From Aphrocallistes beatrix (taxonomy: Eukaryota; Porifera; Hexactinellida; Sceptrulophora; Aphrocallistidae), in assembly GCA_963281255.1 (NCBI GenBank), contig OY725489.1:1240001-1304000 (forward strand): a stretch of DNA of 64,000 nt, written 5' to 3'. Shown piece after piece: positions 1-64,000 of this stretch. Under the pieces are notes generated by a model. That model saw only the letters and a program-made list of their open reading frames with translations. It had not been told where the DNA came from and made no database searches. The translations under genes and the position numbers were made by a program. Positions within the stretch are counted from its first letter, which is position 1; every line of letters begins with the position of its first letter.

Positions 1-489
1 AGTCTCATACTGGCGGCAGCAGGCCTCGCGGAAGTCCGTGACTGGAGAGAGCTCAGCGCGAATAGGCTGCCCGTTGAACCATCTGTTGTTGAGTGAGAGA
101 ACTGCTTTCTCTGCGTCTTCCTCGCGTTTAAACTTCACGTAGACATTCCCGATCAGATGATCGCCGAGGTTGTCACACACATTCAGCTCCTCTATGTCTC
201 CATACTTCTCCTCCAGCTCGATGAACACGTCCTCGAAGAAGGTGTCGTAGTACTCCTGCTGCTCTTCTTCACTCATGAGAGAGAACGTCTGTAGCGTCCC
301 GTCCGGGTTCTGCGTCCGCGTGGCTGGGTTCTGGTACAGATTCTGCATCAGGATTGTCTGACTGAAGGTAGGCTTGTTGTGTAGACGGGAGCAACCCTCT
401 CCGTGTCTGCAGGCGCCGATCTTGAAGTAGAAGGAACAGTTCACCTTGTCCTTCTCTGTTCCGAAGATAGAGGCAAGGTACTCTGCCAT
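1..489 (-). CDS. U2AF1: U2AF35 splicing factor, N-terminal 163 codons (partial)
   Basis: Reading from the ATG at 489 towards 1 gives an open 163-codon frame that runs off the window. The start MAEYLASIFGTEKDKVNCSF is the hallmark N-terminus of U2AF35, the small subunit of the U2 snRNP auxiliary factor, which reads the 3' splice-site AG in the nucleus with U2AF65. The first CCCH zinc finger is complete (C18, C27, C33, H37). It is followed by the UHM-type RRM, including the ELEEKYG helix and the NNRWFNGQPI segment (R136, W137, F138) used to hold U2AF65. The second zinc finger starts at C158 and is cut by the window edge. There is no intron in this part. The family is about 240 aa long, so roughly one third is missing. 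This is the only clear housekeeping gene here. Confidence 0.96.
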   Translation of the reverse strand, partial: MAEYLASIFGTEKDKVNCSFYFKIGACRHGEGCSRLHNKPTFSQTILMQNLYQNPATRTQNPDGTLQTFSLMSEEEQQEYYDTFFEDVFIELEEKYGDIEELNVCDNLGDHLIGNVYVKFKREEDAEKAVLSLNNRWFNGQPIRAELSPVTDFREACCRQYET

Positions 490-639
490 TATAACTGTTT
501 TGCTTAGCAAGGTACAATTATCATAAGTACAAGCTCGAATTTAAAATGGAAATCCACACTCGTTGGATATAGTAGATAGTGGTTCTAAGAACATCGTGGG
601 AGTTAATGTACTACATATGTTTACATACATAGCTATATA
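490..639. promoter_or_regulatory. U2AF1 upstream region
   Basis: AT-rich sequence between the U2AF1 start codon and the first Helitron-like repeat. It must hold the gene's 5' UTR and probably its promoter if no upstream exon exists. I see no convincing TATA box or other named motif. Confidence 0.3.
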
Positions 640-1814
640 TCTAGTATATCTGCAACAAATTGATTGAAGAAACTGCCAGCCATAGAAAATTTTTTGGCAT
701 GTGTGAGTCTTTTGGCTATGGCTCCAGTAAGTTCTGACCTCAGACTATTAATATATCTTAATATATCTCAAATATGATCAGGGTTGGAATTTAACCCGGG
801 TTAAATAGGTTTTGCCCAGCCCAGTGGGTTAAACCCGGGTAAAATCCGGGTTTAATTAGTTTAACCCGGGTTAAAACGGGTTTTATTCTCCAGAAACGGA
901 TTTTCCCAGTCATTGTCTTTGTTTTCAAATTCAACGATATAATTAATTATATTAGCGTATTTATTGTAAGAGGTGCATATCAAAATCTAATACACTAATG
1001 AAAATCTAAAACAAATGAAATGCAAATCACCATTCAAACTCCACTGAACCTCTCAATTCCCGATAACATCTTACCAATTTTGCTGGTTCTCTAAGTCTAA
1101 TCTATTTCGAAGTTTGTTCTGGACTAAACTAAAGTTAGAAAATATCCGCTCAATTGAAGTATTTATGCGCCTCACCTTGGACCTTCTACTTTTAGAAAAA
1201 AAGCTTTGAACAGGATCACTGGGCCACCAACAAAACTTGCCATTATACATGTACCTGCTATGATTAGAGTATAAGATGAACAAACTGCTCTATATACTAG
1301 TATCTTTTGATTGTTTACTTAAAGCACTTCAGATTGTTGTAACTTTTAAGAAATTCCATGTTCGTACATCAGGTCTTATTAAAAACATAATTACGGAATC
1401 TCAATATAATACTTGCAATATAAGGATTTTCAATCCAAACAATTGATATCGCTAAAATTAACTTGATTTACAAGTACATTAGAATAAAACCCACTTTAAC
1501 CCAGTTTAACCCACAAAGGGGGGTTTTGCCCAGCCCGGGTTAAATCCGGGTTTAACCCGGGGAGTGGGTTAAATTAGCCAACCCTGAATATGATGCATTT
1601 TTCATCCAAAAATAATGACTCATACTGTTATCACGTCATCATTACGCATCAAAATTGAAAAATTGGAAATTCGTGCGATAAAAGTAAGACAGAAGTATTT
1701 AGAGATGTTATCTACCTTATAATTAATCAATGTGAGCCCATGCACCCGAAGGGTGTCTCTGGCAGACACAAAGTGTCCGCCAGCTTCGCAATGCAAACAA
1801 GCGAAGCGCGCTTG
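640..1814 (+). mobile_element. HelA Helitron-like element, 5'-eroded, carrying a nested hAT MITE
   Basis: The sequence follows the HelA consensus (AATTGATTGAAGAAACTGCC start, TGACGTCA-type middle, GC-rich 3' end with GTGTCCGCC hairpin and terminal GCGCGCTTG at 1814). The 5' TC terminus is not recognisable. The element is split by the hAT MITE at 779-1586. Non-coding. Confidence 0.75.
779..1586. mobile_element. hAT-type MITE with 8-bp target duplication
   Basis: The ends are CAGGGTTGG and CCAACCCTG, with imperfect inverted subterminal arms made of repeated TTTAACCCGGGTTAAA palindromes (783-880 and 1491-1580). The 8-bp direct repeat AATATGAT flanks it exactly (771-778 and 1587-1594), which is the hAT signature. 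It is 808 bp, non-coding, and inserted inside a HelA copy. Confidence 0.88.
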
Positions 1815-1867
1815 TTTTCCAAATATTTAGACTGATTTCATTGTTTTTCGATGGAGATTCATGAATA

Positions 1868-2275
1868 CAAGCGCGCTTCGCTTGCTTGCGCTGCGCGGCT
1901 GGCGGACATTTTGTCCGCCGGAGGCGCCCTTTGGGTGCCTGGGGTTACATTGATTAATTATAACGGAGATAACATCACTAAATACGCCTGTCCCACTGTT
2001 ATAAATTGCACGAAAAATCACCTAATTTGTCAATTTAAAAAATTTTGATGCGTAATGATGACGTAATAACAGTGATGAGTCATCATTATTTGATGATAAT
2101 TTCATCATATGTGAGGTATATTAATATACATATTCTATTTAAATTTCAGCCTTTTTTCTATCGCTTAAAATGGTTGAGTTATAGTGGAAAAACTGAAATT
2201 TCTGATTATAAAAAGGTGACATGACGTCATAATTCCATGATGAGAAGACATTTTCGTCTATATATATATATTCAT
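1868..2275 (-). mobile_element. HelA copy, reverse orientation, 5'-truncated
   Basis: It begins (as read on +) with CAAGCGCGCTTCGCTTGC and the GGCGGACA...TGTCCGCC hairpin, and continues through the HelA body to an AT repeat near 2270. It lies tail-to-tail with the preceding HelA copy, 53 bp away. The 5' terminus is absent. Confidence 0.7.
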
Positions 2276-2503
2276 GAATATTGCTTAATTTTGATATTAC
2301 AATATTATTTCTATTTTCAAGCCAAATAGAACAAGTATATTAAAAGAAAATGTAAATTGTTCAATATCAGTCGAAAAATCCATATTTCTACCAATTATTA
2401 TTTACATCGGTTAACCAACCCCAGCCCTGGTATGTATTAGCATTACATAATGTGAAATGAATAATCAATTCAAAAAATCAAAATTGTAAAATAAAGGTAT
2501 ATC
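2276..2503. other. AT-rich intergenic stretch
   Basis: Nothing recognisable apart from low-complexity AT sequence. Confidence 0.4.
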
Positions 2504-2987
2504 CATAGCCTACTATAATAAGGCCTCAGAGTAACTTGCAAATTTGGGACTAGGGATGCAGTAGAAGATGGTTGAACTAATACATGAGCTGCCTTAAATA
2601 ATTAACGAAGCACAATAGAGCTTAGGAATGTATTATCAGCATATATAAATATGGTGTCAAAGTACTCATATCCATTGTTAAAATTTAGATTAGTCACAAT
2701 ATGGTTGCACAATAGGGTATATTTGTGACAAATTTGGTGATTTTCAGAGGTCGTTTAAGGGCACTTCTAAGTGTTTTTATTATAAAACTTTTCACATATA
2801 ACTGAGATGTGAATGGGTTAATACGAAACATTTGGATTTTTTTCATGGAATGTTGCTACATTCCAGTGTTGCTATAAGCTCCATTGTGCTTTGTTAATGA
2901 TTTAAGGCAGCTCATGTATTAGTTCAACCATCTTCTAATGCATCCTTGGTCAAGTTACTCTGAGGCCTTATATTCAGGTAGGCTATG
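2504..2987. mobile_element. CATAG-family MITE with 8-bp target duplication
   Basis: The ends are CATAGCCTAC and GTAGGCTATG. It is flanked by GGTATATC (2496-2503) and GGTACATC (2988-2995), an 8-bp duplication with one mismatch. The internal palindrome is partly deleted compared with the full copy at 11549-12627. An 8-bp duplication suggests the hAT superfamily. Confidence 0.8.
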
Positions 2988-3525
2988 GGTACATCATAGA
3001 AAAAGTCTACACCTGCAGGTGTTAAAATTTCCTCATGCATCTTATGTGACAATAATTGATAGGATTATTATAATGAATTCTGCGTTTGTCTGCACCTTCA
3101 AAGGTATCCCATTTTATCATTTGGTGTCTAGTTTTCCAAAGCCTAGTCGCCCAAAGGATGCCTCTGGCAAACACAAAGTGTCCTGTGTCCTCCAGCCGCG
3201 CAGCGCAAGCAAGCGAATTGCGCTTGCTATTGATATCTCGTAATCCGCTCAAGTTTAAAATGGGAAATGTATTGTTGTTAATAGGAAGACATATTTTGGA
3301 GTCCTTGATCAAGTTTCCTTATCACAACTATGTGTGGAATGTGCGTTATGCGGTTTTACACCTGATTCACACTTTCATCAATTTTGATGATATACTACTG
3401 ACCTGTTCAAAAAATTTATAGCGTTATTAGAATGATTTTCAGAGAAAATCAATATGGTGATGGGTTGATTCGAAAAAAATGAAAAATTCCAATTGAATGT
3501 TATTACATTACAGCGTTGCTATGGA
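2988..3525. repeat. Mixed repeat remnants
   Basis: About 3141-3226 is a HelA-type 3' end (CGCAGCGCAAGCAAGCG, ending CTTG at 3226). About 3420-3525 is a diverged half of a CATAG-family MITE (the GTTGCTATGGAAA side). The rest is AT-rich and unrecognised. The small open frames here are repeat-derived. Confidence 0.5.
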
Positions 3526-3915
3526 AATTTCTCCTCATCAGTTATTATTTTATGATAATTCTACGCTCAATTGATCTGATAGTTTATTTTAGTTTGATTT
3601 TTATTAGTGTTGTATGTATGTGTAGCATTGTGATGCGATATTTGCAAGTAACATTAAGAGAACGTAGAGTTTATCATTACAAGATTATGAATGAATCCGT
3701 TTGATTTATTATGTAATTATAAATATAATAGCAAAACATCCAAATACTATAACGGCTACATATTAAGCTCCAGTCTAGATTTTAGAGTTTAGAGTCTACG
3801 TATACCTAAAACTAAAGAGGTAAGGGATAAAATTTAAGAAAATCAAATAAAAATTACATAGAAATACTTTTAAGTGTAAAAGGTTGCCCTTCATTCTATC
3901 ACGTATATCGTAAGT
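3526..3915. other. 3' flank of gene copy 1 (empty-site reference)
   Basis: From about 3640 this matches the 3' flanks of the two paralogous genes (32050-32126 joined to 33563-33759, and 59572-59645 joined to 60810-61015). It lacks the LTR and the Helitron-like element seen there, so it preserves the uninterrupted sequence. An AATAAA on the minus strand near 3703-3708 could be a polyadenylation signal for the gene at 3916-7803. Confidence 0.6.
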
Positions 3916-6900
3916 TCATTGGATCGAAATCAATTCATTATTCAAATCATTCTGATTGTAGACATGTGGTTCAAAGGTGTTATCACTGTCAATCAAATTC
4001 TCGAAATAGATCATTTTCTCCTTAACTGAAAAAGTCTTTATGTGTTGGAACAGTTCGCGGGTTGGTTTACCTCCAAGTGCGATTAACTTCTTTTTCAGCG
4101 GTCTACAATAATCCAGAACTTTGAGTTTTACTTCTTTCTCTTTTTTTGAAATATTTTCCTTTGCGAATATCTTCACTGCTATAATTATTGCAAACACTTG
4201 TGTTGCGTTGTTTAGGAAACTGTCCAGATCTCCTAGCACACGAGCTGTCAGAGCTGCTAGTTTTGTAAGGCGAAGTGTCAAGCATTTAATTTCTGCTATT
4301 ATCTCCTTCGTAAGCACTAACTGCACAAGATCTATCACCTCTAGCTTCAAGCCAGCTGGTGTTATGAAGGCAGCATTAATCTCCTCATCTCGATGCCCTT
4401 GTAGCATGGCAAACTTTAGATGAGTTGGCAATCCATAGAGAATGTGCAACAAAGTCTGAGACCAGTTGTTTGAGAGAGGAATTTCAATTTGCCCCACGCT
4501 TAACTGCTCGTCGTCAGAAATGAACCTAGTGATGTCCCTGGTCACAATAGTGAATTTGGAAGATGGTTCCAAAGGAATTCGGTGAATTTCTAAACTCCCA
4601 TACGTAAATGAAAGCAACTTAAGGCGCTGGGAGTTAGTAATCTCATTAGTAATGTAACAGCGATTGACAGGTGGATGAGCTTCCAGATTTTGAATAATAC
4701 TTAATCTTTTCTCTTTAAAATATTCTTCATCTGGACTTAGAAGGTGGTTTCCACCAAAATATTTCCCTTCGAGAGCAAACTTTTGTCCCTGTAGACAAAT
4801 TGGTCTGATGAAGTTCTTAATTTTCTGCAGATCATAATTGTGTGGCTTATCTATCAATAATACTGCTGCATCACCAAATAGTGAGTTGATATCGTTCTCA
4901 ATTCTGCTATCATCTGTCAAGTGCGTGTATACGTCCATAGGATCGATTATCTCAAAGGGATCATTGGGAATTAGGATTAGAGATCCGCTGTGCCTTCCAA
5001 TCCATGTCATCTGGTGTCGTTCTCCAGTCTGACCTTTGTAAGAGAACCCTTCGTAGCGGTCCTTATCCCAAAAGTAAACTCTTGCCCCTAACAATTCAAA
5101 CAATCTCTGCCACAACACGAACTCCTTCCTGGTTATTGAGCGATCTGTAACGAAGAGAATATCTGCAGGAGGGTTTGAAGGAATGTAGAAGGGTATTACA
5201 CGAATTGATTCTTGCTGGTACTCGATTAGCTTATCCCTCAACAAGAGATCCACTTGGATTGGACATCTATCGAATAGTTCTGCCTTATTCGACATTGCTA
5301 CATTGAACTCTATTAACAAGGTCATATTGGAATCTACACGATCGATATCGACATAAAAACTATCTAGGATGTTGGGGTCATAATGGATTCTGTAGAACGT
5401 AGAGGAAGAAACGTTTGCACAGGGAGAAAGCCGTTTGTCGAAATGTATTCTCAGTGCTAACTTTCCACCAGATCCATCACAGTTGCCATATGGTAGAGTG
5501 GAGATATTTTTCAGAGTAATATTTATTGATCCTTGCTCTCCCCTGCCTAGGTTTTTTGGCAGTACAATCTCATTAATTTTTACTGGGTATTGAACAATAA
5601 GTTTGTGTACTGTTTTAGAGCTCTCGAATGGCCTGCCAAGGAGGTCAACTCTTGTTTCGAAGTATGCTTCACCAAGATAGGGCCCTTGGGTATTAGGTGG
5701 AGGCACGTCGTAAACTCTTCCATGGTATTCTTGTGTAATAGTTAACGTTTGTTGCTCCTTTAAACTAGGCAACTCAAATTTCGTTGGCTGGAATTTTACC
5801 GTCGCTGTGGGCACCATTGATACCAATGCGCCTTCAGGGAGTGTCATATTCCCGATGTTAACTAATGTAAATCCTGTCACTGTAATTTGTTCATTCGGCT
5901 CAAAAATCCCATCATTAACTGCTGAGGTGATGACAAGACTCGTTGGATCAACTTTGACCTCGAATCTATAAGCGGATTGCTCGATGACACTTTGCCTATC
6001 TGGACTAAGCAACACAAACAACAACCCTCCGTTAACACCTCTTATTCCGTTATTTCCAGGATCTCCATCTCCTCCTCTATTCCCCCTTATTCCAGGAAAT
6101 CCACTACATCCAGGGGATCCAGATGGAACACTCCCATGTACTGTTGAGCTCCCATGTCCTCCTGGCCCCCCATGACCTCCTGATCCTCCTTCACCACCCT
6201 CACCTCCCAATCCTGGATGTCCCCCTATCCCAGGATCCCCCGAGTTAACTGCCACTTCAACTAAGTGAAGCAATCTTGGATCGCAAGTCTGGATGGCACA
6301 ATAGCCACCATTACCTGAATTGCCCGCATCTCCACCTCTCCCTCCATTTCCACCTGTTCCTCCCTTTCCTCCATTGCCGCCCTTACCACCATCTCCACCA
6401 GCTGAAGCTTGATCATCTGCATCACCCCCACTTTCACCTCTCCCACCTCTACCTCCATTACCCCCTCTGCCTCCATCTCCACCGCAACCGCCACTTCCTC
6501 CGTGTCCACCTCTACCTCCTGAACAATCGACGAATAGACAGTGTTCTCTAGTTTCACCTCCGATGTTAACCACTTCCTGTATGCAACCGCTAATTTCTAG
6601 ATTTTCTGCGTTTCCACTCAAGAATAATAACAAATCAGAGTCATTTGTACCATGTGTTCCATTTGAACCGTTGGTCCCCGGTTCACCATGACCCCCGTAG
6701 CCCCCATCTCCTCCTGAATGACCTGAATCTGAAAATCTAGAACAACCGCGGCGTCCTGAAGATCCATTATTTCCAGTCATCCCGTTTATGCTATGTGGGC
6801 CATTTACGCCATCAATACCTTGTGCCACAATCCAGACACCCCATTTTTCCTTCTTCCTTATCACTCTATCCCTATGGTAAGATATCGCGTTGGGGGTTTG

Positions 6901-7803
6901 GTCCACCTGTGGCAAGGTTACTTCTTTCCTATCAGGCCCATACACTATTTGCTTGCACTCGATAATGGGATCTGGGTGTCTAGGAGGCCGTGGGTCTTGA
7001 TCATATGTTTGCTGTTGGTTGTGATCGATGTAGAGAGAACATTTGGTGAGGGGGTCCCATAACTCTTGTACTCCTTGCTGGAGATTGACTTCTGTTCCGA
7101 AACCGATATTGATAAGTACATGGATCGGTGGGCCCAGGGGAGGGAGGAACGTGTCATGTTGATCTCGATTTGAGACAGCTTCTCCGTCTTGCAAACTCGT
7201 CAATTGAGTGAGAGTAAGTTCCTTCATCTCTTGTTGGAGCTTGCAGGATGGTTCCTGTGCATACTTGTTCACCTTATCTTCTGTGTATTGAGGAGGAGTG
7301 AGTTCTTTCGACGGATCCGCTGCTTGTGACAATAATGCCTTACTAATATTCTCTGCCGTTTGTAGGGGCTCAACTGCATGTGTTATATCCCATATGCCAG
7401 CCCAACGTAGTTCCATTTCCTTTTCTTCGACACCGAGAACAGGAGAATAGAGACCTCTCCCAACAGCTCCCAAGCTCGCCATTAACCAACGCTGTTGCAC
7501 GATATCCTTCATGCGAAATGTCGTTTTCCCTTTATACTTTACTTTCACTCCGAGGAATTTTTCTGGATTATGAGGATCATCGTCAATGAATTCCACCATC
7601 ATACTACCGTCACTGACATTTGGGACATCAAATAGCTGTTCTATCTTATCTTCATAATTGTCAAGCACTCGATAAGCTGTGGTTTCTTGAATTATTTTTA
7701 ATCTAGCATTCGTCCACCGCTTCAGAATTCTAGTTTTTCTGCTGCATAAGCATTGGTATTCATGTATAGCCCCCGGACGGAGTTCTGATGTCACTTGACT
7801 CAT
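3916..7803 (-). CDS. Giant Gly-Gly-X repeat protein, copy 1 (function unknown)
   Basis: One open frame of 1295 codons without introns. The ATG at 7803 has a purine at -3 and matches the start of copy 2. The layout, by rough residue, is as follows. A conserved, mostly hydrophilic region spans 1-328. Gly-rich block I spans 329-386. A short insert (LLLFLSG...HCLFVDC) follows. Gly-rich block II (428-500) consists of GGX triplets. The insert GYCAIQTCDPRLLHLVEVAV follows, then Gly-rich block III (521-592). From about 595 comes a beta-rich part with NDGIFEPNE near 630. From about 881 (DILFVTDRS) an alpha/beta-looking C-terminal part runs to an amphipathic helical tail. There is no signal peptide or clear membrane span, so I infer an intracellular protein and not a collagen. 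From memory, fungal and invertebrate proteins combine a GGX block with an 'xDGxxEPGE' beta domain as an uncharacterised family (perhaps Pfam DUF7932); this is unverified. The near-identical copies at 33760 and 61016 support a real gene. Confidence 0.9.
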   Translation of the reverse strand: MSQVTSELRPGAIHEYQCLCSRKTRILKRWTNARLKIIQETTAYRVLDNYEDKIEQLFDVPNVSDGSMMVEFIDDDPHNPEKFLGVKVKYKGKTTFRMKDIVQQRWLMASLGAVGRGLYSPVLGVEEKEMELRWAGIWDITHAVEPLQTAENISKALLSQAADPSKELTPPQYTEDKVNKYAQEPSCKLQQEMKELTLTQLTSLQDGEAVSNRDQHDTFLPPLGPPIHVLINIGFGTEVNLQQGVQELWDPLTKCSLYIDHNQQQTYDQDPRPPRHPDPIIECKQIVYGPDRKEVTLPQVDQTPNAISYHRDRVIRKKEKWGVWIVAQGIDGVNGPHSINGMTGNNGSSGRRGCSRFSDSGHSGGDGGYGGHGEPGTNGSNGTHGTNDSDLLLFLSGNAENLEISGCIQEVVNIGGETREHCLFVDCSGGRGGHGGSGGCGGDGGRGGNGGRGGRGESGGDADDQASAGGDGGKGGNGGKGGTGGNGGRGGDAGNSGNGGYCAIQTCDPRLLHLVEVAVNSGDPGIGGHPGLGGEGGEGGSGGHGGPGGHGSSTVHGSVPSGSPGCSGFPGIRGNRGGDGDPGNNGIRGVNGGLLFVLLSPDRQSVIEQSAYRFEVKVDPTSLVITSAVNDGIFEPNEQITVTGFTLVNIGNMTLPEGALVSMVPTATVKFQPTKFELPSLKEQQTLTITQEYHGRVYDVPPPNTQGPYLGEAYFETRVDLLGRPFESSKTVHKLIVQYPVKINEIVLPKNLGRGEQGSINITLKNISTLPYGNCDGSGGKLALRIHFDKRLSPCANVSSSTFYRIHYDPNILDSFYVDIDRVDSNMTLLIEFNVAMSNKAELFDRCPIQVDLLLRDKLIEYQQESIRVIPFYIPSNPPADILFVTDRSITRKEFVLWQRLFELLGARVYFWDKDRYEGFSYKGQTGERHQMTWIGRHSGSLILIPNDPFEIIDPMDVYTHLTDDSRIENDINSLFGDAAVLLIDKPHNYDLQKIKNFIRPICLQGQKFALEGKYFGGNHLLSPDEEYFKEKRLSIIQNLEAHPPVNRCYITNEITNSQRLKLLSFTYGSLEIHRIPLEPSSKFTIVTRDITRFISDDEQLSVGQIEIPLSNNWSQTLLHILYGLPTHLKFAMLQGHRDEEINAAFITPAGLKLEVIDLVQLVLTKEIIAEIKCLTLRLTKLAALTARVLGDLDSFLNNATQVFAIIIAVKIFAKENISKKEKEVKLKVLDYCRPLKKKLIALGGKPTRELFQHIKTFSVKEKMIYFENLIDSDNTFEPHVYNQNDLNNELISIQ

Positions 7804-8320
7804 TGCGTTGTTGTGTTATCTTAGCTAGTTTTGTATATGTACAATATTCCTCTGAGGTACCTATTATGCACTAGACCAGGGGGTTCTTAACCTTTTTGTC
7901 CTTACGCCCCCCTTTTATAACCATTAAATCATTATGCCCCCTTGACATTGAAATCTATTTGTTAAATGTACATATTTTAATTATTTTGATTAATTGAGTA
8001 ACTGATTAATTGATTGGGTAAAGTATTATTGAATTAGTGGAGGGTTGTAAATACCGGTTAGGGAGGTAGAAATTGTCTATAGGATATATACATACACACT
8101 GAAGCCCCATTATAACCAAGTGGGTTATAACGAGGTGGTTATTTGTCCCTTTTAAAATCAGGTTCTAAATTCACATTATGGATGATATTCGAGGCACCAA
8201 GCTTCAAATGTAAGTACTAGCCATGTCAAAAATTAAATGATTTATACACTTGAAAAAATCAAAATGCTAAATACGAAATCCCAAGTAAAATCCCTGACCA
8301 TAATGTAATCCTAATGGCTA
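7804..8320. other. Upstream region of gene copy 1 with a hAT-like end
   Basis: The first 70 bp upstream of the ATG match the upstream of copy 2 up to GCACTAGA. There a CAGGGGGTTCTTAACC sequence starts at 7877, which looks like a hAT left end, but no matching right end is visible. Near 8100 there is another fragment (AAGCCCCATTATAACCAAG) of unknown origin. No coding signal. Confidence 0.45.
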
Positions 8321-8780
8321 CAAGTGGACTTCGCTCGTTTGCGCGGCGCGGCTGGTGGACACTTTGTGTCCGCCGGAGGCTCCCTTCGGTCGTCTGGGGT
8401 CACATTGGTTAATTATAAGGGATATAACATCTCTAAATACGTCTGTCCCACTGTTATAATCTATATCGCACGAAAAATCACAAAATTTACCAATTTTTAA
8501 AATTTTGATGCGGAATGATGACATCATAACAGAGTGATGAGTCATCATTTTTTTGATAGTTGCATCATATGTGAGATATATTAATATACAGATTCTATTA
8601 AAATTTCAGCCTTCTATCTCATATAATGGCTGAGTTATGCTCGAATAACTATATTGCTTAATAATTATCCCTAAGATGACTTGGGGTCAAAGGTATAAAT
8701 AGAAAAAACCCCACTTTCATTTAAATCAGCTTTCTACGCCTGGCAGTTTCTTCAATCAATTCGTTACAGATATATATATA
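8321..8780 (-). mobile_element. HelA copy, reverse, truncated at its AT repeat
   Basis: The 3' terminus (CAAG at 8321, preceded by A) and most of the HelA body are present in reverse. The copy stops at the TA microsatellite at 8771-8780, where the next HelA copy begins. The two together form a roughly 1-kb head-to-head palindrome. Confidence 0.78.
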
Positions 8781-9323
8781 TCCTTACTATTAAAACTCGA
8801 TTAATGTGTATATATATATATCTATATCTGTAACGAATTGATTGAAGAAACTGCCGGACGTAGAAAGCTGATTTTTTGGAATGTGAGAGTATTTTGGCTA
8901 TGGCTCCAGTAAGTTCTGAGCTCATAGCAAAATGTCGATTCATCATGGAATTATGACGTCATTGTCACATTTTTAAAAGTTAAGCAACAGAGTTATTCGA
9001 GCATAACTCAGCCATTATAGGAGATAGAAAGCTGAAACTTTATTAATAATATGTATACTAACATGTTTCACTGATGATACAACTATCATCAAAAAATGAT
9101 GACTCATCATCTTTTTATAACGTCATCATTACTCATCAAAATTTTAAATATTGATATTTTTGGTGATTTTTCGTGCGATATCGATTAGAACAGTGGGACA
9201 GACGTATTTAGAGATGTTATCTCCCTTATAATTAACCAGTGTGACCCCAGGCGACCGAAGGGAGCCTCCGGCGGACACAAAGTATCCGCCAGCCGCGCAG
9301 CGCAAGCAAGCGAAGCGCGCTTG
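8781..9323 (+). mobile_element. HelA full-length copy (543 bp)
   Basis: It starts TCCTTACTATTAAAACTCG (preceded by A at 8780) and ends GCGCGCTTG at 9323 (followed by T). The 3' end has two hairpins: GGCGGACAC...GTATCCGCC and the terminal CAAGCGAAGCGCGCTTG (6-bp stem). The length agrees with the copy at 31027-31571. No target duplication and no coding capacity, so it is a non-autonomous element. Confidence 0.8.
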
Positions 9324-9336
9324 TAGTATATATATA

Positions 9337-10716
9337 CAGGGTGGCTTTTAAGTTCTGTCCCAAGCTTTATTAGGTATAAAATTTCTTAAACTCAAACAAT
9401 CTTAGTTATTATGGTCTTTAGAGATTAATTCGAATATTCTCAATGATTTTATAAGATTTTTCGAGTCTAAGAACTGGAACTGTGTTTTGTATGGTAAGTT
9501 TTGTGAAAAAATATGTGCCCTGGAACCAGTGGCGTACCGTGACCAAATGCCGCCCGGGGCGGGAATTTTAGAATGCCGCGTTGCCGCCCCTAAGTGTGAA
9601 TTATTTAAATTATAATTTCGCGATTCACTTTCCTATTTGCTTTATTTTGCTTAACAATATTCTAATAACTCGCTACAAATGGTTAACAAATAGTTCTTCT
9701 CGCTTTCAATGCTGCTCATTATTTGAAATAGCATGATGAAATCTGAATAGTTAATATATTAAAACATGCAAGAAATCTATAAATGCGACTTAATAATATC
9801 ACTTCTACAAGTATTATGACTATTATGTTATTATGTTATTATGTTATTACAGTAAGGTTGTGGTTTGTAAACTAATATATGATTATTTCAGAAATTGAAA
9901 TCATTACAATTGATTTAGAAGGATTCTTAATTATAGAAGTGCAGTTATCAATTGTTATTTGTGAATTGGCAATAGTGCAAATTGTCAACAGACAATAAAC
10001 TTTGATCAATTTAATTCAACACTGGATTTCTACATGCATTAGGAGAATTTAATTTAAAGTTGTAAATGCAATTTGCCGCCCGGGGCGGGCCGCTCCCCCC
10101 GCCCCCCCCCCCACGGTACGCCACTGCCTGGAACGAAGCGAAAATCGAGAATCAGGGACCACTGCTTTTCAAATTATCTTTCTAGAGTCTTCAAATTTCA
10201 AAACAAATTAGCTCTCACATTTTCCTCGAATATTCTAAATTTGTAGAAATATAGAATGTTTAGATCAGTATGTATTGATAACCTTTTGGATCAGATTTTT
10301 TTTAAAAAGTGATAAAAAGTGCCATTTTGGGTGATTTTCCATAATGTACCTAATTTGAAGAGTCGTGAAATAATAACTTTATCTCGTTTCTGATAATGAA
10401 TTCAATGGATTTGTGAATATTTCAATGGTGAATGGAAGGTATCTGGTGCTAAATCGTCATGGAAAATCGATTATCGAGACATTTTTTACAGAAGCAGTGG
10501 CCCTGATTCTCGATTTTCGCTGCGTTCCAGGACACATATTTTTTTCACAAAACTCACCATACAAAATACAGTTCCAGTTCTTAGACTCGAAAAATCTTAT
10601 AAAATCATTGAGAATATTTAAATTACAATCTCTAAAGACCATAATAACTAAGATTGTTTGAGTTTAAGAAATTTTATACCTAATAAAGCTTGGGACAGAA
10701 CTTACAAGCTACCCTG
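9337..10716. mobile_element. Tc1/mariner-like palindromic MITE with TA flanks
   Basis: The ends CAGGGTGGC and GCTACCCTG are flanked by TA on both sides. The arms are inverted over several hundred bases (AAGTTCTGTCCCAAGC... on the left, its reverse complement on the right). A 600-bp hAT MITE sits inside it (9527-10126). Non-coding. Confidence 0.8.
9527..10126. mobile_element. hAT-type MITE nested in the mariner-like MITE
   Basis: Ends CAGTGGCGTACCGTG and CACGGTACGCCACTG are perfect 15-bp inverted repeats. The 8-bp duplication CCTGGAAC is exact (9519-9526, 10127-10134). The subterminal sequence is GC-rich (GCCGCCCGGGGCGGG on both sides). Confidence 0.93.
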
Positions 10717-10806
10717 TATACACCTTTCTATCAAAACTCGATTAATGTTTGTTTGTTTGTGTATATACACAGGGTGGTCCGCGGGAAACTCCCTTATTTC
10801 GTTATA
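10717..10806. repeat. Short Helitron 5' and mariner-like fragments
   Basis: A HelA-type 5' start (CAAAACTCGATTAATGTTTG) is followed by CAGGGTGGTCCGCGGG, a mariner-type end without its partner. Confidence 0.45.
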
Positions 10807-11276
10807 TCTTATATATTAAAATGCTAGGATTTTTTTGTGTGTGTTTGTCCGAATTGATTGAAGAATTGGGAAGTCATAGAGATGTGAAAATTGGCATGTA
10901 GGTGTCAAATGATATGCCTACGGCTAAGTTATAAGATCTAAGCGAAATTTTAACATCTCTGCAAAAAAAATGGAAAACAAATTTTCACACCTTTTCTATA
11001 CAAAATAAATGACTACACTATCACAATAGAAACCAATATACGACACTACAATAGATCGTCATTGTTATTAATACTTCAAAGCCACAACTTGTGTTTGATA
11101 TCTTAAATATATTATAGTGTATGGCAATAAAAAAGATTATGTGCATAGTTTCACACCTTTATATACATATTTTCATACCATTGATGAATTTTGAAAAATA
11201 TGCTAGAGACTAGCTTCCAACGGGTGACATGGGGTTTCTAGGTGTGTAGATTTCGAATATCACATTTTCAGATCAA
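10807..11276 (+). mobile_element. HelB Helitron-like element, 3'-truncated
   Basis: It begins TCTTATATATTAAAATGCTA preceded by A and continues with the HelB body. It stops where a reverse HelA copy begins (CAAG at 11277). Confidence 0.72.
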
Positions 11277-12852
11277 CAAGCGCGCTTCGCTTGCTTGCGC
11301 TGCGCGGCTAGCGGACACTTTGTGTCCGCCGGAGGCTCCCTTCGGTCGCCTGGTGTCACATTGGTAGATTATAAGGGAGATAACAGCTCTAAATACGTCT
11401 GTCCTACTGTTATAATCTATATCGCACGAAAAATCATCAAATTTATCAATTTTTAAAATTTTGATGAGTAATGATGACGTCATAAATTGATGAATCATCA
11501 TTTTTGATGATAGTTGCATCATATGTGAGGTATGTTAATATACAGATTCATAGCCTACTATACATAAGGCCTCACAACTGATTGTGGATTTTGGACCAGG
11601 GATGCAGAAGAAGACCGTTGAACTAATGCATGAGCTGCCTTAAATAATTTACAAAGCACAATAGAGCTTAGGAATATATTATCAGCATATATAAATATGG
11701 TGTCAAAGTACCCATATCCATTGTTAAAAATTTGATTAGTCACCATATGGTTGCGCAATAGGTTATATTTGTGACAAATTTGGTGATTTTCAGAGGCCGT
11801 TTAGGGGCACTTCTAAGTGTTTTTACTGTAAATCTTTCGTATAGAACTGAGATATGAATGGGTTAATACGAAAATTTTGGAATTTTTCATGGAATGTTGG
11901 TACATTCCAGTGTTGCTATGGAAACGTGTTTTGGTCAGTTGGCGTTATATCTTGAAAACTGCAATGGCTACACATTCAAATGTAATTCCATTTGATAGCG
12001 AATATACTACTTCCTATTAAGTGATAATATAATTTCGACCTCTAAATTCAATAGTTTATGAGATATTCGACAATGTACCATATTGGTCACATTTGATAAT
12101 TTGTCGATTATCTCATAAACCTTTGAATTTAGAGGTTGAAATTATATTATCACTTAATAGGAAGTAGTATATTTCCAATCAAATGGAATTACATTTAAAT
12201 GTCTAGCTCTTGTGGTTTTCAAGATATGACCCAAACAGACCAAAACACGTTTCCATAGCAACACTGGAATGTACCAACATTCCATGAAAAAATTCCAAAA
12301 TTTTCGTATTAACCCATTCATATCTCAGTTCTATGCAAAAGATTTTACAGTAAAAACACTTAGAAGTGCCCCTAAACGGCCTCTGAAAATCACCAAATTT
12401 GTCACAAATATAACCTATTGCGCAACCATATGGTGGCTAATCAAATTTTTAACAATGGGTATGGGTACTTTGACACCATATTTATATATGCTGATAATAT
12501 ATTCCTAAGCTCTATTGTGCTTTGTAAATTATTTAAGGCAGCTCATGCATTAGTTCAACGGTCTTCTTCCGCATCCCTGGTCCAAAATCCACAATCAGTT
12601 GTGAGGCTTTATGTATAGTAGGCTATGACAGATTCTATTAAAATTTCAGCCTTCTATCTCTTATAATGGCTGAGTTATGCTCGAATAACTGTATTGCTTA
12701 ACTTTTAAAAATGTGACAATGACGTCATAATTCCATGATGAGTCGACATTTTGCTCTGAGCTCAGAACTTACTGGAGCCATAGCCAAAAGACTCCCACAT
12801 GCCAAAAATTAGCTTTCTATGACCTGCAGTTTCTTCAATCAATTCGTTACAG
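11277..12852 (-). mobile_element. HelA copy, reverse, split by a CATAG-family MITE
   Basis: Reverse HelA sequence occupies 11277-11548 and 12628-12852, with the MITE between. The terminal CAAGCGCGCTTCGC is intact. The 5' TC end is missing. Confidence 0.78.
11549..12627. mobile_element. CATAG-family MITE, full palindromic copy
   Basis: Two long arms in inverted orientation (CATAGCCTACT... and ...AGTAGGCTATG) meet near 12090. Flanking ACAGATT(C) repeats at 11542 and 12628 give a 7- or 8-bp target duplication, depending on whether the first C belongs to the element. The host is a HelA copy. The short open frames in both arms mirror each other and are not genes. Confidence 0.86.
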
Positions 12853-12866
12853 ATATATGTATATAT

Positions 12867-13500
12867 GGGGAATTCCATGTCAAAACACCAATAATTTCAC
12901 CACCATCAACCGATTTGTCTGAAATTTGCTGTGCGACAGAGCACTGATATATCTTTACTTTTGTGAAAATTTCAGATCAATCGGTCATGTGGTTTTTGAG
13001 TTATGACGTCACAAATTTTTAAAATTTGCTGTTTGACCAAGGATTTTCACAATGCTAAAATCACCATCCCATTTTAAACTAGAATAACTCGAAAAATATT
13101 CATCAAATTCTTTCATAAATTGCAATACTTATGTTTTTACATATGGAGAATACGAAAGACTTGAGTAAATTAAGTTTTGAGTTTCTTTTCTTTGTGAATA
13201 CTGGAACTGAAACCAACTCCCGAAGCAAACCGAAACTATGACGTAACAAAAATGAATATTTTGGAAACTGTTTTATTTTTGGGTATTTACTGTTTATATT
13301 CATAATTCATTGTATTAAAAAATTCATTTGGTTTCCATATGTTCTCTTTGAGTTATTCACATTTTGTACCTGTAAACGCTTGCTAGTATATACTTGTATA
13401 ACTCAAAATTTTATGCCTTTTGTAAAAATATAAAATTGACCTGACAACTCTCAATTTCTACCATTTTGAAAATGCTTTTATGTCTTCCTCTATAATATCA
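12867..13500 (+). mobile_element. Partial inverted-repeat arm related to the transposon at 28125-30890
   Basis: It starts GGGGAATTCCATGTCAA and continues with sequence recognisably related to the 28125 arm (CACCATCAACCGATTTGT, ATGACGTCACAAA). Diverged. No opposite arm is found, and the right boundary is approximate. Confidence 0.55.
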
Positions 13501-13700
13501 CTGATTCTTACAACATTCTGCTATTGATATCTGCATTCGGAATTATAAGTCTGTTGTATATTTGACCACAGACAGACTAAACATAAACAGTGCAATGCTG
13601 TTGTTGCTATGTAATAGGAATGCAATAAACGTCACTAATGAGTTGAAAAGTTAATTTTAGAGGACTAATATTTGCTAAACAATCCGATATTTAGTCCGAC
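13501..13700. other. AT-rich sequence, nothing recognised
   Basis: No repeat or coding signal that I can name. Confidence 0.3.
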
Positions 13701-14162
13701 CATAGCACTCCGTATATTAGGCCTTCCATCTAAATCTCAAAAATGGACCAGGGATGCGGTCGAAGATGGTTGATCAAATACATGATCTGCCAAAAATCAT
13801 GAACGACGCAGAATAGAGCTTCGAAATGTATTACCGGCATATATAAATATGACGCCAAAGTATCCATATCCGTTGTTAAAATTTCGATTAGTCATCATAT
13901 GATTGCACAATAGGTTATATTTGGGACACATTTAGTGATTTTCAGAGGTTGTTTAATATGGGTACTTCTAAGTGGTTTTATTATAGTTTTTTGTATAGAA
14001 GTGAGCTGTGAATGGGTTGATGCGAAAAGTGAATATTTTTTATGGAATGTTGCTACATTCCAGCGTTGCTATGGAAACGCATTTTGATCAGTTGAGGTCA
14101 TATCTTGAAAACCGCAGTAACTATGCATTCAAATTTGATCTTATTTGATAGCCCATAGACTA

Positions 14163-14994
14163 TCTTATATATTAAAATGCTAGGATTTGTTTGTTTGTTT
14201 GTTTGTTTGTTTGTTCGAATTGATTGAAGAATTGGCAAGTCGTAGAGATACGAAAATTGGCATGTAGGTTTCAAATGATGAATCTACGATTAAGTTCTAA
14301 GATCTAAGCAAAATTTTCACACCTCTGCAAAAAAATGGAAAACAATTTTTCACACCTTTTCTATACAATACTATGTACGGCTTCACTCTCACAATAGAAA
14401 TCATTATACGACAATATTGTAGGCTGTAATTGTAATTAATACTTCAAAGCAATAAGTTTTATGAATGTCTCAATTATATATTATTCAATTATATAACATA
14501 AAGTAAACAAATCTCAAAAATATGCTAGAAACTAGCTTCCAACGGTTGACATGGGTTTTTTAGGGGTGTAGATTTCGAATATCATATTTTCAGATCGATA
14601 TGATGAATTATTTATTTACTTTTGTTTACAATGGATACATAAAGTAAACAAATTACAAAAATAGGCTAGAGAATAGCTTCCAACGGTTGACATGGGGTTT
14701 TTAGGGGTGTAGATTTCGAATATCATATTTTCAGATCGATATGATGAATTATTTGTTTACTTTTGTTTACAATAGATACATAAAGTAAATAAATCTCAAA
14801 AATAGGCTAGAGAATAGCTTCCAACGGTTGACATGGGGTTTTTAGGGGTGTAGATTTCCAATATTATATTTTCGGATCCATATGAGAAATTTTTCGTTGA
14901 CCTTTGTTTGAAATATTTATATAAAGGAAAAAAATCCCAAAATATGTTTGATTCCCAAAATATGTTTGTAGCGCTAGCAAGCGAAGCGTGCTTG
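14163..14994 (+). mobile_element. HelB full-length copy (832 bp) with visible host junctions
   Basis: It starts TCTTATATATTAAAATGC (A before) and ends AAGCGTGCTTG (T after). The host reads ...GACTA | TTTCCTATAAAG around it, against GACTACTTCCTATTAAG in related MITE arms. The insertion therefore lies exactly between two host bases with no duplication, as expected of Helitrons. Confidence 0.82.
14515..14925 (+). repeat. 141-bp tandem repeat inside HelB, three units
   Basis: The segment containing TAGCTTCCAACGGTTGACAT recurs with starts near 14533, 14674 and 14815, a period of 141 bp. The units are near identical and differ mainly in the third. Other HelB copies have one or two units. Confidence 0.85.
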
Positions 14995-15308
14995 TTTCCT
15001 ATAAAGCCATAACATAATTTCCACGTATAGATGCAATGGTTTACGAGTAATTAGACAAATTACCAATTGTGACCAAAGTGATCTTTGTCTAATAACTCGT
15101 AAACCATTGAATCTAGACGTAAATTTTAACAACGGATATGGATACTTTGGCGTCATATTTATATATGCCGGTAATACATTTCGAAGCTCTATTCTGCGTC
15201 GTTCATGATTTTTGGCAGATCATGTATTTGATCAACCATCTTCGACCGCATCCCTGGTCCATTTTTGAGATTTAGATGGAAGGCCTAATATACGGAGTGC
15301 TATGGTCG

Positions 15309-15508
15309 NNNNNNNNNNNNNNNNNNNNNNNNNNNNNNNNNNNNNNNNNNNNNNNNNNNNNNNNNNNNNNNNNNNNNNNNNNNNNNNNNNNNNNNNNNNN
15401 NNNNNNNNNNNNNNNNNNNNNNNNNNNNNNNNNNNNNNNNNNNNNNNNNNNNNNNNNNNNNNNNNNNNNNNNNNNNNNNNNNNNNNNNNNNNNNNNNNNN
15501 NNNNNNNN
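15309..15508. other. Assembly gap (200 N)
   Basis: A run of exactly 200 N, probably a scaffold placeholder of unknown true length. Confidence 0.99.
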
Positions 15509-15581
15509 CCTGGAGGCAACCTAGGTGTGTCCAGGAAATGCGTGTTCAAAGTATGTTCTTCAGAGCTGTCATTGTAATAAA

Positions 15582-16020
15582 TAGGGCATTAGTCGATCCT
15601 CAAAAAAAGGATCTAGATCCAGATCCCGATCCTAACTTACAAAAGGATCTTTGATCCGATCACGATCCCCAAAAAGATCCTTTCAATAATAGTCAGAGGA
15701 CTTTCATTTTTAGTACAGCTCCTGGAAGGAGATGCCTTATGGCATGGACGGCGTGTAATGTCTGCAGCAGCCTGAAGCGTACTTAAGTTAGAATTCAAAC
15801 TATAAAACACATAAAAAAATATATTTAATCAACATCAATTTCAACACTTTCACCTACAACTTAGGGATTAAAAAGAAAAAGGATCGGATCGAATTCAGTA
15901 AAAGGTTCGATCCGATCCCGATCCTAATTTTATAAAAGGATCGTCGATCCGATCTCAATCCTCAAAAAAGGATCGCGATCCCGATTTTTCGATCATGCAT
16001 CGAAAGATCCTAATGCCCTA
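15582..16020. mobile_element. hAT-type MITE packed with GATC motifs
   Basis: Ends TAGGGCATTAG and CTAATGCCCTA. The exact 8-bp duplication GTAATAAA occurs at 15574-15581 and 16021-16028. The uninterrupted target (TGTAATAAATG) is present near 44238. The subterminal parts are filled with GGATC/GATCC/GATCG repeats. Confidence 0.93.
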
Positions 16021-16159
16021 GTAATAAATGAACCCTCAGAACTAATATTTCAGAGTTATTCTGAAATATATAGACCTCTCTGAGATGGTGAAAAATGGCT
16101 GTTTTGTCATAAGAAAGTGCATCACGGGACTAGTTTTAATTAAGTAACCGTTTTGCGCA

Positions 16160-16253
16160 GAGGAAAATGGTAGCACCTGCTATAACGGCCGCTATACACA
16201 GCAGTCATCTGCTGTATATAGCGGCCGTTATAGCAGGTGCTACCATTTTCCTC
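16160..16253. repeat. Perfect 37-bp inverted repeat (long hairpin)
   Basis: 16160-16196 is the exact reverse complement of 16217-16253. The 20-bp spacer holds a further 6-bp stem (CAGCAG/CTGCTG) around TCAT. The duplicate near 44364-44440 has only the right half. Confidence 0.95.
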
Positions 16254-16605
16254 TTCAGTAGTGTTTTGTCGCGCAATAATACTATATTATTAAGGCTCTA
16301 TGATCTGGAGAGTAAATAATTTCAGAGGGGGTCTGTCACGAAAATTTTGGTCCGGGGGACCATTTTTTTCAGGGAATATTGGACAGGGGACCATTTTTTT
16401 GAGGAAAATTGATCTTGGAGATTAATTATTTCCTGGAAAATTAGATTATATCAATCATTTGACATCCTCGATTTTTGATACTTTTCAATTGTCGAACAAC
16501 CAAGCTGTTTGACCCAGGACTGACAATTCATATTTTAGTATCCAATACATTAGATGGACATAACTCAGGCGTTCAAAATTCCTGAATATACTTATCCCCA
16601 ATTAC

Positions 16606-17072
16606 CAGGGTTGCCGTGGGAAAGAAATTTCCATTCCCATTCCCATCCCATTCCCACGAGATTTCCCGTGGGAATTCCCATGGGTTTCCCACGTGGGAAT
16701 TCCCATGGGTTTCCCACGTGGGAATTCCCATGGGTTTTCCCATGTGGGAATTCCCATGGGTTTCCCACGTGGGAATTCCCATGGGTTTTCCCATGTGGGA
16801 ATTCCCATGGGTTTCCCACATGGGAATCCCATGGGTTTTCCCACATGTGAATCCCATGGGTTTTCCCACATGGGAATTCCCATGGGTTTCCCATGGATTC
16901 TCCCACGTGGGAATTTCCATGTATTTAGTAAATCTGGCAGGTTTGGGTTCACTTCCTGAATGGGATTTGGAATTGTCTTCAAGCTCTATTCCCCTGAAGG
17001 AAAGGACTGGGAATGGGAATTAATTCCGATTCCAATGAATGGGAATTGGAATTAAGTCCTTAATGTAATTGG
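16606..17072. mobile_element. Insertion with palindromic minisatellite
   Basis: Compared with GGTCC copy 2, extra sequence starts at CAGGGTTGCCGTGGG and is flanked by CAATTAC on both sides (16599-16605 and 17073-17079). It is probably a MITE whose TTCCCA-rich body has expanded. The right end is eroded. Confidence 0.65.
16650..16918. repeat. Minisatellite built from three palindromes
   Basis: Units of about 25 bp combine CCCACGTGGG, GGGAATTCCC and CCCATGGG, repeated about ten times with small variants. The array is open in several frames on both strands only because of its periodicity. Confidence 0.93.
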
Positions 17073-17241
17073 CAATTACATACTAACACTGTATTGTTAT
17101 GGATTTGTTATATCACAGTATGATACTAAGAAGTAACTCATTCTAGTCATACCATCACTTAAACAATAGTTGATACTAAATCCGAAAGGACGGGACAGCT
17201 GTAGGATATCCTCGATTAAATACTGGACATGTCCAATAGAC

Positions 17242-17374
17242 CAGGGTTGCTGCGGGAATGGGAATGATTTTTCCCCCGTGGGGATCCCCATAGGATTCCT
17301 ATGGGATTCCCACAGGACTTCTATGGGAATGGGGTAGGAATGGGAATTGAAATTTCACTCCCACGGCAACCTTG
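17242..17374. mobile_element. Small MITE (CAGGGTTGC ends) within GGTCC copy 1
   Basis: It starts CAGGGTTGCTGCGGGAATGG and ends CCCACGGCAACCTTG, imperfect inverted repeats. The same insertion is present in copies 2 and 3, so it predates their spread. Confidence 0.6.
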
Positions 17375-17715
17375 ATACATATTTAGCTAATCTCTAATCT
17401 AAGAAGTATACTTTATTTCTTCTGCTCTCTAAAATCCGAACTATCTTCCTATTGAGTACCTACCTATTCCAACTATAATAACTAGACCTAATAACAGCTA
17501 CCACAGCGCCACTGGGGCTTGACATCCTTTCCAATTGTTCTGGATTGGTGATGCATTTTTCATTTAAATATTGTTAGGGCGGACCAAAATTCCTTATGCA
17601 AAATTGATTCCCAGAACCAAAATTCAATGAAAAAAATGGTCCCACCGGACCAAAATTCCATGGAAAATTGCCATAGCAGGACCAAAATTTTCAGGGGGGG
17701 ACGGGGGGGGACTTT

Positions 17716-17960
17716 CTGAAGTATAAGATTTTGTAGAGTTCAACGTTTCAAGTAATTTGGTTATTTCCTGTGTTTTCGTATTAAATTCCTTTTCAATCTC
17801 TTCCACTCGAGAGAGGAGTGAGTTCTCTCTGATCCGGAGAGCTTCGTGTGACCGCTTGAAGCTGTCGTGTATAGCTTTAGAGTTTGAGATATCTGATCAA
17901 TGAAGTCTGTATTCAAATGTACACTGCTTGCAAATAATCTCAATTGAGAATTTATTGGAT
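17716..17960 (-). pseudogene. NHL-family coiled-coil fragment
   Basis: Translated in pieces, this matches the N-terminal coiled coil of the broken NHL gene at 48221-49089: NTDFIDQISQT on one side and EEIEKEFNTKTQEITKLL on the other. A base change or deletion puts the two pieces in different frames. No NHL blades follow, and the fragment ends in the GGTCC element. The sequence upstream (to about 18560) also matches the upstream of the 48221 gene, so this is a duplicated gene start. Confidence 0.7.
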
Positions 17961-18560
17961 ACAATAGATTAATGGGAGAGACTAAAAGTTGTAAAATTTA
18001 TGGTGGACTCAAAGATTTGTCTGCTTGCACCATTTATTCAATCCAGAGTAACAAAAATACTCCCTTGTTCAAATATTAACAGGTCCGCATTTTTATCTCT
18101 CGCTCAAAAAAGGAGAATGACTTATAGAATATGCAAAAAATAGCATAATTATCAAAGAAATGCTGAACTAGGTCAAACCATCTGGAAAAAATACCAATCC
18201 TATATATAAATATTAGAAACATATAAACTACCCTGACAGAAGTATTTGACTACCACGGAAACCGCCGTACAAATAATATGGATCTATTCATAAAAGAACA
18301 TGTACTCAAACTGTAAGGAATATTCTATTTCAGGGCTGTCCAACTATATTTACTTCGGGCCGCAACTGCTTCATACCATTTAGTGGCGGGCCGCAATACA
18401 GGGGCGTGCACTCGGGATGGGTATGGATAGAGGCATTTTGGAAGCAACGCGGGCCGCCTGTTGGACAGCGCTGTTCTATTTTATATTTCAAATTCGCAAA
18501 CTACACATCCGAATTACTCGATTTTAAAACTTTCAACCTAAATACGCATTCTCATTTATA
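17961..18560. repeat. Duplicate of the NHL upstream region (about 49090-49520)
   Basis: Long near-identical stretches (for example TAAAAGTTGTAAA..., CATAAAAGAACATGTACTC) occur in the same order as at 49130-49510. This copy contains the 143-bp hAT MITE at 18331-18473, absent from the other. Confidence 0.85.
18331..18473. mobile_element. Short hAT MITE with empty site at about 49480
   Basis: Ends CAGGGCTGTCCAACT and AGTTGGACAGCGCTG-type (here TGTTGGACAGCGCTG). The exact 8-bp duplication TTCTATTT is at 18323-18330 and 18474-18481. The duplicated segment near 49480 reads TATTCTATTTTAT with no insertion. The same element occurs at 29731-29895. Confidence 0.95.
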
Positions 18561-18912
18561 AAATTATAAACCTGTGCCACTTGTCACTAATCGCCAACAT
18601 ATTTAATGGCCGTGAGTGGACAAGTATATTCAGGTACCAAAGGTAGAGAGTATTTTAAAAGTTAGGAGTTAGTAATTGAGGTGAGGCTCCAATTACGAGT
18701 AATTACAAGTTAGAATTTGTAGATTAAGAATTTGAAATAAAAAATGGAGTACTATTTCTTATAAATTGAGTACATATTCCTTTAAGAATAAAAACACTCA
18801 AATCTATTTATATGGGGGTTTTCGTGGTGGTCGAATACTTATGTCCGGGTAAAGTATGCAAACAATAGTATTACCTGAAGAATAATTCATTATCTAGAGC
18901 AGATGTCCTGAT
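18561..18912. other. AT-rich 3' flank of the NHL gene
   Basis: No repeat or coding pattern that I recognise. Confidence 0.35.
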
Positions 18913-20124
18913 CTAATAGTACATATGCAATCTAAACTTCGTATTACTAGAAGTACAAATAATCTTATTGCTTGAAGTAAGAACAATTGATTCAGGAGAT
19001 ACCTTCTTATCTCCCTTCTGATTACCTCCCAACGTGTGTAGGAGAACGCCATCTTGAGAGAATACCTTGATGCATCCTGCTACATAGTCACCAATAAGAA
19101 TATTGTTCAGTTGATCAAAACAGAAACAATATGCTAATTCTACTTGACAGTTTCCGCCCCGTTTATGAGTAATCAGTGAGCGAATTTTATTTCCTGCTTT
19201 GCTGAACACATGTAGTACTGGATTGTCTGTATCACTCAGTACATACAGTTCATCCTTCAGGAACTTGAGATCAATTGGTTCGGTCATAGAAGAGTGTTGA
19301 ATTATTTGTTTAAACTGCAGGTTACAATCCATTACTACAACTCGATTGTTATTACAATCAGCCAAATAGACATCTCCATTAGAAGCTACATAGATATTCG
19401 AAGGGTCACGAAATTGATTCTGTCCAGATCCCATTTTACCCACGTTAGATATGAATCGATAATCCGGCAGCTTGTAACGGAACATAGCACATTGCATGGA
19501 ATCGCTTACATACAGGTTATCCCCATTGAAACCAACACCCTCTGGATAGACTAACTGTTTCTGGCCAAAAGATTTGATGTACTCTCCTTCTTCAGAGAAA
19601 ATGCTAACTCTGCCTGATTTAAACCTAGTATAATTCGTAACGTATATGAGATGTTTAGTCTCGCAAAAAGCTAAGCCAGGACACATATTAAGCTGTCCAG
19701 GCCCGCCCCCTTTCTCACGAATAGAGATGCGTGGCTGTGTGAGTGCGGGGTAATTGGGGATAGGAGGGACCTCCTTCATAATCAGTTGTCCCAGCTGTGA
19801 GATGGCTTCCTCCACCTCCCGGGTCTCGCATTGAAACGAAAGTTCCATTGGTTGATCAATCACCCCAGTTATATCCTCTCTCAACGAGTGGAGAATATTT
19901 TCTTCCATCTTATCTCCTACCAGCTCTTTGACCTCAAGCAGTTGTTCTCTTGATTTGACACAGGCTTTCTTTTCTGCTCGCATCTCATCTTTCTTTCCTC
20001 TGTATTCTAGGAGCACCGCTACGCGTCGCTTGTTCACGGCAAAAACCAAATTATCGAAAGTTTGTTTTATTGCCGCCTCCACTGGGTCCATAGCGACCGA
20101 AGGTTCAGGAAATCTAGCTGCCAT
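18913..20124 (-). CDS. Coiled-coil NHL-repeat protein (TRIM-NHL-like, no RING seen)
   Basis: 403 codons from the ATG at 20124 (MAARFPEPSVAMDPVEAA). Residues about 15-90 are charged and heptad-like (KREQLLEV-type), suggesting a coiled coil. After a linker, about 150-400 forms NHL-type blades: GRVSIFSEEGEYIKSFG, YPEGVGFNGDNLYVSD, FRDPSNIYVASNGDVYLAD and NNRVVVMD follow the blade consensus. In TRIM-NHL proteins the propeller binds RNA or protein partners. Here no RING or B-box precedes the coil, so a ligase role is not supported. The frame stays open upstream to 20379, but that part translates repeat DNA. An alternative ATG at 20184 would add a hydrophobic stretch (NIWIIYLIILVLA); the paralog at 50540-50890 has GTG there, so I prefer 20124. 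This is the only intact NHL gene in the window. Confidence 0.85.
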   Translation of the reverse strand: MAARFPEPSVAMDPVEAAIKQTFDNLVFAVNKRRVAVLLEYRGKKDEMRAEKKACVKSREQLLEVKELVGDKMEENILHSLREDITGVIDQPMELSFQCETREVEEAISQLGQLIMKEVPPIPNYPALTQPRISIREKGGGPGQLNMCPGLAFCETKHLIYVTNYTRFKSGRVSIFSEEGEYIKSFGQKQLVYPEGVGFNGDNLYVSDSMQCAMFRYKLPDYRFISNVGKMGSGQNQFRDPSNIYVASNGDVYLADCNNNRVVVMDCNLQFKQIIQHSSMTEPIDLKFLKDELYVLSDTDNPVLHVFSKAGNKIRSLITHKRGGNCQVELAYCFCFDQLNNILIGDYVAGCIKVFSQDGVLLHTLGGNQKGDKKVSPESIVLTSSNKIICTSSNTKFRLHMYY

Positions 20125-20195
20125 GTTAGCTAGTACGAGAATTATTAGGTAAATTATCCATATATTAAAAAGACCATTGCGCATGATCAATTGTC

Positions 20196-21325
20196 CTGTC
20201 ACGAAAATTTTGGTCCGGGGGACCAATTTTTTCATGGAAAATTGGTCCTCTCCTGAAAATTTTGGTCCTACTATGGACCAATTTTCCATGGAATTTTGGT
20301 CCGGGGGGACCATTTTTTTCAGGGAATTTTGATCCGGGGGACTATTTTTTTCAGGGAAAATTGGTCCGGGGGGGACCATTTTTTTCAGGGAAAATTGGTC
20401 CGGGGGGGACCATTTTTTTCAGGGAAAATTGGTCTGGGGGGACCATTTTTATCAGGGAATATTGGCCCGGGGGACCATTTTTTTCAGGGAATATTGGTCC
20501 GGGGACCATTTCTTTCAGAAAAAATTGTCTAGGAGACTAATTCTTTCATGGAAAATTAGATTATATCAATCATTTGACATCCTCGATTTTTTGATACTTT
20601 TCAATTGTCGAACAACCAAGTTGTTTGACCCCGGACTGACAATTCATATTTCAGTATTCAATACATTAGATGGACAATACTCAGGCGTTCAAGATTCCTG
20701 AATATACTTATCCCAATTGCATACTAATACTGTATTGTTATGGATTTGTTATATCACAGTATGATACTAAGAAGTAACTCATTCTAGTCATACCAACACT
20801 TAAACAATGGTTGTTACTAATATCCGGGATAGGACGGGACAGCTACAGGATATCCCCGGTTTTAACTAAATACTGGCATGTCCCAATAGACCAGGGTTGC
20901 TGTGGGAATGGGAATGATTTTTCACCCGGTGGGGATCCCCATAGGATTCCTATGGGGATTCCCACAGGAATTCTATGGGAATGGGATGGGAATGTGAATT
21001 GAAATTTCATTCCCACGGAAACCTTGATACATATTTAGCTAATCTCTAATCTAAGAAGTGTATTTTATTTCTTCTGCTCTCTAAAATCTGAACTCTCTTC
21101 CTATTGAGTGCTTATCTATTCCAACTATAATAACTAGACCTAATAACAGCTACCGCAGCGCCACTGGGGCTTGACATCCTTTTCAAATGGTGATGCATTT
21201 TTCATTGAAATATTGGTTATGGCGGACCAAAATTCCCTGAAAAAAATGGTCCCCCCGGACCAAAATTCCATGGAAAATTGGTCCCCCCGGACCAAAATTT
21301 TCGCGGACCAATTTTCCAGTGACAG
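20196..21325. mobile_element. GGTCC-rich element, copy 2 (1130 bp)
   Basis: It starts CTGTCACGAAAATTTTGG and ends CCAGTGACAG, an imperfect inverted repeat. Both flanks match the uninterrupted paralogous sequence near 50958 (GATCAGTTGG...TCCGTTGCGCAT). It is inserted about 70 bp upstream of the NHL start. Tandem GGTCC...GGACC units fill 20210-20540 and 21230-21310. No clear target duplication. Confidence 0.82.
20892..21026. mobile_element. Small MITE (CAGGGTTGC ends) within GGTCC copy 2
   Basis: CAGGGTTGCTGTGGGAATGG ... CCCACGGAAACCTTG. Same position relative to the core as in copies 1 and 3. Confidence 0.6.
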
Positions 21326-21528
21326 TCCATTGCACATGCGCTATCTTCCCTTTCGGCATGAGCAATTATGACTGGTAGGATTCGCGTAACTAAGGAACGG
21401 TTAATTAATTTAATACTTACTATTAAAACTCAATTAATGTTTGCATATTACAAGCGCCGCGCTTCGCTTGCTCGCGCTGCGGGGCTGGCGGACACTTTGT
21501 ATCCTCCGGAGGCGGGCTGTGATTCTCG
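21326..21528. repeat. NHL upstream remnant and Helitron fragments
   Basis: 21326-21400 matches the paralog near 50975-51030. Then follow a HelA 5' end (ACTTACTATTAAAACTCAAT) and a reverse HelA 3' end (CAAGCGCCGCGCTTCGC) with nothing between. Confidence 0.6.
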
Positions 21529-21730
21529 TTTTTTTCGCTGCGTGTCAGGACACATTTATTCTCCACAAAAATCACCATACAGAACACAGTTCCAGGTCTT
21601 AGACTTGAAAAATCTTTCAAAATCATTGAGAATTTTGAATTACAATCTCTAAAGACCACAATAAAGATTGTTTGAGTATAAGAAATTTAATGCCCAATGA
21701 AGTTTGGTGCAGAACTTATGCCTAACCCTG
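21529..21730. mobile_element. Right arm of a Tc1/mariner-like MITE
   Basis: Matches the right arm of the element at 53696-55537 and ends GCCTAACCCTG with TA after it. The left arm is missing. Confidence 0.7.
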
Positions 21731-21732
21731 TA

Positions 21733-22612
21733 TCCTTACTATTAAAACTCGATTAATGGTTGTTTGTTTGTGAATATATATATATATATATATAAGCGCG
21801 CTTCGCTTGCTTGCGCTGCGCGGCTGGCAGACACTTTGTGTCCGCCGGAGGGGCCCTTTGGGCGCCTGGGGTCACATTGATTAATAATAAGGGAGATAAC
21901 ATCCCTAAATACAACTGTCATACTGTTAAATTTTTGGTGCGTAATGATGACGTCATAACAGAGTGATAAGTCATCATTTTTGGATGATAGGTACATCATA
22001 TGTGAGGTATATTAATATGCACATTCTATTAAAATTTCAGCCTTCTATTCCCTAAAATGGCTGAGTTATGGTCGAAAAACTGAAATTTCTAATTATAAAA
22101 AAGGTGACAATGACGTCATAATTCCATGATGAGTCGACATTTTGCTCTGAGCTCAAAACTTAGTGGAGCCATAGCCAAAAGACTCCCACATGCCAAAAAT
22201 AAGCCTTCTGTGCCTGGCAGTTTCTTCAATCAATTCGTTACAGATAGATAGATATATTCGTTACAGATAGATAGATATATCTTTTGGATATGGCTCCACT
22301 AAGTTCTGAGCTCAGACGAAAATGTCTACTCATCATGGAATTATGACGTCATTGTCACCTTTTTATAGTTAGAAATTTTAGTTTTTCAACCATAACTCAG
22401 CCGTTTTAATTGATAGAAGGCTAAAATTTTAATAGAATGTGTATATTAATATATCTCACATATGATACAGCTATCATCAAAAAAAGATGACTCATCACTC
22501 TGTTATGACGTCATCTTTACACGACAAAAATTTTAAACATTGACAAATTTGGTAATTTTTCGTGCGATATCGATTATAACAGTGAGGTATACATATTTAG
22601 AGAAGTTATCTC
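21733..22612. mobile_element. Composite of HelA copies in both orientations
   Basis: A HelA 5' end (TCCTTACTATTAAAACTCG at 21733, A before) runs into a TA repeat. A reverse HelA copy (about 21796-22250) follows, then a forward HelA body from about 22262 that stops before the LTR. The pattern shows insertion into the TA repeat of an earlier copy. Confidence 0.72.
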
Positions 22613-22641
22613 CTAATGCTCCTAAGTTGGGGCATTACTTA

Positions 22642-22801
22642 TGTTATAAGCACCGTACTTAGCTAGTTGTTAGAAACCCTTAGGTTTAGATAATTGGGAA
22701 CCAACGCGTTCAACCTAGATGGGATACATAAGTAGACTATCTTAACGCGAATTCTATTATTGTTATTCACTCTTTTATTAGTGTTAACTGTACTTACAAC
22801 A
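22642..22801 (+). repeat. 5' LTR of gypsy copy 1 (160 bp)
   Basis: Begins TGTTATAAGC and ends TTACAACA (TG...CA). It matches the 3' LTR at 59411-59571 and the remnant ending at 32051. Very short for a Ty3/gypsy LTR. Confidence 0.92.
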
Positions 22802-22802
22802 T

Positions 22803-22813
22803 AATTCGCGTTA
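22803..22813 (+). promoter_or_regulatory. Putative self-priming primer-binding site
   Basis: The 11 bases AATTCGCGTTA one base downstream of the LTR are the exact reverse complement of TAACGCGAATT inside the LTR (22743-22753). This is the arrangement used by Tf1-type elements, which prime reverse transcription from their own RNA 5' end in place of a tRNA. Confidence 0.6.
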
Positions 22814-22828
22814 GATTCATCTCACAAG

Positions 22829-23660
22829 ATGGCAACACCCTTGATCGTTGCAATACCTCCACTTCAGCCAGGTCAACGCATCGAAGATTGGGAACCCATC
22901 TTCCGGGCATCAATTGGAGCAATGGACCCTGTAGCAGCTGTTAAGTATTTAATTTACCCGCCCATGTTAACCGCCCGGAATATGAACGGACGGTAGTACC
23001 CGAGGCCATCTAGGAAGACTCTCTAGATAACGCCTTTCGTCTACTTTCTCGACCCTCCAATAGACATCTACGAGTCTACTCGGAAATTCTATGAGATGAT
23101 GTGGCCAAGTGTGGCGATTACGTAGACGATTATTTCGTTCGTATGGTCAAAGAAGCCAAGCGAGCAGGGCATACCAATCGTCACGCCAGTGTAAACCTGG
23201 TGACCCAACTTCCATATTAAGTGCGCCCGGCGTGTAAACAGTGGATCAACGAGTCGACATAGAACGTATCTGATACAAGAACCTTCATCAAGAAGGTCCG
23301 CACCCCACTGGCAGAAAGGGGAATCCCGGTGGACACTGGCTATTGGCAAGTCAACACAGTGAAGGTAACCAGCATCCGAGGCAAATATGAAGACTACGAT
23401 CCAAGTTTGGGGCATCTGAGGAAGAAGTCACGCCTAAGGTGCAAACCACAAGAGTCAGTGATGGTAGGCAAGTGAGACAGAACACGATAACCCCTACAAG
23501 TGTTTTACTTGTGGCCAGAAAGGACATGGGTGGCGCCAATGTCCAGAAAGGTCATGCAACAGGTGCGGGCGCAAAGACACGAAGTAAGTCGGTGTCCGAG
23601 AACGCTAGGGCCGCAGAGGTGAGGGCAATCGAGAGGTGCAAGGAGGGTCTATCAGGGTAA
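22829..23660 (+). pseudogene. gag remnant of gypsy copy 1
   Basis: It starts MATPLIVAIPPLQPGQRIED and drifts out of frame near 22950, reaching a TAG at about 22997, while the neighbouring frame keeps a gag-like reading. A CCHC knuckle (C-x2-C-x4-H-x4-C; CFTCGQKGHGWRQC) lies near 23498-23540, and a second knuckle is broken by a base loss. Gag would package the element RNA. Confidence 0.8.
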
Positions 23661-26600
23661 GGTGATGGTAATTGAAGAACCGGACCACAGCCAGTCTACG
23701 ATTGGAAGAAGAGCTAAGGCCACGTATGGCGAGGATTCTGTCACATTAAAAATTGATATAGCCGGGAATCAAGTAAACGCGGTACTGGATACTGGAGCGA
23801 AACCCTCGGTCATTGATTACAAGACACTGACGGGACTGGGGTTTAGGAATAATATTAAAGCAATGAAGAGCAAGGTATTCGGACTTTGTCAGAACCCCGT
23901 ACAAGTGCTTGGAAGAGTTGAGTTAGAGGTGAAGATAGACCAGGAAAAAGCAGCCGCATGTTTCTACTTCCTGGACAGCGAGGAGCCCACACTTCTCCTT
24001 GGTAGAGAATTCATGGCATGCTTTGATCGGATTACGTTTGATTTCCGAAATGGGAGAATTCGTCTGGGAAATGTTTGGAATCCTATCGAATCTACTTTAA
24101 CGGGAGGCACCCCCCTCTTTTGGGCTCGCACAGCCATGTCAGATACAACTATAGCGGCGGTCGGATGTCGTAACAAGACTTTCGATATTAACCTTGAGTT
24201 GAGCTCCGATGAACATAAAGAACTCACTCACCTCTTGAACGATTACACTGACCTGTCTGCAGTCGATCCGAGAAAGCCCGGCTAGACAACCTGGTGTAAA
24301 CATGCGATAGACACAGGAGATAATACTCCGATCAAAGAAAGGGCGAGGAGGATGCCGCCCAATTGGGAAAGCGAAGTAGAACGCCAATTAGATGAAATGC
24401 TCGCAAATGGAGTTTGCCAGTCATATCATTTCCCTTGGACCGCCAACGCAGTACTTGTAAAAAAAAGATGGCAGCCTACGCTTCACTATAGACTATCGAC
24501 AACTGAACAATGTGACCAATAAGGACACGTACAGTCTTCCCAACATTCAAACTATTTCGGATAAACTTGAAGGTAGCCACTATTTCTCCTTTATCGATGT
24601 GGCGTCGGCATATTGGAGTGTTCCCGTGGAAAAGACGGACGTTGAGAAGACTGCTTTTCACACACCGCGTGGACAATACGAAATTGCGGTTATGCCATTT
24701 GGCCTGTGTAACTCGCAGGCCACATTCCAGAGACTCATGGACATTATCCTAGAGAAGGTACCTAGAGCGGAGCCTTACGTTGATGATTGCTGCGTTTTTT
24801 CAAGGAATTTTAAGGAGCATCTAGACGACCTGCGAGTGACCCTGGAAAGAATGCGAGAAGGGAGAGTGAAGTTGAGGGGAGACAAGTGCCATTTTGGCTA
24901 TACCGAAGGAGAGTTTCTAGGGCACCACATATCGTCCAAAGGAAGATCTGCCACACAAGGAGCGGCCGATAAGCTAGCTCAATTCCCAGTTCCCCACTCA
25001 GTGAAAGAATTACAGTGCTTCATTAGGAGCCTCAATTACTATAGAAGCTACATCCCGAAGTTAGCTAATATCGCCCAGCCCCTATATGCCCTGACCAAGA
25101 AGGGTGCATAATAGGAGTGAGACGACAAATGCCATGTAGCCTTCAACACCTTGCGCCATGCTTTAGTCGAGGATCCAGTTTGTCTCGCATATCCGGTGTG
25201 GGGCAAAGAATGTACGTAGAAGCTGACGCCAGCTCAGAGGGAGTAGCCGCGGTGCTATCACAAAAAAGCAACGAGTCTGGCATACTGAAACCTATCAGCT
25301 TCTTCTCCTCGGCATAGTTAAAATCGCAGAAGAATTACAGCGCCAGACTGCTTGAAGCGTGAGCATTAGTAGCGGCAACCAGGAAGTGGGAGATTTACTT
25401 CAAGTCCCCTCCAGAGGTCATCCTACTTACCGACCATAACCCCCTCCCTTGGTTGCGGAACCAAAAAGACCCCCGTCACACATTAAGATACCGTATCGCA
25501 TAGAGTACCGACCCGGAACTCAGAACATATTACCCGACTATTTGAGCAGAAAACCTAGCTTCGAAATAGACAGGGACGTCAACTGTGATGATTCCTTTGA
25601 GGAGAAGATTAATGTCATAGATAGCTGCAAAGACTGGATGGCTGAAATGAAAGGAGAACAGAGAAAGGATAAACTACAAGATGCGATCAGGCAGCTGGTG
25701 GATGCAGGTGCAGTTTGGAGAGGTAAATTTAAGGGTATTACCCGCCATATGTGCGTCAAAGAGGGAATATTGTACTTTGATAGGCGAATTGTTGTACCTG
25801 GATCACTACAAGCAGACACCTTTCATAGAGTGCATGCCGGAATGCATGGTCAAGCCAGAACTCTCCAGCTCATCCGAAGGAGTATTTTCTGAATCAGGCT
25901 AACATAGGATGTCAAGAGGCATTGCAGTTCTTGTATCACCTGCCAAAAGTCAAAACCTTCCCGTAAACCTAAAGAACCGCTCGAGATATTTGACTGCGAT
26001 ACGACGCAGCCAGGCAAAGCTATCAGCATGGACGTTGGCACCTTGCCGTGGTCGGATGGTGAGTATAGATATTTCCTTCTCATTGTCGACCTCTTTTCTC
26101 ATCCTGTCGAAGCCGTACCTTTGAAGGACCAGACTGCGAGATATCACCCAGGCTTTCCTGGAGGGTTGGGTATATCGTGGGCACAGAGTGCCCAACATTT
26201 TAGTAACTGACCAAGGAAAGAACGTTGATGGTACCGTAATACAATGCCCATCGACATGGCCATCGCCCAAGAGTCCTTAGACAAGACCAGAGCACATACG
26301 AGTACCTTACTACGTTGCTCAAAAAGAAAGAAGAATTGAATGATATTGCACACCTTAATCAGGAGAATCGGCGGGCTGTAGTTAAGAAGCAGTAGACAGA
26401 GGGAAAGGGGTTTCAGGAGTCAAGCAGGGAGACCTGTGTTGGTTAGAAAAGAACAGCGTAGCGATTCCCTGGACGTAATGTTCGAATGTCCATTCAAAGT
26501 GCTTGACAGACGAGGTGTGATTGTGCAAATAGAAATAGGGACTTGGAGAGAAGTGGGTATACTTGAATCGGTGCAAAAAATACAAACCTCACCTTGTGAC

Positions 26601-26842
26601 GACCCCAGCCGAACCCCCAGAACAAAGGCGACAGCTAGACACAGAAGTGATGGAGCCTGATCCGGATGTGACTGTACAAGCCCGAGACGCGTCGGTAACT
26701 GACCCGGGAGAGAACCCGAACGAAGTGGTTAACGACACAACCAGACGCTACCCTGCACGCAGCCGGAAACCCAAAGCGTACGAGGGCTTTGTCCCCTGGG
26801 AGGAGGTGCCTACGAACTATTTCCGGGCGAGTAATTTAGCTT

Positions 26843-26910
26843 GAGAGACAGACTTGACTTAACTTGAGACAGACTTGACTTAGCTTGAGACAGACTTGAC
26901 CTGAGACGTC
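26843..26910 (+). repeat. Short tandem repeat after gypsy copy 1
   Basis: GAGACAGACTTGACTTA-type units of about 19-22 bp, three to four times. Sits where the polypurine tract and 3' LTR should be. Confidence 0.75.
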
Positions 26911-27697
26911 ATAAAGAAACAATATACTTCTACGAGTAAGGAATAATCACACACCCTGGCCTTCCAATAGGATATAGTCACACATTTCGGACCGCTACAG
27001 CCTGATGAGGTTGACTAAATAAACAAAAAATATTATTAAATCAGTTCTTGAATTTAGCAATTTTAGTTTACTGATATCATGTTTCAATACTACGGTAGTG
27101 CATTATATAGAGGTCTTAACTTTATTAGATAATGAACAGTTGAATGCAGTGAAAAAAGCTTTGGTAGAATGTCACCGTGACGTACTGCATGTGCAAAATT
27201 CCTCAAAGTATACAATGTTCTAATTCCAGAGTAGCACATGCCAAATGAATAAGATTAGTATGGGAAGAGCCAGAATAAAGTTTTAAAATTTCTGCTAAGG
27301 TTGCAGATACATCGTCGTTAAAATGACTATTCTTCTCTACCCAATTCACATTGAACAAACATCATTGATGAATTTCAAGAACTTAACAGTTGTTTTTTTC
27401 ATGTTATAAGCTAATTGTTCGCCTGAAAGTTGACTCATGGGAAACCTTAAGGGCCAAACTTTAGAGGCAAACAACCTTTCCAAGATGATAGCCAGCAGGC
27501 TATCATCTTGGAAAGGTTTCGATGTTTTTTAGTTTTAAAATTTAGGGCACTTCTAAATAAATTGCATTTATCCAAATTAAATAAGGTTTTTATGAACATG
27601 TTTTTGGAGAACGAGGATTGCATTCACTAAATTGGGGGAAAGTAAACATTTTTTCGTAGTCTTTTAAATTCAGTGAATTGTTTCTTACAAACTTGAG
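26911..27697. other. Intergenic region with one perfect hairpin
   Basis: AT-rich, no gene recognised. It contains the hairpin at 27473-27518 described separately. Confidence 0.4.
27473..27518. repeat. Perfect 21-bp hairpin with 4-base loop
   Basis: 27473-27493 (AACCTTTCCAAGATGATAGC then C) is the exact reverse complement of 27498-27518, loop AGCA. Stem and loop sizes are compatible with a snap-back replication event; a transcribed hairpin is possible but has no other support. Confidence 0.9.
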
Positions 27698-28020
27698 TAC
27701 CGTTTCCCTGAATAAGAGCCGGGTCTAAAGGGTGAGCGAAATAAATAAGCGCCGGGGCTCGAATAAGCGTCAGACGCCGGGGCATTTTAGTTCTCTGAAC
27801 ATCATATCAAACTAGTATTCTCAGTAGTAGCATAGATACAAGTGCTTTTTGAAACATTACATTATCCTTTTTTAATAGAACTAACATTCTCAGTTGTGGC
27901 AAAAATAAAAGTGCCAGTCAATGTAGTAAACAAAAAAAAGAGCGCCGGGTCAAAATAGCGAATGAAAAAAATAAGCGCCGGGTAAAGGGTGCACGAAAAA
28001 TTATTCGAAGCAATACGGTA
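27698..28020. mobile_element. Probable TACCGT-ended MITE
   Basis: Left end TACCGTTTCCCTGAATAAG, right end TTCGAAGCAATACGGTA, with repeated AATAAGCGCCGGG motifs at both sides in the same orientation. Ends include TA, as in Tc1/mariner-type elements. Non-coding. Confidence 0.6.
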
Positions 28021-28916
28021 TATGCATGATTTACCATTTTCACGATGAGCACCATCTTTTGGTAAATTAAAAAATTTTATGGAGTGTTCTACTCATCTCT
28101 GTAATTAAGGAAGTAAAGCCAGGCGGGGAATTCCATGCCAAGTCAACCAGCCATTTCACCAACATCAACCGATTTGTTTGAAAGTCGGTCCATCCATAGC
28201 TCTATGCTAGTCATTCATTATGTTCAATTTTCAAATCATTCGGTCAACTGGTTCCAGACTTATGACGTCACAAAATTACCATTTTTTTTTATACTAAATC
28301 CACATTTTCAAAATTTGGAAACAAACCTCGCTTACTAAAACTTGTACAAAATCGTCAATATTTGTCTGATTAACACTAAACTTTACAATTTAATAGTTTA
28401 AAATGTGCTGAATTCAATGAAGCTGATAACAATTTGATATTCGTTCGCTTTGTACCTAAAAAATGGAACTGAAACTAATACCGGAAGTGAAACCGGAACT
28501 ATGACGTAGCATTCGGGGAGATTTTCAAAACCAAAATTTTAGTCTTCTATCTTGTTGTATATATAGACTTTACAATGTATAGAAATTTTGGTTTGGTTTT
28601 GAAGTATTCCCTTCGAGTTATTTCAGTTTCGCTGTCATGACAGCAATCAGTGATATTTTAAAATGTCTGAAATGTTCAATGAAAATGTAATCTGATGTTG
28701 TTCTCATGATCTTGGGATCAATTTGTGTTCCTTTTTCTCCTCTGCCCTAAACTAGCTATATTTGTTATAATACATTACTTTTCTGAACTCCGAACACAAT
28801 TCTATATAGACACTTGTATGATATTTTTCACATTTACAACATTTCAAGTGATTCGCTAGCCTATTGGCATACGTATATTCTAAGTTTCATGTAATCCAAC
28901 ATGTAAAGGTATTTAA

Positions 28917-30068
28917 TTAATCTACTTGTTTTTTTCTGTTAGTAATTCGTGATTCAATTATTTCACATGTTGCTTTTGTATCAAATGGGGAAATTTTATA
29001 CTTTCGTGCACTTTTTGATGGTATTGGGGCTGATATTTTGCCTAGAATATCATTTTCAGGAATATAACAAATGTATCCTCTTTAAGGCCAGAAGAAACAA
29101 TTTTATGGTCGTCCTGGCCCTTTGGGATGCATGAAGCTTACCTTTATATCACCTTCTTCTTCTTTACACACCTCTTCGACACACTCTATATACCAGTTGT
29201 CATCATACAAACTGGTAATGTAATCATTCTTATGAATGTAAGGGAGTTGGAGAGTTTTTGTAGGATCTGTTACACGATTTGATGTAAAGTCGTATGTAAT
29301 ATTTATATGCTATTTGTTCACTAATTCGCTTTGCTGCAATTAGGGTTGTAGTCAATGGTGTAAATTAATGGTAGCTTTCTTGTATGTTTAAGGGGATTTG
29401 ATAATCTCGAAAGTTTGAAGAGATCTAATTAGTTCATATTCTGCATTTCCATTTAGAATTGCAGAGAGATTGGTAGAACAATTCGAACAAACCTTATACC
29501 CAGGAACAACAGAAACATCAAAGCATAATAAATCTGTAGCCTTACTTTCAGTAATTACAACCTTTCCTATTTGTTAAATGTAAATAACATCTGCTATTAA
29601 AATTGTTGAAATATGCAACTAGTATTGAGCTTACCGTAATTTTTCTTTCCTGCATGGTGACCAAATGGATCACAACAAAAAGGGTTCAACGAAGTAAACC
29701 TACCCAGATACTGCTTTTGATGATGTAGACCAGGGCTGTCCAACTATATTTACTTCGGGCCGCAACTGCTTCATACCATTTAGTGGCGGGCCGCAATACA
29801 GGGGCGTGCACTCGGGATGGGTATGGATAGAGGCATTTTGGACGCAACGCGGGCCGCACAAAGCAAGGCCGCGGGCCGCCTGTTGGACAGCGCTGATGTA
29901 GACATACGGTTTTAAGCTGTCTTTACGGATTCCTGTTCCCCATACTAATAGTTCGATGTCCTCCTTTGAGAGTTCAATAATCTCTAAAATTCCAATTTTT
30001 CCATGCGTATGTATCATCTTATGACATTCGGAGTTTTCGACAACTATTGAACAAGACGGTAACGACAT
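28917..30068 (-). pseudogene. Decayed spliced gene of the long-TIR transposon
   Basis: Three coding-like blocks on the minus strand. Block 1, ATG at 30068 to a GTAGGT donor at 29703, reads MSLPSCSIVVENSECHKMIH and onward, and is interrupted by a hAT MITE (29731-29895). Block 2 (29561-29388), after an AG acceptor, reads ...TDLLCFDVSVVPGYKVCSNC..., with a Cys-x2-Cys pair like a zinc-binding domain. Block 3 (29309-28917) reads ...SLYDDNWYIECVEEV... then VSFMHPKGP and an FWP segment. It has two in-frame TAA codons before its real end at 28917. From memory, a tryptophan-rich 'YDxxWyxG...FMHPxGP...FWP' C-terminus recurs in uncharacterised multicopy proteins of cnidarians and other invertebrates. 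I infer a transposon-encoded protein of unknown catalytic type. Parts of its middle seem deleted. Confidence 0.65.
29731..29895. mobile_element. Short hAT MITE in exon 1 of the transposon gene
   Basis: CAGGGCTGTCCAACT ... TGTTGGACAGCGCTG with the exact 8-bp duplication ATGTAGAC (29723-29730 and 29896-29903). Same family as 18331-18473. Confidence 0.95.
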
Positions 30069-31026
30069 GACTAATGATCAGTTTTGGAAGAGATGTGGTG
30101 AATGCCATTAGCTCAATAGAGTAATCACATACTTAAATATGTCAAATTCCATTTCTTTCTATACATAGCAACCGTTATTTTGAATTGAAATTTAGTTGTG
30201 GTTAAGTCAGAGAATTATAATTAACTGCATAGCATTTACAGAACTTTGTATCCTTTGAATAAGAAATTTCGAGAAACAATCTCAATTAATAGGTAAGTCC
30301 GATGTATGGGAACAACTTTAGACTGCAAGCTTAGGAACATATCAGAAATTTTCAAATATCACTGGTTGCGGTCATTGACAGCGAAACTGAAATAACTCGA
30401 AGGGAATACTTCAAAACCAAACCAAAATTTCTACACATTGCAAAGTCTGTATATACAACAAGATAGAAGACTAAAATTTTGGTTTTTGAAAATCTCCCCG
30501 AATGCTACGTCATAGTTCCGGTTTCACTTCCGGTATTAGTTTCAGTTCCATTTTTTAGGTACAAAGCGAACGGATATCAAATTGTTATCAGCTTCATTGA
30601 ATTCAGCACATTTTAAACTATTAAATTGTAAAGTTTAGTGTTAATCAGACAAATATTGACGATTTTGTACAAGTTTTAGTAAGTGAGGTTTGTTTCCAAA
30701 TTTTGAAAATGTGGATTTAGTATTAAAAAAAATGGTAATTTTGTGACGTCATAAGTCTGGAACCAGTTGACCGAATGATTTGAAAATTGAACATAATGAA
30801 TGACTAGCATAGAGCTATGGATGAACCGACTTTCAAACAAATCGGTTGATGTTGGTGAAATGGCTGGTTGACTTGACATGGAGATTCCCCAGCCTGCGCG
30901 ATAAAACAATACGTAAATGTAATACACTAGTGTTGTTTGTGGAGTAAATATAAATATTGTGGCTACATAATATTTTCAAAATGAATATTTAATCAACCCA
31001 TGAACACAGAATATGTAATAATTATA

Positions 31027-31571
31027 TCTTTACTATTAAAACTCGATTAATGTGTGTGTATATATATATATATATATATCTGTAACGAATTGATTAAAGA
31101 AACTGCCAGACGCAGAAAGCTGACTTTTGGCATGTGGGAGTTTTTTGGCTATTGGCTATGGCGTAAATTCTGAGCTCAGACGAAAATGTCGACACATCAT
31201 GGAATTATGACGTCAAAGTCACATTTTCAAAAGTTAAGCAATACAGTTATTCGAGCATAACTCAGCCATTATAGGAGATAGAAGGCTGAAATTTTAATAG
31301 AATCTGTATACTAACATACCTCACATATGATGCAACTATCATCAAAAAATGACGACTCATCACTGTTATGACGTCATCATTACACATCAAAAATAAAATT
31401 AACAAAATTGGTGATTTTTTGAGTGATATCGATTTTAACACTACGATGGACATATTTATAGATGCTATTTCCCTTATAATTAACCAATGTGACCTCAGGC
31501 GACCGAAGGGAGCCTCCAGCGGACACGAAGTGTCCGCCAGCCGCGCAGCGCAAGCAAGCGAAGCGCGCTTG
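31027..31571 (+). mobile_element. HelA full-length copy (545 bp)
   Basis: Starts TCTTTACTATTAAAACTCG (A before) and ends GCGCGCTTG (T after). The 3' region carries CAGCGGACACGAAGTGTCCG and the terminal CAAGCGAAGCGCGCTTG hairpin. No target duplication, no coding capacity. Confidence 0.82.
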
Positions 31572-31689
31572 TAGTTGATAATAACAGTATTAATTTAGCG
31601 ATTCTAGGATTGAATATACTAAGCAATCCATGGTACTATTTTTTTGGTGACTGCCATTGCCTTATGTATTGAATGCTATGGTTTAACGT

Positions 31690-31890
31690 TTGAGGTAGGA
31701 ATTAGACCAACGCATTTTAAAAGTTAGGGATTAGACCAACGTAGAGGTAGGAAATAAACCTGAGAAATAGGAATAAGACCTAAAATGCCACATATTACCC
31801 CCCATGAAATAAAATGCCAATTTCACACTCAATTGGATACTATTTCGAACCTCCAATTTCTAATTCCTACCTTTGCGTTGGTCTAATTCC
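31690..31890. repeat. Small inverted repeat
   Basis: TAGGAATTAGACCAACGCA near 31694 and its reverse complement TGCGTTGGTCTAATTCCTA near 31872 enclose about 160 bp with further related GAGGTAGGAA motifs. A possible MITE of unknown type. Confidence 0.6.
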
Positions 31891-31954
31891 TAGCATCACG
31901 GTAGTTAGTCATGTTCCTACCTAAATGTTGATCTTATTCCGCTGCCCCGAACCA

Positions 31955-32051
31955 ACGAGTTCAACCTAGATAGGATACTTAAGTAGACTATCTTAACGCG
32001 AATTATATTATTGTTACTCACTCGTTTATTAGTGTTTACTGTACTTACAAT
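31955..32051 (+). repeat. Truncated gypsy LTR downstream of gene copy 2
   Basis: The 3' two-thirds of the LTR (GAGTTCAACCTAGATAGGAT ... TTACAATA) is present. It is followed by GTACGATTAAGAGAACG, the same flank as the LTR at 59571. Its 5' part is replaced by unrelated sequence. Confidence 0.85.
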
Positions 32052-32126
32052 AGTACGATTAAGAGAACGTCAAAGTTATCGTTACAACATTGTGTATGAA
32101 TTCGTTTGATTCATTATGTAATCATA

Positions 32127-33562
32127 CAAGCGCGCTCCGCTTGCTTGTGCTGCGCGGTTTGCAGACACTGCATGTCAGAGTCACCCTGCTGGCGCCTTGA
32201 GTTTCTAAATCTAACCTATTTGGGATTTTTTTACTCTATATTTTCTTTATATTTTCAAAATTCGTCAAATGATGTGAAAATATGTAAATAAATGTGTGAA
32301 AATATGCGCATAATCTTTGATATTGCTATACTACACTATGACATATTTAAGATATCAAACATAAGTTGTGGTTTTGAAGTATTAATAACAATGATAATCT
32401 ATTGTAGTGTCGTACACTTTTTTTCCATTGTGATAGTTCAGTCATTTATTTTGTATAGGAAAGGTGTAAAAAATTGTTTTCCATTTTTTTGTAGAGGTGT
32501 GAAAATTTCTCTTAGATCTGTTGCGTGATATCTTGAGATCGTAATATTTTGAGATATCGTAGCATTCTGAGATTTTGTTTGGCTTACTCAAATGGCCTTG
32601 TAGTTCAATCGGTTTCATTGTGGCACTAAATTGTGGCACATGACAATTTTTGTTGGCACGCGACACAATTTACTATGGTAAAACCCCATATGGACCATGG
32701 ATCAATTATATTTTAATAATTTATGGTCCATATGGGTTTTACAATAGTAAATTGTGTCGCGTGCCACTAAATTGTGTCGCGTACCTCAAATTTTGTCATG
32801 TGCCACAATTTAGTGCTGTTTCGTGCCAGGTTGATTCACGTGCCAGATTGATTCACTTGTATTAATGGACCATGGACACTGTAGTGTCGTGCCAGATTAA
32901 TTCACTTGTATTACTGAACCATGGATGCTGAGTTACCGTACCAGATTGATTCATTGTTTGTGTAATTATGTGATACGAACAATATGCATTGCTTACACAG
33001 TATCTGCACTTTATGAGGGAGTTACTGTATGATAATTATCACATTTTCGCATACGCAGCTAGTAATTCCGAATTTATTCAAAGGATTATCTTTCAAGGAT
33101 TGGAATTGGTAAGCATTTCAACTACGTAGTTTCTGAAAATGGAATAATATTTGATTTTTATTCGTTAATCACTTATGCTGTCATACAAAGTTTGAATCAA
33201 TCTGGTACGGTAACTCAGCCTCCATGGTTCAGTAATACAAGTGAATTAATCTGGCTGGCACGACACTACAGTGTCCATGGTCCATTAATACAAGTGAATC
33301 AATCTGGCACGTGAATCAACCAGGCACGAAACAGTGCCACAATGAATCCGATTGAACCACAAGGCCATTTGAGTAAGCCGAGCAAAATCTCAGAATGCTA
33401 CGATATCTCAAAATATTACGATCTCAAGATATCACGCAAGTTAATCGTAGTCATATAATTTCAAACCAACATGCCAATTTTCATATCCTACTACCTGCCA
33501 ATTATTCAATCAATTCAGAGAAACACACAAACAAAAAAATCCTAGCGTTTTAATATATAAGA
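32127..33562 (-). mobile_element. HelB copy, reverse, downstream of gene copy 2
   Basis: It begins CAAGCGCGCTCCGC (A before) and ends ...CGTTTTAATATATAAGA (T after), the reverse of the TC start. The uninterrupted site is visible in the 3' flank of gene copy 1 near 3719-3724 (GTAATTATAAATATAATAGC). A palindromic element (32521-33439) sits inside. Confidence 0.85.
32521..33439. mobile_element. Palindromic element nested in HelB
   Basis: Ends TTGCGTGATATCTTGAGATC and its reverse complement. The outer arms are about 105 bp, a second arm pair (32800-32960 / 33190-33325) follows, and the left half has its own 50-bp-arm hairpin (32657-32767). Non-coding, class unknown. Confidence 0.75.
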
Positions 33563-33759
33563 TATAATAGCAAAACATATAAATACCACAACGGCTACAT
33601 CTTAAGCTCCAGTCTAGACTCTAGAGTTTAGAGCCTATAGCTAAAAACTAAAGTACAGTAGGTAAGGGATAAAATTCAAGAAAATCACACAAAAATTACA
33701 TAAAATATTTTTAAGAGTAAAAAGTTCTTCTTCATGCTATACATATATAATGCGTAGGT

Positions 33760-36700
33760 TCATTGGATTGAAATCAATTCATTATTCAAATCATTCTGAT
33801 TGTAGATATGTGGTTCAAAGGTGTTATCACTGTCAATCAGATTCTCGAAATGGATACTTTTCTCCTTAACTGAAAAACTCTTTATGTGTTGGAACAGCTC
33901 GCGGGTTGGTTTACCTCCAAGTGCGATTAACTTTCTTTTAATCGGTCTGCAATAATCCAGAACTTTGAGCTTTACTTCTTTCTCTTTTCTAGAAAGATTT
34001 TCCTTCGCGAATATCTTCACTGCTGTAATTATTGCAAACACTTGTGTCGCGTTGTTTAGGAAACTGTCGAGATCTCCTAGCACACGAGCTGTCAGAGCCG
34101 CTAGCTTCGTAAGGCGAAGTGTCAAGCATTTAATTTCTGCTATTATCTCCTTCGTAAGCACTAACTGCACAAGATCTATCACCTCTAACTTCAAGCCAGC
34201 TGGTGTTACGAAGGCAGCATTAATCTCCAAATCTCGATGCCCTTGTAGCATAGCAAACTTTAAATGAGTTGGTAATCCATAGAGAATGTGCAACAAAGTC
34301 TGAGACCAGTTGTTTGAGAGAGGAATTTCAATTTGCCCCACGCTTAACTGCTCGTCGTCAGAAATGAATCTAGTGATGTCCCTGGTCACAATAGTGAATT
34401 TGGAAGACGGCTCCAAAGGAATTCGGTGAATTTCTAAACTCCCATACGTAAATGAAAGCAAATTAAGGCGCTGGGAGTTAGTGATCTCATTAGTAATGTA
34501 ACAGCGATTGACAGGTGGATGAGCTTCCAGATTTTGAATTATACTTGATTTTCTCTCCATAATATCTTCTTCGTCTGGATTTAGAAGATGGTTTCCACCA
34601 AAATCTTTCCCTTCGAGAGCAAACTTTTGTCCCTGTAGACAAATTGGTTTGACGAAGTTCTTAATTTTTCGCAGATCATGATTGTGTGGCTTATCTATCA
34701 ATAACACTGCTCCATCACCAAATAGTGAGTTGATATCGTTCTCAATTCTGCTATCATCTGTCAAGTGCGTGTATACGTCGATAGGATCGATTAGCTCAAA
34801 GGGATCATTGGGAATTAGGATTAGAGATCCGCTGTGCCTTCCAATCCATGTCATCTGGTGTCGTTCTCCAGTCTGACCTTTGTAAGAGAACCCTTCGTAA
34901 CGGTTCTTATCCCAAAAGTCAACTCTTGTCCCTAACAATTCAAACAGTCTCTGCCACAACACGAACTCCTTCCTGGTTATTGAGCGATCTGTAACGAAGA
35001 GAATATCTGTAGGAGGGTTTGAAGGAATGTAGAAGGGTATTACACGAATTGATTCTTGCTGGTACTCGATTAGCTTATTCCTCAACAAGAGATCCACTTG
35101 GATTGGACATCTATCGAATAGTTCTGCCTTATTCGACATTGCTACATTGAACTCTATTAACAAGGTCATATTGGAATCGACACGATCGATATCGACATAA
35201 AAACTATCTAGGATGTTGGGGTCATAATGGATTCTGTAGAAAGTAGAGGAAGAAGCGTTAGCACAGGGAGAAAGCCGTTTGTCGAAATGTATTCTTAGTG
35301 CTAACTTTCCACCAGATCCATCACAGTTGCCATATGGTAGAGTGGAGATATTTTTCAGAGTAATATTTATTAATCCTTGCTCTCCCCTACCTAGGTTTTC
35401 TGGCAGTTCAATCTCATTAATTTTTATTGGGTATTGAACAATAAGTTTGTGTACTGTTTTAGAGCTCTCGAATGGCCTGCCAAGGAGGTCAACTCTTGTT
35501 TCGAAGAATGCCTCACCAAGGTAGGGCCCTTGGGTATTAGGTGGAGGCACGTCGTAAACTCTTCCATGGTATTCTTGTGTAATAGTTAACGTTTGTTGCT
35601 CCTTTAAACTAGGCAACTCAAATTTCGTTGGCTGGAATTTTACTGTAGCTGTGGGAACCATTGATACCAATGCGCCTTCAGGGAGTGTCATATTCCCGAT
35701 GTTAACTAATGTAAATCCTGTCACTGTAATTGGTTCATTCGGCTCAAAAATCCCATCATTAACTGCTGAGGTGATGACAAGGCTCGTTGGATCAACTTTG
35801 ACCTCGAATCTATAAGCGGATTGCTCGATGACACTTTGCCTATCTAGACTAAGCAACACAAACAACAACCCTCCGTTAACACCTCTTATTCCGTTATTTC
35901 CAGGATCTCCATATCTTCCTCTAGTCCCCTTATTTCCATGAGGGCCACTTTTTCCAGTGGGTCCAGGTGGATGACCCCTACCCCCAAAGCCTCCTCGCCC
36001 CCCATGTCCTCCCTCACCACCCTTACCTCCCAATCCTGGATGTCCCCCTATCCCAGGAGCCCCCGAGTTAACTGCCACTTCAACTAAGTGGAGCAATCTT
36101 GGATCGCAAGTCTGGATGGCACAATAGCCACCATTACCTGAATTGCCCGCATCTCCACCTCTCGCTCCATTTTCACCTCTTCCTCCCGTTCCTCCATTGC
36201 CACCCCTACCACCCTCTCCACCCCTCTCTCCACTACCACCATACCCACCAGTCCCACCTCTACCCCCATTACCCCCACTGCCTCCATCTCCACCACGACC
36301 GCCACTTCCTCCGTGTCCACCTCTACCTCCTGAACAATCGACGAATAGACAGTGTTCTCTAGTTTCATCTCCGATGTTAACCACTTCCTGTATGCAATCG
36401 CTAATTTCTAGATTTTCTGCGTTTCCGCTCAAGAATAATAACAAATCAGAGCCATTTGTACCATGCATTCCGTTTGAACCGTTGGTTCCCGGGTGACCAT
36501 GACTCCCATAGCCCCCTTTTGCTCCTGATTTTGAAAATAGAGAACCACCGTCGCGTCCCGAAGATCCATTATTTCCAGTCTTCCCGTTTATGCCTTGTAG
36601 ACCATTTACGCCATCAATACCTTGTGCCATAATCCAAGCACCCCATTTTTCCTTATTCCTTATCGCTCTATCCATATGGTAAGATATCGCGTTGGGGGTT

Positions 36701-37608
36701 TGGTCCACCTGCGGCAAGATTACCTCTTTCCTATCAGGCCCATACACTATTTGCTTACACTCGATAATGGGATCTGGGTGTCTAGGAGGCCGTGGGTCTT
36801 GATCATATGTTTGCTGTTGGTTGTGATCGATGTAGAGAGAACATTTGGTGAGTGAGTCCCATAACTCTTGTATTCCTTGCTGGAGATTGATTTCTGTTCC
36901 GAAACCGATATTGATAAGTACATGGACCGGTGGGCCCAGGGGAGGGAGGAACGTGTCATGCTGATCTCGATTTGAGATAGCTTCTCCGTCTTGCAAACTC
37001 GTCAATTGAGCGAAAGTAAGTTCCTTTATCTCTTGTTGGAGTTTGCAGGATGGTTCCTGTGCATACTTGTTCACCGTATCTTCCGTGTATTGAGGAGGAG
37101 TAAGTTCTTTCGACGGATCCGCTGCTTGTGACAATAATGCCTTACTGATATTCTCTGCCGTTTGTAGGGGCTCAACTGCATGTGTTATATCCCATATGCC
37201 AGCCCAACGTAGTTCCATTTCCTTCTCTTCGACACCGAGAACAGGAGAATAGAGACCTCTCCCAACAGCTCCCAAGCTCGCCATCAACCAACGCTGTTGC
37301 ACGATATCCTTCATGCGAAATGTCGTTTTTACACTTCCATACTTGTACTTTACTTTCACTCCGAGGAATTTCTCTAGATCATGAGGATCATCATCAATGA
37401 CTTTCACTATTATACTACTAACATTTGAGACATCAAATAGCTCTTCTATCTTATCTTCATAATTGTCAAGCACTCGAAAACTTGTGGTTCCTTGCATTAT
37501 TTTCAATCTAATATTCGTCCACCGCTTCAGAATTTTTGTTTTTCTGCTGCATAAGCATTGGTATTCGTGCATAGCCCCCGGATGGAGTTCTGATGTCACA
37601 TGACTCAT
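33760..37608 (-). CDS. Giant Gly-Gly-X repeat protein, copy 2 (function unknown)
   Basis: 1282 codons, single exon, ATG at 37608 (A at -3). Same architecture as copy 1. Gly-rich blocks lie at about 330-385, 426-493 and 516-580, with the same two inserts between them. The beta-rich part (NDGIFEPNE) and the C-terminal part starting DILFVTDRS are nearly identical to copy 1. Differences cluster in the Gly-rich blocks, where whole triplets are gained or lost in frame, and in a few N-terminal residues (for example an inserted YGSV-type segment near residue 90). The upstream region matches copy 1 for about 70 bp. No frameshift or stop, so this copy looks functional. It is flanked downstream by an LTR remnant and a HelB element shared with copy 3. 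Function unknown; intracellular by absence of a signal peptide. Confidence 0.92.
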   Translation of the reverse strand: MSHVTSELHPGAMHEYQCLCSRKTKILKRWTNIRLKIMQGTTSFRVLDNYEDKIEELFDVSNVSSIIVKVIDDDPHDLEKFLGVKVKYKYGSVKTTFRMKDIVQQRWLMASLGAVGRGLYSPVLGVEEKEMELRWAGIWDITHAVEPLQTAENISKALLSQAADPSKELTPPQYTEDTVNKYAQEPSCKLQQEIKELTFAQLTSLQDGEAISNRDQHDTFLPPLGPPVHVLINIGFGTEINLQQGIQELWDSLTKCSLYIDHNQQQTYDQDPRPPRHPDPIIECKQIVYGPDRKEVILPQVDQTPNAISYHMDRAIRNKEKWGAWIMAQGIDGVNGLQGINGKTGNNGSSGRDGGSLFSKSGAKGGYGSHGHPGTNGSNGMHGTNGSDLLLFLSGNAENLEISDCIQEVVNIGDETREHCLFVDCSGGRGGHGGSGGRGGDGGSGGNGGRGGTGGYGGSGERGGEGGRGGNGGTGGRGENGARGGDAGNSGNGGYCAIQTCDPRLLHLVEVAVNSGAPGIGGHPGLGGKGGEGGHGGRGGFGGRGHPPGPTGKSGPHGNKGTRGRYGDPGNNGIRGVNGGLLFVLLSLDRQSVIEQSAYRFEVKVDPTSLVITSAVNDGIFEPNEPITVTGFTLVNIGNMTLPEGALVSMVPTATVKFQPTKFELPSLKEQQTLTITQEYHGRVYDVPPPNTQGPYLGEAFFETRVDLLGRPFESSKTVHKLIVQYPIKINEIELPENLGRGEQGLINITLKNISTLPYGNCDGSGGKLALRIHFDKRLSPCANASSSTFYRIHYDPNILDSFYVDIDRVDSNMTLLIEFNVAMSNKAELFDRCPIQVDLLLRNKLIEYQQESIRVIPFYIPSNPPTDILFVTDRSITRKEFVLWQRLFELLGTRVDFWDKNRYEGFSYKGQTGERHQMTWIGRHSGSLILIPNDPFELIDPIDVYTHLTDDSRIENDINSLFGDGAVLLIDKPHNHDLRKIKNFVKPICLQGQKFALEGKDFGGNHLLNPDEEDIMERKSSIIQNLEAHPPVNRCYITNEITNSQRLNLLSFTYGSLEIHRIPLEPSSKFTIVTRDITRFISDDEQLSVGQIEIPLSNNWSQTLLHILYGLPTHLKFAMLQGHRDLEINAAFVTPAGLKLEVIDLVQLVLTKEIIAEIKCLTLRLTKLAALTARVLGDLDSFLNNATQVFAIITAVKIFAKENLSRKEKEVKLKVLDYCRPIKRKLIALGGKPTRELFQHIKSFSVKEKSIHFENLIDSDNTFEPHIYNQNDLNNELISIQ

Positions 37609-37694
37609 TGTGTTGTTGTGTTTATCTTTGCTAATTCAGTATATGTAAAATATTCTCCTGGGTACCTATCATGCACTAGACAGACCAAATACCC

Positions 37695-37856
37695 CAGTTT
37701 ATCTCCACATTTATCATACAGTCGCCATCCATACGTCCGACAAAGTGAGTATAGTTTAGCACAATGGGACTATTAGAGTAATCCCTATGTGCTAGACTAT
37801 ACTAACTTTGTGGGACGTCTGGATGGCGACTGCTTGATGAAGGTGGAGATATACTG
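37695..37856. repeat. 162-bp palindromic element upstream of gene copy 2
   Basis: CAGTTTATCTCCAC ... GTGGAGATATACTG with long imperfect arms (AGTCGCCATCCATACGTCC against GGACGTCTGGATGGCGACT). Absent upstream of copy 1. Probably a tiny MITE. Confidence 0.75.
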
Positions 37857-38404
37857 TTTGAAAATGTTTATACATGATGCAACCATTGATGACTCATTAT
37901 TACTTGATCATTAAAATATGTATATAGAAAGGTGTTGTGATGAGTAATAAACATTTCGCATTAAGCAACTTAATCTCAATTTTTCTATGTTTTCAAGTTA
38001 ATCAATTTTTAACATATACTTGAGGTATGAAAATAATGAAATTTTGAGGGAAAACTCTCGTTGTTATTGTTTGTAAACTCGAAATCAATGGTATTAATAT
38101 TTCAACAATAAACTTTTACATTCATAATCTTACACTAGTTTCTGGTAATAGTGTATAAATTTCAAGCATATTGTAGAATATATTTCGTAATACTTGTGCG
38201 ATATAATTTTGCTATGTATAAATAATTTCTGTTTTAACGGTCCATTCTATTTATAGCAGGGACTCCATATTTCTAAGGTTTTCCTCACAAAATGACTTAA
38301 TCGTAAATTAGTTAGCAAAATCCAAGGAATAGTTAAACCAATTTTATTCGCTCTGCACTAAAATTAATGGTAGATATTATTTAATAACAGAATTAAGCTA
38401 TCTC
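37857..38404. other. AT-rich intergenic region
   Basis: No repeat or coding signal that I can identify. Confidence 0.35.
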
Positions 38405-39293
38405 CATAGCCTACTGTATATAAGGCCTCACAGTAATTTGCGGATTTGGGACTAGGGATGCGGTAGAAGATGGTTGAACTAATACATGAGCTGCCTTAAA
38501 TCATTAACAAAGCACAATAGAGCTTTGGAATATATTACCAGCATATATAAATATGGAAGTACCCATTTCCGTTGTTAAATTTTAGATTAGTCACCATATG
38601 GTTGCGCAATAGGTCATATTTGTGACAAATTTGGTCATTTTCAGAGGCCGTTTAGGGGCACTTCTAAGTGTTTTTATTACGATGTTTTTGAGATGTGAGT
38701 GAGTTAATATGAAATATTTGGATTTTTTTCATGGGATGTTGCTACATTCCAGTGTTGCTATGGAAACGTGTTTTGGTCAGTTGGGGTTATATCTTGAAAA
38801 CTGCAATAGCTACACATTCATAGCGAATGTATTACTTCCTATTAAGCGATAATATAATTTCGACCTCTAAATTCAATGGTTTACGAGATATTTGACAATG
38901 TATCATATTGGTCACATTTGGTAATTTGTCGAATATCTCGTAAACCATTGAATTTAGACATGTAAATTATATTATCGCTTAATAGGAAGTAGTATATTCG
39001 CTATCAAATGGAATTACATTTGAATGTGTAGCTATTGCAGTTTTCAAGATATAACCCCAACTGACCAAAACACGTTTCCATAGCAACACTGGAATGTAGC
39101 AACATCCCATGAAAAAAATCCAAAAATTTCATATTAACTCACTCACATCTCAGTTCTATGCGAAAAACATCGTAATAAAAACACTTAGAAGTGCCCCTAA
39201 ACGGCCTCTGAAAATGACCAAATTTGTCACAAATATGACCCATTGCGAAACCATATGGTGATTAATCTAAAATTTAACAACGGAAATGGGTAC
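38405..39293. mobile_element. CATAG-family MITE, right end truncated
   Basis: CATAGCCTACTGTATATAAG left end, inverted arms meeting near 38910, right arm cut before the terminal part and joined to a HelA fragment. Confidence 0.8.
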
Positions 39294-39842
39294 TGGATAC
39301 AGATTCTATTAAAATTTCAGCCTTCTATCTCCTATAATGGCTGAGTTATGCTCGAATAACTGTGTTGCTTAACTTTTAAAATGTGACAATGACGTCGTAA
39401 TTCCATGATGAGTCGACATTTTGGTCTGAGCTCAGAACTTACTGGAGCCATAGCCAAAAGACTCCCACATGCCAAAAATCAGCCTTCTACGCCTGGCAGT
39501 TTCTTCAATCAATTCGTTACAGATATATATATATATATATATTCGCTTGCTTGCGCTGCGCGGCTGGCGGACACTTTGTGTCCGCCGGAGGCTCCCTTCG
39601 GTCGCCTGGAGGTGACATTGGTTAATAAACGGGATATATCATCTCTAAATATGTCCATCTTAGTTTTAAAATCGATATCACTCGAAAATTCACCAAATTT
39701 GTCTATTTTTAAAATTTGATGAGTAATGATGACGTCATAACAAAGTGATGGGTCATCATTTTTTGATGATAAAATCAGCCTTCTACGCCTGGCAGTTTCT
39801 TCAATCAATTCGTTACAGATATATATATATATATATATATAT
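39294..39842 (-). mobile_element. Two joined reverse HelA fragments
   Basis: The 5' half of a reverse HelA (to about 39540) abuts another reverse copy (39541-39835). The second lacks its middle; both end in the TA repeat next to TTCTTCAATCAATTCGTTAC. Confidence 0.7.
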
Positions 39843-40012
39843 ATTAGGGTGCTCCAAAAAATTCGAAAGTTGAAATATTTAGATGCACACTCTTCGAATA
39901 GTTTATATTGATCACCAAGTATGCACTATAAAATTTTCAAGCAATTAGGAGATGTTTTAGTGGTCGCGCAAAGTAGGCTCCTCCTGGTGCAGATTTATAA
40001 TGGGACATGTCC

Positions 40013-40212
40013 NNNNNNNNNNNNNNNNNNNNNNNNNNNNNNNNNNNNNNNNNNNNNNNNNNNNNNNNNNNNNNNNNNNNNNNNNNNNNNNNNNNNNNNN
40101 NNNNNNNNNNNNNNNNNNNNNNNNNNNNNNNNNNNNNNNNNNNNNNNNNNNNNNNNNNNNNNNNNNNNNNNNNNNNNNNNNNNNNNNNNNNNNNNNNNNN
40201 NNNNNNNNNNNN
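40013..40212. other. Assembly gap (200 N)
   Basis: Exactly 200 N. Confidence 0.99.
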
Positions 40213-40531
40213 GTTTCAACGTGTTGCGAAATTTAGATAAAAAATCGTATAGTACAGGTTACTTCGTCTGTTTACATTTTGTGTCTAAATTTCATTAATC
40301 TCACTTTTATAGTACTTAGTATTCCCAAAATCTGTTAGAAGGAAAATGACTTACTCACTAGAAATTATAGAACGTACTTTTTCTCTATTGAAACAATTGA
40401 AATAAATAGAAATATTAACTTTCATATGTATATCCAGTATATATATATATACAAATTTTTTATGCCTATGCATACTGGATATATGATATGTTATGTAAAG
40501 TAGATAGAGTAGTACCATGTATTTATATAGA
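40213..40531. other. AT-rich sequence beside the gap
   Basis: Nothing recognised. Confidence 0.3.
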
Positions 40532-40791
40532 CAAGCGCGCTTCGCTTGCTTGCGCTGCGCGGCTTGCAGACACTGTGTCCGCCAGAGGTGTCCTTCGGAT
40601 GTCTTGGCTCACATTGATGGAATATGAGCTATATAAATAATCTCTAAATACGTTTCTCTTACTGCTATAATCGATAACATTCTTAAAATCACCAAATTAA
40701 AACAATTTTTCAATTTTTGATAGTATGATGACGCAATAACAGAATAATTAGTAATCATTTTTTATCAGTTGTGTCAAATTTATCTATTATA
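40532..40791 (-). mobile_element. HelA 3' part, reverse
   Basis: CAAGCGCGCTTCGCTTGC end (A before) and about 250 bp of diverged HelA body, cut off by the next HelB copy. Confidence 0.7.
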
Positions 40792-42195
40792 TCTTATATA
40801 TTAAAATGCTAGGATTTGTTTTTTTGTTTGTTTGTTTGTTCGAATTGATTGAAGAATTGGCAAGTCGTAGAGATATGGAAATTTACATGTAGGTGTCAAA
40901 TGATATTTCTACGATTAAGTTCTAAGATCTAAGCGAAATTTTCACACCTCTGCAAAAAAAATGGAAAACAATTTTTCACACCTTTTCTATACAAAATATA
41001 TGACTACACTATCACAATAGAAATCATTGTACAAGTACGACACTACAATAAATAGATCGTCATTGTTAAAAATACTTCAAAGCATAGCCTACTCTAATAA
41101 TGCCTCACAGTAAAATAACCAAGGATGCAGTAATAGCCGAATGGATTAATACACGATTAGCCTAAAATCGTTAACAATGTAGAATAGGCATTAAGAATGT
41201 ATTACCAGCATATATAAACATGGTATCAAAGTACATATATTCGTTGGTAAAATTTCGATTAGTCATCATATCATTGCGCAACTTGTCATTCTAAGGACAA
41301 TTTTAGCGATTTTCTAAGCTGTTTTAACACTATTTCTAAATGGTATTAAGGTGTGATTTTTTTGTAGAACTAAGATTAGTACGAGTTGATTTGAAAAATT
41401 TAGAATTTTTCAATGGAATGTTGTTACATTCCTACGTTGCTATGGTAAAGCATTTTGATCAGTTTGAGCCATATCCTGCAAACTGCAAGAGCTAGGTTTT
41501 CAAATTTGATCGTATTTGATAGGCAATTGGCTACTTCCTATTAGGTAATCATACAATTTTACTTCTAAATTCACAGATTACAGAGTTATGCGACAATTTA
41601 GTGTTTTGGTCACATTCTTAAAATCAACCCATAACTGAAAACTCGTTGAATTTAGAAGTAGTATTATCACCTAATAGGAAGTAGTCCATTGCCTATCAAA
41701 CACAATCAAATTTGAAGCTTTAGTCATTACAGTTTGCATGAAATGGCCCAAACTGACCAAAATGCTTTACCATAGCAACGCAGGAATGTAACAACATTCT
41801 ATTGAAAAATTCTAAATTTTTCAAATCAACTCGTACTAATCTTAGTTCTACACAAAAATCACACCTTAATAGCATTTAGAAATAGGGTTAAAACAGCTTA
41901 GAAAATCGCTAAAATTGTCCTTAGAATGACCTGTTGCGCAATGATATGATGACTATTCGAAATTTTACCAACGGATATATGTACTTTGATACCATGTTTA
42001 TATATGCTGGTAATACATTCTTAATGCCTATTCTACATTGTTAACGATTTTAGGCTAATCGTGTATTAATCCATTCGGCTACTACTTCATCCCTAGTCCA
42101 TGATTTTCAGTCTACTGTGAGGCATTATTAGAGTAGGCTATGTTCAAAGCAACTTATGTTTGATATCTTAAATGTACTACTATTATAGTGTATGG
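40792..42195 (+). mobile_element. HelB copy, 3'-truncated, with a nested CATAG MITE
   Basis: TCTTATATATTAAAATGCTA start (A before). HelB sequence resumes after the MITE as TTCAAAGCAACTTATGTTTG and stops at a second MITE at 42196. Confidence 0.72.
41083..42142. mobile_element. CATAG-family MITE, second subfamily, full copy
   Basis: CATAGCCTACTCTAATAATG and its reverse complement at 42123-42142, long inverted arms. Flanking TTCAAAG(C) duplicates 7-8 bp of HelB sequence. Confidence 0.85.
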
Positions 42196-42840
42196 CATAG
42201 CCTACTCTAATAATGCCTCACAGTAGACTGAAAATCATGGACTAGGGATGAAGTAGTAGCCGAATGGATTAATACACGATTAGCCTAAAATCGTTAACCG
42301 TGTAGAATAGTCATTAAGAATGTATTACCAGCATATATAAACATGGTATCAAAGTACACATATCCGTTGTGAAAATTTCGATTAGTCATCATATCATTGC
42401 GCAACAGGTCATTCTAAAGACAATTTTAGCGATTTTCTAAGCTGTTTTAACCCTATTTCTAAATGGTATTAAGGTGTGATTTTTGTGTAGAACCAAGATT
42501 AGTACAAGGTGATTTGAATAATTTAGAAATTTTCAATGGAATGTTGTTGCATTCCTACGTTGCTATGGTAAAGCATTTTGGTCAGTTTGGGCTATTTCAT
42601 GCAAACTGTAATGATTAGAGCTCCAAATTTGATTGTGTTTGATAGGCAATGGACTACTTCCTATTAGTTAATAATACAACTGGAACTTCTAAATTCAAGG
42701 AGTTTTGAGTTATGGGTTGATTTTAAGATTGTAACCAAACACTAAATTGTCGCATAACTCTGTAGTCTGTGAATTTAGAAGTAAAATTTGTATTATTACC
42801 TAATAGGAAGTAGCCAATTGCCTATCGAATACGAGCAAAT
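42196..42840. mobile_element. CATAG-family MITE, second subfamily, right arm truncated
   Basis: Same left end as the previous copy. The right arm stops after the GAAGTAGCCAATTGCC part. Confidence 0.75.
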
Positions 42841-42905
42841 CTGATGAAAAAGGTTTGAGAATTATCATGAAACTGGCTTGCTTTAACCATAGAATAAATA
42901 AAAAA

Positions 42906-43777
42906 CTAAAAAATACAGAATCCAAACGGAGAATAGCTAGATATCCCAATACTCCTTTTGTGGTCTAAGAGTTTGATTCCTTTGGGCTTTACAATGAGGT
43001 CAAGAGGTTGATTCACTATCATTTTCCCATCTTTTGAATACACATAAATACAATTCAAGCTCTGTTTCGGAATTACAAAGTGTCCATAATTGTCTATATC
43101 GAAGTGCCAAGGTTTAACACCTCTTTCGAATTCTCTAAGGAAGATCGTTCTAAGCAGAACACAAGCTAGAGACAGAATGTTGAAAGAAACACCAGGTTGT
43201 TCCCAGTAAAGTATGAATATCTCTTCTCTGAATAATTGAACCTCTTTCGGTCTTGCCTTATTAATCACATGTTTTCGTGAAACTGGTAATGCGGAGTTCA
43301 TTGCGACAAGTTCACTGTCGGTACAGATATAGATGTTATTGTTTTCATCTGACACAACTCCACGAGGACGTGTTAGAGAGATTTTCACTCCTTCCTGGAA
43401 ACTGTGCTTAAATAGAGTGATCAGATCTTCCTCTGTAGTGAATATGAACAACTCACTGCTCATCATGCTTGTCATATATACAATGTTTTTCTGAATGCAC
43501 ATACCTCTTGAACGAAAACTGTGTTTGGATTTCTTGTCCGAGTAATTAAACAGTTCATGTCCTTGGTAGTTGTAAACTATAATTCTTTCTTCTCTGTATT
43601 TCACAACATGCACCATTATCTCTCTTCATCTTCGTTTATTGATCTTGGGGTAATGTTTGAATAATTTTGAGGAATTGGAACAAGCATCACTCTGACTGTC
43701 GGAAAACTTATCCTAGTGTAGTCGATACAAGTAGGATATTGTGCAACTAGCTCTTCTCTAATAGAGCATGAAGCCAT
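42906..43777 (-). pseudogene. NHL-like propeller gene with a frame break
   Basis: Two frames together resemble one gene. 43777-43617 reads MASCSIREELVAQYPTCIDY and ends with a TAA that overlaps the ATG of the second frame (43616-42906, 236 codons). The second frame has weak NHL-type blades: REERIIVYNYQGHELFNYS, RPRGVVSDENNNIYICTD, NCIYVYSKDGKM, and it ends GFCIF, a typical last-strand ending. The missing coiled coil and the one-base overlap suggest a frameshifted copy, but a short bicistronic message or a sequencing error would look the same. Upstream is a HelA-type 3' end (43806-43846). Confidence 0.6.
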
Positions 43778-43805
43778 CTTAAATCTAATACTACAACAGT
43801 TAAAA

Positions 43806-44160
43806 GTGTCCGCGCAGCGCAAACAAGCGAAGCGCGTTTGTTTAAATAAAGTAAAATCACAAATAATATGGTTTCCCATCCAAAATGGCTTAAACCTGGA
43901 TATACTGGATATGATAAATGGCTAACTTACAGAATACTCCATTCTAGATTATCTCAGTCAGGGTTGTATCAGCTCAGTTGGCAAAAAACTCATTTTTCAT
44001 GGAAATTTATTTTACCAACTCATTCACTAAAAACACGAGTTGTCTACAACCCACTCATTTTCGAAATGAGTCATTTATACCAAACGAATTGGTTTCAACC
44101 GGCGGACATAAGTGTCCGCCAACCGCGCAGCGGAAGCAAGCGAAGCGCGCGGACTGGATA
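43806..44160. repeat. HelA-type 3' ends and AT-rich spacer
   Basis: Forward 3' ends at 43806-43846 (GCGCAGCGCAAACAAGCG) and 44098-44150 (GGCGGACA...TGTCCGCC then GCGCAGCG). No body attached. Confidence 0.6.
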
Positions 44161-44170
44161 TAGGAAATTG

Positions 44171-44460
44171 TCCGGGAGGCAACCTAGGTGTGTCCAGGAA
44201 ATGCTTGTTCAAAGTATGTTCTTCAGAGCTGTGTCACTGTAATAAATGGACCCTCAGAACTAATATTTCAGAGTTATACTGAAATATATGAACCTCACTG
44301 AGATGGAGAAAAATGGTCGGTTTGTAATAAAGTCCACCACGGGACTATTTTTAAGTAACCGTTTTGCGCAGATGACTGCTGTATATAGTGGCCGTTATAG
44401 CAGGTGCTACCATTTTCCTCTTCAGTAGTGTTTTGTCGCGCAATAATACTACATTATTAA
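44171..44460. repeat. Duplicate of 15509-16330 without the extra insertions
   Basis: Same order of motifs as the first copy; lacks the hAT MITE and the left arm of the 37-bp palindrome. Confidence 0.8.
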
Positions 44461-44464
44461 GGCT

Positions 44465-45470
44465 CTATTAAGGATCATTTTTTTCAGGCAATATTGGTCC
44501 GGGGGGACCATTTTTTTCAGGGAATATTGGTCGGGGGGACCATTTTTTTCAGAGAATATTGATCCGGGGACCATTTTTTTCAGGGAATTTTGGTCCGGGG
44601 GATCATTTTTTTCAGGGAATATTGGTCCGGGGACCATTTTTTTGAGGAAAATTGGTCCGGGAGACTAATTCTTTCATGGAAAATTAAATTCTATCAATCC
44701 TTTGACATCCTCGATGTTTTGATACTTTTCAATTGTCGAACAACCAAGCTGTTTGACCCCGGACTGACAATTCTATTTTAGTATCCAATACATTAGATGG
44801 ACAATACTCAGGCGTTCAAAATTCCTGAATATACTTATCCCCAATTACATACTAATACTGTATTGTTATGGATTTGTTATCAGTATGATACTAAGAAGTA
44901 ACTCATTCTAGTTATACCAACACTTAATTAAACAGTGGTTGTTACTAAAATCCGGGACAGGACGGGACAGCTGCAGGATATCCCCGGTTAAATACTGGAC
45001 ATGTCCCAATATACCAGGGTTGCCGTGGGAATGGGTGTCCCCATGGGGATTCCCACAGGAATTCTATGGGAATGGGAATTGAAATTTCATTCCCACGGTA
45101 ACCTTGATACATATTTAGCTAATCTCTAATCTAAGAAGTATATTTTATTTCTTCTGTTCTCTAAAATCTGAACTCTCTTCCTATTGAGTGCCTACCTATT
45201 CCAACTATAATAACTAGACCTAATAACAGCTACCGCAGCGCCACTGAGACTTGGCATCCTTTCCAAATTGTTCTGGAATGGTGATGCATTTTTCATTGAA
45301 ATATTGGCTAGGGAGAACCAAAATTCCATGAAAAAAATGGTCCCTCCGGACCAAAATTCCATGGAAAATTGGTCCAGGGTAGGACCAAAATTTTCAGGGG
45401 GGGACCAATTTTCCCAGAAAAAATTGGTCCCCCGGACCAAAATTTTCGCGGACTAATATTCCAGTGACAG
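44465..45470. mobile_element. GGTCC-rich element, copy 3
   Basis: GGTCCGGGGGGACC units at the left, shared core with a small MITE (about 45016-45107), reverse units and the CCAGTGACAG end at 45470. Left terminus CTGTCAC is missing. Confidence 0.75.
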
Positions 45471-45885
45471 GTCCATATATCTCAACATAACACTGAAATA
45501 TTGGTTCAGGGGGGCCCGAATATTTCGTGACAAAGCATTAATCACTCCTGAAATTGGGAGCGCGCTCTTTCAAAAAATACTTTTCGAAAAAAATTCCAGG
45601 AATAATGGATTTTCTTCGAAATTTATTCCAAATTTCTTAGAAAGTTTGAATAAAGGGTTTGTAAATTTCACTGAGAAAACATTGAGAATTTTTCGGATGT
45701 TGTGATAACGAATTTAGCTACATATGGTACTGGTGTAATAGAGGCTAATATGTAAGATAATCTACTTAAATGTAAGATAATCTACGTTAAGGGATCAGCT
45801 ACTTCTTTTCAGTACTCTTCTATCACTAGGTATTACAGCAAATTACGATAAACCGCAATTAGATCATGAGCTAATCAAGTACGTA
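45471..45885. other. Intergenic stretch
   Basis: No repeat or gene recognised. Confidence 0.3.
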
Positions 45886-45888
45886 CTA

Positions 45889-46119
45889 TATACATACCAT
45901 TTGTTTATAGAGGTCGATGTCTAGTAAAATGACAAACATTGTCTCGAACATCCCCGAGTTTGCATTGTATTGTTCAGTGAGATTTTTAAAATTTTGTGTG
46001 GGAACATTCCCGACCCCTTCATAACTGACACTTTTGACGCTAATGGTTCCTAGAATAGTCACCATGTAGTGGAAAATGATACCAAACCTGAGTCTGACTA
46101 TTCCGGCCTTTAGAATCAT
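45889..46119 (-). CDS. Possible coding exon of unknown gene
   Basis: An open stretch of about 70 codons (RLRFGIIFHYMVTILGTISV then KSVSYEGVGNVPTQNFKNL...DIDLYKQM) ends at a GTATGT splice-donor-like sequence near 45893-45898 on the minus strand. An AG acceptor-like site precedes GCCGGAATAG near 46105. The composition looks protein-like, but I recognise no family and cannot find the next exon. Confidence 0.25.
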
Positions 46120-46455
46120 AAATTTAGTTGTTATCGTTCTAATCGGCCTGGGGTAGGTCGCATTTGACCATGGTTTTATCGAGGATTTTCCAGTCCGGCA
46201 TTTTTTTCAAGGTGATGCAAGTTATATGGCACGTTGGCACTCAAACAGGGGTTAGTCTTGTAATTCCAGGGGTGGTGGCACCAAAATCGAATCACACTGC
46301 AAGCACCTTGCCTCCTCGGACGATACCAGGCTGGCACCTATAAGTGCCGACCGAGCACCTAGATAAGCCCCTGCATTTGACCCACCCAAACTTAGTGCCT
46401 ATGTACTTATAACCATAAACACATTCCCCATACTAGCGACATAGCACTTCACACT

Positions 46456-46725
46456 ATGTCTAGCTCAGAAGACCCAGCCTCGTCTGAATTGAATCAGTGC
46501 TTCGAGATAGGCGACCAGCACCTTTCCAGATTGTCATCCACAATAGACAAACGCGTCCGCAATCTCGATAAACGTTATACGAAGCTGCTCACGTTAGAGA
46601 ACGAGTTCAAACAGGGGAAAGTGCTCAATGAGGACCAGCGCACATCTCTAGTGAAACTGCCACTGATCGAGGGGAACATAGAGATGAGTGAAGAGATCGT
46701 TGGACTGATAAATTTTGACAAATAA
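46456..46725 (+). CDS. Caprin-like N-terminal coiled-coil fragment
   Basis: 89 codons, ATG at 46456. The segment IDKRVRNLDKRYTKLLTLEN followed by FKQGKVLNEDQRTSLVKL resembles the HR1 helical region at the start of caprin proteins, RNA-granule proteins that bind mRNA and G3BP. The match is from memory of the pattern: a 'K+LRNL-K' helix, then a 'G+xLNxDQ' turn. The frame ends 5 bp before a half-copy of a CATAG MITE (46731-47199), so a longer gene has probably been cut, or the first coding exon lost its donor. It could also be a short genuine gene. The upstream 70 bp show no obvious promoter. Confidence 0.55.
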   Translation: MSSSEDPASSELNQCFEIGDQHLSRLSSTIDKRVRNLDKRYTKLLTLENEFKQGKVLNEDQRTSLVKLPLIEGNIEMSEEIVGLINFDK

Positions 46726-46730
46726 ATTAT

Positions 46731-47199
46731 ATTATCACTTAATAGAAAATAGTCTATTGGCTATCAAATGGAATTACTTTCGAATGTTTAGCTATCGCGG
46801 TCCTCAAGATATAAGCCCAACTGACCAAAACACGTTTCCATAGCAACACTGGAATGTAGCAACATTCCATGAAAAAAATCCAAATTTTTCGTATTAACCC
46901 ATTCACATCTCAGTTCTATGCGAAAAACTGTATAATAAAAACACTTAGAAGTGCCCCTAAACGGCCAAATCACCAAATATGTCGCAAATATCACCTATTG
47001 CGCAACCATATGGTAACTAATCTAAATTTTAACAATGGATATGGGTACCTTGACACCATATTTATATATGCTAGTAATACATTCCTAAGCTCTATTGTGC
47101 TTTGTTAATGATTTAAGGCAGCTCATGTATTAATTCAACCATCTTCTAACGCATCCTTGGTCAAGTTACTCTGAGGCCTTATATTAAGTAGGCTATGCT
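46731..47199. mobile_element. Right half of a CATAG-family MITE
   Basis: Starts in the centre of the palindrome (ATTATATTATCACTTAATAG) and ends AGTAGGCTATG. The left half is missing. Confidence 0.8.
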
Positions 47200-47323
47200 T
47201 GCACTTATAAATAAACTGACATATATCTCTACCTAATGGAAGCTGATTAATTGGTAATTCAGCCGGAGAGCCAAAAAGAGAATTAATCTGAGATAAGCGT
47301 GTTCTCTTTGGTCGATACGCCAT
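47200..47323 (-). CDS. Short open frame, possible first exon
   Basis: MAYRPKRTRLSQINSLFGSP and about 21 further codons look protein-like (PINQLPLGRDICQFIYKCK) and then run into the MITE. I do not recognise the family. Could be the start of a gene broken by the MITE. Confidence 0.25.
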
Positions 47324-48220
47324 ACGAGTGAGTGAAGATAATGGGTATAAAATCTAGTAAAGATAAAGATGCTTGAAATTCACTGTACTACCGAAAATAT
47401 ATCTTCTGATGTTGATATATTTATGTACTAGTATTATGGATAAATATGAATTCGAGTAATATTTTCTATTATTTCAACGTATATAGGATAATTTTCCCTA
47501 AAACCATAGGCGGCGAACCCGTGGGGGGCTGGGGGCGCTCAAGCCCCACCTGGAATCGAAGATAGCCCATAGACGCAATACAAATTACAAATTTTAGGGC
47601 TCAAGCACGATTTTCGAACTAAAATCCACACTTTTGTTGAATATATCGATACCGGTTATAAGAACATTGTTGGGAGTTTTTTAAAATGTTCTTATAAGAG
47701 TACTGGCCAATTGGGTACTAACGTCCAACTTCGACAGTGTTTCGACAAAACAATGTACAGAAAAAATCAGATTCTTACATTTTCGATACTCAACTGGTGA
47801 ATTTCCAGAAATTTTATTTTTTGCTTTCCAGATCTTGAGAAATAGCCCAAAAAAGTTAAACTTTTCTCGTCATTTTGTAACAAAATGTTCTTATAATATC
47901 CGGCATTAAAAGTGTAACTTCACTGATATTTTGGTCTTGTGGATTTTTTAGGTATTCGTCGATTACTCCTGGACTATAAGCATGTTTACGGATAGAAGAC
48001 AAGCAAATTTTACCCTATTGGTCAATCACAATTAGTCAATTTTACTCTGAAATCTCTGAATTAACCATAATTGCCTCACAATAAGTTAGTCACTGAAAAA
48101 GAATTTTACGAGGCAAAACAAGTAAAATTAATGTAATCCTAATGGTTATAATATAGATTATGCTTTGTATGAAGAATAGTAATATGAAAACAAGAACATC
48201 ACAAGTTTAACATGATGCTA
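47324..48220. other. Intergenic region
   Basis: Includes a CATAGGCGGCGAACCCGTG fragment near 47503 that resembles a MITE end, otherwise AT-rich without recognised features. Confidence 0.35.
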
Positions 48221-49089
48221 TTAGAATATCTGTAGACAAGCAGTGCTCTTATGATCTACGACTATGATCCGACCTTTGTTATCTAGTGCTATTCCCTATG
48301 GACGACTGAAATCTCCGACATCTTGACCTCGTTTACCAAACTTGTGAATCTGGACTCCATCCTGGTTGAACACAGTCACACAGTTAGCATAGTCACTCAT
48401 TATAATGTTATTTTCTCGATCTAGGTCGAAACAGAATGAACTGAGTATTTGTCCATCGAATCCACGTGTTATGATTCTGTTAGTTAGAACGTGATCTGAG
48501 TTGAATGCTGACAGACACAGATCACTACAATCTAGCACTAACACTCTGTCTCTCGTCACCTTTACGTCACGTGGACGATTCAACACCCCAATTCCTAGCA
48601 TGGAATGGAACTTGAGTTCTTCTGTCAAGATTTGAACCCTATCGTTAGAATTATCACACACGTAGATGGTATTTCCTTCGGAGATATCTAGACCATATGG
48701 ATTATTGAATTGTCCTTTTCCATTGCATTTACTACCAACACTCCTCAATAGCGACTACTGCCATATTGTGTAACAAACACTTTATTGAGGAAAATACAAA
48801 TTCCTATTGGATGATCCACTCTCTCACTGAACATGAATAGAAAGGTTACTTCGTGGTTAAACACTTGTACGTGATTGTTGTTACTGTCTGCTATGTAAAT
48901 GTTTCCAGTTTGTGTTTTCGTATTAAAGTCCTTTTCAATCTCTTCTACACGAGAGAGGAGTGAGTTCTCTCTGATCCGGAGAGCTTCATGTGACCGTTTG
49001 AAGCTGTCGTGGATAGCTTTACGAGTTTGAGATATCTGATCAATGAAGTTTATATTCAAATGTGCACTCACACTCGCCATCCTACTCAA
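48221..49089 (-). pseudogene. Coiled-coil NHL gene with frameshift and in-frame stop
   Basis: The first frame (49089-48745) reads a coiled-coil start (NFIDQISQTRKAIHDSF, SLLSRVEEIEKDFNTKTQ) joined directly to an NHL blade (GNIYIADSNNNHVQVFN). A second frame (48748-48296) continues with GQFNNPYGLDISEGNTIYVC, NRPRDVKVTRDRVLVLD and VTVFNQDGVQIHKFG. A TAG follows DFSRP, after which the propeller still continues as GIALDNKGRIIVVD to ...CLQIF and a TAA at 48221-48223. Compared with the fragment at 17716-17960, the coil lacks its distal part, so there is also an internal deletion. Two disruptions make this a pseudogene unless both are assembly errors. Confidence 0.8.
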
Positions 49090-49520
49090 AGTATGCTAGA
49101 CTGCATGCAAATAATGCTTGCAAATAGTTAATAGGAGAGACTAAAAGTTGTAAACTTTATGGTGGACTCAAAGATTTGTCCGCTTGCACCATTTATTCAC
49201 TCCAGAGTAACAAAAATACTTTCCTGTTCAAATAGTGACAGGTCCGCATTTTTATCTCTCGCTCAAAAAAGGAGAATGACTTATAGAATATGCAAAAAAT
49301 AGCATAATTATCAAAGAAATGCTGAACTAGGTCAAACCATCTGGAATTGCCAATCCTATACATAAATATTAGAAACATATAAACTCCCCTGACAGGAGTA
49401 TTTGACTACCACGGAAACCGCCGTACAAATAATATGGATCTATTCATAAAAGAACATGTACTCAAACTGTAAGGAATATTCTATTTTATATTCCAAATTC
49501 GAAAACTACACATCTTAATT
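49090..49520. repeat. NHL upstream region, duplicate of 17961-18560 (empty site)
   Basis: Matches the other copy nearly base for base, but reads TATTCTATTTTATATTCC near 49480 where the other carries the 143-bp hAT MITE. Confidence 0.85.
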
Positions 49521-49544
49521 CTTCGATTGCCGGCGGAACTGGTC

Positions 49545-49690
49545 CGGTTGGTCCGGCTTTGGCCGGACCAATTTTATGCCATTATGGCTTATTTTCATAT
49601 GCAAATTTGCTTTTGGCCGGACCAACTTCCACTTTGGCCGGACCAACTTCCGCTTTGGCCGGACCAACTTCCGCTTTGGCCGGACCAATA
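49545..49690. repeat. GGCCGGACCAACTTCC tandem repeat
   Basis: Units of about 19 bp (TTTGGCCGGACCAACTTCC) repeated three to four times, plus related GGTCCGG motifs before them. Confidence 0.88.
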
Positions 49691-49721
49691 AAAAGTTGCT
49701 TCCGCCGGGCCTGGCCTACGG

Positions 49722-49833
49722 TACACAACACATGTGCCTACGGTACATGACACATGTGCCTACGGTACACAACACATGTGCCTACGGTACACGACACATG
49801 TGTCTATGGTACACGACACATGTGTCTATGGCA
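49722..49833. repeat. 22-bp tandem repeat, five units
   Basis: CCTACGGTACACAACACATG-type units of 22 bp with ACATGTG palindromes. The last units change to CTATGGTACACGACACATG. Confidence 0.92.
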
Positions 49834-50050
49834 TAGGCGTAACATTACACTTAGCCCGGGGGTCAAAAAAATCAATCAAACAATAATTAATACTGGTTTC
49901 AGAGCACAAACATCGATCATTCTGTCACAGTCGTCATTGACTCACACATCGAAGATATTCTCATTAGGCTCATACGTAGGTATGCTATGTAGAAGGTTTA
50001 GTCTAGTACGAGTAGTCACTTATTGTTTGAACTCAAACTTTATACGGTTT
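49834..50050. other. Sequence upstream of a gag fragment
   Basis: Might include LTR or leader sequence of the element whose gag begins at 50237, but no TG...CA LTR pair can be found. Confidence 0.3.
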
Positions 50051-50051
50051 A

Positions 50052-50106
50052 CTTATATGTCGGCGAAAAACTCCCATAGAAAATGTACAGATCGCCGACA
50101 TATAAG
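50052..50106. repeat. 15-bp perfect stem-loop upstream of gag fragment
   Basis: CTTATATGTCGGCGA (50052-50066) pairs with TCGCCGACATATAAG (50092-50106), spacer 25 nt. Lies about 130 bp before the gag start. Confidence 0.85.
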
Positions 50107-50236
50107 GAAGTGGAAACCGCCGCCAAATAAGTTTTCTCAACTTTTAGTTCTCTTACTCTCAAACGTGTCCTTGTTAGTTTACTTTTGACTTACCAACTAG
50201 GGTGTATATAAAGTTTGATTTATCGGCTAATCGTGA

Positions 50237-50530
50237 ATGTCAACGGCACCAACAACAGTTCCCCCTCTGCAGAAAGGTGACCGCATTGAGGATTGGCGGC
50301 ACCTCTTCGAGGCAGATACACAACACTTAGTTGGGGAAGAAGACGGTGATAGGAAGACAATTCATCTGTTACCTTACCCGCATGCATCAATTGGGATATC
50401 GCAGATCGGGAAGCCGTCAGGGATATCTCGAAGAAGGCTACGACTCTAGCACAGGCATTGAATTCCCTTTCTGAAGTGCTGGACCCCCTATTGATACGTT
50501 TAGTGCTCACAAACCATCATTCGAAGTGTT
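50237..50530 (+). pseudogene. gag 5' fragment of a second gypsy-type element
   Basis: MSTAPTTVPPLQKGDRIEDW resembles the gag start of gypsy copy 1 (PPLQPGQRIEDW) but is clearly diverged. The main frame closes at 50449; another frame continues (ALNSLSEVLDPLL). TATATAAAG is at 50205-50213. The fragment is fused to the truncated NHL gene that follows on the other strand. Confidence 0.65.
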
Positions 50531-50539
50531 ACTCGGGAC

Positions 50540-50890
50540 TCAAAGCATGTGTATAGGCACATGTGTTGTGTACTTTTTAATATATGGTTGAACAGTTGTC
50601 TTCAAATCCTGCAGCTGAGTATCAATCACCCCAGTTATATCCTCTCTCAACGAGTGGAGAATATTCTCTTCCATCTTATCTCCTACCAGCTCTTTGACCT
50701 GAAGCAGTTGTTCCCTCGATTTGACACAGGCTTTCTTTTCTGCTCGCATCCCATCCTTCTTTCCTCTGTATTCTAGGAGCACCGCTACGCGTCGCTTGTT
50801 CACGGAAAAAAACAAATTATCGAAAGTTTGATTCATGGCCGCCTCCACTGGGTCCATAGCGACCGATGGTTCTGGAAATCTTGCTGCCAT
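50540..50890 (-). pseudogene. Truncated NHL-family gene (coiled coil only)
   Basis: From the ATG at 50890 the first 91 or so residues nearly match the intact gene at 18913-20124 (MAARFPEPSVAMDPVEAAMN onward). After REDITGVID the sequence departs (TQLQDLKTTVQPYIKK) and ends at a stop near 50540, before any NHL blade. Upstream, the homology extends to about 51030. A gag fragment adjoins the broken end, so an insertion or rearrangement removed the propeller. Confidence 0.75.
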
Positions 50891-51075
50891 TTTAACTAGT
50901 ACGATAATTATTAGGTAAATTATCCATATATTAAAAAGTCCATTGCGCACGATCAGTTGGACGAAGTCCGTTGCGCATCCGCTATCGTCCCTTTGGGCAT
51001 GAGCGATTATGACTGGTAGGAAGGAACGGTAATTCATCATTGCTATTAAAACTCAATTAATGTTTATATATTATA

Positions 51076-51220
51076 CAGTCAGGGTCGTTTATTGTGAACC
51101 ACCAAGGGACCAAAAAATCTGTTCATAATAGAGATACTTCATACTAAGCGAACTTGATCCAATACAAATCCTATCTAAAAATGAAATTGGGAGCGGGTTC
51201 ATAAAAAGCGACGCTGACTG
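51076..51220. mobile_element. 145-bp Tc1/mariner-like MITE
   Basis: Ends CAGTCAGGGTCG and CGACGCTGACTG with TA on both sides, imperfect palindrome. Confidence 0.75.
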
Positions 51221-51230
51221 TATATATATA

Positions 51231-53655
51231 CAAGTGCGCTTCGCTTGCTTTGCTGCGCGGCTGGCGAACATTTTGTGTCCGCCGGTTGCGCCTAGGTTCA
51301 CATTCAATAATTATAAGGTAGATAACAGCTCTAAATACGTATGTCTTAATGTATAATCGATACCACTCAAAATCAAATAATTTGTCAATTTTTGAATTTT
51401 TGACGCATAATAATGACATCATAACAGAATGATGAGTCATCATTTTTTGACGATTGCTGTGTCACATGTGAAGAATATTAATATACACAGTCCATTAAAT
51501 TTTCAGCCTCTTATCAACTTAAGGATACCGCCCGTGAAAAATCCATAGGTTTGGCTTACAGCATATATCAAGAATAGAGATATATAAGATGTTAAGCGTG
51601 GGCAGGTAGTGCAATTAAAAAATATTGAGACATGCCAAACAGTTTTTGGCTCGCATTTCTAGTTTTTGAGTTACAGCGTCTCAAAGTCGTTTTTTTCCGT
51701 TTTTCCCTAGCACATCTTAATGGTAAGCCCTCCTGCACTCTGTGATTTTTTTAAAGCACATGTTTGGATCAAATGCTTCGAAAATTTATTCATAGATAGT
51801 CTATCATATTTGCCACTTCATAGGACCAAAAGAAAGTTAAAATTTTAAAAATTGTAAATTTTATCGGTGTCCGAATAAAAAGGGCCAAAAAACGGCGAAA
51901 AAAGCCCGATTTTCTTTGCAAATCAGCAATAAAATCACAAATTTATAAAATATCAAAAATTGAGTGGTCCTACGCTCATCGGCTAATGATATGGAACAAC
52001 TCCTGAAATTTTCAAACATCTATCTCAAAGCAATTTTGAGTTAAAATTTTTGAAAGACGGTCAATTTTGGAATTTTAAAGTCCCGAGATATAGGGATTTG
52101 AAGTTTTGATGGTAAGAACGATGTAAAATGAGCTATTAACGAAAAATAAAAGCATCCATGGACATTTAATCGCGTGTATACTAATGAATTAGATGTATTC
52201 CAACAGATTTTGGTGAAAATAGCAAAATTATACTGAAAATTCACAAATTACCATGAGGCCCCTAACCCCGAATATTTTGAACCAATTAGGGAATGTAAAT
52301 CATATTCCTAGCAGTACAATGTATAATTCATCGGTTTAGAATGAATAAAGAGCTACCAAAAAGTATATTAGGAAGTTAGAGCGAGAGTCTACGACTTTTA
52401 GTTTTCAAGTTAGGATTTTCGAAAAATGCTACGTCATCACGTGATAAAAATTTGAATCTTAGCATTCCATTCCATGTAGTACATTTATTATTTAAGAATC
52501 AGATATATACCGTCTTGAAAAGTATATTAGGAATTGAGAGTTAAGAATTTTGGTGTATATTTCCCGAGATATGGAGGAATATGTTTTTGGACCATAAATG
52601 GGGGGGCTTTGACCGAAATTTGGAGATAAATGCTTTGAACTTCCAAAATAATCATGTTGGGTGCTTCAAAGTTTCTGTATACATTGCTAGTGACTATTGC
52701 ATTGTTTTTTGAGTATAATAGCTACTTTTGGGAACTTATTTCATGACAAGATTCGCCATTTTCTAATATATTCAAAGTTCTCCATAGAATTTGTATTACA
52801 ACAAAAACGATGATTAGTCAAGAAATATTTACTTTTTGACAAAGAGATGTTTGAGGAACCTATATATTATCATATATATCCTTTCATTTAAGATTATTAT
52901 TGATTATATATCTTCAATAGTTTTTAAGCATTGACATCGAGCACTTTGGGGGCCATAGAGTGGTTTGATGTCCGAACTTTACCTACAATATACTATAACT
53001 TACGAACTAATGGTCCGATCTCAACAAACTTTTTTTTTAAATGTTCAGAATTTTTTTCTATACACAATAGCTAATATCACAACGGCCATTTCCCGAGCAT
53101 TTTAGAAATGAAGTCCCTCATAAAGATATTTTTGATTTGATTTCAGGTGCCTCTTTTTCTAAATTCATCTGTTTTATAATATTTAAAGGGGCCAAAACCA
53201 TTTTGAGGTTCGTATAATTGAAAAAATATCAGATAAGTTAGAAAATAATTGATGAATGCGCCGCAAAATCACGAATAACTTTCCGATTTTTAGTACGCCT
53301 GAGCTTTAGGTGCCCAGTTCTAGAATATCAAAATAAATACCGTCCAACAAGTACGATTAGATGGTAGACTACTCAATAATCCGATGGAATTGATAATAAA
53401 AAATTCCACAATTTTTTTAAATGTTTTGCGATGTTTTTCGAGGGCGGTATCCTTAAATGGCTGAGCTTTAGTCAAAGAACAGAATTATAAAAAGGTGACA
53501 ATGACGTCATAATTCCATGACGAGTCGACATTTTCGTGAGGTCAGAATTTAGTAGAGCTATAGCTAAAAAACTCCTGCAGGGAAAAAATCAGCTTTTTGT
53601 GCCTGGCAGTTTCATCAATCATTTCGTTACAGAGATATAAATAGATACACACACA
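51231..53655 (-). mobile_element. HelA copy, reverse, split by a TTAA element
   Basis: CAAGTGCGCTTCGCTTGC end (A before), HelA body to 51518, resuming at 53457 (ATGGCTGAGCTTTAG) and running to the AT repeat near 53640. Confidence 0.75.
51519..53456. mobile_element. TTAA-flanked non-autonomous transposon (1.94 kb)
   Basis: TTAA at both ends (51519-51522, 53453-53456) encloses inverted repeats GGATACCGCCC(G/T)(T/C)GAAAAA. In other HelA copies this point is uninterrupted (CAGCCTTCTATCTCC...AATGGCTGAG). TTAA targets are used by piggyBac and Kolobok transposons. No open frame of note in nearly 1.9 kb. Confidence 0.85.
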
Positions 53656-53693
53656 TCCTTACTATTAAAATTCGATTACTTTCGTATTGTTTA
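53656..53693 (+). repeat. HelA 5' end only
   Basis: TCCTTACTATTAAAATTCG with A before it; the rest is replaced by the next element. Confidence 0.55.
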
Positions 53694-53695
53694 TA

Positions 53696-55537
53696 CAGGG
53701 TTAGGTATAAGTTCTGCACCAAGCTTCATTAGGCAGAAAATTTCTTATACTCAAATAATCTTAGTTATTATGGTCTTTAGAGATTGTAATTCGAATATTC
53801 TCAATGATTTTAAAAGATTTTTCGAGTCTTAGACCTGGAACTGTGTTTTGTATGTTGAGTTTTGTGGAGAATAAATGTGTCCTGACACACAGCGAAAAAA
53901 CGAGAATCAGGGCCACTGCTTCTGTAAAAAAATGTCTCTATAATCGATGTTCCATGATGATGTAGTACCAGATATCTTTTATTCAACATGGAAATATTTC
54001 ACAATTTCATTGAATTCATTATCAGAAACGAGATAAAGTTATTTCACGAGTTCAAATTAGATACATTTTGCAAAATCACTCAAAATGGCACTTTTTTTCA
54101 CATCACCAAAAAGTCTGATCCAAATGGTTCTCAAAATATATGTATCTAAGCATCCAATATTTCTACATATTTAGTGTTCGAGGAAAATGTGAGAGCTAAT
54201 TTGTCCTAGAATTTGAAGACTCTTGAAAGATAATTTGAAAAGCAGTGGGCTGTGATTCTCGTTTTTTCGCTTCGTGTCAGGACATATTTATTGTCCACAA
54301 AAATCACCATACAAAACACAGTTCCAGCAGGTCTTAGACTCGAAAAATATTTCAAATCATTGAGAATATTCGAAATACAATCAGTAAAGACCATAATAAA
54401 GATTTTGAGTATTAGAAATTTAATACCTAATCATAGCCTACTGCACACAAGCACAGTAACTTGCGGATTTGGGACTAGGGATGCGGTGAAAGATGGTTGA
54501 ATTAATACATGAACTGCCCTAAATCATTAACCAAGCACAATAGAGCTTAGGAATGTATTACCAGCATATATAAATATGGTATCAAAGTACTCATATCCAT
54601 TGTTAAAATTTAGAATAGTCACCATATGATTGCGCAATAGGTTATATTTGTGACAAATTTAGTGGTTTTCAGAGGTCGTTTAGGGGCACTTCTAAGTCTT
54701 TTATTATGAAGTTTTTCGCATAGAGCTGAGATGTGAATGGGTTAATACGAAAAATTTGGAAATTTTTCATGGAATGTTTCTACATTCCAGTGTTGCTATG
54801 GAAACGTGTTTTGGTAAGTTGGGATCATATCTTGAAAACCGCAAGAGCTAGACATTCAAATTTAGTTATATTTGATAGCCAATATATTACTTCTTATTAA
54901 GCAATAATACAAGTATAATGTATATGTATATGTCTAAATTCAATGACTTTCGAGTTATTAGACAATATATCATATTGGTCACATTTGTTAATGTGTCGAA
55001 TATCTCGTAAACCATTGAATTTAGACATGTAAATTATATTATTGCTTAATAAGAAGTAGTATATTGTCTATCAAATTGAACTAGCTCTTTCGGTTTTCAA
55101 GATATGATCCCAACTTACTAAAACACGTTTCCATAGCAACACTGGAATGTAGCAACATTCCATGAAAAATTTCCGATTTTTTTTCTATTAAACATTCACA
55201 TCTCAGTTCTATGAGAAAAATTTTATAATAAAAATACTTAGAAGTGCCCTTAAACGGCCTCCGAAAATCACTAGATTTTTCACAAATACGTATAACCTAT
55301 TCCGCAACCATATTTTGACTAATCTAAATTTTAACAATGGATATGAGTACTTTGACACCATATTTACATATGCTGGTAATACATTCCTAAGCTCTATTGT
55401 GCTTGGTTAATGATTTAAGGCAGTTCATGTATTAATTCGACCATCTTTTACCGTATCCCTAGTCCCAAATCCGCAAGTTACTGTGAGGCCTTATATGCAG
55501 TAGGTTATGGCCGAATGAGAACTTATGCCTAATCCTG
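53696..55537. mobile_element. Tc1/mariner-like palindromic MITE with nested CATAG MITE
   Basis: CAGGGTTAGGTATAAGTTC and GAACTTATGCCTAATCCTG ends, TA flanks. The long arms are related to 9337-10716. The right arm is split by the CATAG MITE. Confidence 0.8.
54432..55509. mobile_element. CATAG-family MITE, full palindromic copy
   Basis: CATAGCCTACTGCACACAAG left, GCAGTAGGTTATG right, arms inverted and meeting near 54970. Confidence 0.82.
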
Positions 55538-56357
55538 TATATCCGAGGCAAAGAAGAAGACGAAGATCCAAGTTTGGGGCATCTGAGGAAGAAGTCACGC
55601 CTAAGGTGCAAACCACAAGAGTCAGTGATGGTAGGCAAGTGAGACAGAACACGATAACCCCTACAAGTGTTTTACTTGTGGCCAGAAAGGACATGGGTGG
55701 CGCCAATGTCCAGAAAGGTCATTCAACAGGTGCGGGCGCAAAGGACACGAAGTAAGCCAGTGTCCGAGAACGCTAGGGCCCCAGAGGCGAGGGCAATGGG
55801 GAAGCGCAAGGAGGGACTATCAGGGTAAGGTGATGGTAATTGAAGAACCGGACCACAGCCAGTCTACGATTGGAAGAAGAGCTAAGGACACGTATGGCGA
55901 GGATTCGATCACATTAAAATTGATATAGCCGGAACTGGATACTGGAGCGAAACCCTCGGTCATTGATTACAAGACACTGACGGGACTGGGGTTAAGGAAT
56001 AATATGAAAGCAATGAAGAGCAAGGTATTCGGACTTTGTCAGAACCCCGTACAAGTGCTTGGAAGAGTTGGGTTAGAGGTGAAGATAGACCAGGAAAAAG
56101 CAGCCGCAAGCCGCATGTTTCTACGTCTTGGACAGCGAGGAGCCCACACTTCTCCTTGGTAGAGAATTCAAGGCCTGCTTTGATCGGATTACGTTTGATT
56201 TTCGAAATGAGAGAATTCATCTGGGAAACGTTTGGAATCCTATCGAATCTACTTTAACGGGAGGTACCCCCCTCTTTTGGGCGCGCACAGCCATGTCAGA
56301 TACAACTATAGCGGCGGCCGGAAGTCGTAACAAGACTTTCGATATTAAAACCCTCAG

Positions 56358-57332
56358 TTGAGCTCCGATGAACATAAAGAACTCACTCACCTCTTGAACG
56401 ATTACACTGACCTATTTGCAGTCGATCCGAGAAAGCCCGGCTGGACAACCTGGTGTGAACATGCGATAGACACAGGAGATAATACTCCGATCAAAGAAAG
56501 GGCGAGGAGGATGCCGCCCAATTGGGAAAGCGAAGTAGAACGCCAATTAGATGAAATGCTCGCAAATGGAGTTTGCCAGCCATTTCATTTCCCTTGGGCC
56601 GCCAACGTAGTGCTTGTAAGAAAAAAAGATGGCAGCCTACGCTTCACTATAGACTATCGACAACTGAACAATGTGACCAAAAAGGACACGTACAGTCTTC
56701 CCAACATTCAAACTATTTCAGATAAACTTGAAGGTAGCCACTATTTCTCCTTTATCGATGTGGCGTCGGCATATTGGAGTGTTCCCGTGGAAAAGACTGA
56801 CGTTGAGAAGACTGCTTTTCACACACCGCGTGGACAATACGAAATGGCGGTTATGCCATTTGGCCTGTGTACCTCGCAGGCCACATTCCAGAGACTCATG
56901 GACATTATCCTAGAGAAGGTACCTAGAGTGGAGTCTTACATTGATGATTGCTGCGTTTTCTCAGGGAATTTTAAGGAGCATCTAGATAACCTGCGAGTGA
57001 CCCTGGAAAGAATCCGAGAAGGGAGAGTGAAGTTGAGGGGAGACAAGTGCCATTTTGGCTATACACGTACTGAAGGAGAGTTTCTAGAGCACCACATATC
57101 GTCTAAAGGAAGATCTGCCACACAAGGAGCGGCCGATAAGCTAGCTCAATTCCCAGTTCCCCACTCAGTGAAAGAATTACAGCGCTTCATTAGGAGCCTC
57201 AATTACTATAGAAGCTACATCCCGAAGTTAGATAATATCGCCCAGCCCCTATATGCCCTGACCAAGAAGGGTGCACAGTGGGAGTGGGACGACAAATGCC
57301 ATGTAGCTTTCAACACCTTGGCCAGGCTTTAG
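56358..57332 (+). CDS. Reverse transcriptase part of gypsy copy 2 pol
   Basis: 324 codons open. It covers the end of the protease-RT linker (DNTPIKERARRMPPNWESEV), the RT fingers (FTIDYRQLN), palm (FIDVASAYWS) and catalytic YIDD, then the thumb and connection (SVKELQRFIRSLNYY). It ends where RNase H should begin. An element remnant, not a host gene. Confidence 0.85.
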   Translation: MSSDEHKELTHLLNDYTDLFAVDPRKPGWTTWCEHAIDTGDNTPIKERARRMPPNWESEVERQLDEMLANGVCQPFHFPWAANVVLVRKKDGSLRFTIDYRQLNNVTKKDTYSLPNIQTISDKLEGSHYFSFIDVASAYWSVPVEKTDVEKTAFHTPRGQYEMAVMPFGLCTSQATFQRLMDIILEKVPRVESYIDDCCVFSGNFKEHLDNLRVTLERIREGRVKLRGDKCHFGYTRTEGEFLEHHISSKGRSATQGAADKLAQFPVPHSVKELQRFIRSLNYYRSYIPKLDNIAQPLYALTKKGAQWEWDDKCHVAFNTLARL

Positions 57333-59410
57333 TTGAGGATCCAGTTTGCCTCGCATATCCGGTGTGGGACAAAGAAATGTACGTAGAAGCTGACACCAGC
57401 TCAGAGGGAGTAGCCGTGGTGCTATCGCAAAAAAAGCAAAGGGTCTGGCATACTGAAACCTATCAGCATCTTCCCCTCGGCATTGTCAAAATCCGAGAAG
57501 AATTACAGCGCCGGACAGCTTGAAGTGTGGGCGTTAGTAGCGGCAACCAGGAAGTGTGAGATTTACCTCAAGTCAGCTCCAGAGGTCATCCTACTTACCG
57601 ACCATAACCCCCTCCCTTGGTTGCGGAAGCAAAAAGACCCCCGCCACACATTTTCCCAATGACTAATGGAGCTCGAGGAGATACCGTATCGCATAGAGTA
57701 CTGACCCGGAACTCAGCACAGATTACCCGACTATTTGAGCTGGAAACCTTGCTTCGAAATAGACAGGGACGTCAACTGTGATGATTTCTTTGAGGAGAAG
57801 ATTAATGCCATAGATAGCTGCAACGACTGGATGGCTGAAATGAAAGGAGAACAGAGAAAGGATAAACTAATTCAAAATGCGATCAGGCAGCTGGCAGATA
57901 CAGTAGTAGGTTGTATATTTATTTGCCCAATCTCTGCACCTGTTTCCTTTGTAAAAAAGTGCTTACTATAGTTGAGTCTGCGATATAAATGATTTAATGA
58001 TACCACATTAAAAGCTGTCGAATATTCTACATAGTATTCTAAAATATCTTGAATCATGTGCAGTTTGGAGAGGTAAATTTAAGTGGACTACCCGCCTTCT
58101 GGGCGTAAGAGGGAATATTGTACTTCGATAGGCAAATTGTTGTGCCTAGGTCACTGCAAGCAGACACCCTTCATAGAGTGCATGCCAAAATGCATTTCGG
58201 TCAAACCAGGACTCTCCAGCTCATCCGAAGGAGTTTTTTCTGGATCAGGCTAGCACGGGATGTCAAGAGGCATTGCCGTGCTTGTATCACCTGCCAAAAG
58301 TCAAAACCTTCCCGTAAACCTTAAGAACCGCCCAAGATATTTGACTGTGTTATGACGCAGCCAGGCGAAGCTGTGCGACCTCTTTTCTCATCCTGTCGAA
58401 GCCGTACCTTTGAAGGACCAGACTGCGAGATCCATCACCCAGGCTTTCCTGGAGGGTTGGGTATATCGTGGGCACAGAGTGCCCAACATTTTAGTAACTG
58501 ACCAAGGAAAGAACGTTGATGGTACCGTAATACATGAACTATGCACCGAGTTAGGAATACAGAAGCGCCATATCGCCCCACATCACCCAGAATCGGACGG
58601 TACGGCCGAAAGACATATTGGCTTTGTCAAGTAGGTGTTATGAGAAGTTTGTTGCTGGAACGGACCCTTAGAAAAGAGTCTTGGCCATCCCTGTTACAGG
58701 AAGTTACATTCTATTGTAACAATCTCAATAAGGCGTCCACGAATGTTTCCCCGCACTTGTTGACATTCGGACGGCAGCCGGGAGCGCCCATCTACATGGC
58801 CATCGCCCAAGAGTCCTTAGACAAGACCAGAGCACAGACGAGTACCTTACTACGTTGCGCAAAAAGAAAGAAGAATTGAATGATATTGCACGCCTTAATC
58901 AGGAGAATCGGCGGGCTGTAGTTAAGAAGCAGTAGACAGAGTGAAAGGGGTTTCAGGAGTCAAGCAGGGAGACCTGTGTTGGTTAGAAAAGAACAGCGCA
59001 GCGATTCCCTGGACGTAATGTTCGAAGGTCCATTCAAAGTGCTTGACAGACGAGGTGTGATTGTGCAAATCAATAGAGACTGAAGAGAAGTAGGTGCACT
59101 TGAATCGTTCAAAAAAAAACTCACCTCGTGACGATCCCAGCCGAACCCCCAGAACAAAGGCGACAGCTAGACACAGAAGTGATGGAGCCTGATCTGGATG
59201 TGACTGGACAAGCCCGATACGTGCCCAGCACCGAGGTAACTGACCCGGGAAAGAGCCCGAACGAAGTGATTAACGACACAACCAGATGCTACACTGCACG
59301 CAGCCGGAAGCCCAAAGTGTACGAGGGCTCTGTCCCCTGGGAGGAGATGCCTACGAGCTATTTCCGGGCGAGTTGAGACGATTCAGAAGATTCATGAGAA
59401 GGGGGGATGA

Positions 59411-59571
59411 TGTTATAAGCACCGTACTTAGCTAAGTTGTTAGAAACCCTTAGGTTTAGATAATTAGGAAACAACGCGTTCAACCTAGATAGGATACTTA
59501 AGTAGACTATCTTAACGCGAATTCTATTATTGTTATTCACTCGTTTATTAGTGTTTACTGTACTTACAACA
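59411..59571 (+). repeat. 3' LTR of gypsy copy 2 (161 bp)
   Basis: TGTTATAAGC...TTACAACA. Contains the same TAACGCGAATT segment. The right flank GTACGATTAAGAGAACG equals that of the LTR remnant at 32051. Confidence 0.93.
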
Positions 59572-59645
59572 GTACGATTAAGAGAACGTCAAAGTTATCG
59601 TTACAAGCTTGTGTATGAATTCGTTTGATTCATTATGTAATCATA

Positions 59646-60809
59646 CAAGGTCGCTTCGCTTGCTGCGCTGCGCGGCTTGCAGACACTGCATATCCACAGA
59701 GTCGCCCTGCGGGCGCCTGGAGTTACTTAATCTAACCTATTTTGGGATTGTTTTGCTTTATATCAATTTGTAAACAAAAGTTCACGAATAATTTCTCATA
59801 TGGATCCGAAAATATAATATTCGAAATCTACACCCTGAAAACCCCATGTCAACCATTGAAAGCAAGTTTCTAGCATATTTTTGAGATTTGTTTACTTTAT
59901 GCATCTAAGGGAAACAAAAGTAAACAAATAATTTATCATATAGACCTGAAGATAGATACTCGAAATCTGCACCTCTAAAAACCCCCTGTCAACCGTTGGA
60001 AGCTAGTCTCTAGCATATTTTTCAAAATTCGTCAAATGGCGTGAAAATATGTACATGTATATACATGTGTGAAAATATGTACATAATCTTTTTTATTGTT
60101 ATATACTATATACTATAGTGATAGTGTAGTAATATAGTATATTGTATAGAAAAGGTGTGAAAATTTTCCATTTTTTATAGATGTGTAAAAATTTCGCTTA
60201 GATCTTAGAATTTAATCGTAGTCATATCATTTGACACCTACATGCCAATTTTAATATTCCTACGACTTGCCAATTCTCCAATCAATTCGGACAAACACAC
60301 ACACAAAAAATCCTAGCGGTTTAATATACTGTATACGATATATTAAAACTCAAGGATTTTTTTGTTTGTTTGTCATATTTTCGAGTAATTTGATCATTAA
60401 TTGTCTACTTTTGTCAACAATAGATACATAAAGTTAACAAATTTTAGAAATAGGCTAGAGGCTTTCTTCCAATGATGACATGGGGTTTTCATGGGTGTAG
60501 ATTTCGAATATTATATTTTCGGATCCAGATGAGAAATTATTCGTTAACTTTTGTTTACAAATTTATATAAAGCAAAAAATCCCAAAATAGGTTAGATTAA
60601 GTAACTCCAGGCGCCCACAGGGCGACTCTGCGGACACGTAGTGTCTGCAAGTTGCGCAGCGCAAGCAAGCTAAGTGCGCTTGTTAATTATTAAACAGTAA
60701 GACATACGTATATTTAGAGATGTGTCTATCTCATAATTAATCATTGTGAGCCTCTTGCGGACACAAATTATCCGCCACCCGCGGAGCGCAAGCAAGTGAA
60801 GCGCCCTTG
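59646..60809. mobile_element. HelB/HelA composite downstream of gene copy 3
   Basis: A reverse HelB (59646-60338; one complete and one partial unit of the 141-bp repeat) is followed by an internally deleted forward HelB (about 60340-60682, ending GTGCGCTTG) and a forward HelA 3' part ending CTTG at 60809. The outer site equals the one used at 32127-33562. Confidence 0.75.
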
Positions 60810-61015
60810 TAAGATATATAATAGCAAAGCATATAAATACAACAACGGCTACATCTTAAGCTCCAGTCTAGACTTTAGAGTTTAGAGTCTATAGCTAAAA
60901 ACTAAAGTACAAGTAGGTAAGGGATAAAATTCAAGAAAATCAAACAAAAATTACATAGAAATATTTTTAAGAGTAAAAAGTTCTTCTTCATGCTATACAT
61001 ATATCATACGCAGGT

Positions 61016-64000
61016 TCATTGGATCGAAATCAATGCATTATTCAAATCATTCTGATTGTAGACATGTGGTTCAAAGGTGTTATCACTGTCAATCAAATTC
61101 TCGAAATAGATCATTTTCTCCTTAACTGAAAAACTCTTTATATGTTGGAACAGCTCGCGGGTTGGTTTACCTCCAAGTTCGATTAACTTCTTTTTCATCG
61201 GTCTGCAATAATCCAGAACTTTGAGCTTTACTTCTTCTCTTTTTTTGAAATATTTTCCTTTGCGAATATCCTCACTGCTATAATTATTGCAAACACTTGT
61301 GTCGCGTTGTTTAGGAAACTGTCGAGATCTCCTAGCACACGAGCTGTCAGAGCCGCTAGTTTTGTAAGGCGAAGTGTCAAGCATTTAATTTCTGCTATTA
61401 TCTCCTTCGTGAGCACTAACTGCACAAGATCTATCACCTCTAGCTTCAAGCCAGCTGGTGTTATGAAGGCAGCATTAATCTCCAAATCTCGATGCCCTTG
61501 TAGCATGGCAAATTTTAGATGAGTTGGTAATCCATAGAGAATGTGTAACAAAGTCTGAGACCAGTTGTTTGAGAGAGGAATTTCAATTTGCCCCACGCTT
61601 AACTGCTCGTCGTCAGAAATGAATCTAGTGATGTCCCTGGTCACAATAGTGAATTTGGAAGATGGCTCCAAAGGAATTCGGTGAATTTCTAAACTCCCAT
61701 ACGTAAATGAAAGCAACTTAAGGCGCTGGGAGTTAGTGACCTCATTAGTAATGTAACAGCGATTGATAGGTGGATGAGCTTCCATATTTTGAATAATACT
61801 TAATCTTTTCTCTTTAAAATCTTCTTCATCTGGTTTTAGAAGATGGTTTCCACCAAAATCTTTCCCTTCGAGAGCAAACTTTTGCCCCTGTTGACAAATT
61901 GGTTTGATGAAGTTCTTAATTTTTCGCAGATCATGATTGTGTGGCTTATCTATCAATAATACTGCTGCATCACCAAATAGTGAGTTGATATCGTTCTCAA
62001 TTCTGCTATCATCTGTCAAATGCGTGTATACGTCGATAGGATCGATTATCTCAAAGGGATCATTGGGAATTAGGATTAGAGATCCGCTGTGCCTTCCAAT
62101 CCATGTCATCTGGTGTCGTTCTCCAGTCTGACCTTTGTAAGAGAACCCTTCGTAGCGGTTCTTATCCCAAAAGTCAACTCTTGTCCCTAACAATTCAAAC
62201 AGTCTCTGCCACAACACGAACTCCTTCCTGGTTATTGAGCGATCTGTAACGAAGAGAATATCTGCAGGAGGGTTTGAAGGAATGTAGAAGGGTATTACAC
62301 GAACTGATTCTTGCTGGTACTCGATTAGCTTATCCCTCAACAAGAGATCCACTTGGATTGGACATCTATCGAATAGTTCTGCCTTATTCGACATTGCTAC
62401 ATTGAACTCTATTAACAAGGTCATATTGGAATCGACACGATCGATGTCGACATAAAGACTATCTAGGATGTTGGGGTCATAATGGATTCTGTAGAAAGTA
62501 GAGGAAGAAGCGTTAGCACAGGGAGAAAGCCGTTTGTCGAAATGTATTCTTAGTGCTAACTTTCCACCAGATCCATCACAGTTGCCATATGGTAGAGTGG
62601 AGATATTTTTCAGAGTAATATTTATTGATCCTTGCTCTCCCCTACCTAGGTTTTCTGGCAGTTCAATCTCATTAATTTTTACTGGGTATCGAACAATAAG
62701 TTTGTGTACTGTTTTAGAGCTCTCGAATGGCCTGCCAAGGAGGTCAACTCTTGTTTCGAAGTATGCTTCACCAAGGTAGGGCCCATGGGTATTAGGTGGA
62801 GGCACGTCGTAAACTCTTCCATGGTATTCTTGTGTAATATTTAACGTTTGTTGCTCCCTTAAACTAGGCAACTCAAATTTCGTTGGATGGAATTTTACCG
62901 TCGCTGTGGGAACCATTGATACCAATGCGCCTTCAGGGAGTGTCATATTCCCGATGTTAACTAATTTAAATCCTGTCACTGTAATTGGTTCATTCGGCTC
63001 AAAAATCCCATCATTAACTGCTGAGGTGATGACAAGGCTCGTTGGATGAACTTTAACCTCGAATCTATAAGCGGATTGCTCAATGACACTTTGCCTATCT
63101 GGACTAAGCAACACAAACAACAACCCTCCGTTAACACCTCTTATTCCGTTATTTCCAGGACCTCCATCTCCTCCCTTTATTCCAGGAAATCCACTGCTTC
63201 CAGGGGGTCCAGATGGACCACCGCTACCCCCATATCCTCCTGGCCCCCCATGTCCTCCTTCACCACCCTCACCTCCCAATCCTTGATGTCCCCCTATCCC
63301 AGGATCCCCCGAGTTAACTGCCACTTCAACTAAGTGGAGTAATCTTGGATCGCAAGTCTGGATGGCACAATAGCCACCATTACCTGAATTGCCCGCATCT
63401 CCACCTCTCGCTCCATTTCCACCTGTTCCTCCCTTTCCTCCATTGCCGCCATCACCACCATTCCCACCTCTTTCAGCACTACCTTCTCCTCTTTCGCGCC
63501 CTCTTCCACCACTCCCACCTCTACCCCCATCACCCCCTCTGCCTCCATCTCCACCGCGACCGCCACTTCCTCCGTGTCCACCTCTACCTCCTGAACAATC
63601 GACGAATAGACAGTGTTCTCTAGTTTCACCTCCGATGTTAACCATTTCCTGCATGCAACCGCTAATTTCTAGATTTTCTGCGTTTCCGCTCAAGAATAGT
63701 AACAAATCAGAGCCATTTGTACCATGCGTTCCAAATGAACCGTTGGTCCCCGGGTGACCATGACCTCCATGGCCCCCAACTCCTCCTGGACGACCTGAAC
63801 CTCCTGTAGATCCAGAACTACCGCTGTGCCCCGAAGATCCACTATTTCCAGTCTTCCCGTTTATGCCATGTGTCCCATTTACGCCATCAATACCTTGTGC
63901 CACAATCCAGGCACCCCATTTTTCCTTCTTTCTTATCGCTCTATCCCTATGGTAAGATATCGCGTTGGGAGTCTGGTCCACCTGCGGCAAGGTTACTTCT
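61016..64000 (-). pseudogene. Giant Gly-Gly-X repeat protein, copy 3 (partial, one frameshift)
   Basis: Enters the window from the right in frame (EVTLPQVDQTPNAISYH) and matches copies 1 and 2 through the three Gly-rich blocks, the beta-rich part and the C-terminal part. Near 61230-61240 a T is missing from a TTCTTTCTC run that is intact in copy 1. The main frame therefore ends KKEKK with a stop at about 61228, and the last 70 or so codons lie in another frame, ending at 61016 with the usual LISIQ. The rest of the frame (920 codons) is undamaged. The loss is therefore recent, or it is a homopolymer-type sequencing error, and the gene could be functional with a shorter tail. The N-terminal third lies outside the window. 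Confidence 0.85.

Follow-up and report, generated by a model that had tools for sequence, protein, structure and literature searches.

The 64,000-nucleotide stretch of Aphrocallistes beatrix DNA analyzed here (the window) carries units of about 30 kb that arose by segmental tandem duplication, each with one DUF7932 gene. By its sequence match, the encoded protein is a member of the domain family DUF7932 (Pfam PF25560). We tentatively propose that it serves inside the cell as a scaffold that is recruited to membranes and contains a glycine-rich rod, a reading to which we give somewhat less than an even chance. As a tandem duplication, the array itself is nothing out of the ordinary. The analysis places an unnamed protein in a domain family without a known role, and the family gains a testable layout and a link to a giant-virus protein.

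Three tandem DUF7932 genes

The sequence-only reading had described three paralogs on one strand, 27-30 kb apart, and this tandem family was upheld, with gene starts separated by 29.8 and 27.3 kb. The architecture it took to be constant (an N-terminal region, three glycine blocks, two inserts, an 'NDGIFEPNE' region and a 'DILFVTDRS' tail) was found in all three window copies. Its account of each gene as a single exon of about 1290 codons holds for copies d and c but not for copy e, which is broken near its end. The frame of copy e reaches an ATG at window-equivalent position 64878, in DNA beyond the window edge. Because a frameshift puts its last ~70 codons out of frame, copy e is not a complete exon of that length; a match to residues 1204-1282, 84% identical, lies in another frame at 61019-61255 (C2:1301019-1301255, where C2 is the window's contig). 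The three copies show 89.6-91.0% pairwise identity. Compared with copy c, which was used as the reference, copies d and e are 94% identical from DUF7932 on and 87-90% identical over the N-terminal region. The coordinates of all features are given in Table 1.

Table 1. Features of the DUF7932 array, in window coordinates; residue numbers refer to copy c
Feature	Position	Strand	Remarks
Copy d, DUF7932 gene	3916..7803	-	1295 aa, one open frame
Stretch of ~75 bp upstream of start codon, copy d	7804..7876	-	conserved in 4/4 contig-C2 copies; 37609-37684 in copy c
NHL-gene region, unit 1 (ORF 18913-20379)	17769..20193	-	pieces colinear with unit 2
Reverse-transcriptase element, unit 1	23374..26832	+	colinear with 55541-59373 of unit 2
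Copy c, DUF7932 gene	33760..37608	-	1282 aa, one open frame
Alpha/beta, then helical tail, residues 869-1282	33763..35004	-	residues ~891-1101 with pLDDT below 50
Ig-like beta-sandwich pair, residues 603-857	35038..35802	-	predicted; includes DUF7932
DUF7932 (PF25560), residues 611-726	35431..35778	-	Pfam match
Gly block 3, residues 513-579	35872..36072	-	GGX, then G-X-Y
Gly block 2, residues 424-494	36127..36339	-	GGX
Gly block 1, residues 330-386	36451..36621	-	mostly G-X-Y spacing
Degenerate WW domain, residues 235-282	36763..36906	-	profile similarity; no Pfam WW match
PPxY motif (PPQY), residues 171-174	37087..37098	-	sequence; in 6/7 copies
PH-like region, residues 14-111	37276..37569	-	AlphaFold model: seven strands and a helix in PH-like order
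Copy e, DUF7932 gene, 3' part	61228..64000	-	1216-aa frame, continuing beyond the window

The family in the genome and its selection

A genome-wide count gave seven family copies: four on contig C2 and three dispersed ones, at 54, 58, and 30% identity, with one each on C16, C3, and C1. DUF7932 exceeded the Pfam gathering cut-off of 27 bits at all seven places, with scores of 49.9-55.4 bits in the genome search. A glycine-rich match at C2:818652 was dropped from the count; it is a methionine- and glycine-rich frame and is absent from the DUF7932 search list.

Apart from the frameshift in copy e, all seven copies are uninterrupted, down to 30% identity. Among the four close copies (six pairs), dN/dS was 0.38-0.50 overall and 0.18-0.30 in the tail. 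The glycine region is looser, at 0.61-0.95 and with indels, while the remainder of the protein is constrained. Given the seven copies and these dN/dS values, the open frames are not due to chance. The family had also been called expanding; the tandem copies are there, but dS between close copies is about 0.10-0.11 and, therefore, the duplications are not very recent.

Searches for relatives

The statement that no characterized homolog is known was upheld by profile and structure searches. The protein is not an orphan, however: it falls in a named Pfam family of unknown function, which the sequence-only reading had missed. A literature search on DUF7932 found no paper, and searches on this architecture, on intronless glycine-rich sponge genes, and on polyglycine-II bundles returned no relevant title. 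The C-terminal profile had no match up to E 10 among PDB sequences. With NCBIfam, copy c gave four matches far below cut-off and the C1 copy none. No relative was found in the plasmid and phage collections, nor in the GTDB contigs with the C-terminal profile; a pattern search of the GTDB contigs yielded 16 loci, none of which matched the family profiles. In IMG/VR, no relative was found with the C- and N-terminal profiles or with the C1 protein, and two DNA patterns hit 10 records, none with a DUF7932 match at E <= 0.01 or a match to the family profiles.

In the prokaryotic genomes searched, PF25560 stayed below its cut-off throughout. Such sub-cut-off matches occurred in 1/398, 3/297, 5/296, and 0/296 genomes of four phyla and in 3/16 further genomes (centre genomes counted twice). 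One of them, L045, also fits the C-terminal profile weakly (E 0.0089 among 19 loci).

Layout of the protein

From N- to C-terminus, the protein comprises a predicted PH-like region, a PPxY motif, a predicted degenerate WW domain, three glycine blocks with short conserved inserts, two predicted Ig-like sandwiches, the first of which contains DUF7932, and a predicted alpha/beta part with a helical end. DUF7932, the PPxY motif, and the glycine blocks are evident from sequence. New for the DUF7932 family would be the PPxY motif and three predicted parts: the PH-like N-terminus, the degenerate WW domain, and the pair of Ig-like beta-sandwiches that follows the glycine blocks.

The N-terminus may be PH-like: PH domains have seven strands closed by a C-terminal helix, an order that the AlphaFold model of this region shows. 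Its pLDDT is 62-76 over 10-residue blocks, falling to 45 at residues 71-80, and the model mean is 46. Foldseek with the N-terminal model gave a best E of 2.4e-3, with no match at E <= 0.001. Among the 50 matches listed, 48 are chains that we take, from their titles, to contain a PH-superfold domain, the aligned domain being unspecified in multi-domain chains. Pfam PH had no match up to E 10 in the seven N-terminal regions. Silintaphin, a demosponge silica protein with a PH domain, was considered and set aside, since a PH-like fold in common is not evidence.

WW domains carry a signature of two conserved tryptophans at a usual spacing. The second half of the WW-like segment resembles strands 2-3 of the WW domains of Suppressor of Deltex, YAP, NEDD4L, and KIBRA. 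A profile of six copies, excised after an initial hint of E 0.005, gave 52 PDB matches at E <= 10 and 11 at E <= 0.01 (best E 6.1e-7); 51 of the 52 are, judging by name, presumably WW-domain proteins. All six copies with the segment carry Y, D, or V in place of the second tryptophan. The position of the first is not covered by the match; the only tryptophan nearby sits about three residues away from the usual spacing and in the C1 copy is F. Given the absent second tryptophan, the lack of a Pfam WW match up to E 10 in the six segments, a best E of 0.043 for a single stretch, and the building of the profile after the hint, this putative degenerate WW domain may bind nothing. Six of the seven copies have both the PPxY motif and the WW-like segment; the C3 copy lacks both, a single joint loss that may reflect a functional link.

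Across the seven copies, 63 of the 94 glycine-majority columns of the three blocks are invariant, versus 5 of the 87 other columns. Pfam Collagen (PF01391, cut-off 27.2 bits) scored 21.2 bits in copy c and 20.4 in copy e, and copy d was unlisted up to E 1; the weak match in this search had E 2.4e-4. Across the family, six of the seven copies were listed at E <= 5. The spacing of the glycines suggests that the blocks could form a rod.

With the Ig-like pair, structure search returned 417 matches (E <= 0.001), with protein 4.2, transglutaminases, and integrins ranking at the top. Residues ~891-1101 of the alpha/beta tail are predicted too poorly for structure comparison. The protein is probably cytosolic or otherwise intracellular, as had been proposed, since no hydrophobic N-terminus was seen in the seven copies (19-residue hydropathy mean <= 0.76). 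In one copy, the mean rises to 1.76 in a stretch close to the C-terminus and, thus, membrane insertion is possible.

Origin of the array

The array is a segmental tandem duplication because neighboring DNA was duplicated in like order and at similar divergence. On the same strand, unit 2 repeats the gene, the NHL-gene region, the reverse-transcriptase element, and a short intergenic stretch colinearly at 88-94% identity. Between units 1 and 2, identity was 92.2% for the gene, 89.7 and 94.1% for the NHL region, 92.7, 88.4, and 91.8% for the reverse-transcriptase element, and 91.2% for the intergenic stretch. The NHL pieces pair 17769-18330 with 48911-49486 and 19855-20193 with 50621-50959; the NHL repeat itself lies outside them. 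The unit 2 element has its RVT_1 ORF at 56358-57332.

The lack of introns had been read as a sign of retrocopying or transfer, an inference that was not supported; we consider retrocopying or transfer from a prokaryote a very unlikely origin. Homology is not limited to the transcript, as the neighboring DNA was duplicated along with the gene, copies a and d (both on C2) share 3' DNA to about +384, and the 3' flanks inspected, those of the contig-C2 copies, contain no visible poly(A) tract. DUF7932 is over cut-off in none of the prokaryotic genomes searched. Six myosin motors encoded in this genome likewise lack interruptions, and the host is a glass sponge, a group in which single-exon genes abound; in the glass sponge A. 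vastus, 38 of 50 genes of a tandem AIG1 cluster are single-exon (PMC10282587). The same paper names retrotransposition as a possible source of such single-exon clusters (PMC10282587). Also in favor of retrocopying, upstream homology among the four C2 copies extends for only about 75 bp from the start codon, apart from that between copies c and e, which reaches farther upstream. This conserved stretch is possibly a core promoter or 5' UTR. The uninterrupted frames down to 30% identity leave room for an ancient event, and the founder gene may have arisen by a single retroposition.

Proposed function and alternatives

In the scaffold reading, the PH-like domain would recruit the protein to a membrane, and the glycine blocks, pinned by the inserts, would pack into a single-chain rod of the polyglycine-II or collagen-like type. 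Partners would be bound by the Ig-like and tail domains, and the PPxY and WW-like segments could serve either as a clasp within the protein or for docking, the whole protein thus working as an intracellular scaffold. Intracellular glycine-rod proteins would be unusual and, therefore, a structure would be informative.

The glycine blocks could also point outward. Their G-X-Y spacing and the weak Collagen match, in a host that builds glass, would suit a silica- or collagen-like structural protein of spicules or extracellular matrix. This has a low probability in our estimate, as the N-terminus is not hydrophobic, the PH- and WW-like parts are intracellular folds, and the Collagen matches in the window stay below cut-off or unlisted. 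The loose dN/dS and indels of the glycine region beside a constrained remainder could instead mark an immune or self-recognition family held variable by tandem duplication, and in A. vastus the proteins of the tandem, mostly single-exon AIG1-domain cluster are related by the authors to pathogen recognition (PMC10282587). We regard this as unlikely: there are just seven genes, Pfam finds no receptor domain, and the variable blocks retain most glycines and vary elsewhere, as a relaxed structural repeat would.

Exchange of the family between this animal's lineage and giant viruses, in either direction, is suggested by the absence of introns and by a BFVD search, in which the C-terminal model best matches a DUF7932 domain-containing protein of Terrestrivirus sp. 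with 1137 aa (E 9.9e-18; next 4.0e-10). The whole superposition is poor, however (TM-score 0.29 on the query, rmsd 39.9), the five IMG/VR scans with profiles, protein, and patterns found no relative, and the PH- and WW-like parts suggest a eukaryotic origin, so we think exchange rather improbable. Equally doubtful is the broader version of the scaffold reading: that the protein represents a hitherto undescribed kind of single-chain, collagen-like (polyglycine-II) scaffold inside the cell, with PH-like membrane recruitment and a PPxY/WW-like clasp, shared with giant viruses by gene exchange.

Comparison with known systems

All seven copies exceed the curated cut-off of Pfam DUF7932, most of them across model positions 8-130 of 130, but the model spans 130 of about 1290 residues, gives no function, and lacks the flanking layout seen here. 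The modeled N-terminus has the strand and helix order of PH-superfold domains (Btk PH, FAK F3, Rpn13 Pru, and ISP3), which prevail in the Foldseek list, yet there is no match at the sequence level. The second half of the WW-like segment matches the WW domains of NEDD4-type ligases, YAP, and KIBRA residue by residue, while differing in the second signature tryptophan and in the absence of a Pfam match. Among viral structures, that of the Terrestrivirus protein A0A3G4ZNF8, which comes from a giant virus, fits the C-terminal half best, and the two proteins are of similar length, but the likeness is a structural one and does not extend to global superposition. The Aphrocallistes vastus AIG1 cluster (PMC10282587) is likewise a mostly single-exon tandem expansion in a glass sponge, although it encodes an unrelated protein and has 50 genes compared to the three in the array here.

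Genes of the array

Three genes on the minus strand of one contig (C2) encode proteins with the Pfam domain DUF7932 (PF25560). The window spans C2:1240001-1304000. Their starts are separated by 29.8 and 27.3 kb and they are 89.6-91.0% identical in pairs. The start of copy e was located in DNA taken from beyond the window edge. The sequence-only reading, which had described three same-strand single exons of about 1290 codons 27-30 kb apart, was right in the main: copies c and d fit this description, but copy e is frameshifted. Its final ~70 codons are out of frame, and that region is still 84% identical (61019-61255). The frameshift may be a recent loss, or the C-terminus may be dispensable. 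Against the other three C2 copies, copy e has a dN/dS of 0.39-0.50 and still looks constrained, despite the frameshift near its end.

Coordinates of genes and repeats (window numbering)
Feature	Position	Strand	Description
DUF7932 gene, copy d	3916-7803	-	one open frame, 1295 aa
DUF7932 gene, copy c	33760-37608	-	one open frame, 1282 aa
DUF7932 gene, copy e	61228-64000 in window; start at window-equivalent 64878	-	1216-aa frame
Dispersed element	2504-2875		
Near-palindromic tandem repeat	16667-16895		25-bp unit, nine copies
Array with inverted ends	20275-20518		32-34-bp unit
Array with inverted ends	44472-44685		32-34-bp unit
Inverted-repeat element	about 37703-37848		ends like CAGTCGCCATCC; also at equivalent place upstream of copy e

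The arrays of 32-34-bp units, one per duplicated unit, have the ends GGACCA...TGGTCC. The beginning of the NHL ORF overlaps the first array, so that the first ~35 codons of this ORF are repeat-derived. The dispersed element has ten matches of at least 300 bases in the window (six direct, four inverted; 71-89% identity). Copies c and e, but not d and a, have the inverted-repeat element ~95-240 bp upstream.

The family across the genome

Searching the whole genome (100.5 Mb, 28 contigs) at the protein level gave nine matches: seven genes, the end of copy e that is out of frame, and a Gly-rich match at C2:818652, which is absent from the DUF7932 search list and was dropped as a family member. The Pfam model found seven places, all above the cut-off, and DUF7932 exceeds that cut-off in each of the seven copies. 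The genome-wide count, a check proposed with the sequence-only reading, is thus seven genes by either search, a lower bound (at least seven copies). A fourth C2 copy (copy a) lies on the plus strand, ~160 kb from the window copies, with 91% identity. Dispersed copies were found on contigs C16 (54% identity), C3 (58%), and C1 (34% over the portion that the genome search aligned, 30% in an alignment made here). Six of the seven are full-length single frames, and the remaining one is frameshifted near its end. No paper was found under the name DUF7932 in open-licence PubMed Central, which has no bearing on literature elsewhere or on database entries. This protein adds a new member with an unusual layout to DUF7932.

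Origin of the array

In a self-comparison, unit 1 consisted of the gene, an NHL-gene region, a reverse-transcriptase (RT) element, and a short intergenic stretch leading to the next gene, and this order recurred in unit 2. Identity between the units was 92.2% for the gene, 89.7 and 94.1% for the NHL region, 92.7, 88.4, and 91.8% for the RT element, and 91.2% for the short intergenic stretch. The remaining DNA between these pieces did not match between the two units, mostly because dispersed elements sit there. Four pieces upstream of copy e (among the 10 listed of 23 matches) are colinear with unit 2 and reach 5.4 kb from copy e, the corresponding upstream distance in unit 2 being 8.6 kb. Three 10-kb pieces of C2 (1220001-1230000, 1230001-1240000, and 1314001-1324000) had no match of at least 250 bases to the window and, therefore, the array seems to consist of three units. 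The array is a segmental tandem duplication.

Retrocopying or transfer had been proposed as the source of the intronless genes. The sole feature usable for retrocopying is the upstream homology: all four C2 copies share ~75 bp ahead of the start codon, a possible promoter or 5' UTR, and only c and e agree farther upstream. Since the neighbouring DNA is colinear between units, both retrocopying and transfer are unlikely. No poly(A) tract was visible in the 3' flanks inspected, and the homology of copies a and d continues into their 3' DNA to about +384. The flanks of the C16, C3, and C1 copies, compared with the window only, matched in the gene and nothing beyond.

Selection and glycine blocks

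Among the four C2 copies (six pairs), dS was 0.097-0.113 and dN/dS 0.38-0.50 over the whole gene. For separate regions, dN/dS was 0.26-0.44 (N-terminus), 0.21-0.68 (around DUF7932), 0.18-0.30 (tail), and 0.61-0.95 (Gly region). The reading frames are maintained by selection and the family is real. With gapped columns excluded, 10/21, 32/43, and 21/30 Gly-majority columns of blocks 1, 2, and 3 were invariant over the seven copies, as were 1/27, 4/26, and 0/34 of the other columns. The glycines are retained while the remaining residues drift. Indels among the C2 copies are 1 to 6 residues long in blocks 1 and 2, and most of those in block 3 measure 3 residues; the period is therefore not maintained throughout.

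Domains

Two AlphaFold models were made from seven sequences each, with low to moderate confidence. The N-terminal model (mean pLDDT 46) has seven strands and a helix at residues 14-111, where most pLDDT values are 62-76 and one dip reaches 45. Foldseek gave 708 matches to this model at E <= 10 (best E 2.4e-3) and none at E <= 0.001. Among the best 50 of the 708, 48 chains carry what we take, from titles and folds, to be a PH-superfold domain (exceptions at ranks 9 and 13). Pfam PH did not match the N-terminal regions of the seven copies.

Against the PDB, the whole N-terminal profile matched WW proteins (best E 0.005), as did a profile of residues 235-282 from the six copies that contain them (E 6.1e-7 at best, and 0.043 for the best single stretch). 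A second tryptophan defines the WW domain; here, that position is Y, D, or V, and the first tryptophan is missing or shifted. Pfam WW did not match the segments of these six copies. The same six copies have a PPxY motif and the C3 copy has neither, a single joint loss that hints that motif and segment might function together.

The C-terminal model (mean pLDDT 57) contains two beta-sandwiches spanning DUF7932 and the region after it, which resemble protein 4.2, transglutaminases, and integrins (417 structural matches at E <= 0.001). About 210 residues below pLDDT 50 follow, and then helices. In the seven copies, the 19-residue hydropathy maximum is 1.24-1.76, and near the N-terminus it does not exceed 0.76. 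From these values, the protein is likely to be cytosolic. Our best guess is that it is a putative scaffold.

Relatives elsewhere

In BFVD, the best match to the C-terminal model was a Terrestrivirus protein of 1137 aa named 'DUF7932 domain-containing protein' (E 9.9e-18; next 4.0e-10), with a TM-score of 0.29 and an rmsd of 39.9, so the whole is not superposable. Scans of IMG/VR, GTDB contigs, plasmids, and phages gave no relative. The Pfam model had no match above cut-off in prokaryote genomes (0/16, 0/398, 0/297, 0/296, and 0/296), and 12 genomes were listed below it, one of them twice. This search recovered all seven copies in the host as a positive control, and 14 named controls were silent. 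Two bacterial loci (L039 in genome G004, L040 in G012) have frames of 1340 and 1363 aa that match the first 36 DUF7932 positions below cut-off; the match rests on an NDGI[FY]EPGE motif, and Gly blocks are absent. The 968-aa frame of L045 (genome G877) matches positions 5-87 below cut-off (21.2 bits) and the C-terminal profile of this family at E 0.0089; it is possibly a distant bacterial relative of the beta-sandwich.

Intronless genes in a probable glass sponge

The sequence-only reading had set the large intronless genes against the intron-bearing elements of this genome. Such genes are no exception here, since six of its 78 myosin-head matches span all 679 positions of the motor within a single open frame (1224-2398 aa); others are split. 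The lack of introns is unremarkable here. One study (PMC10282587) counts 12,409 transcripts with a single exon and 19,578 genes in Aphrocallistes vastus, 9,872 and 16,340 in Oopsacas minuta, and 7,075 and 39,245 in the demosponge Ephydatia muelleri. Another gives 1.59 introns per gene in O. minuta, judged similar to or slightly below demosponges (PMC10280926).

The genome has five TGF-beta ligand matches and three fibrillar-collagen C-propeptide (COLFI) matches (best E 2.4e-26). Wnt had no match in this genome, and the search controls gave none either. From these three marker families and the exon structure, we infer that the genome is that of a glass sponge. In a further study, Wnt ligands are reported lost in O. 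minuta and A. vastus, with core TGF-beta components apparently unaffected (PMC5684314). The pattern of this genome, with TGF-beta present and no Wnt, agrees with that of glass sponges.
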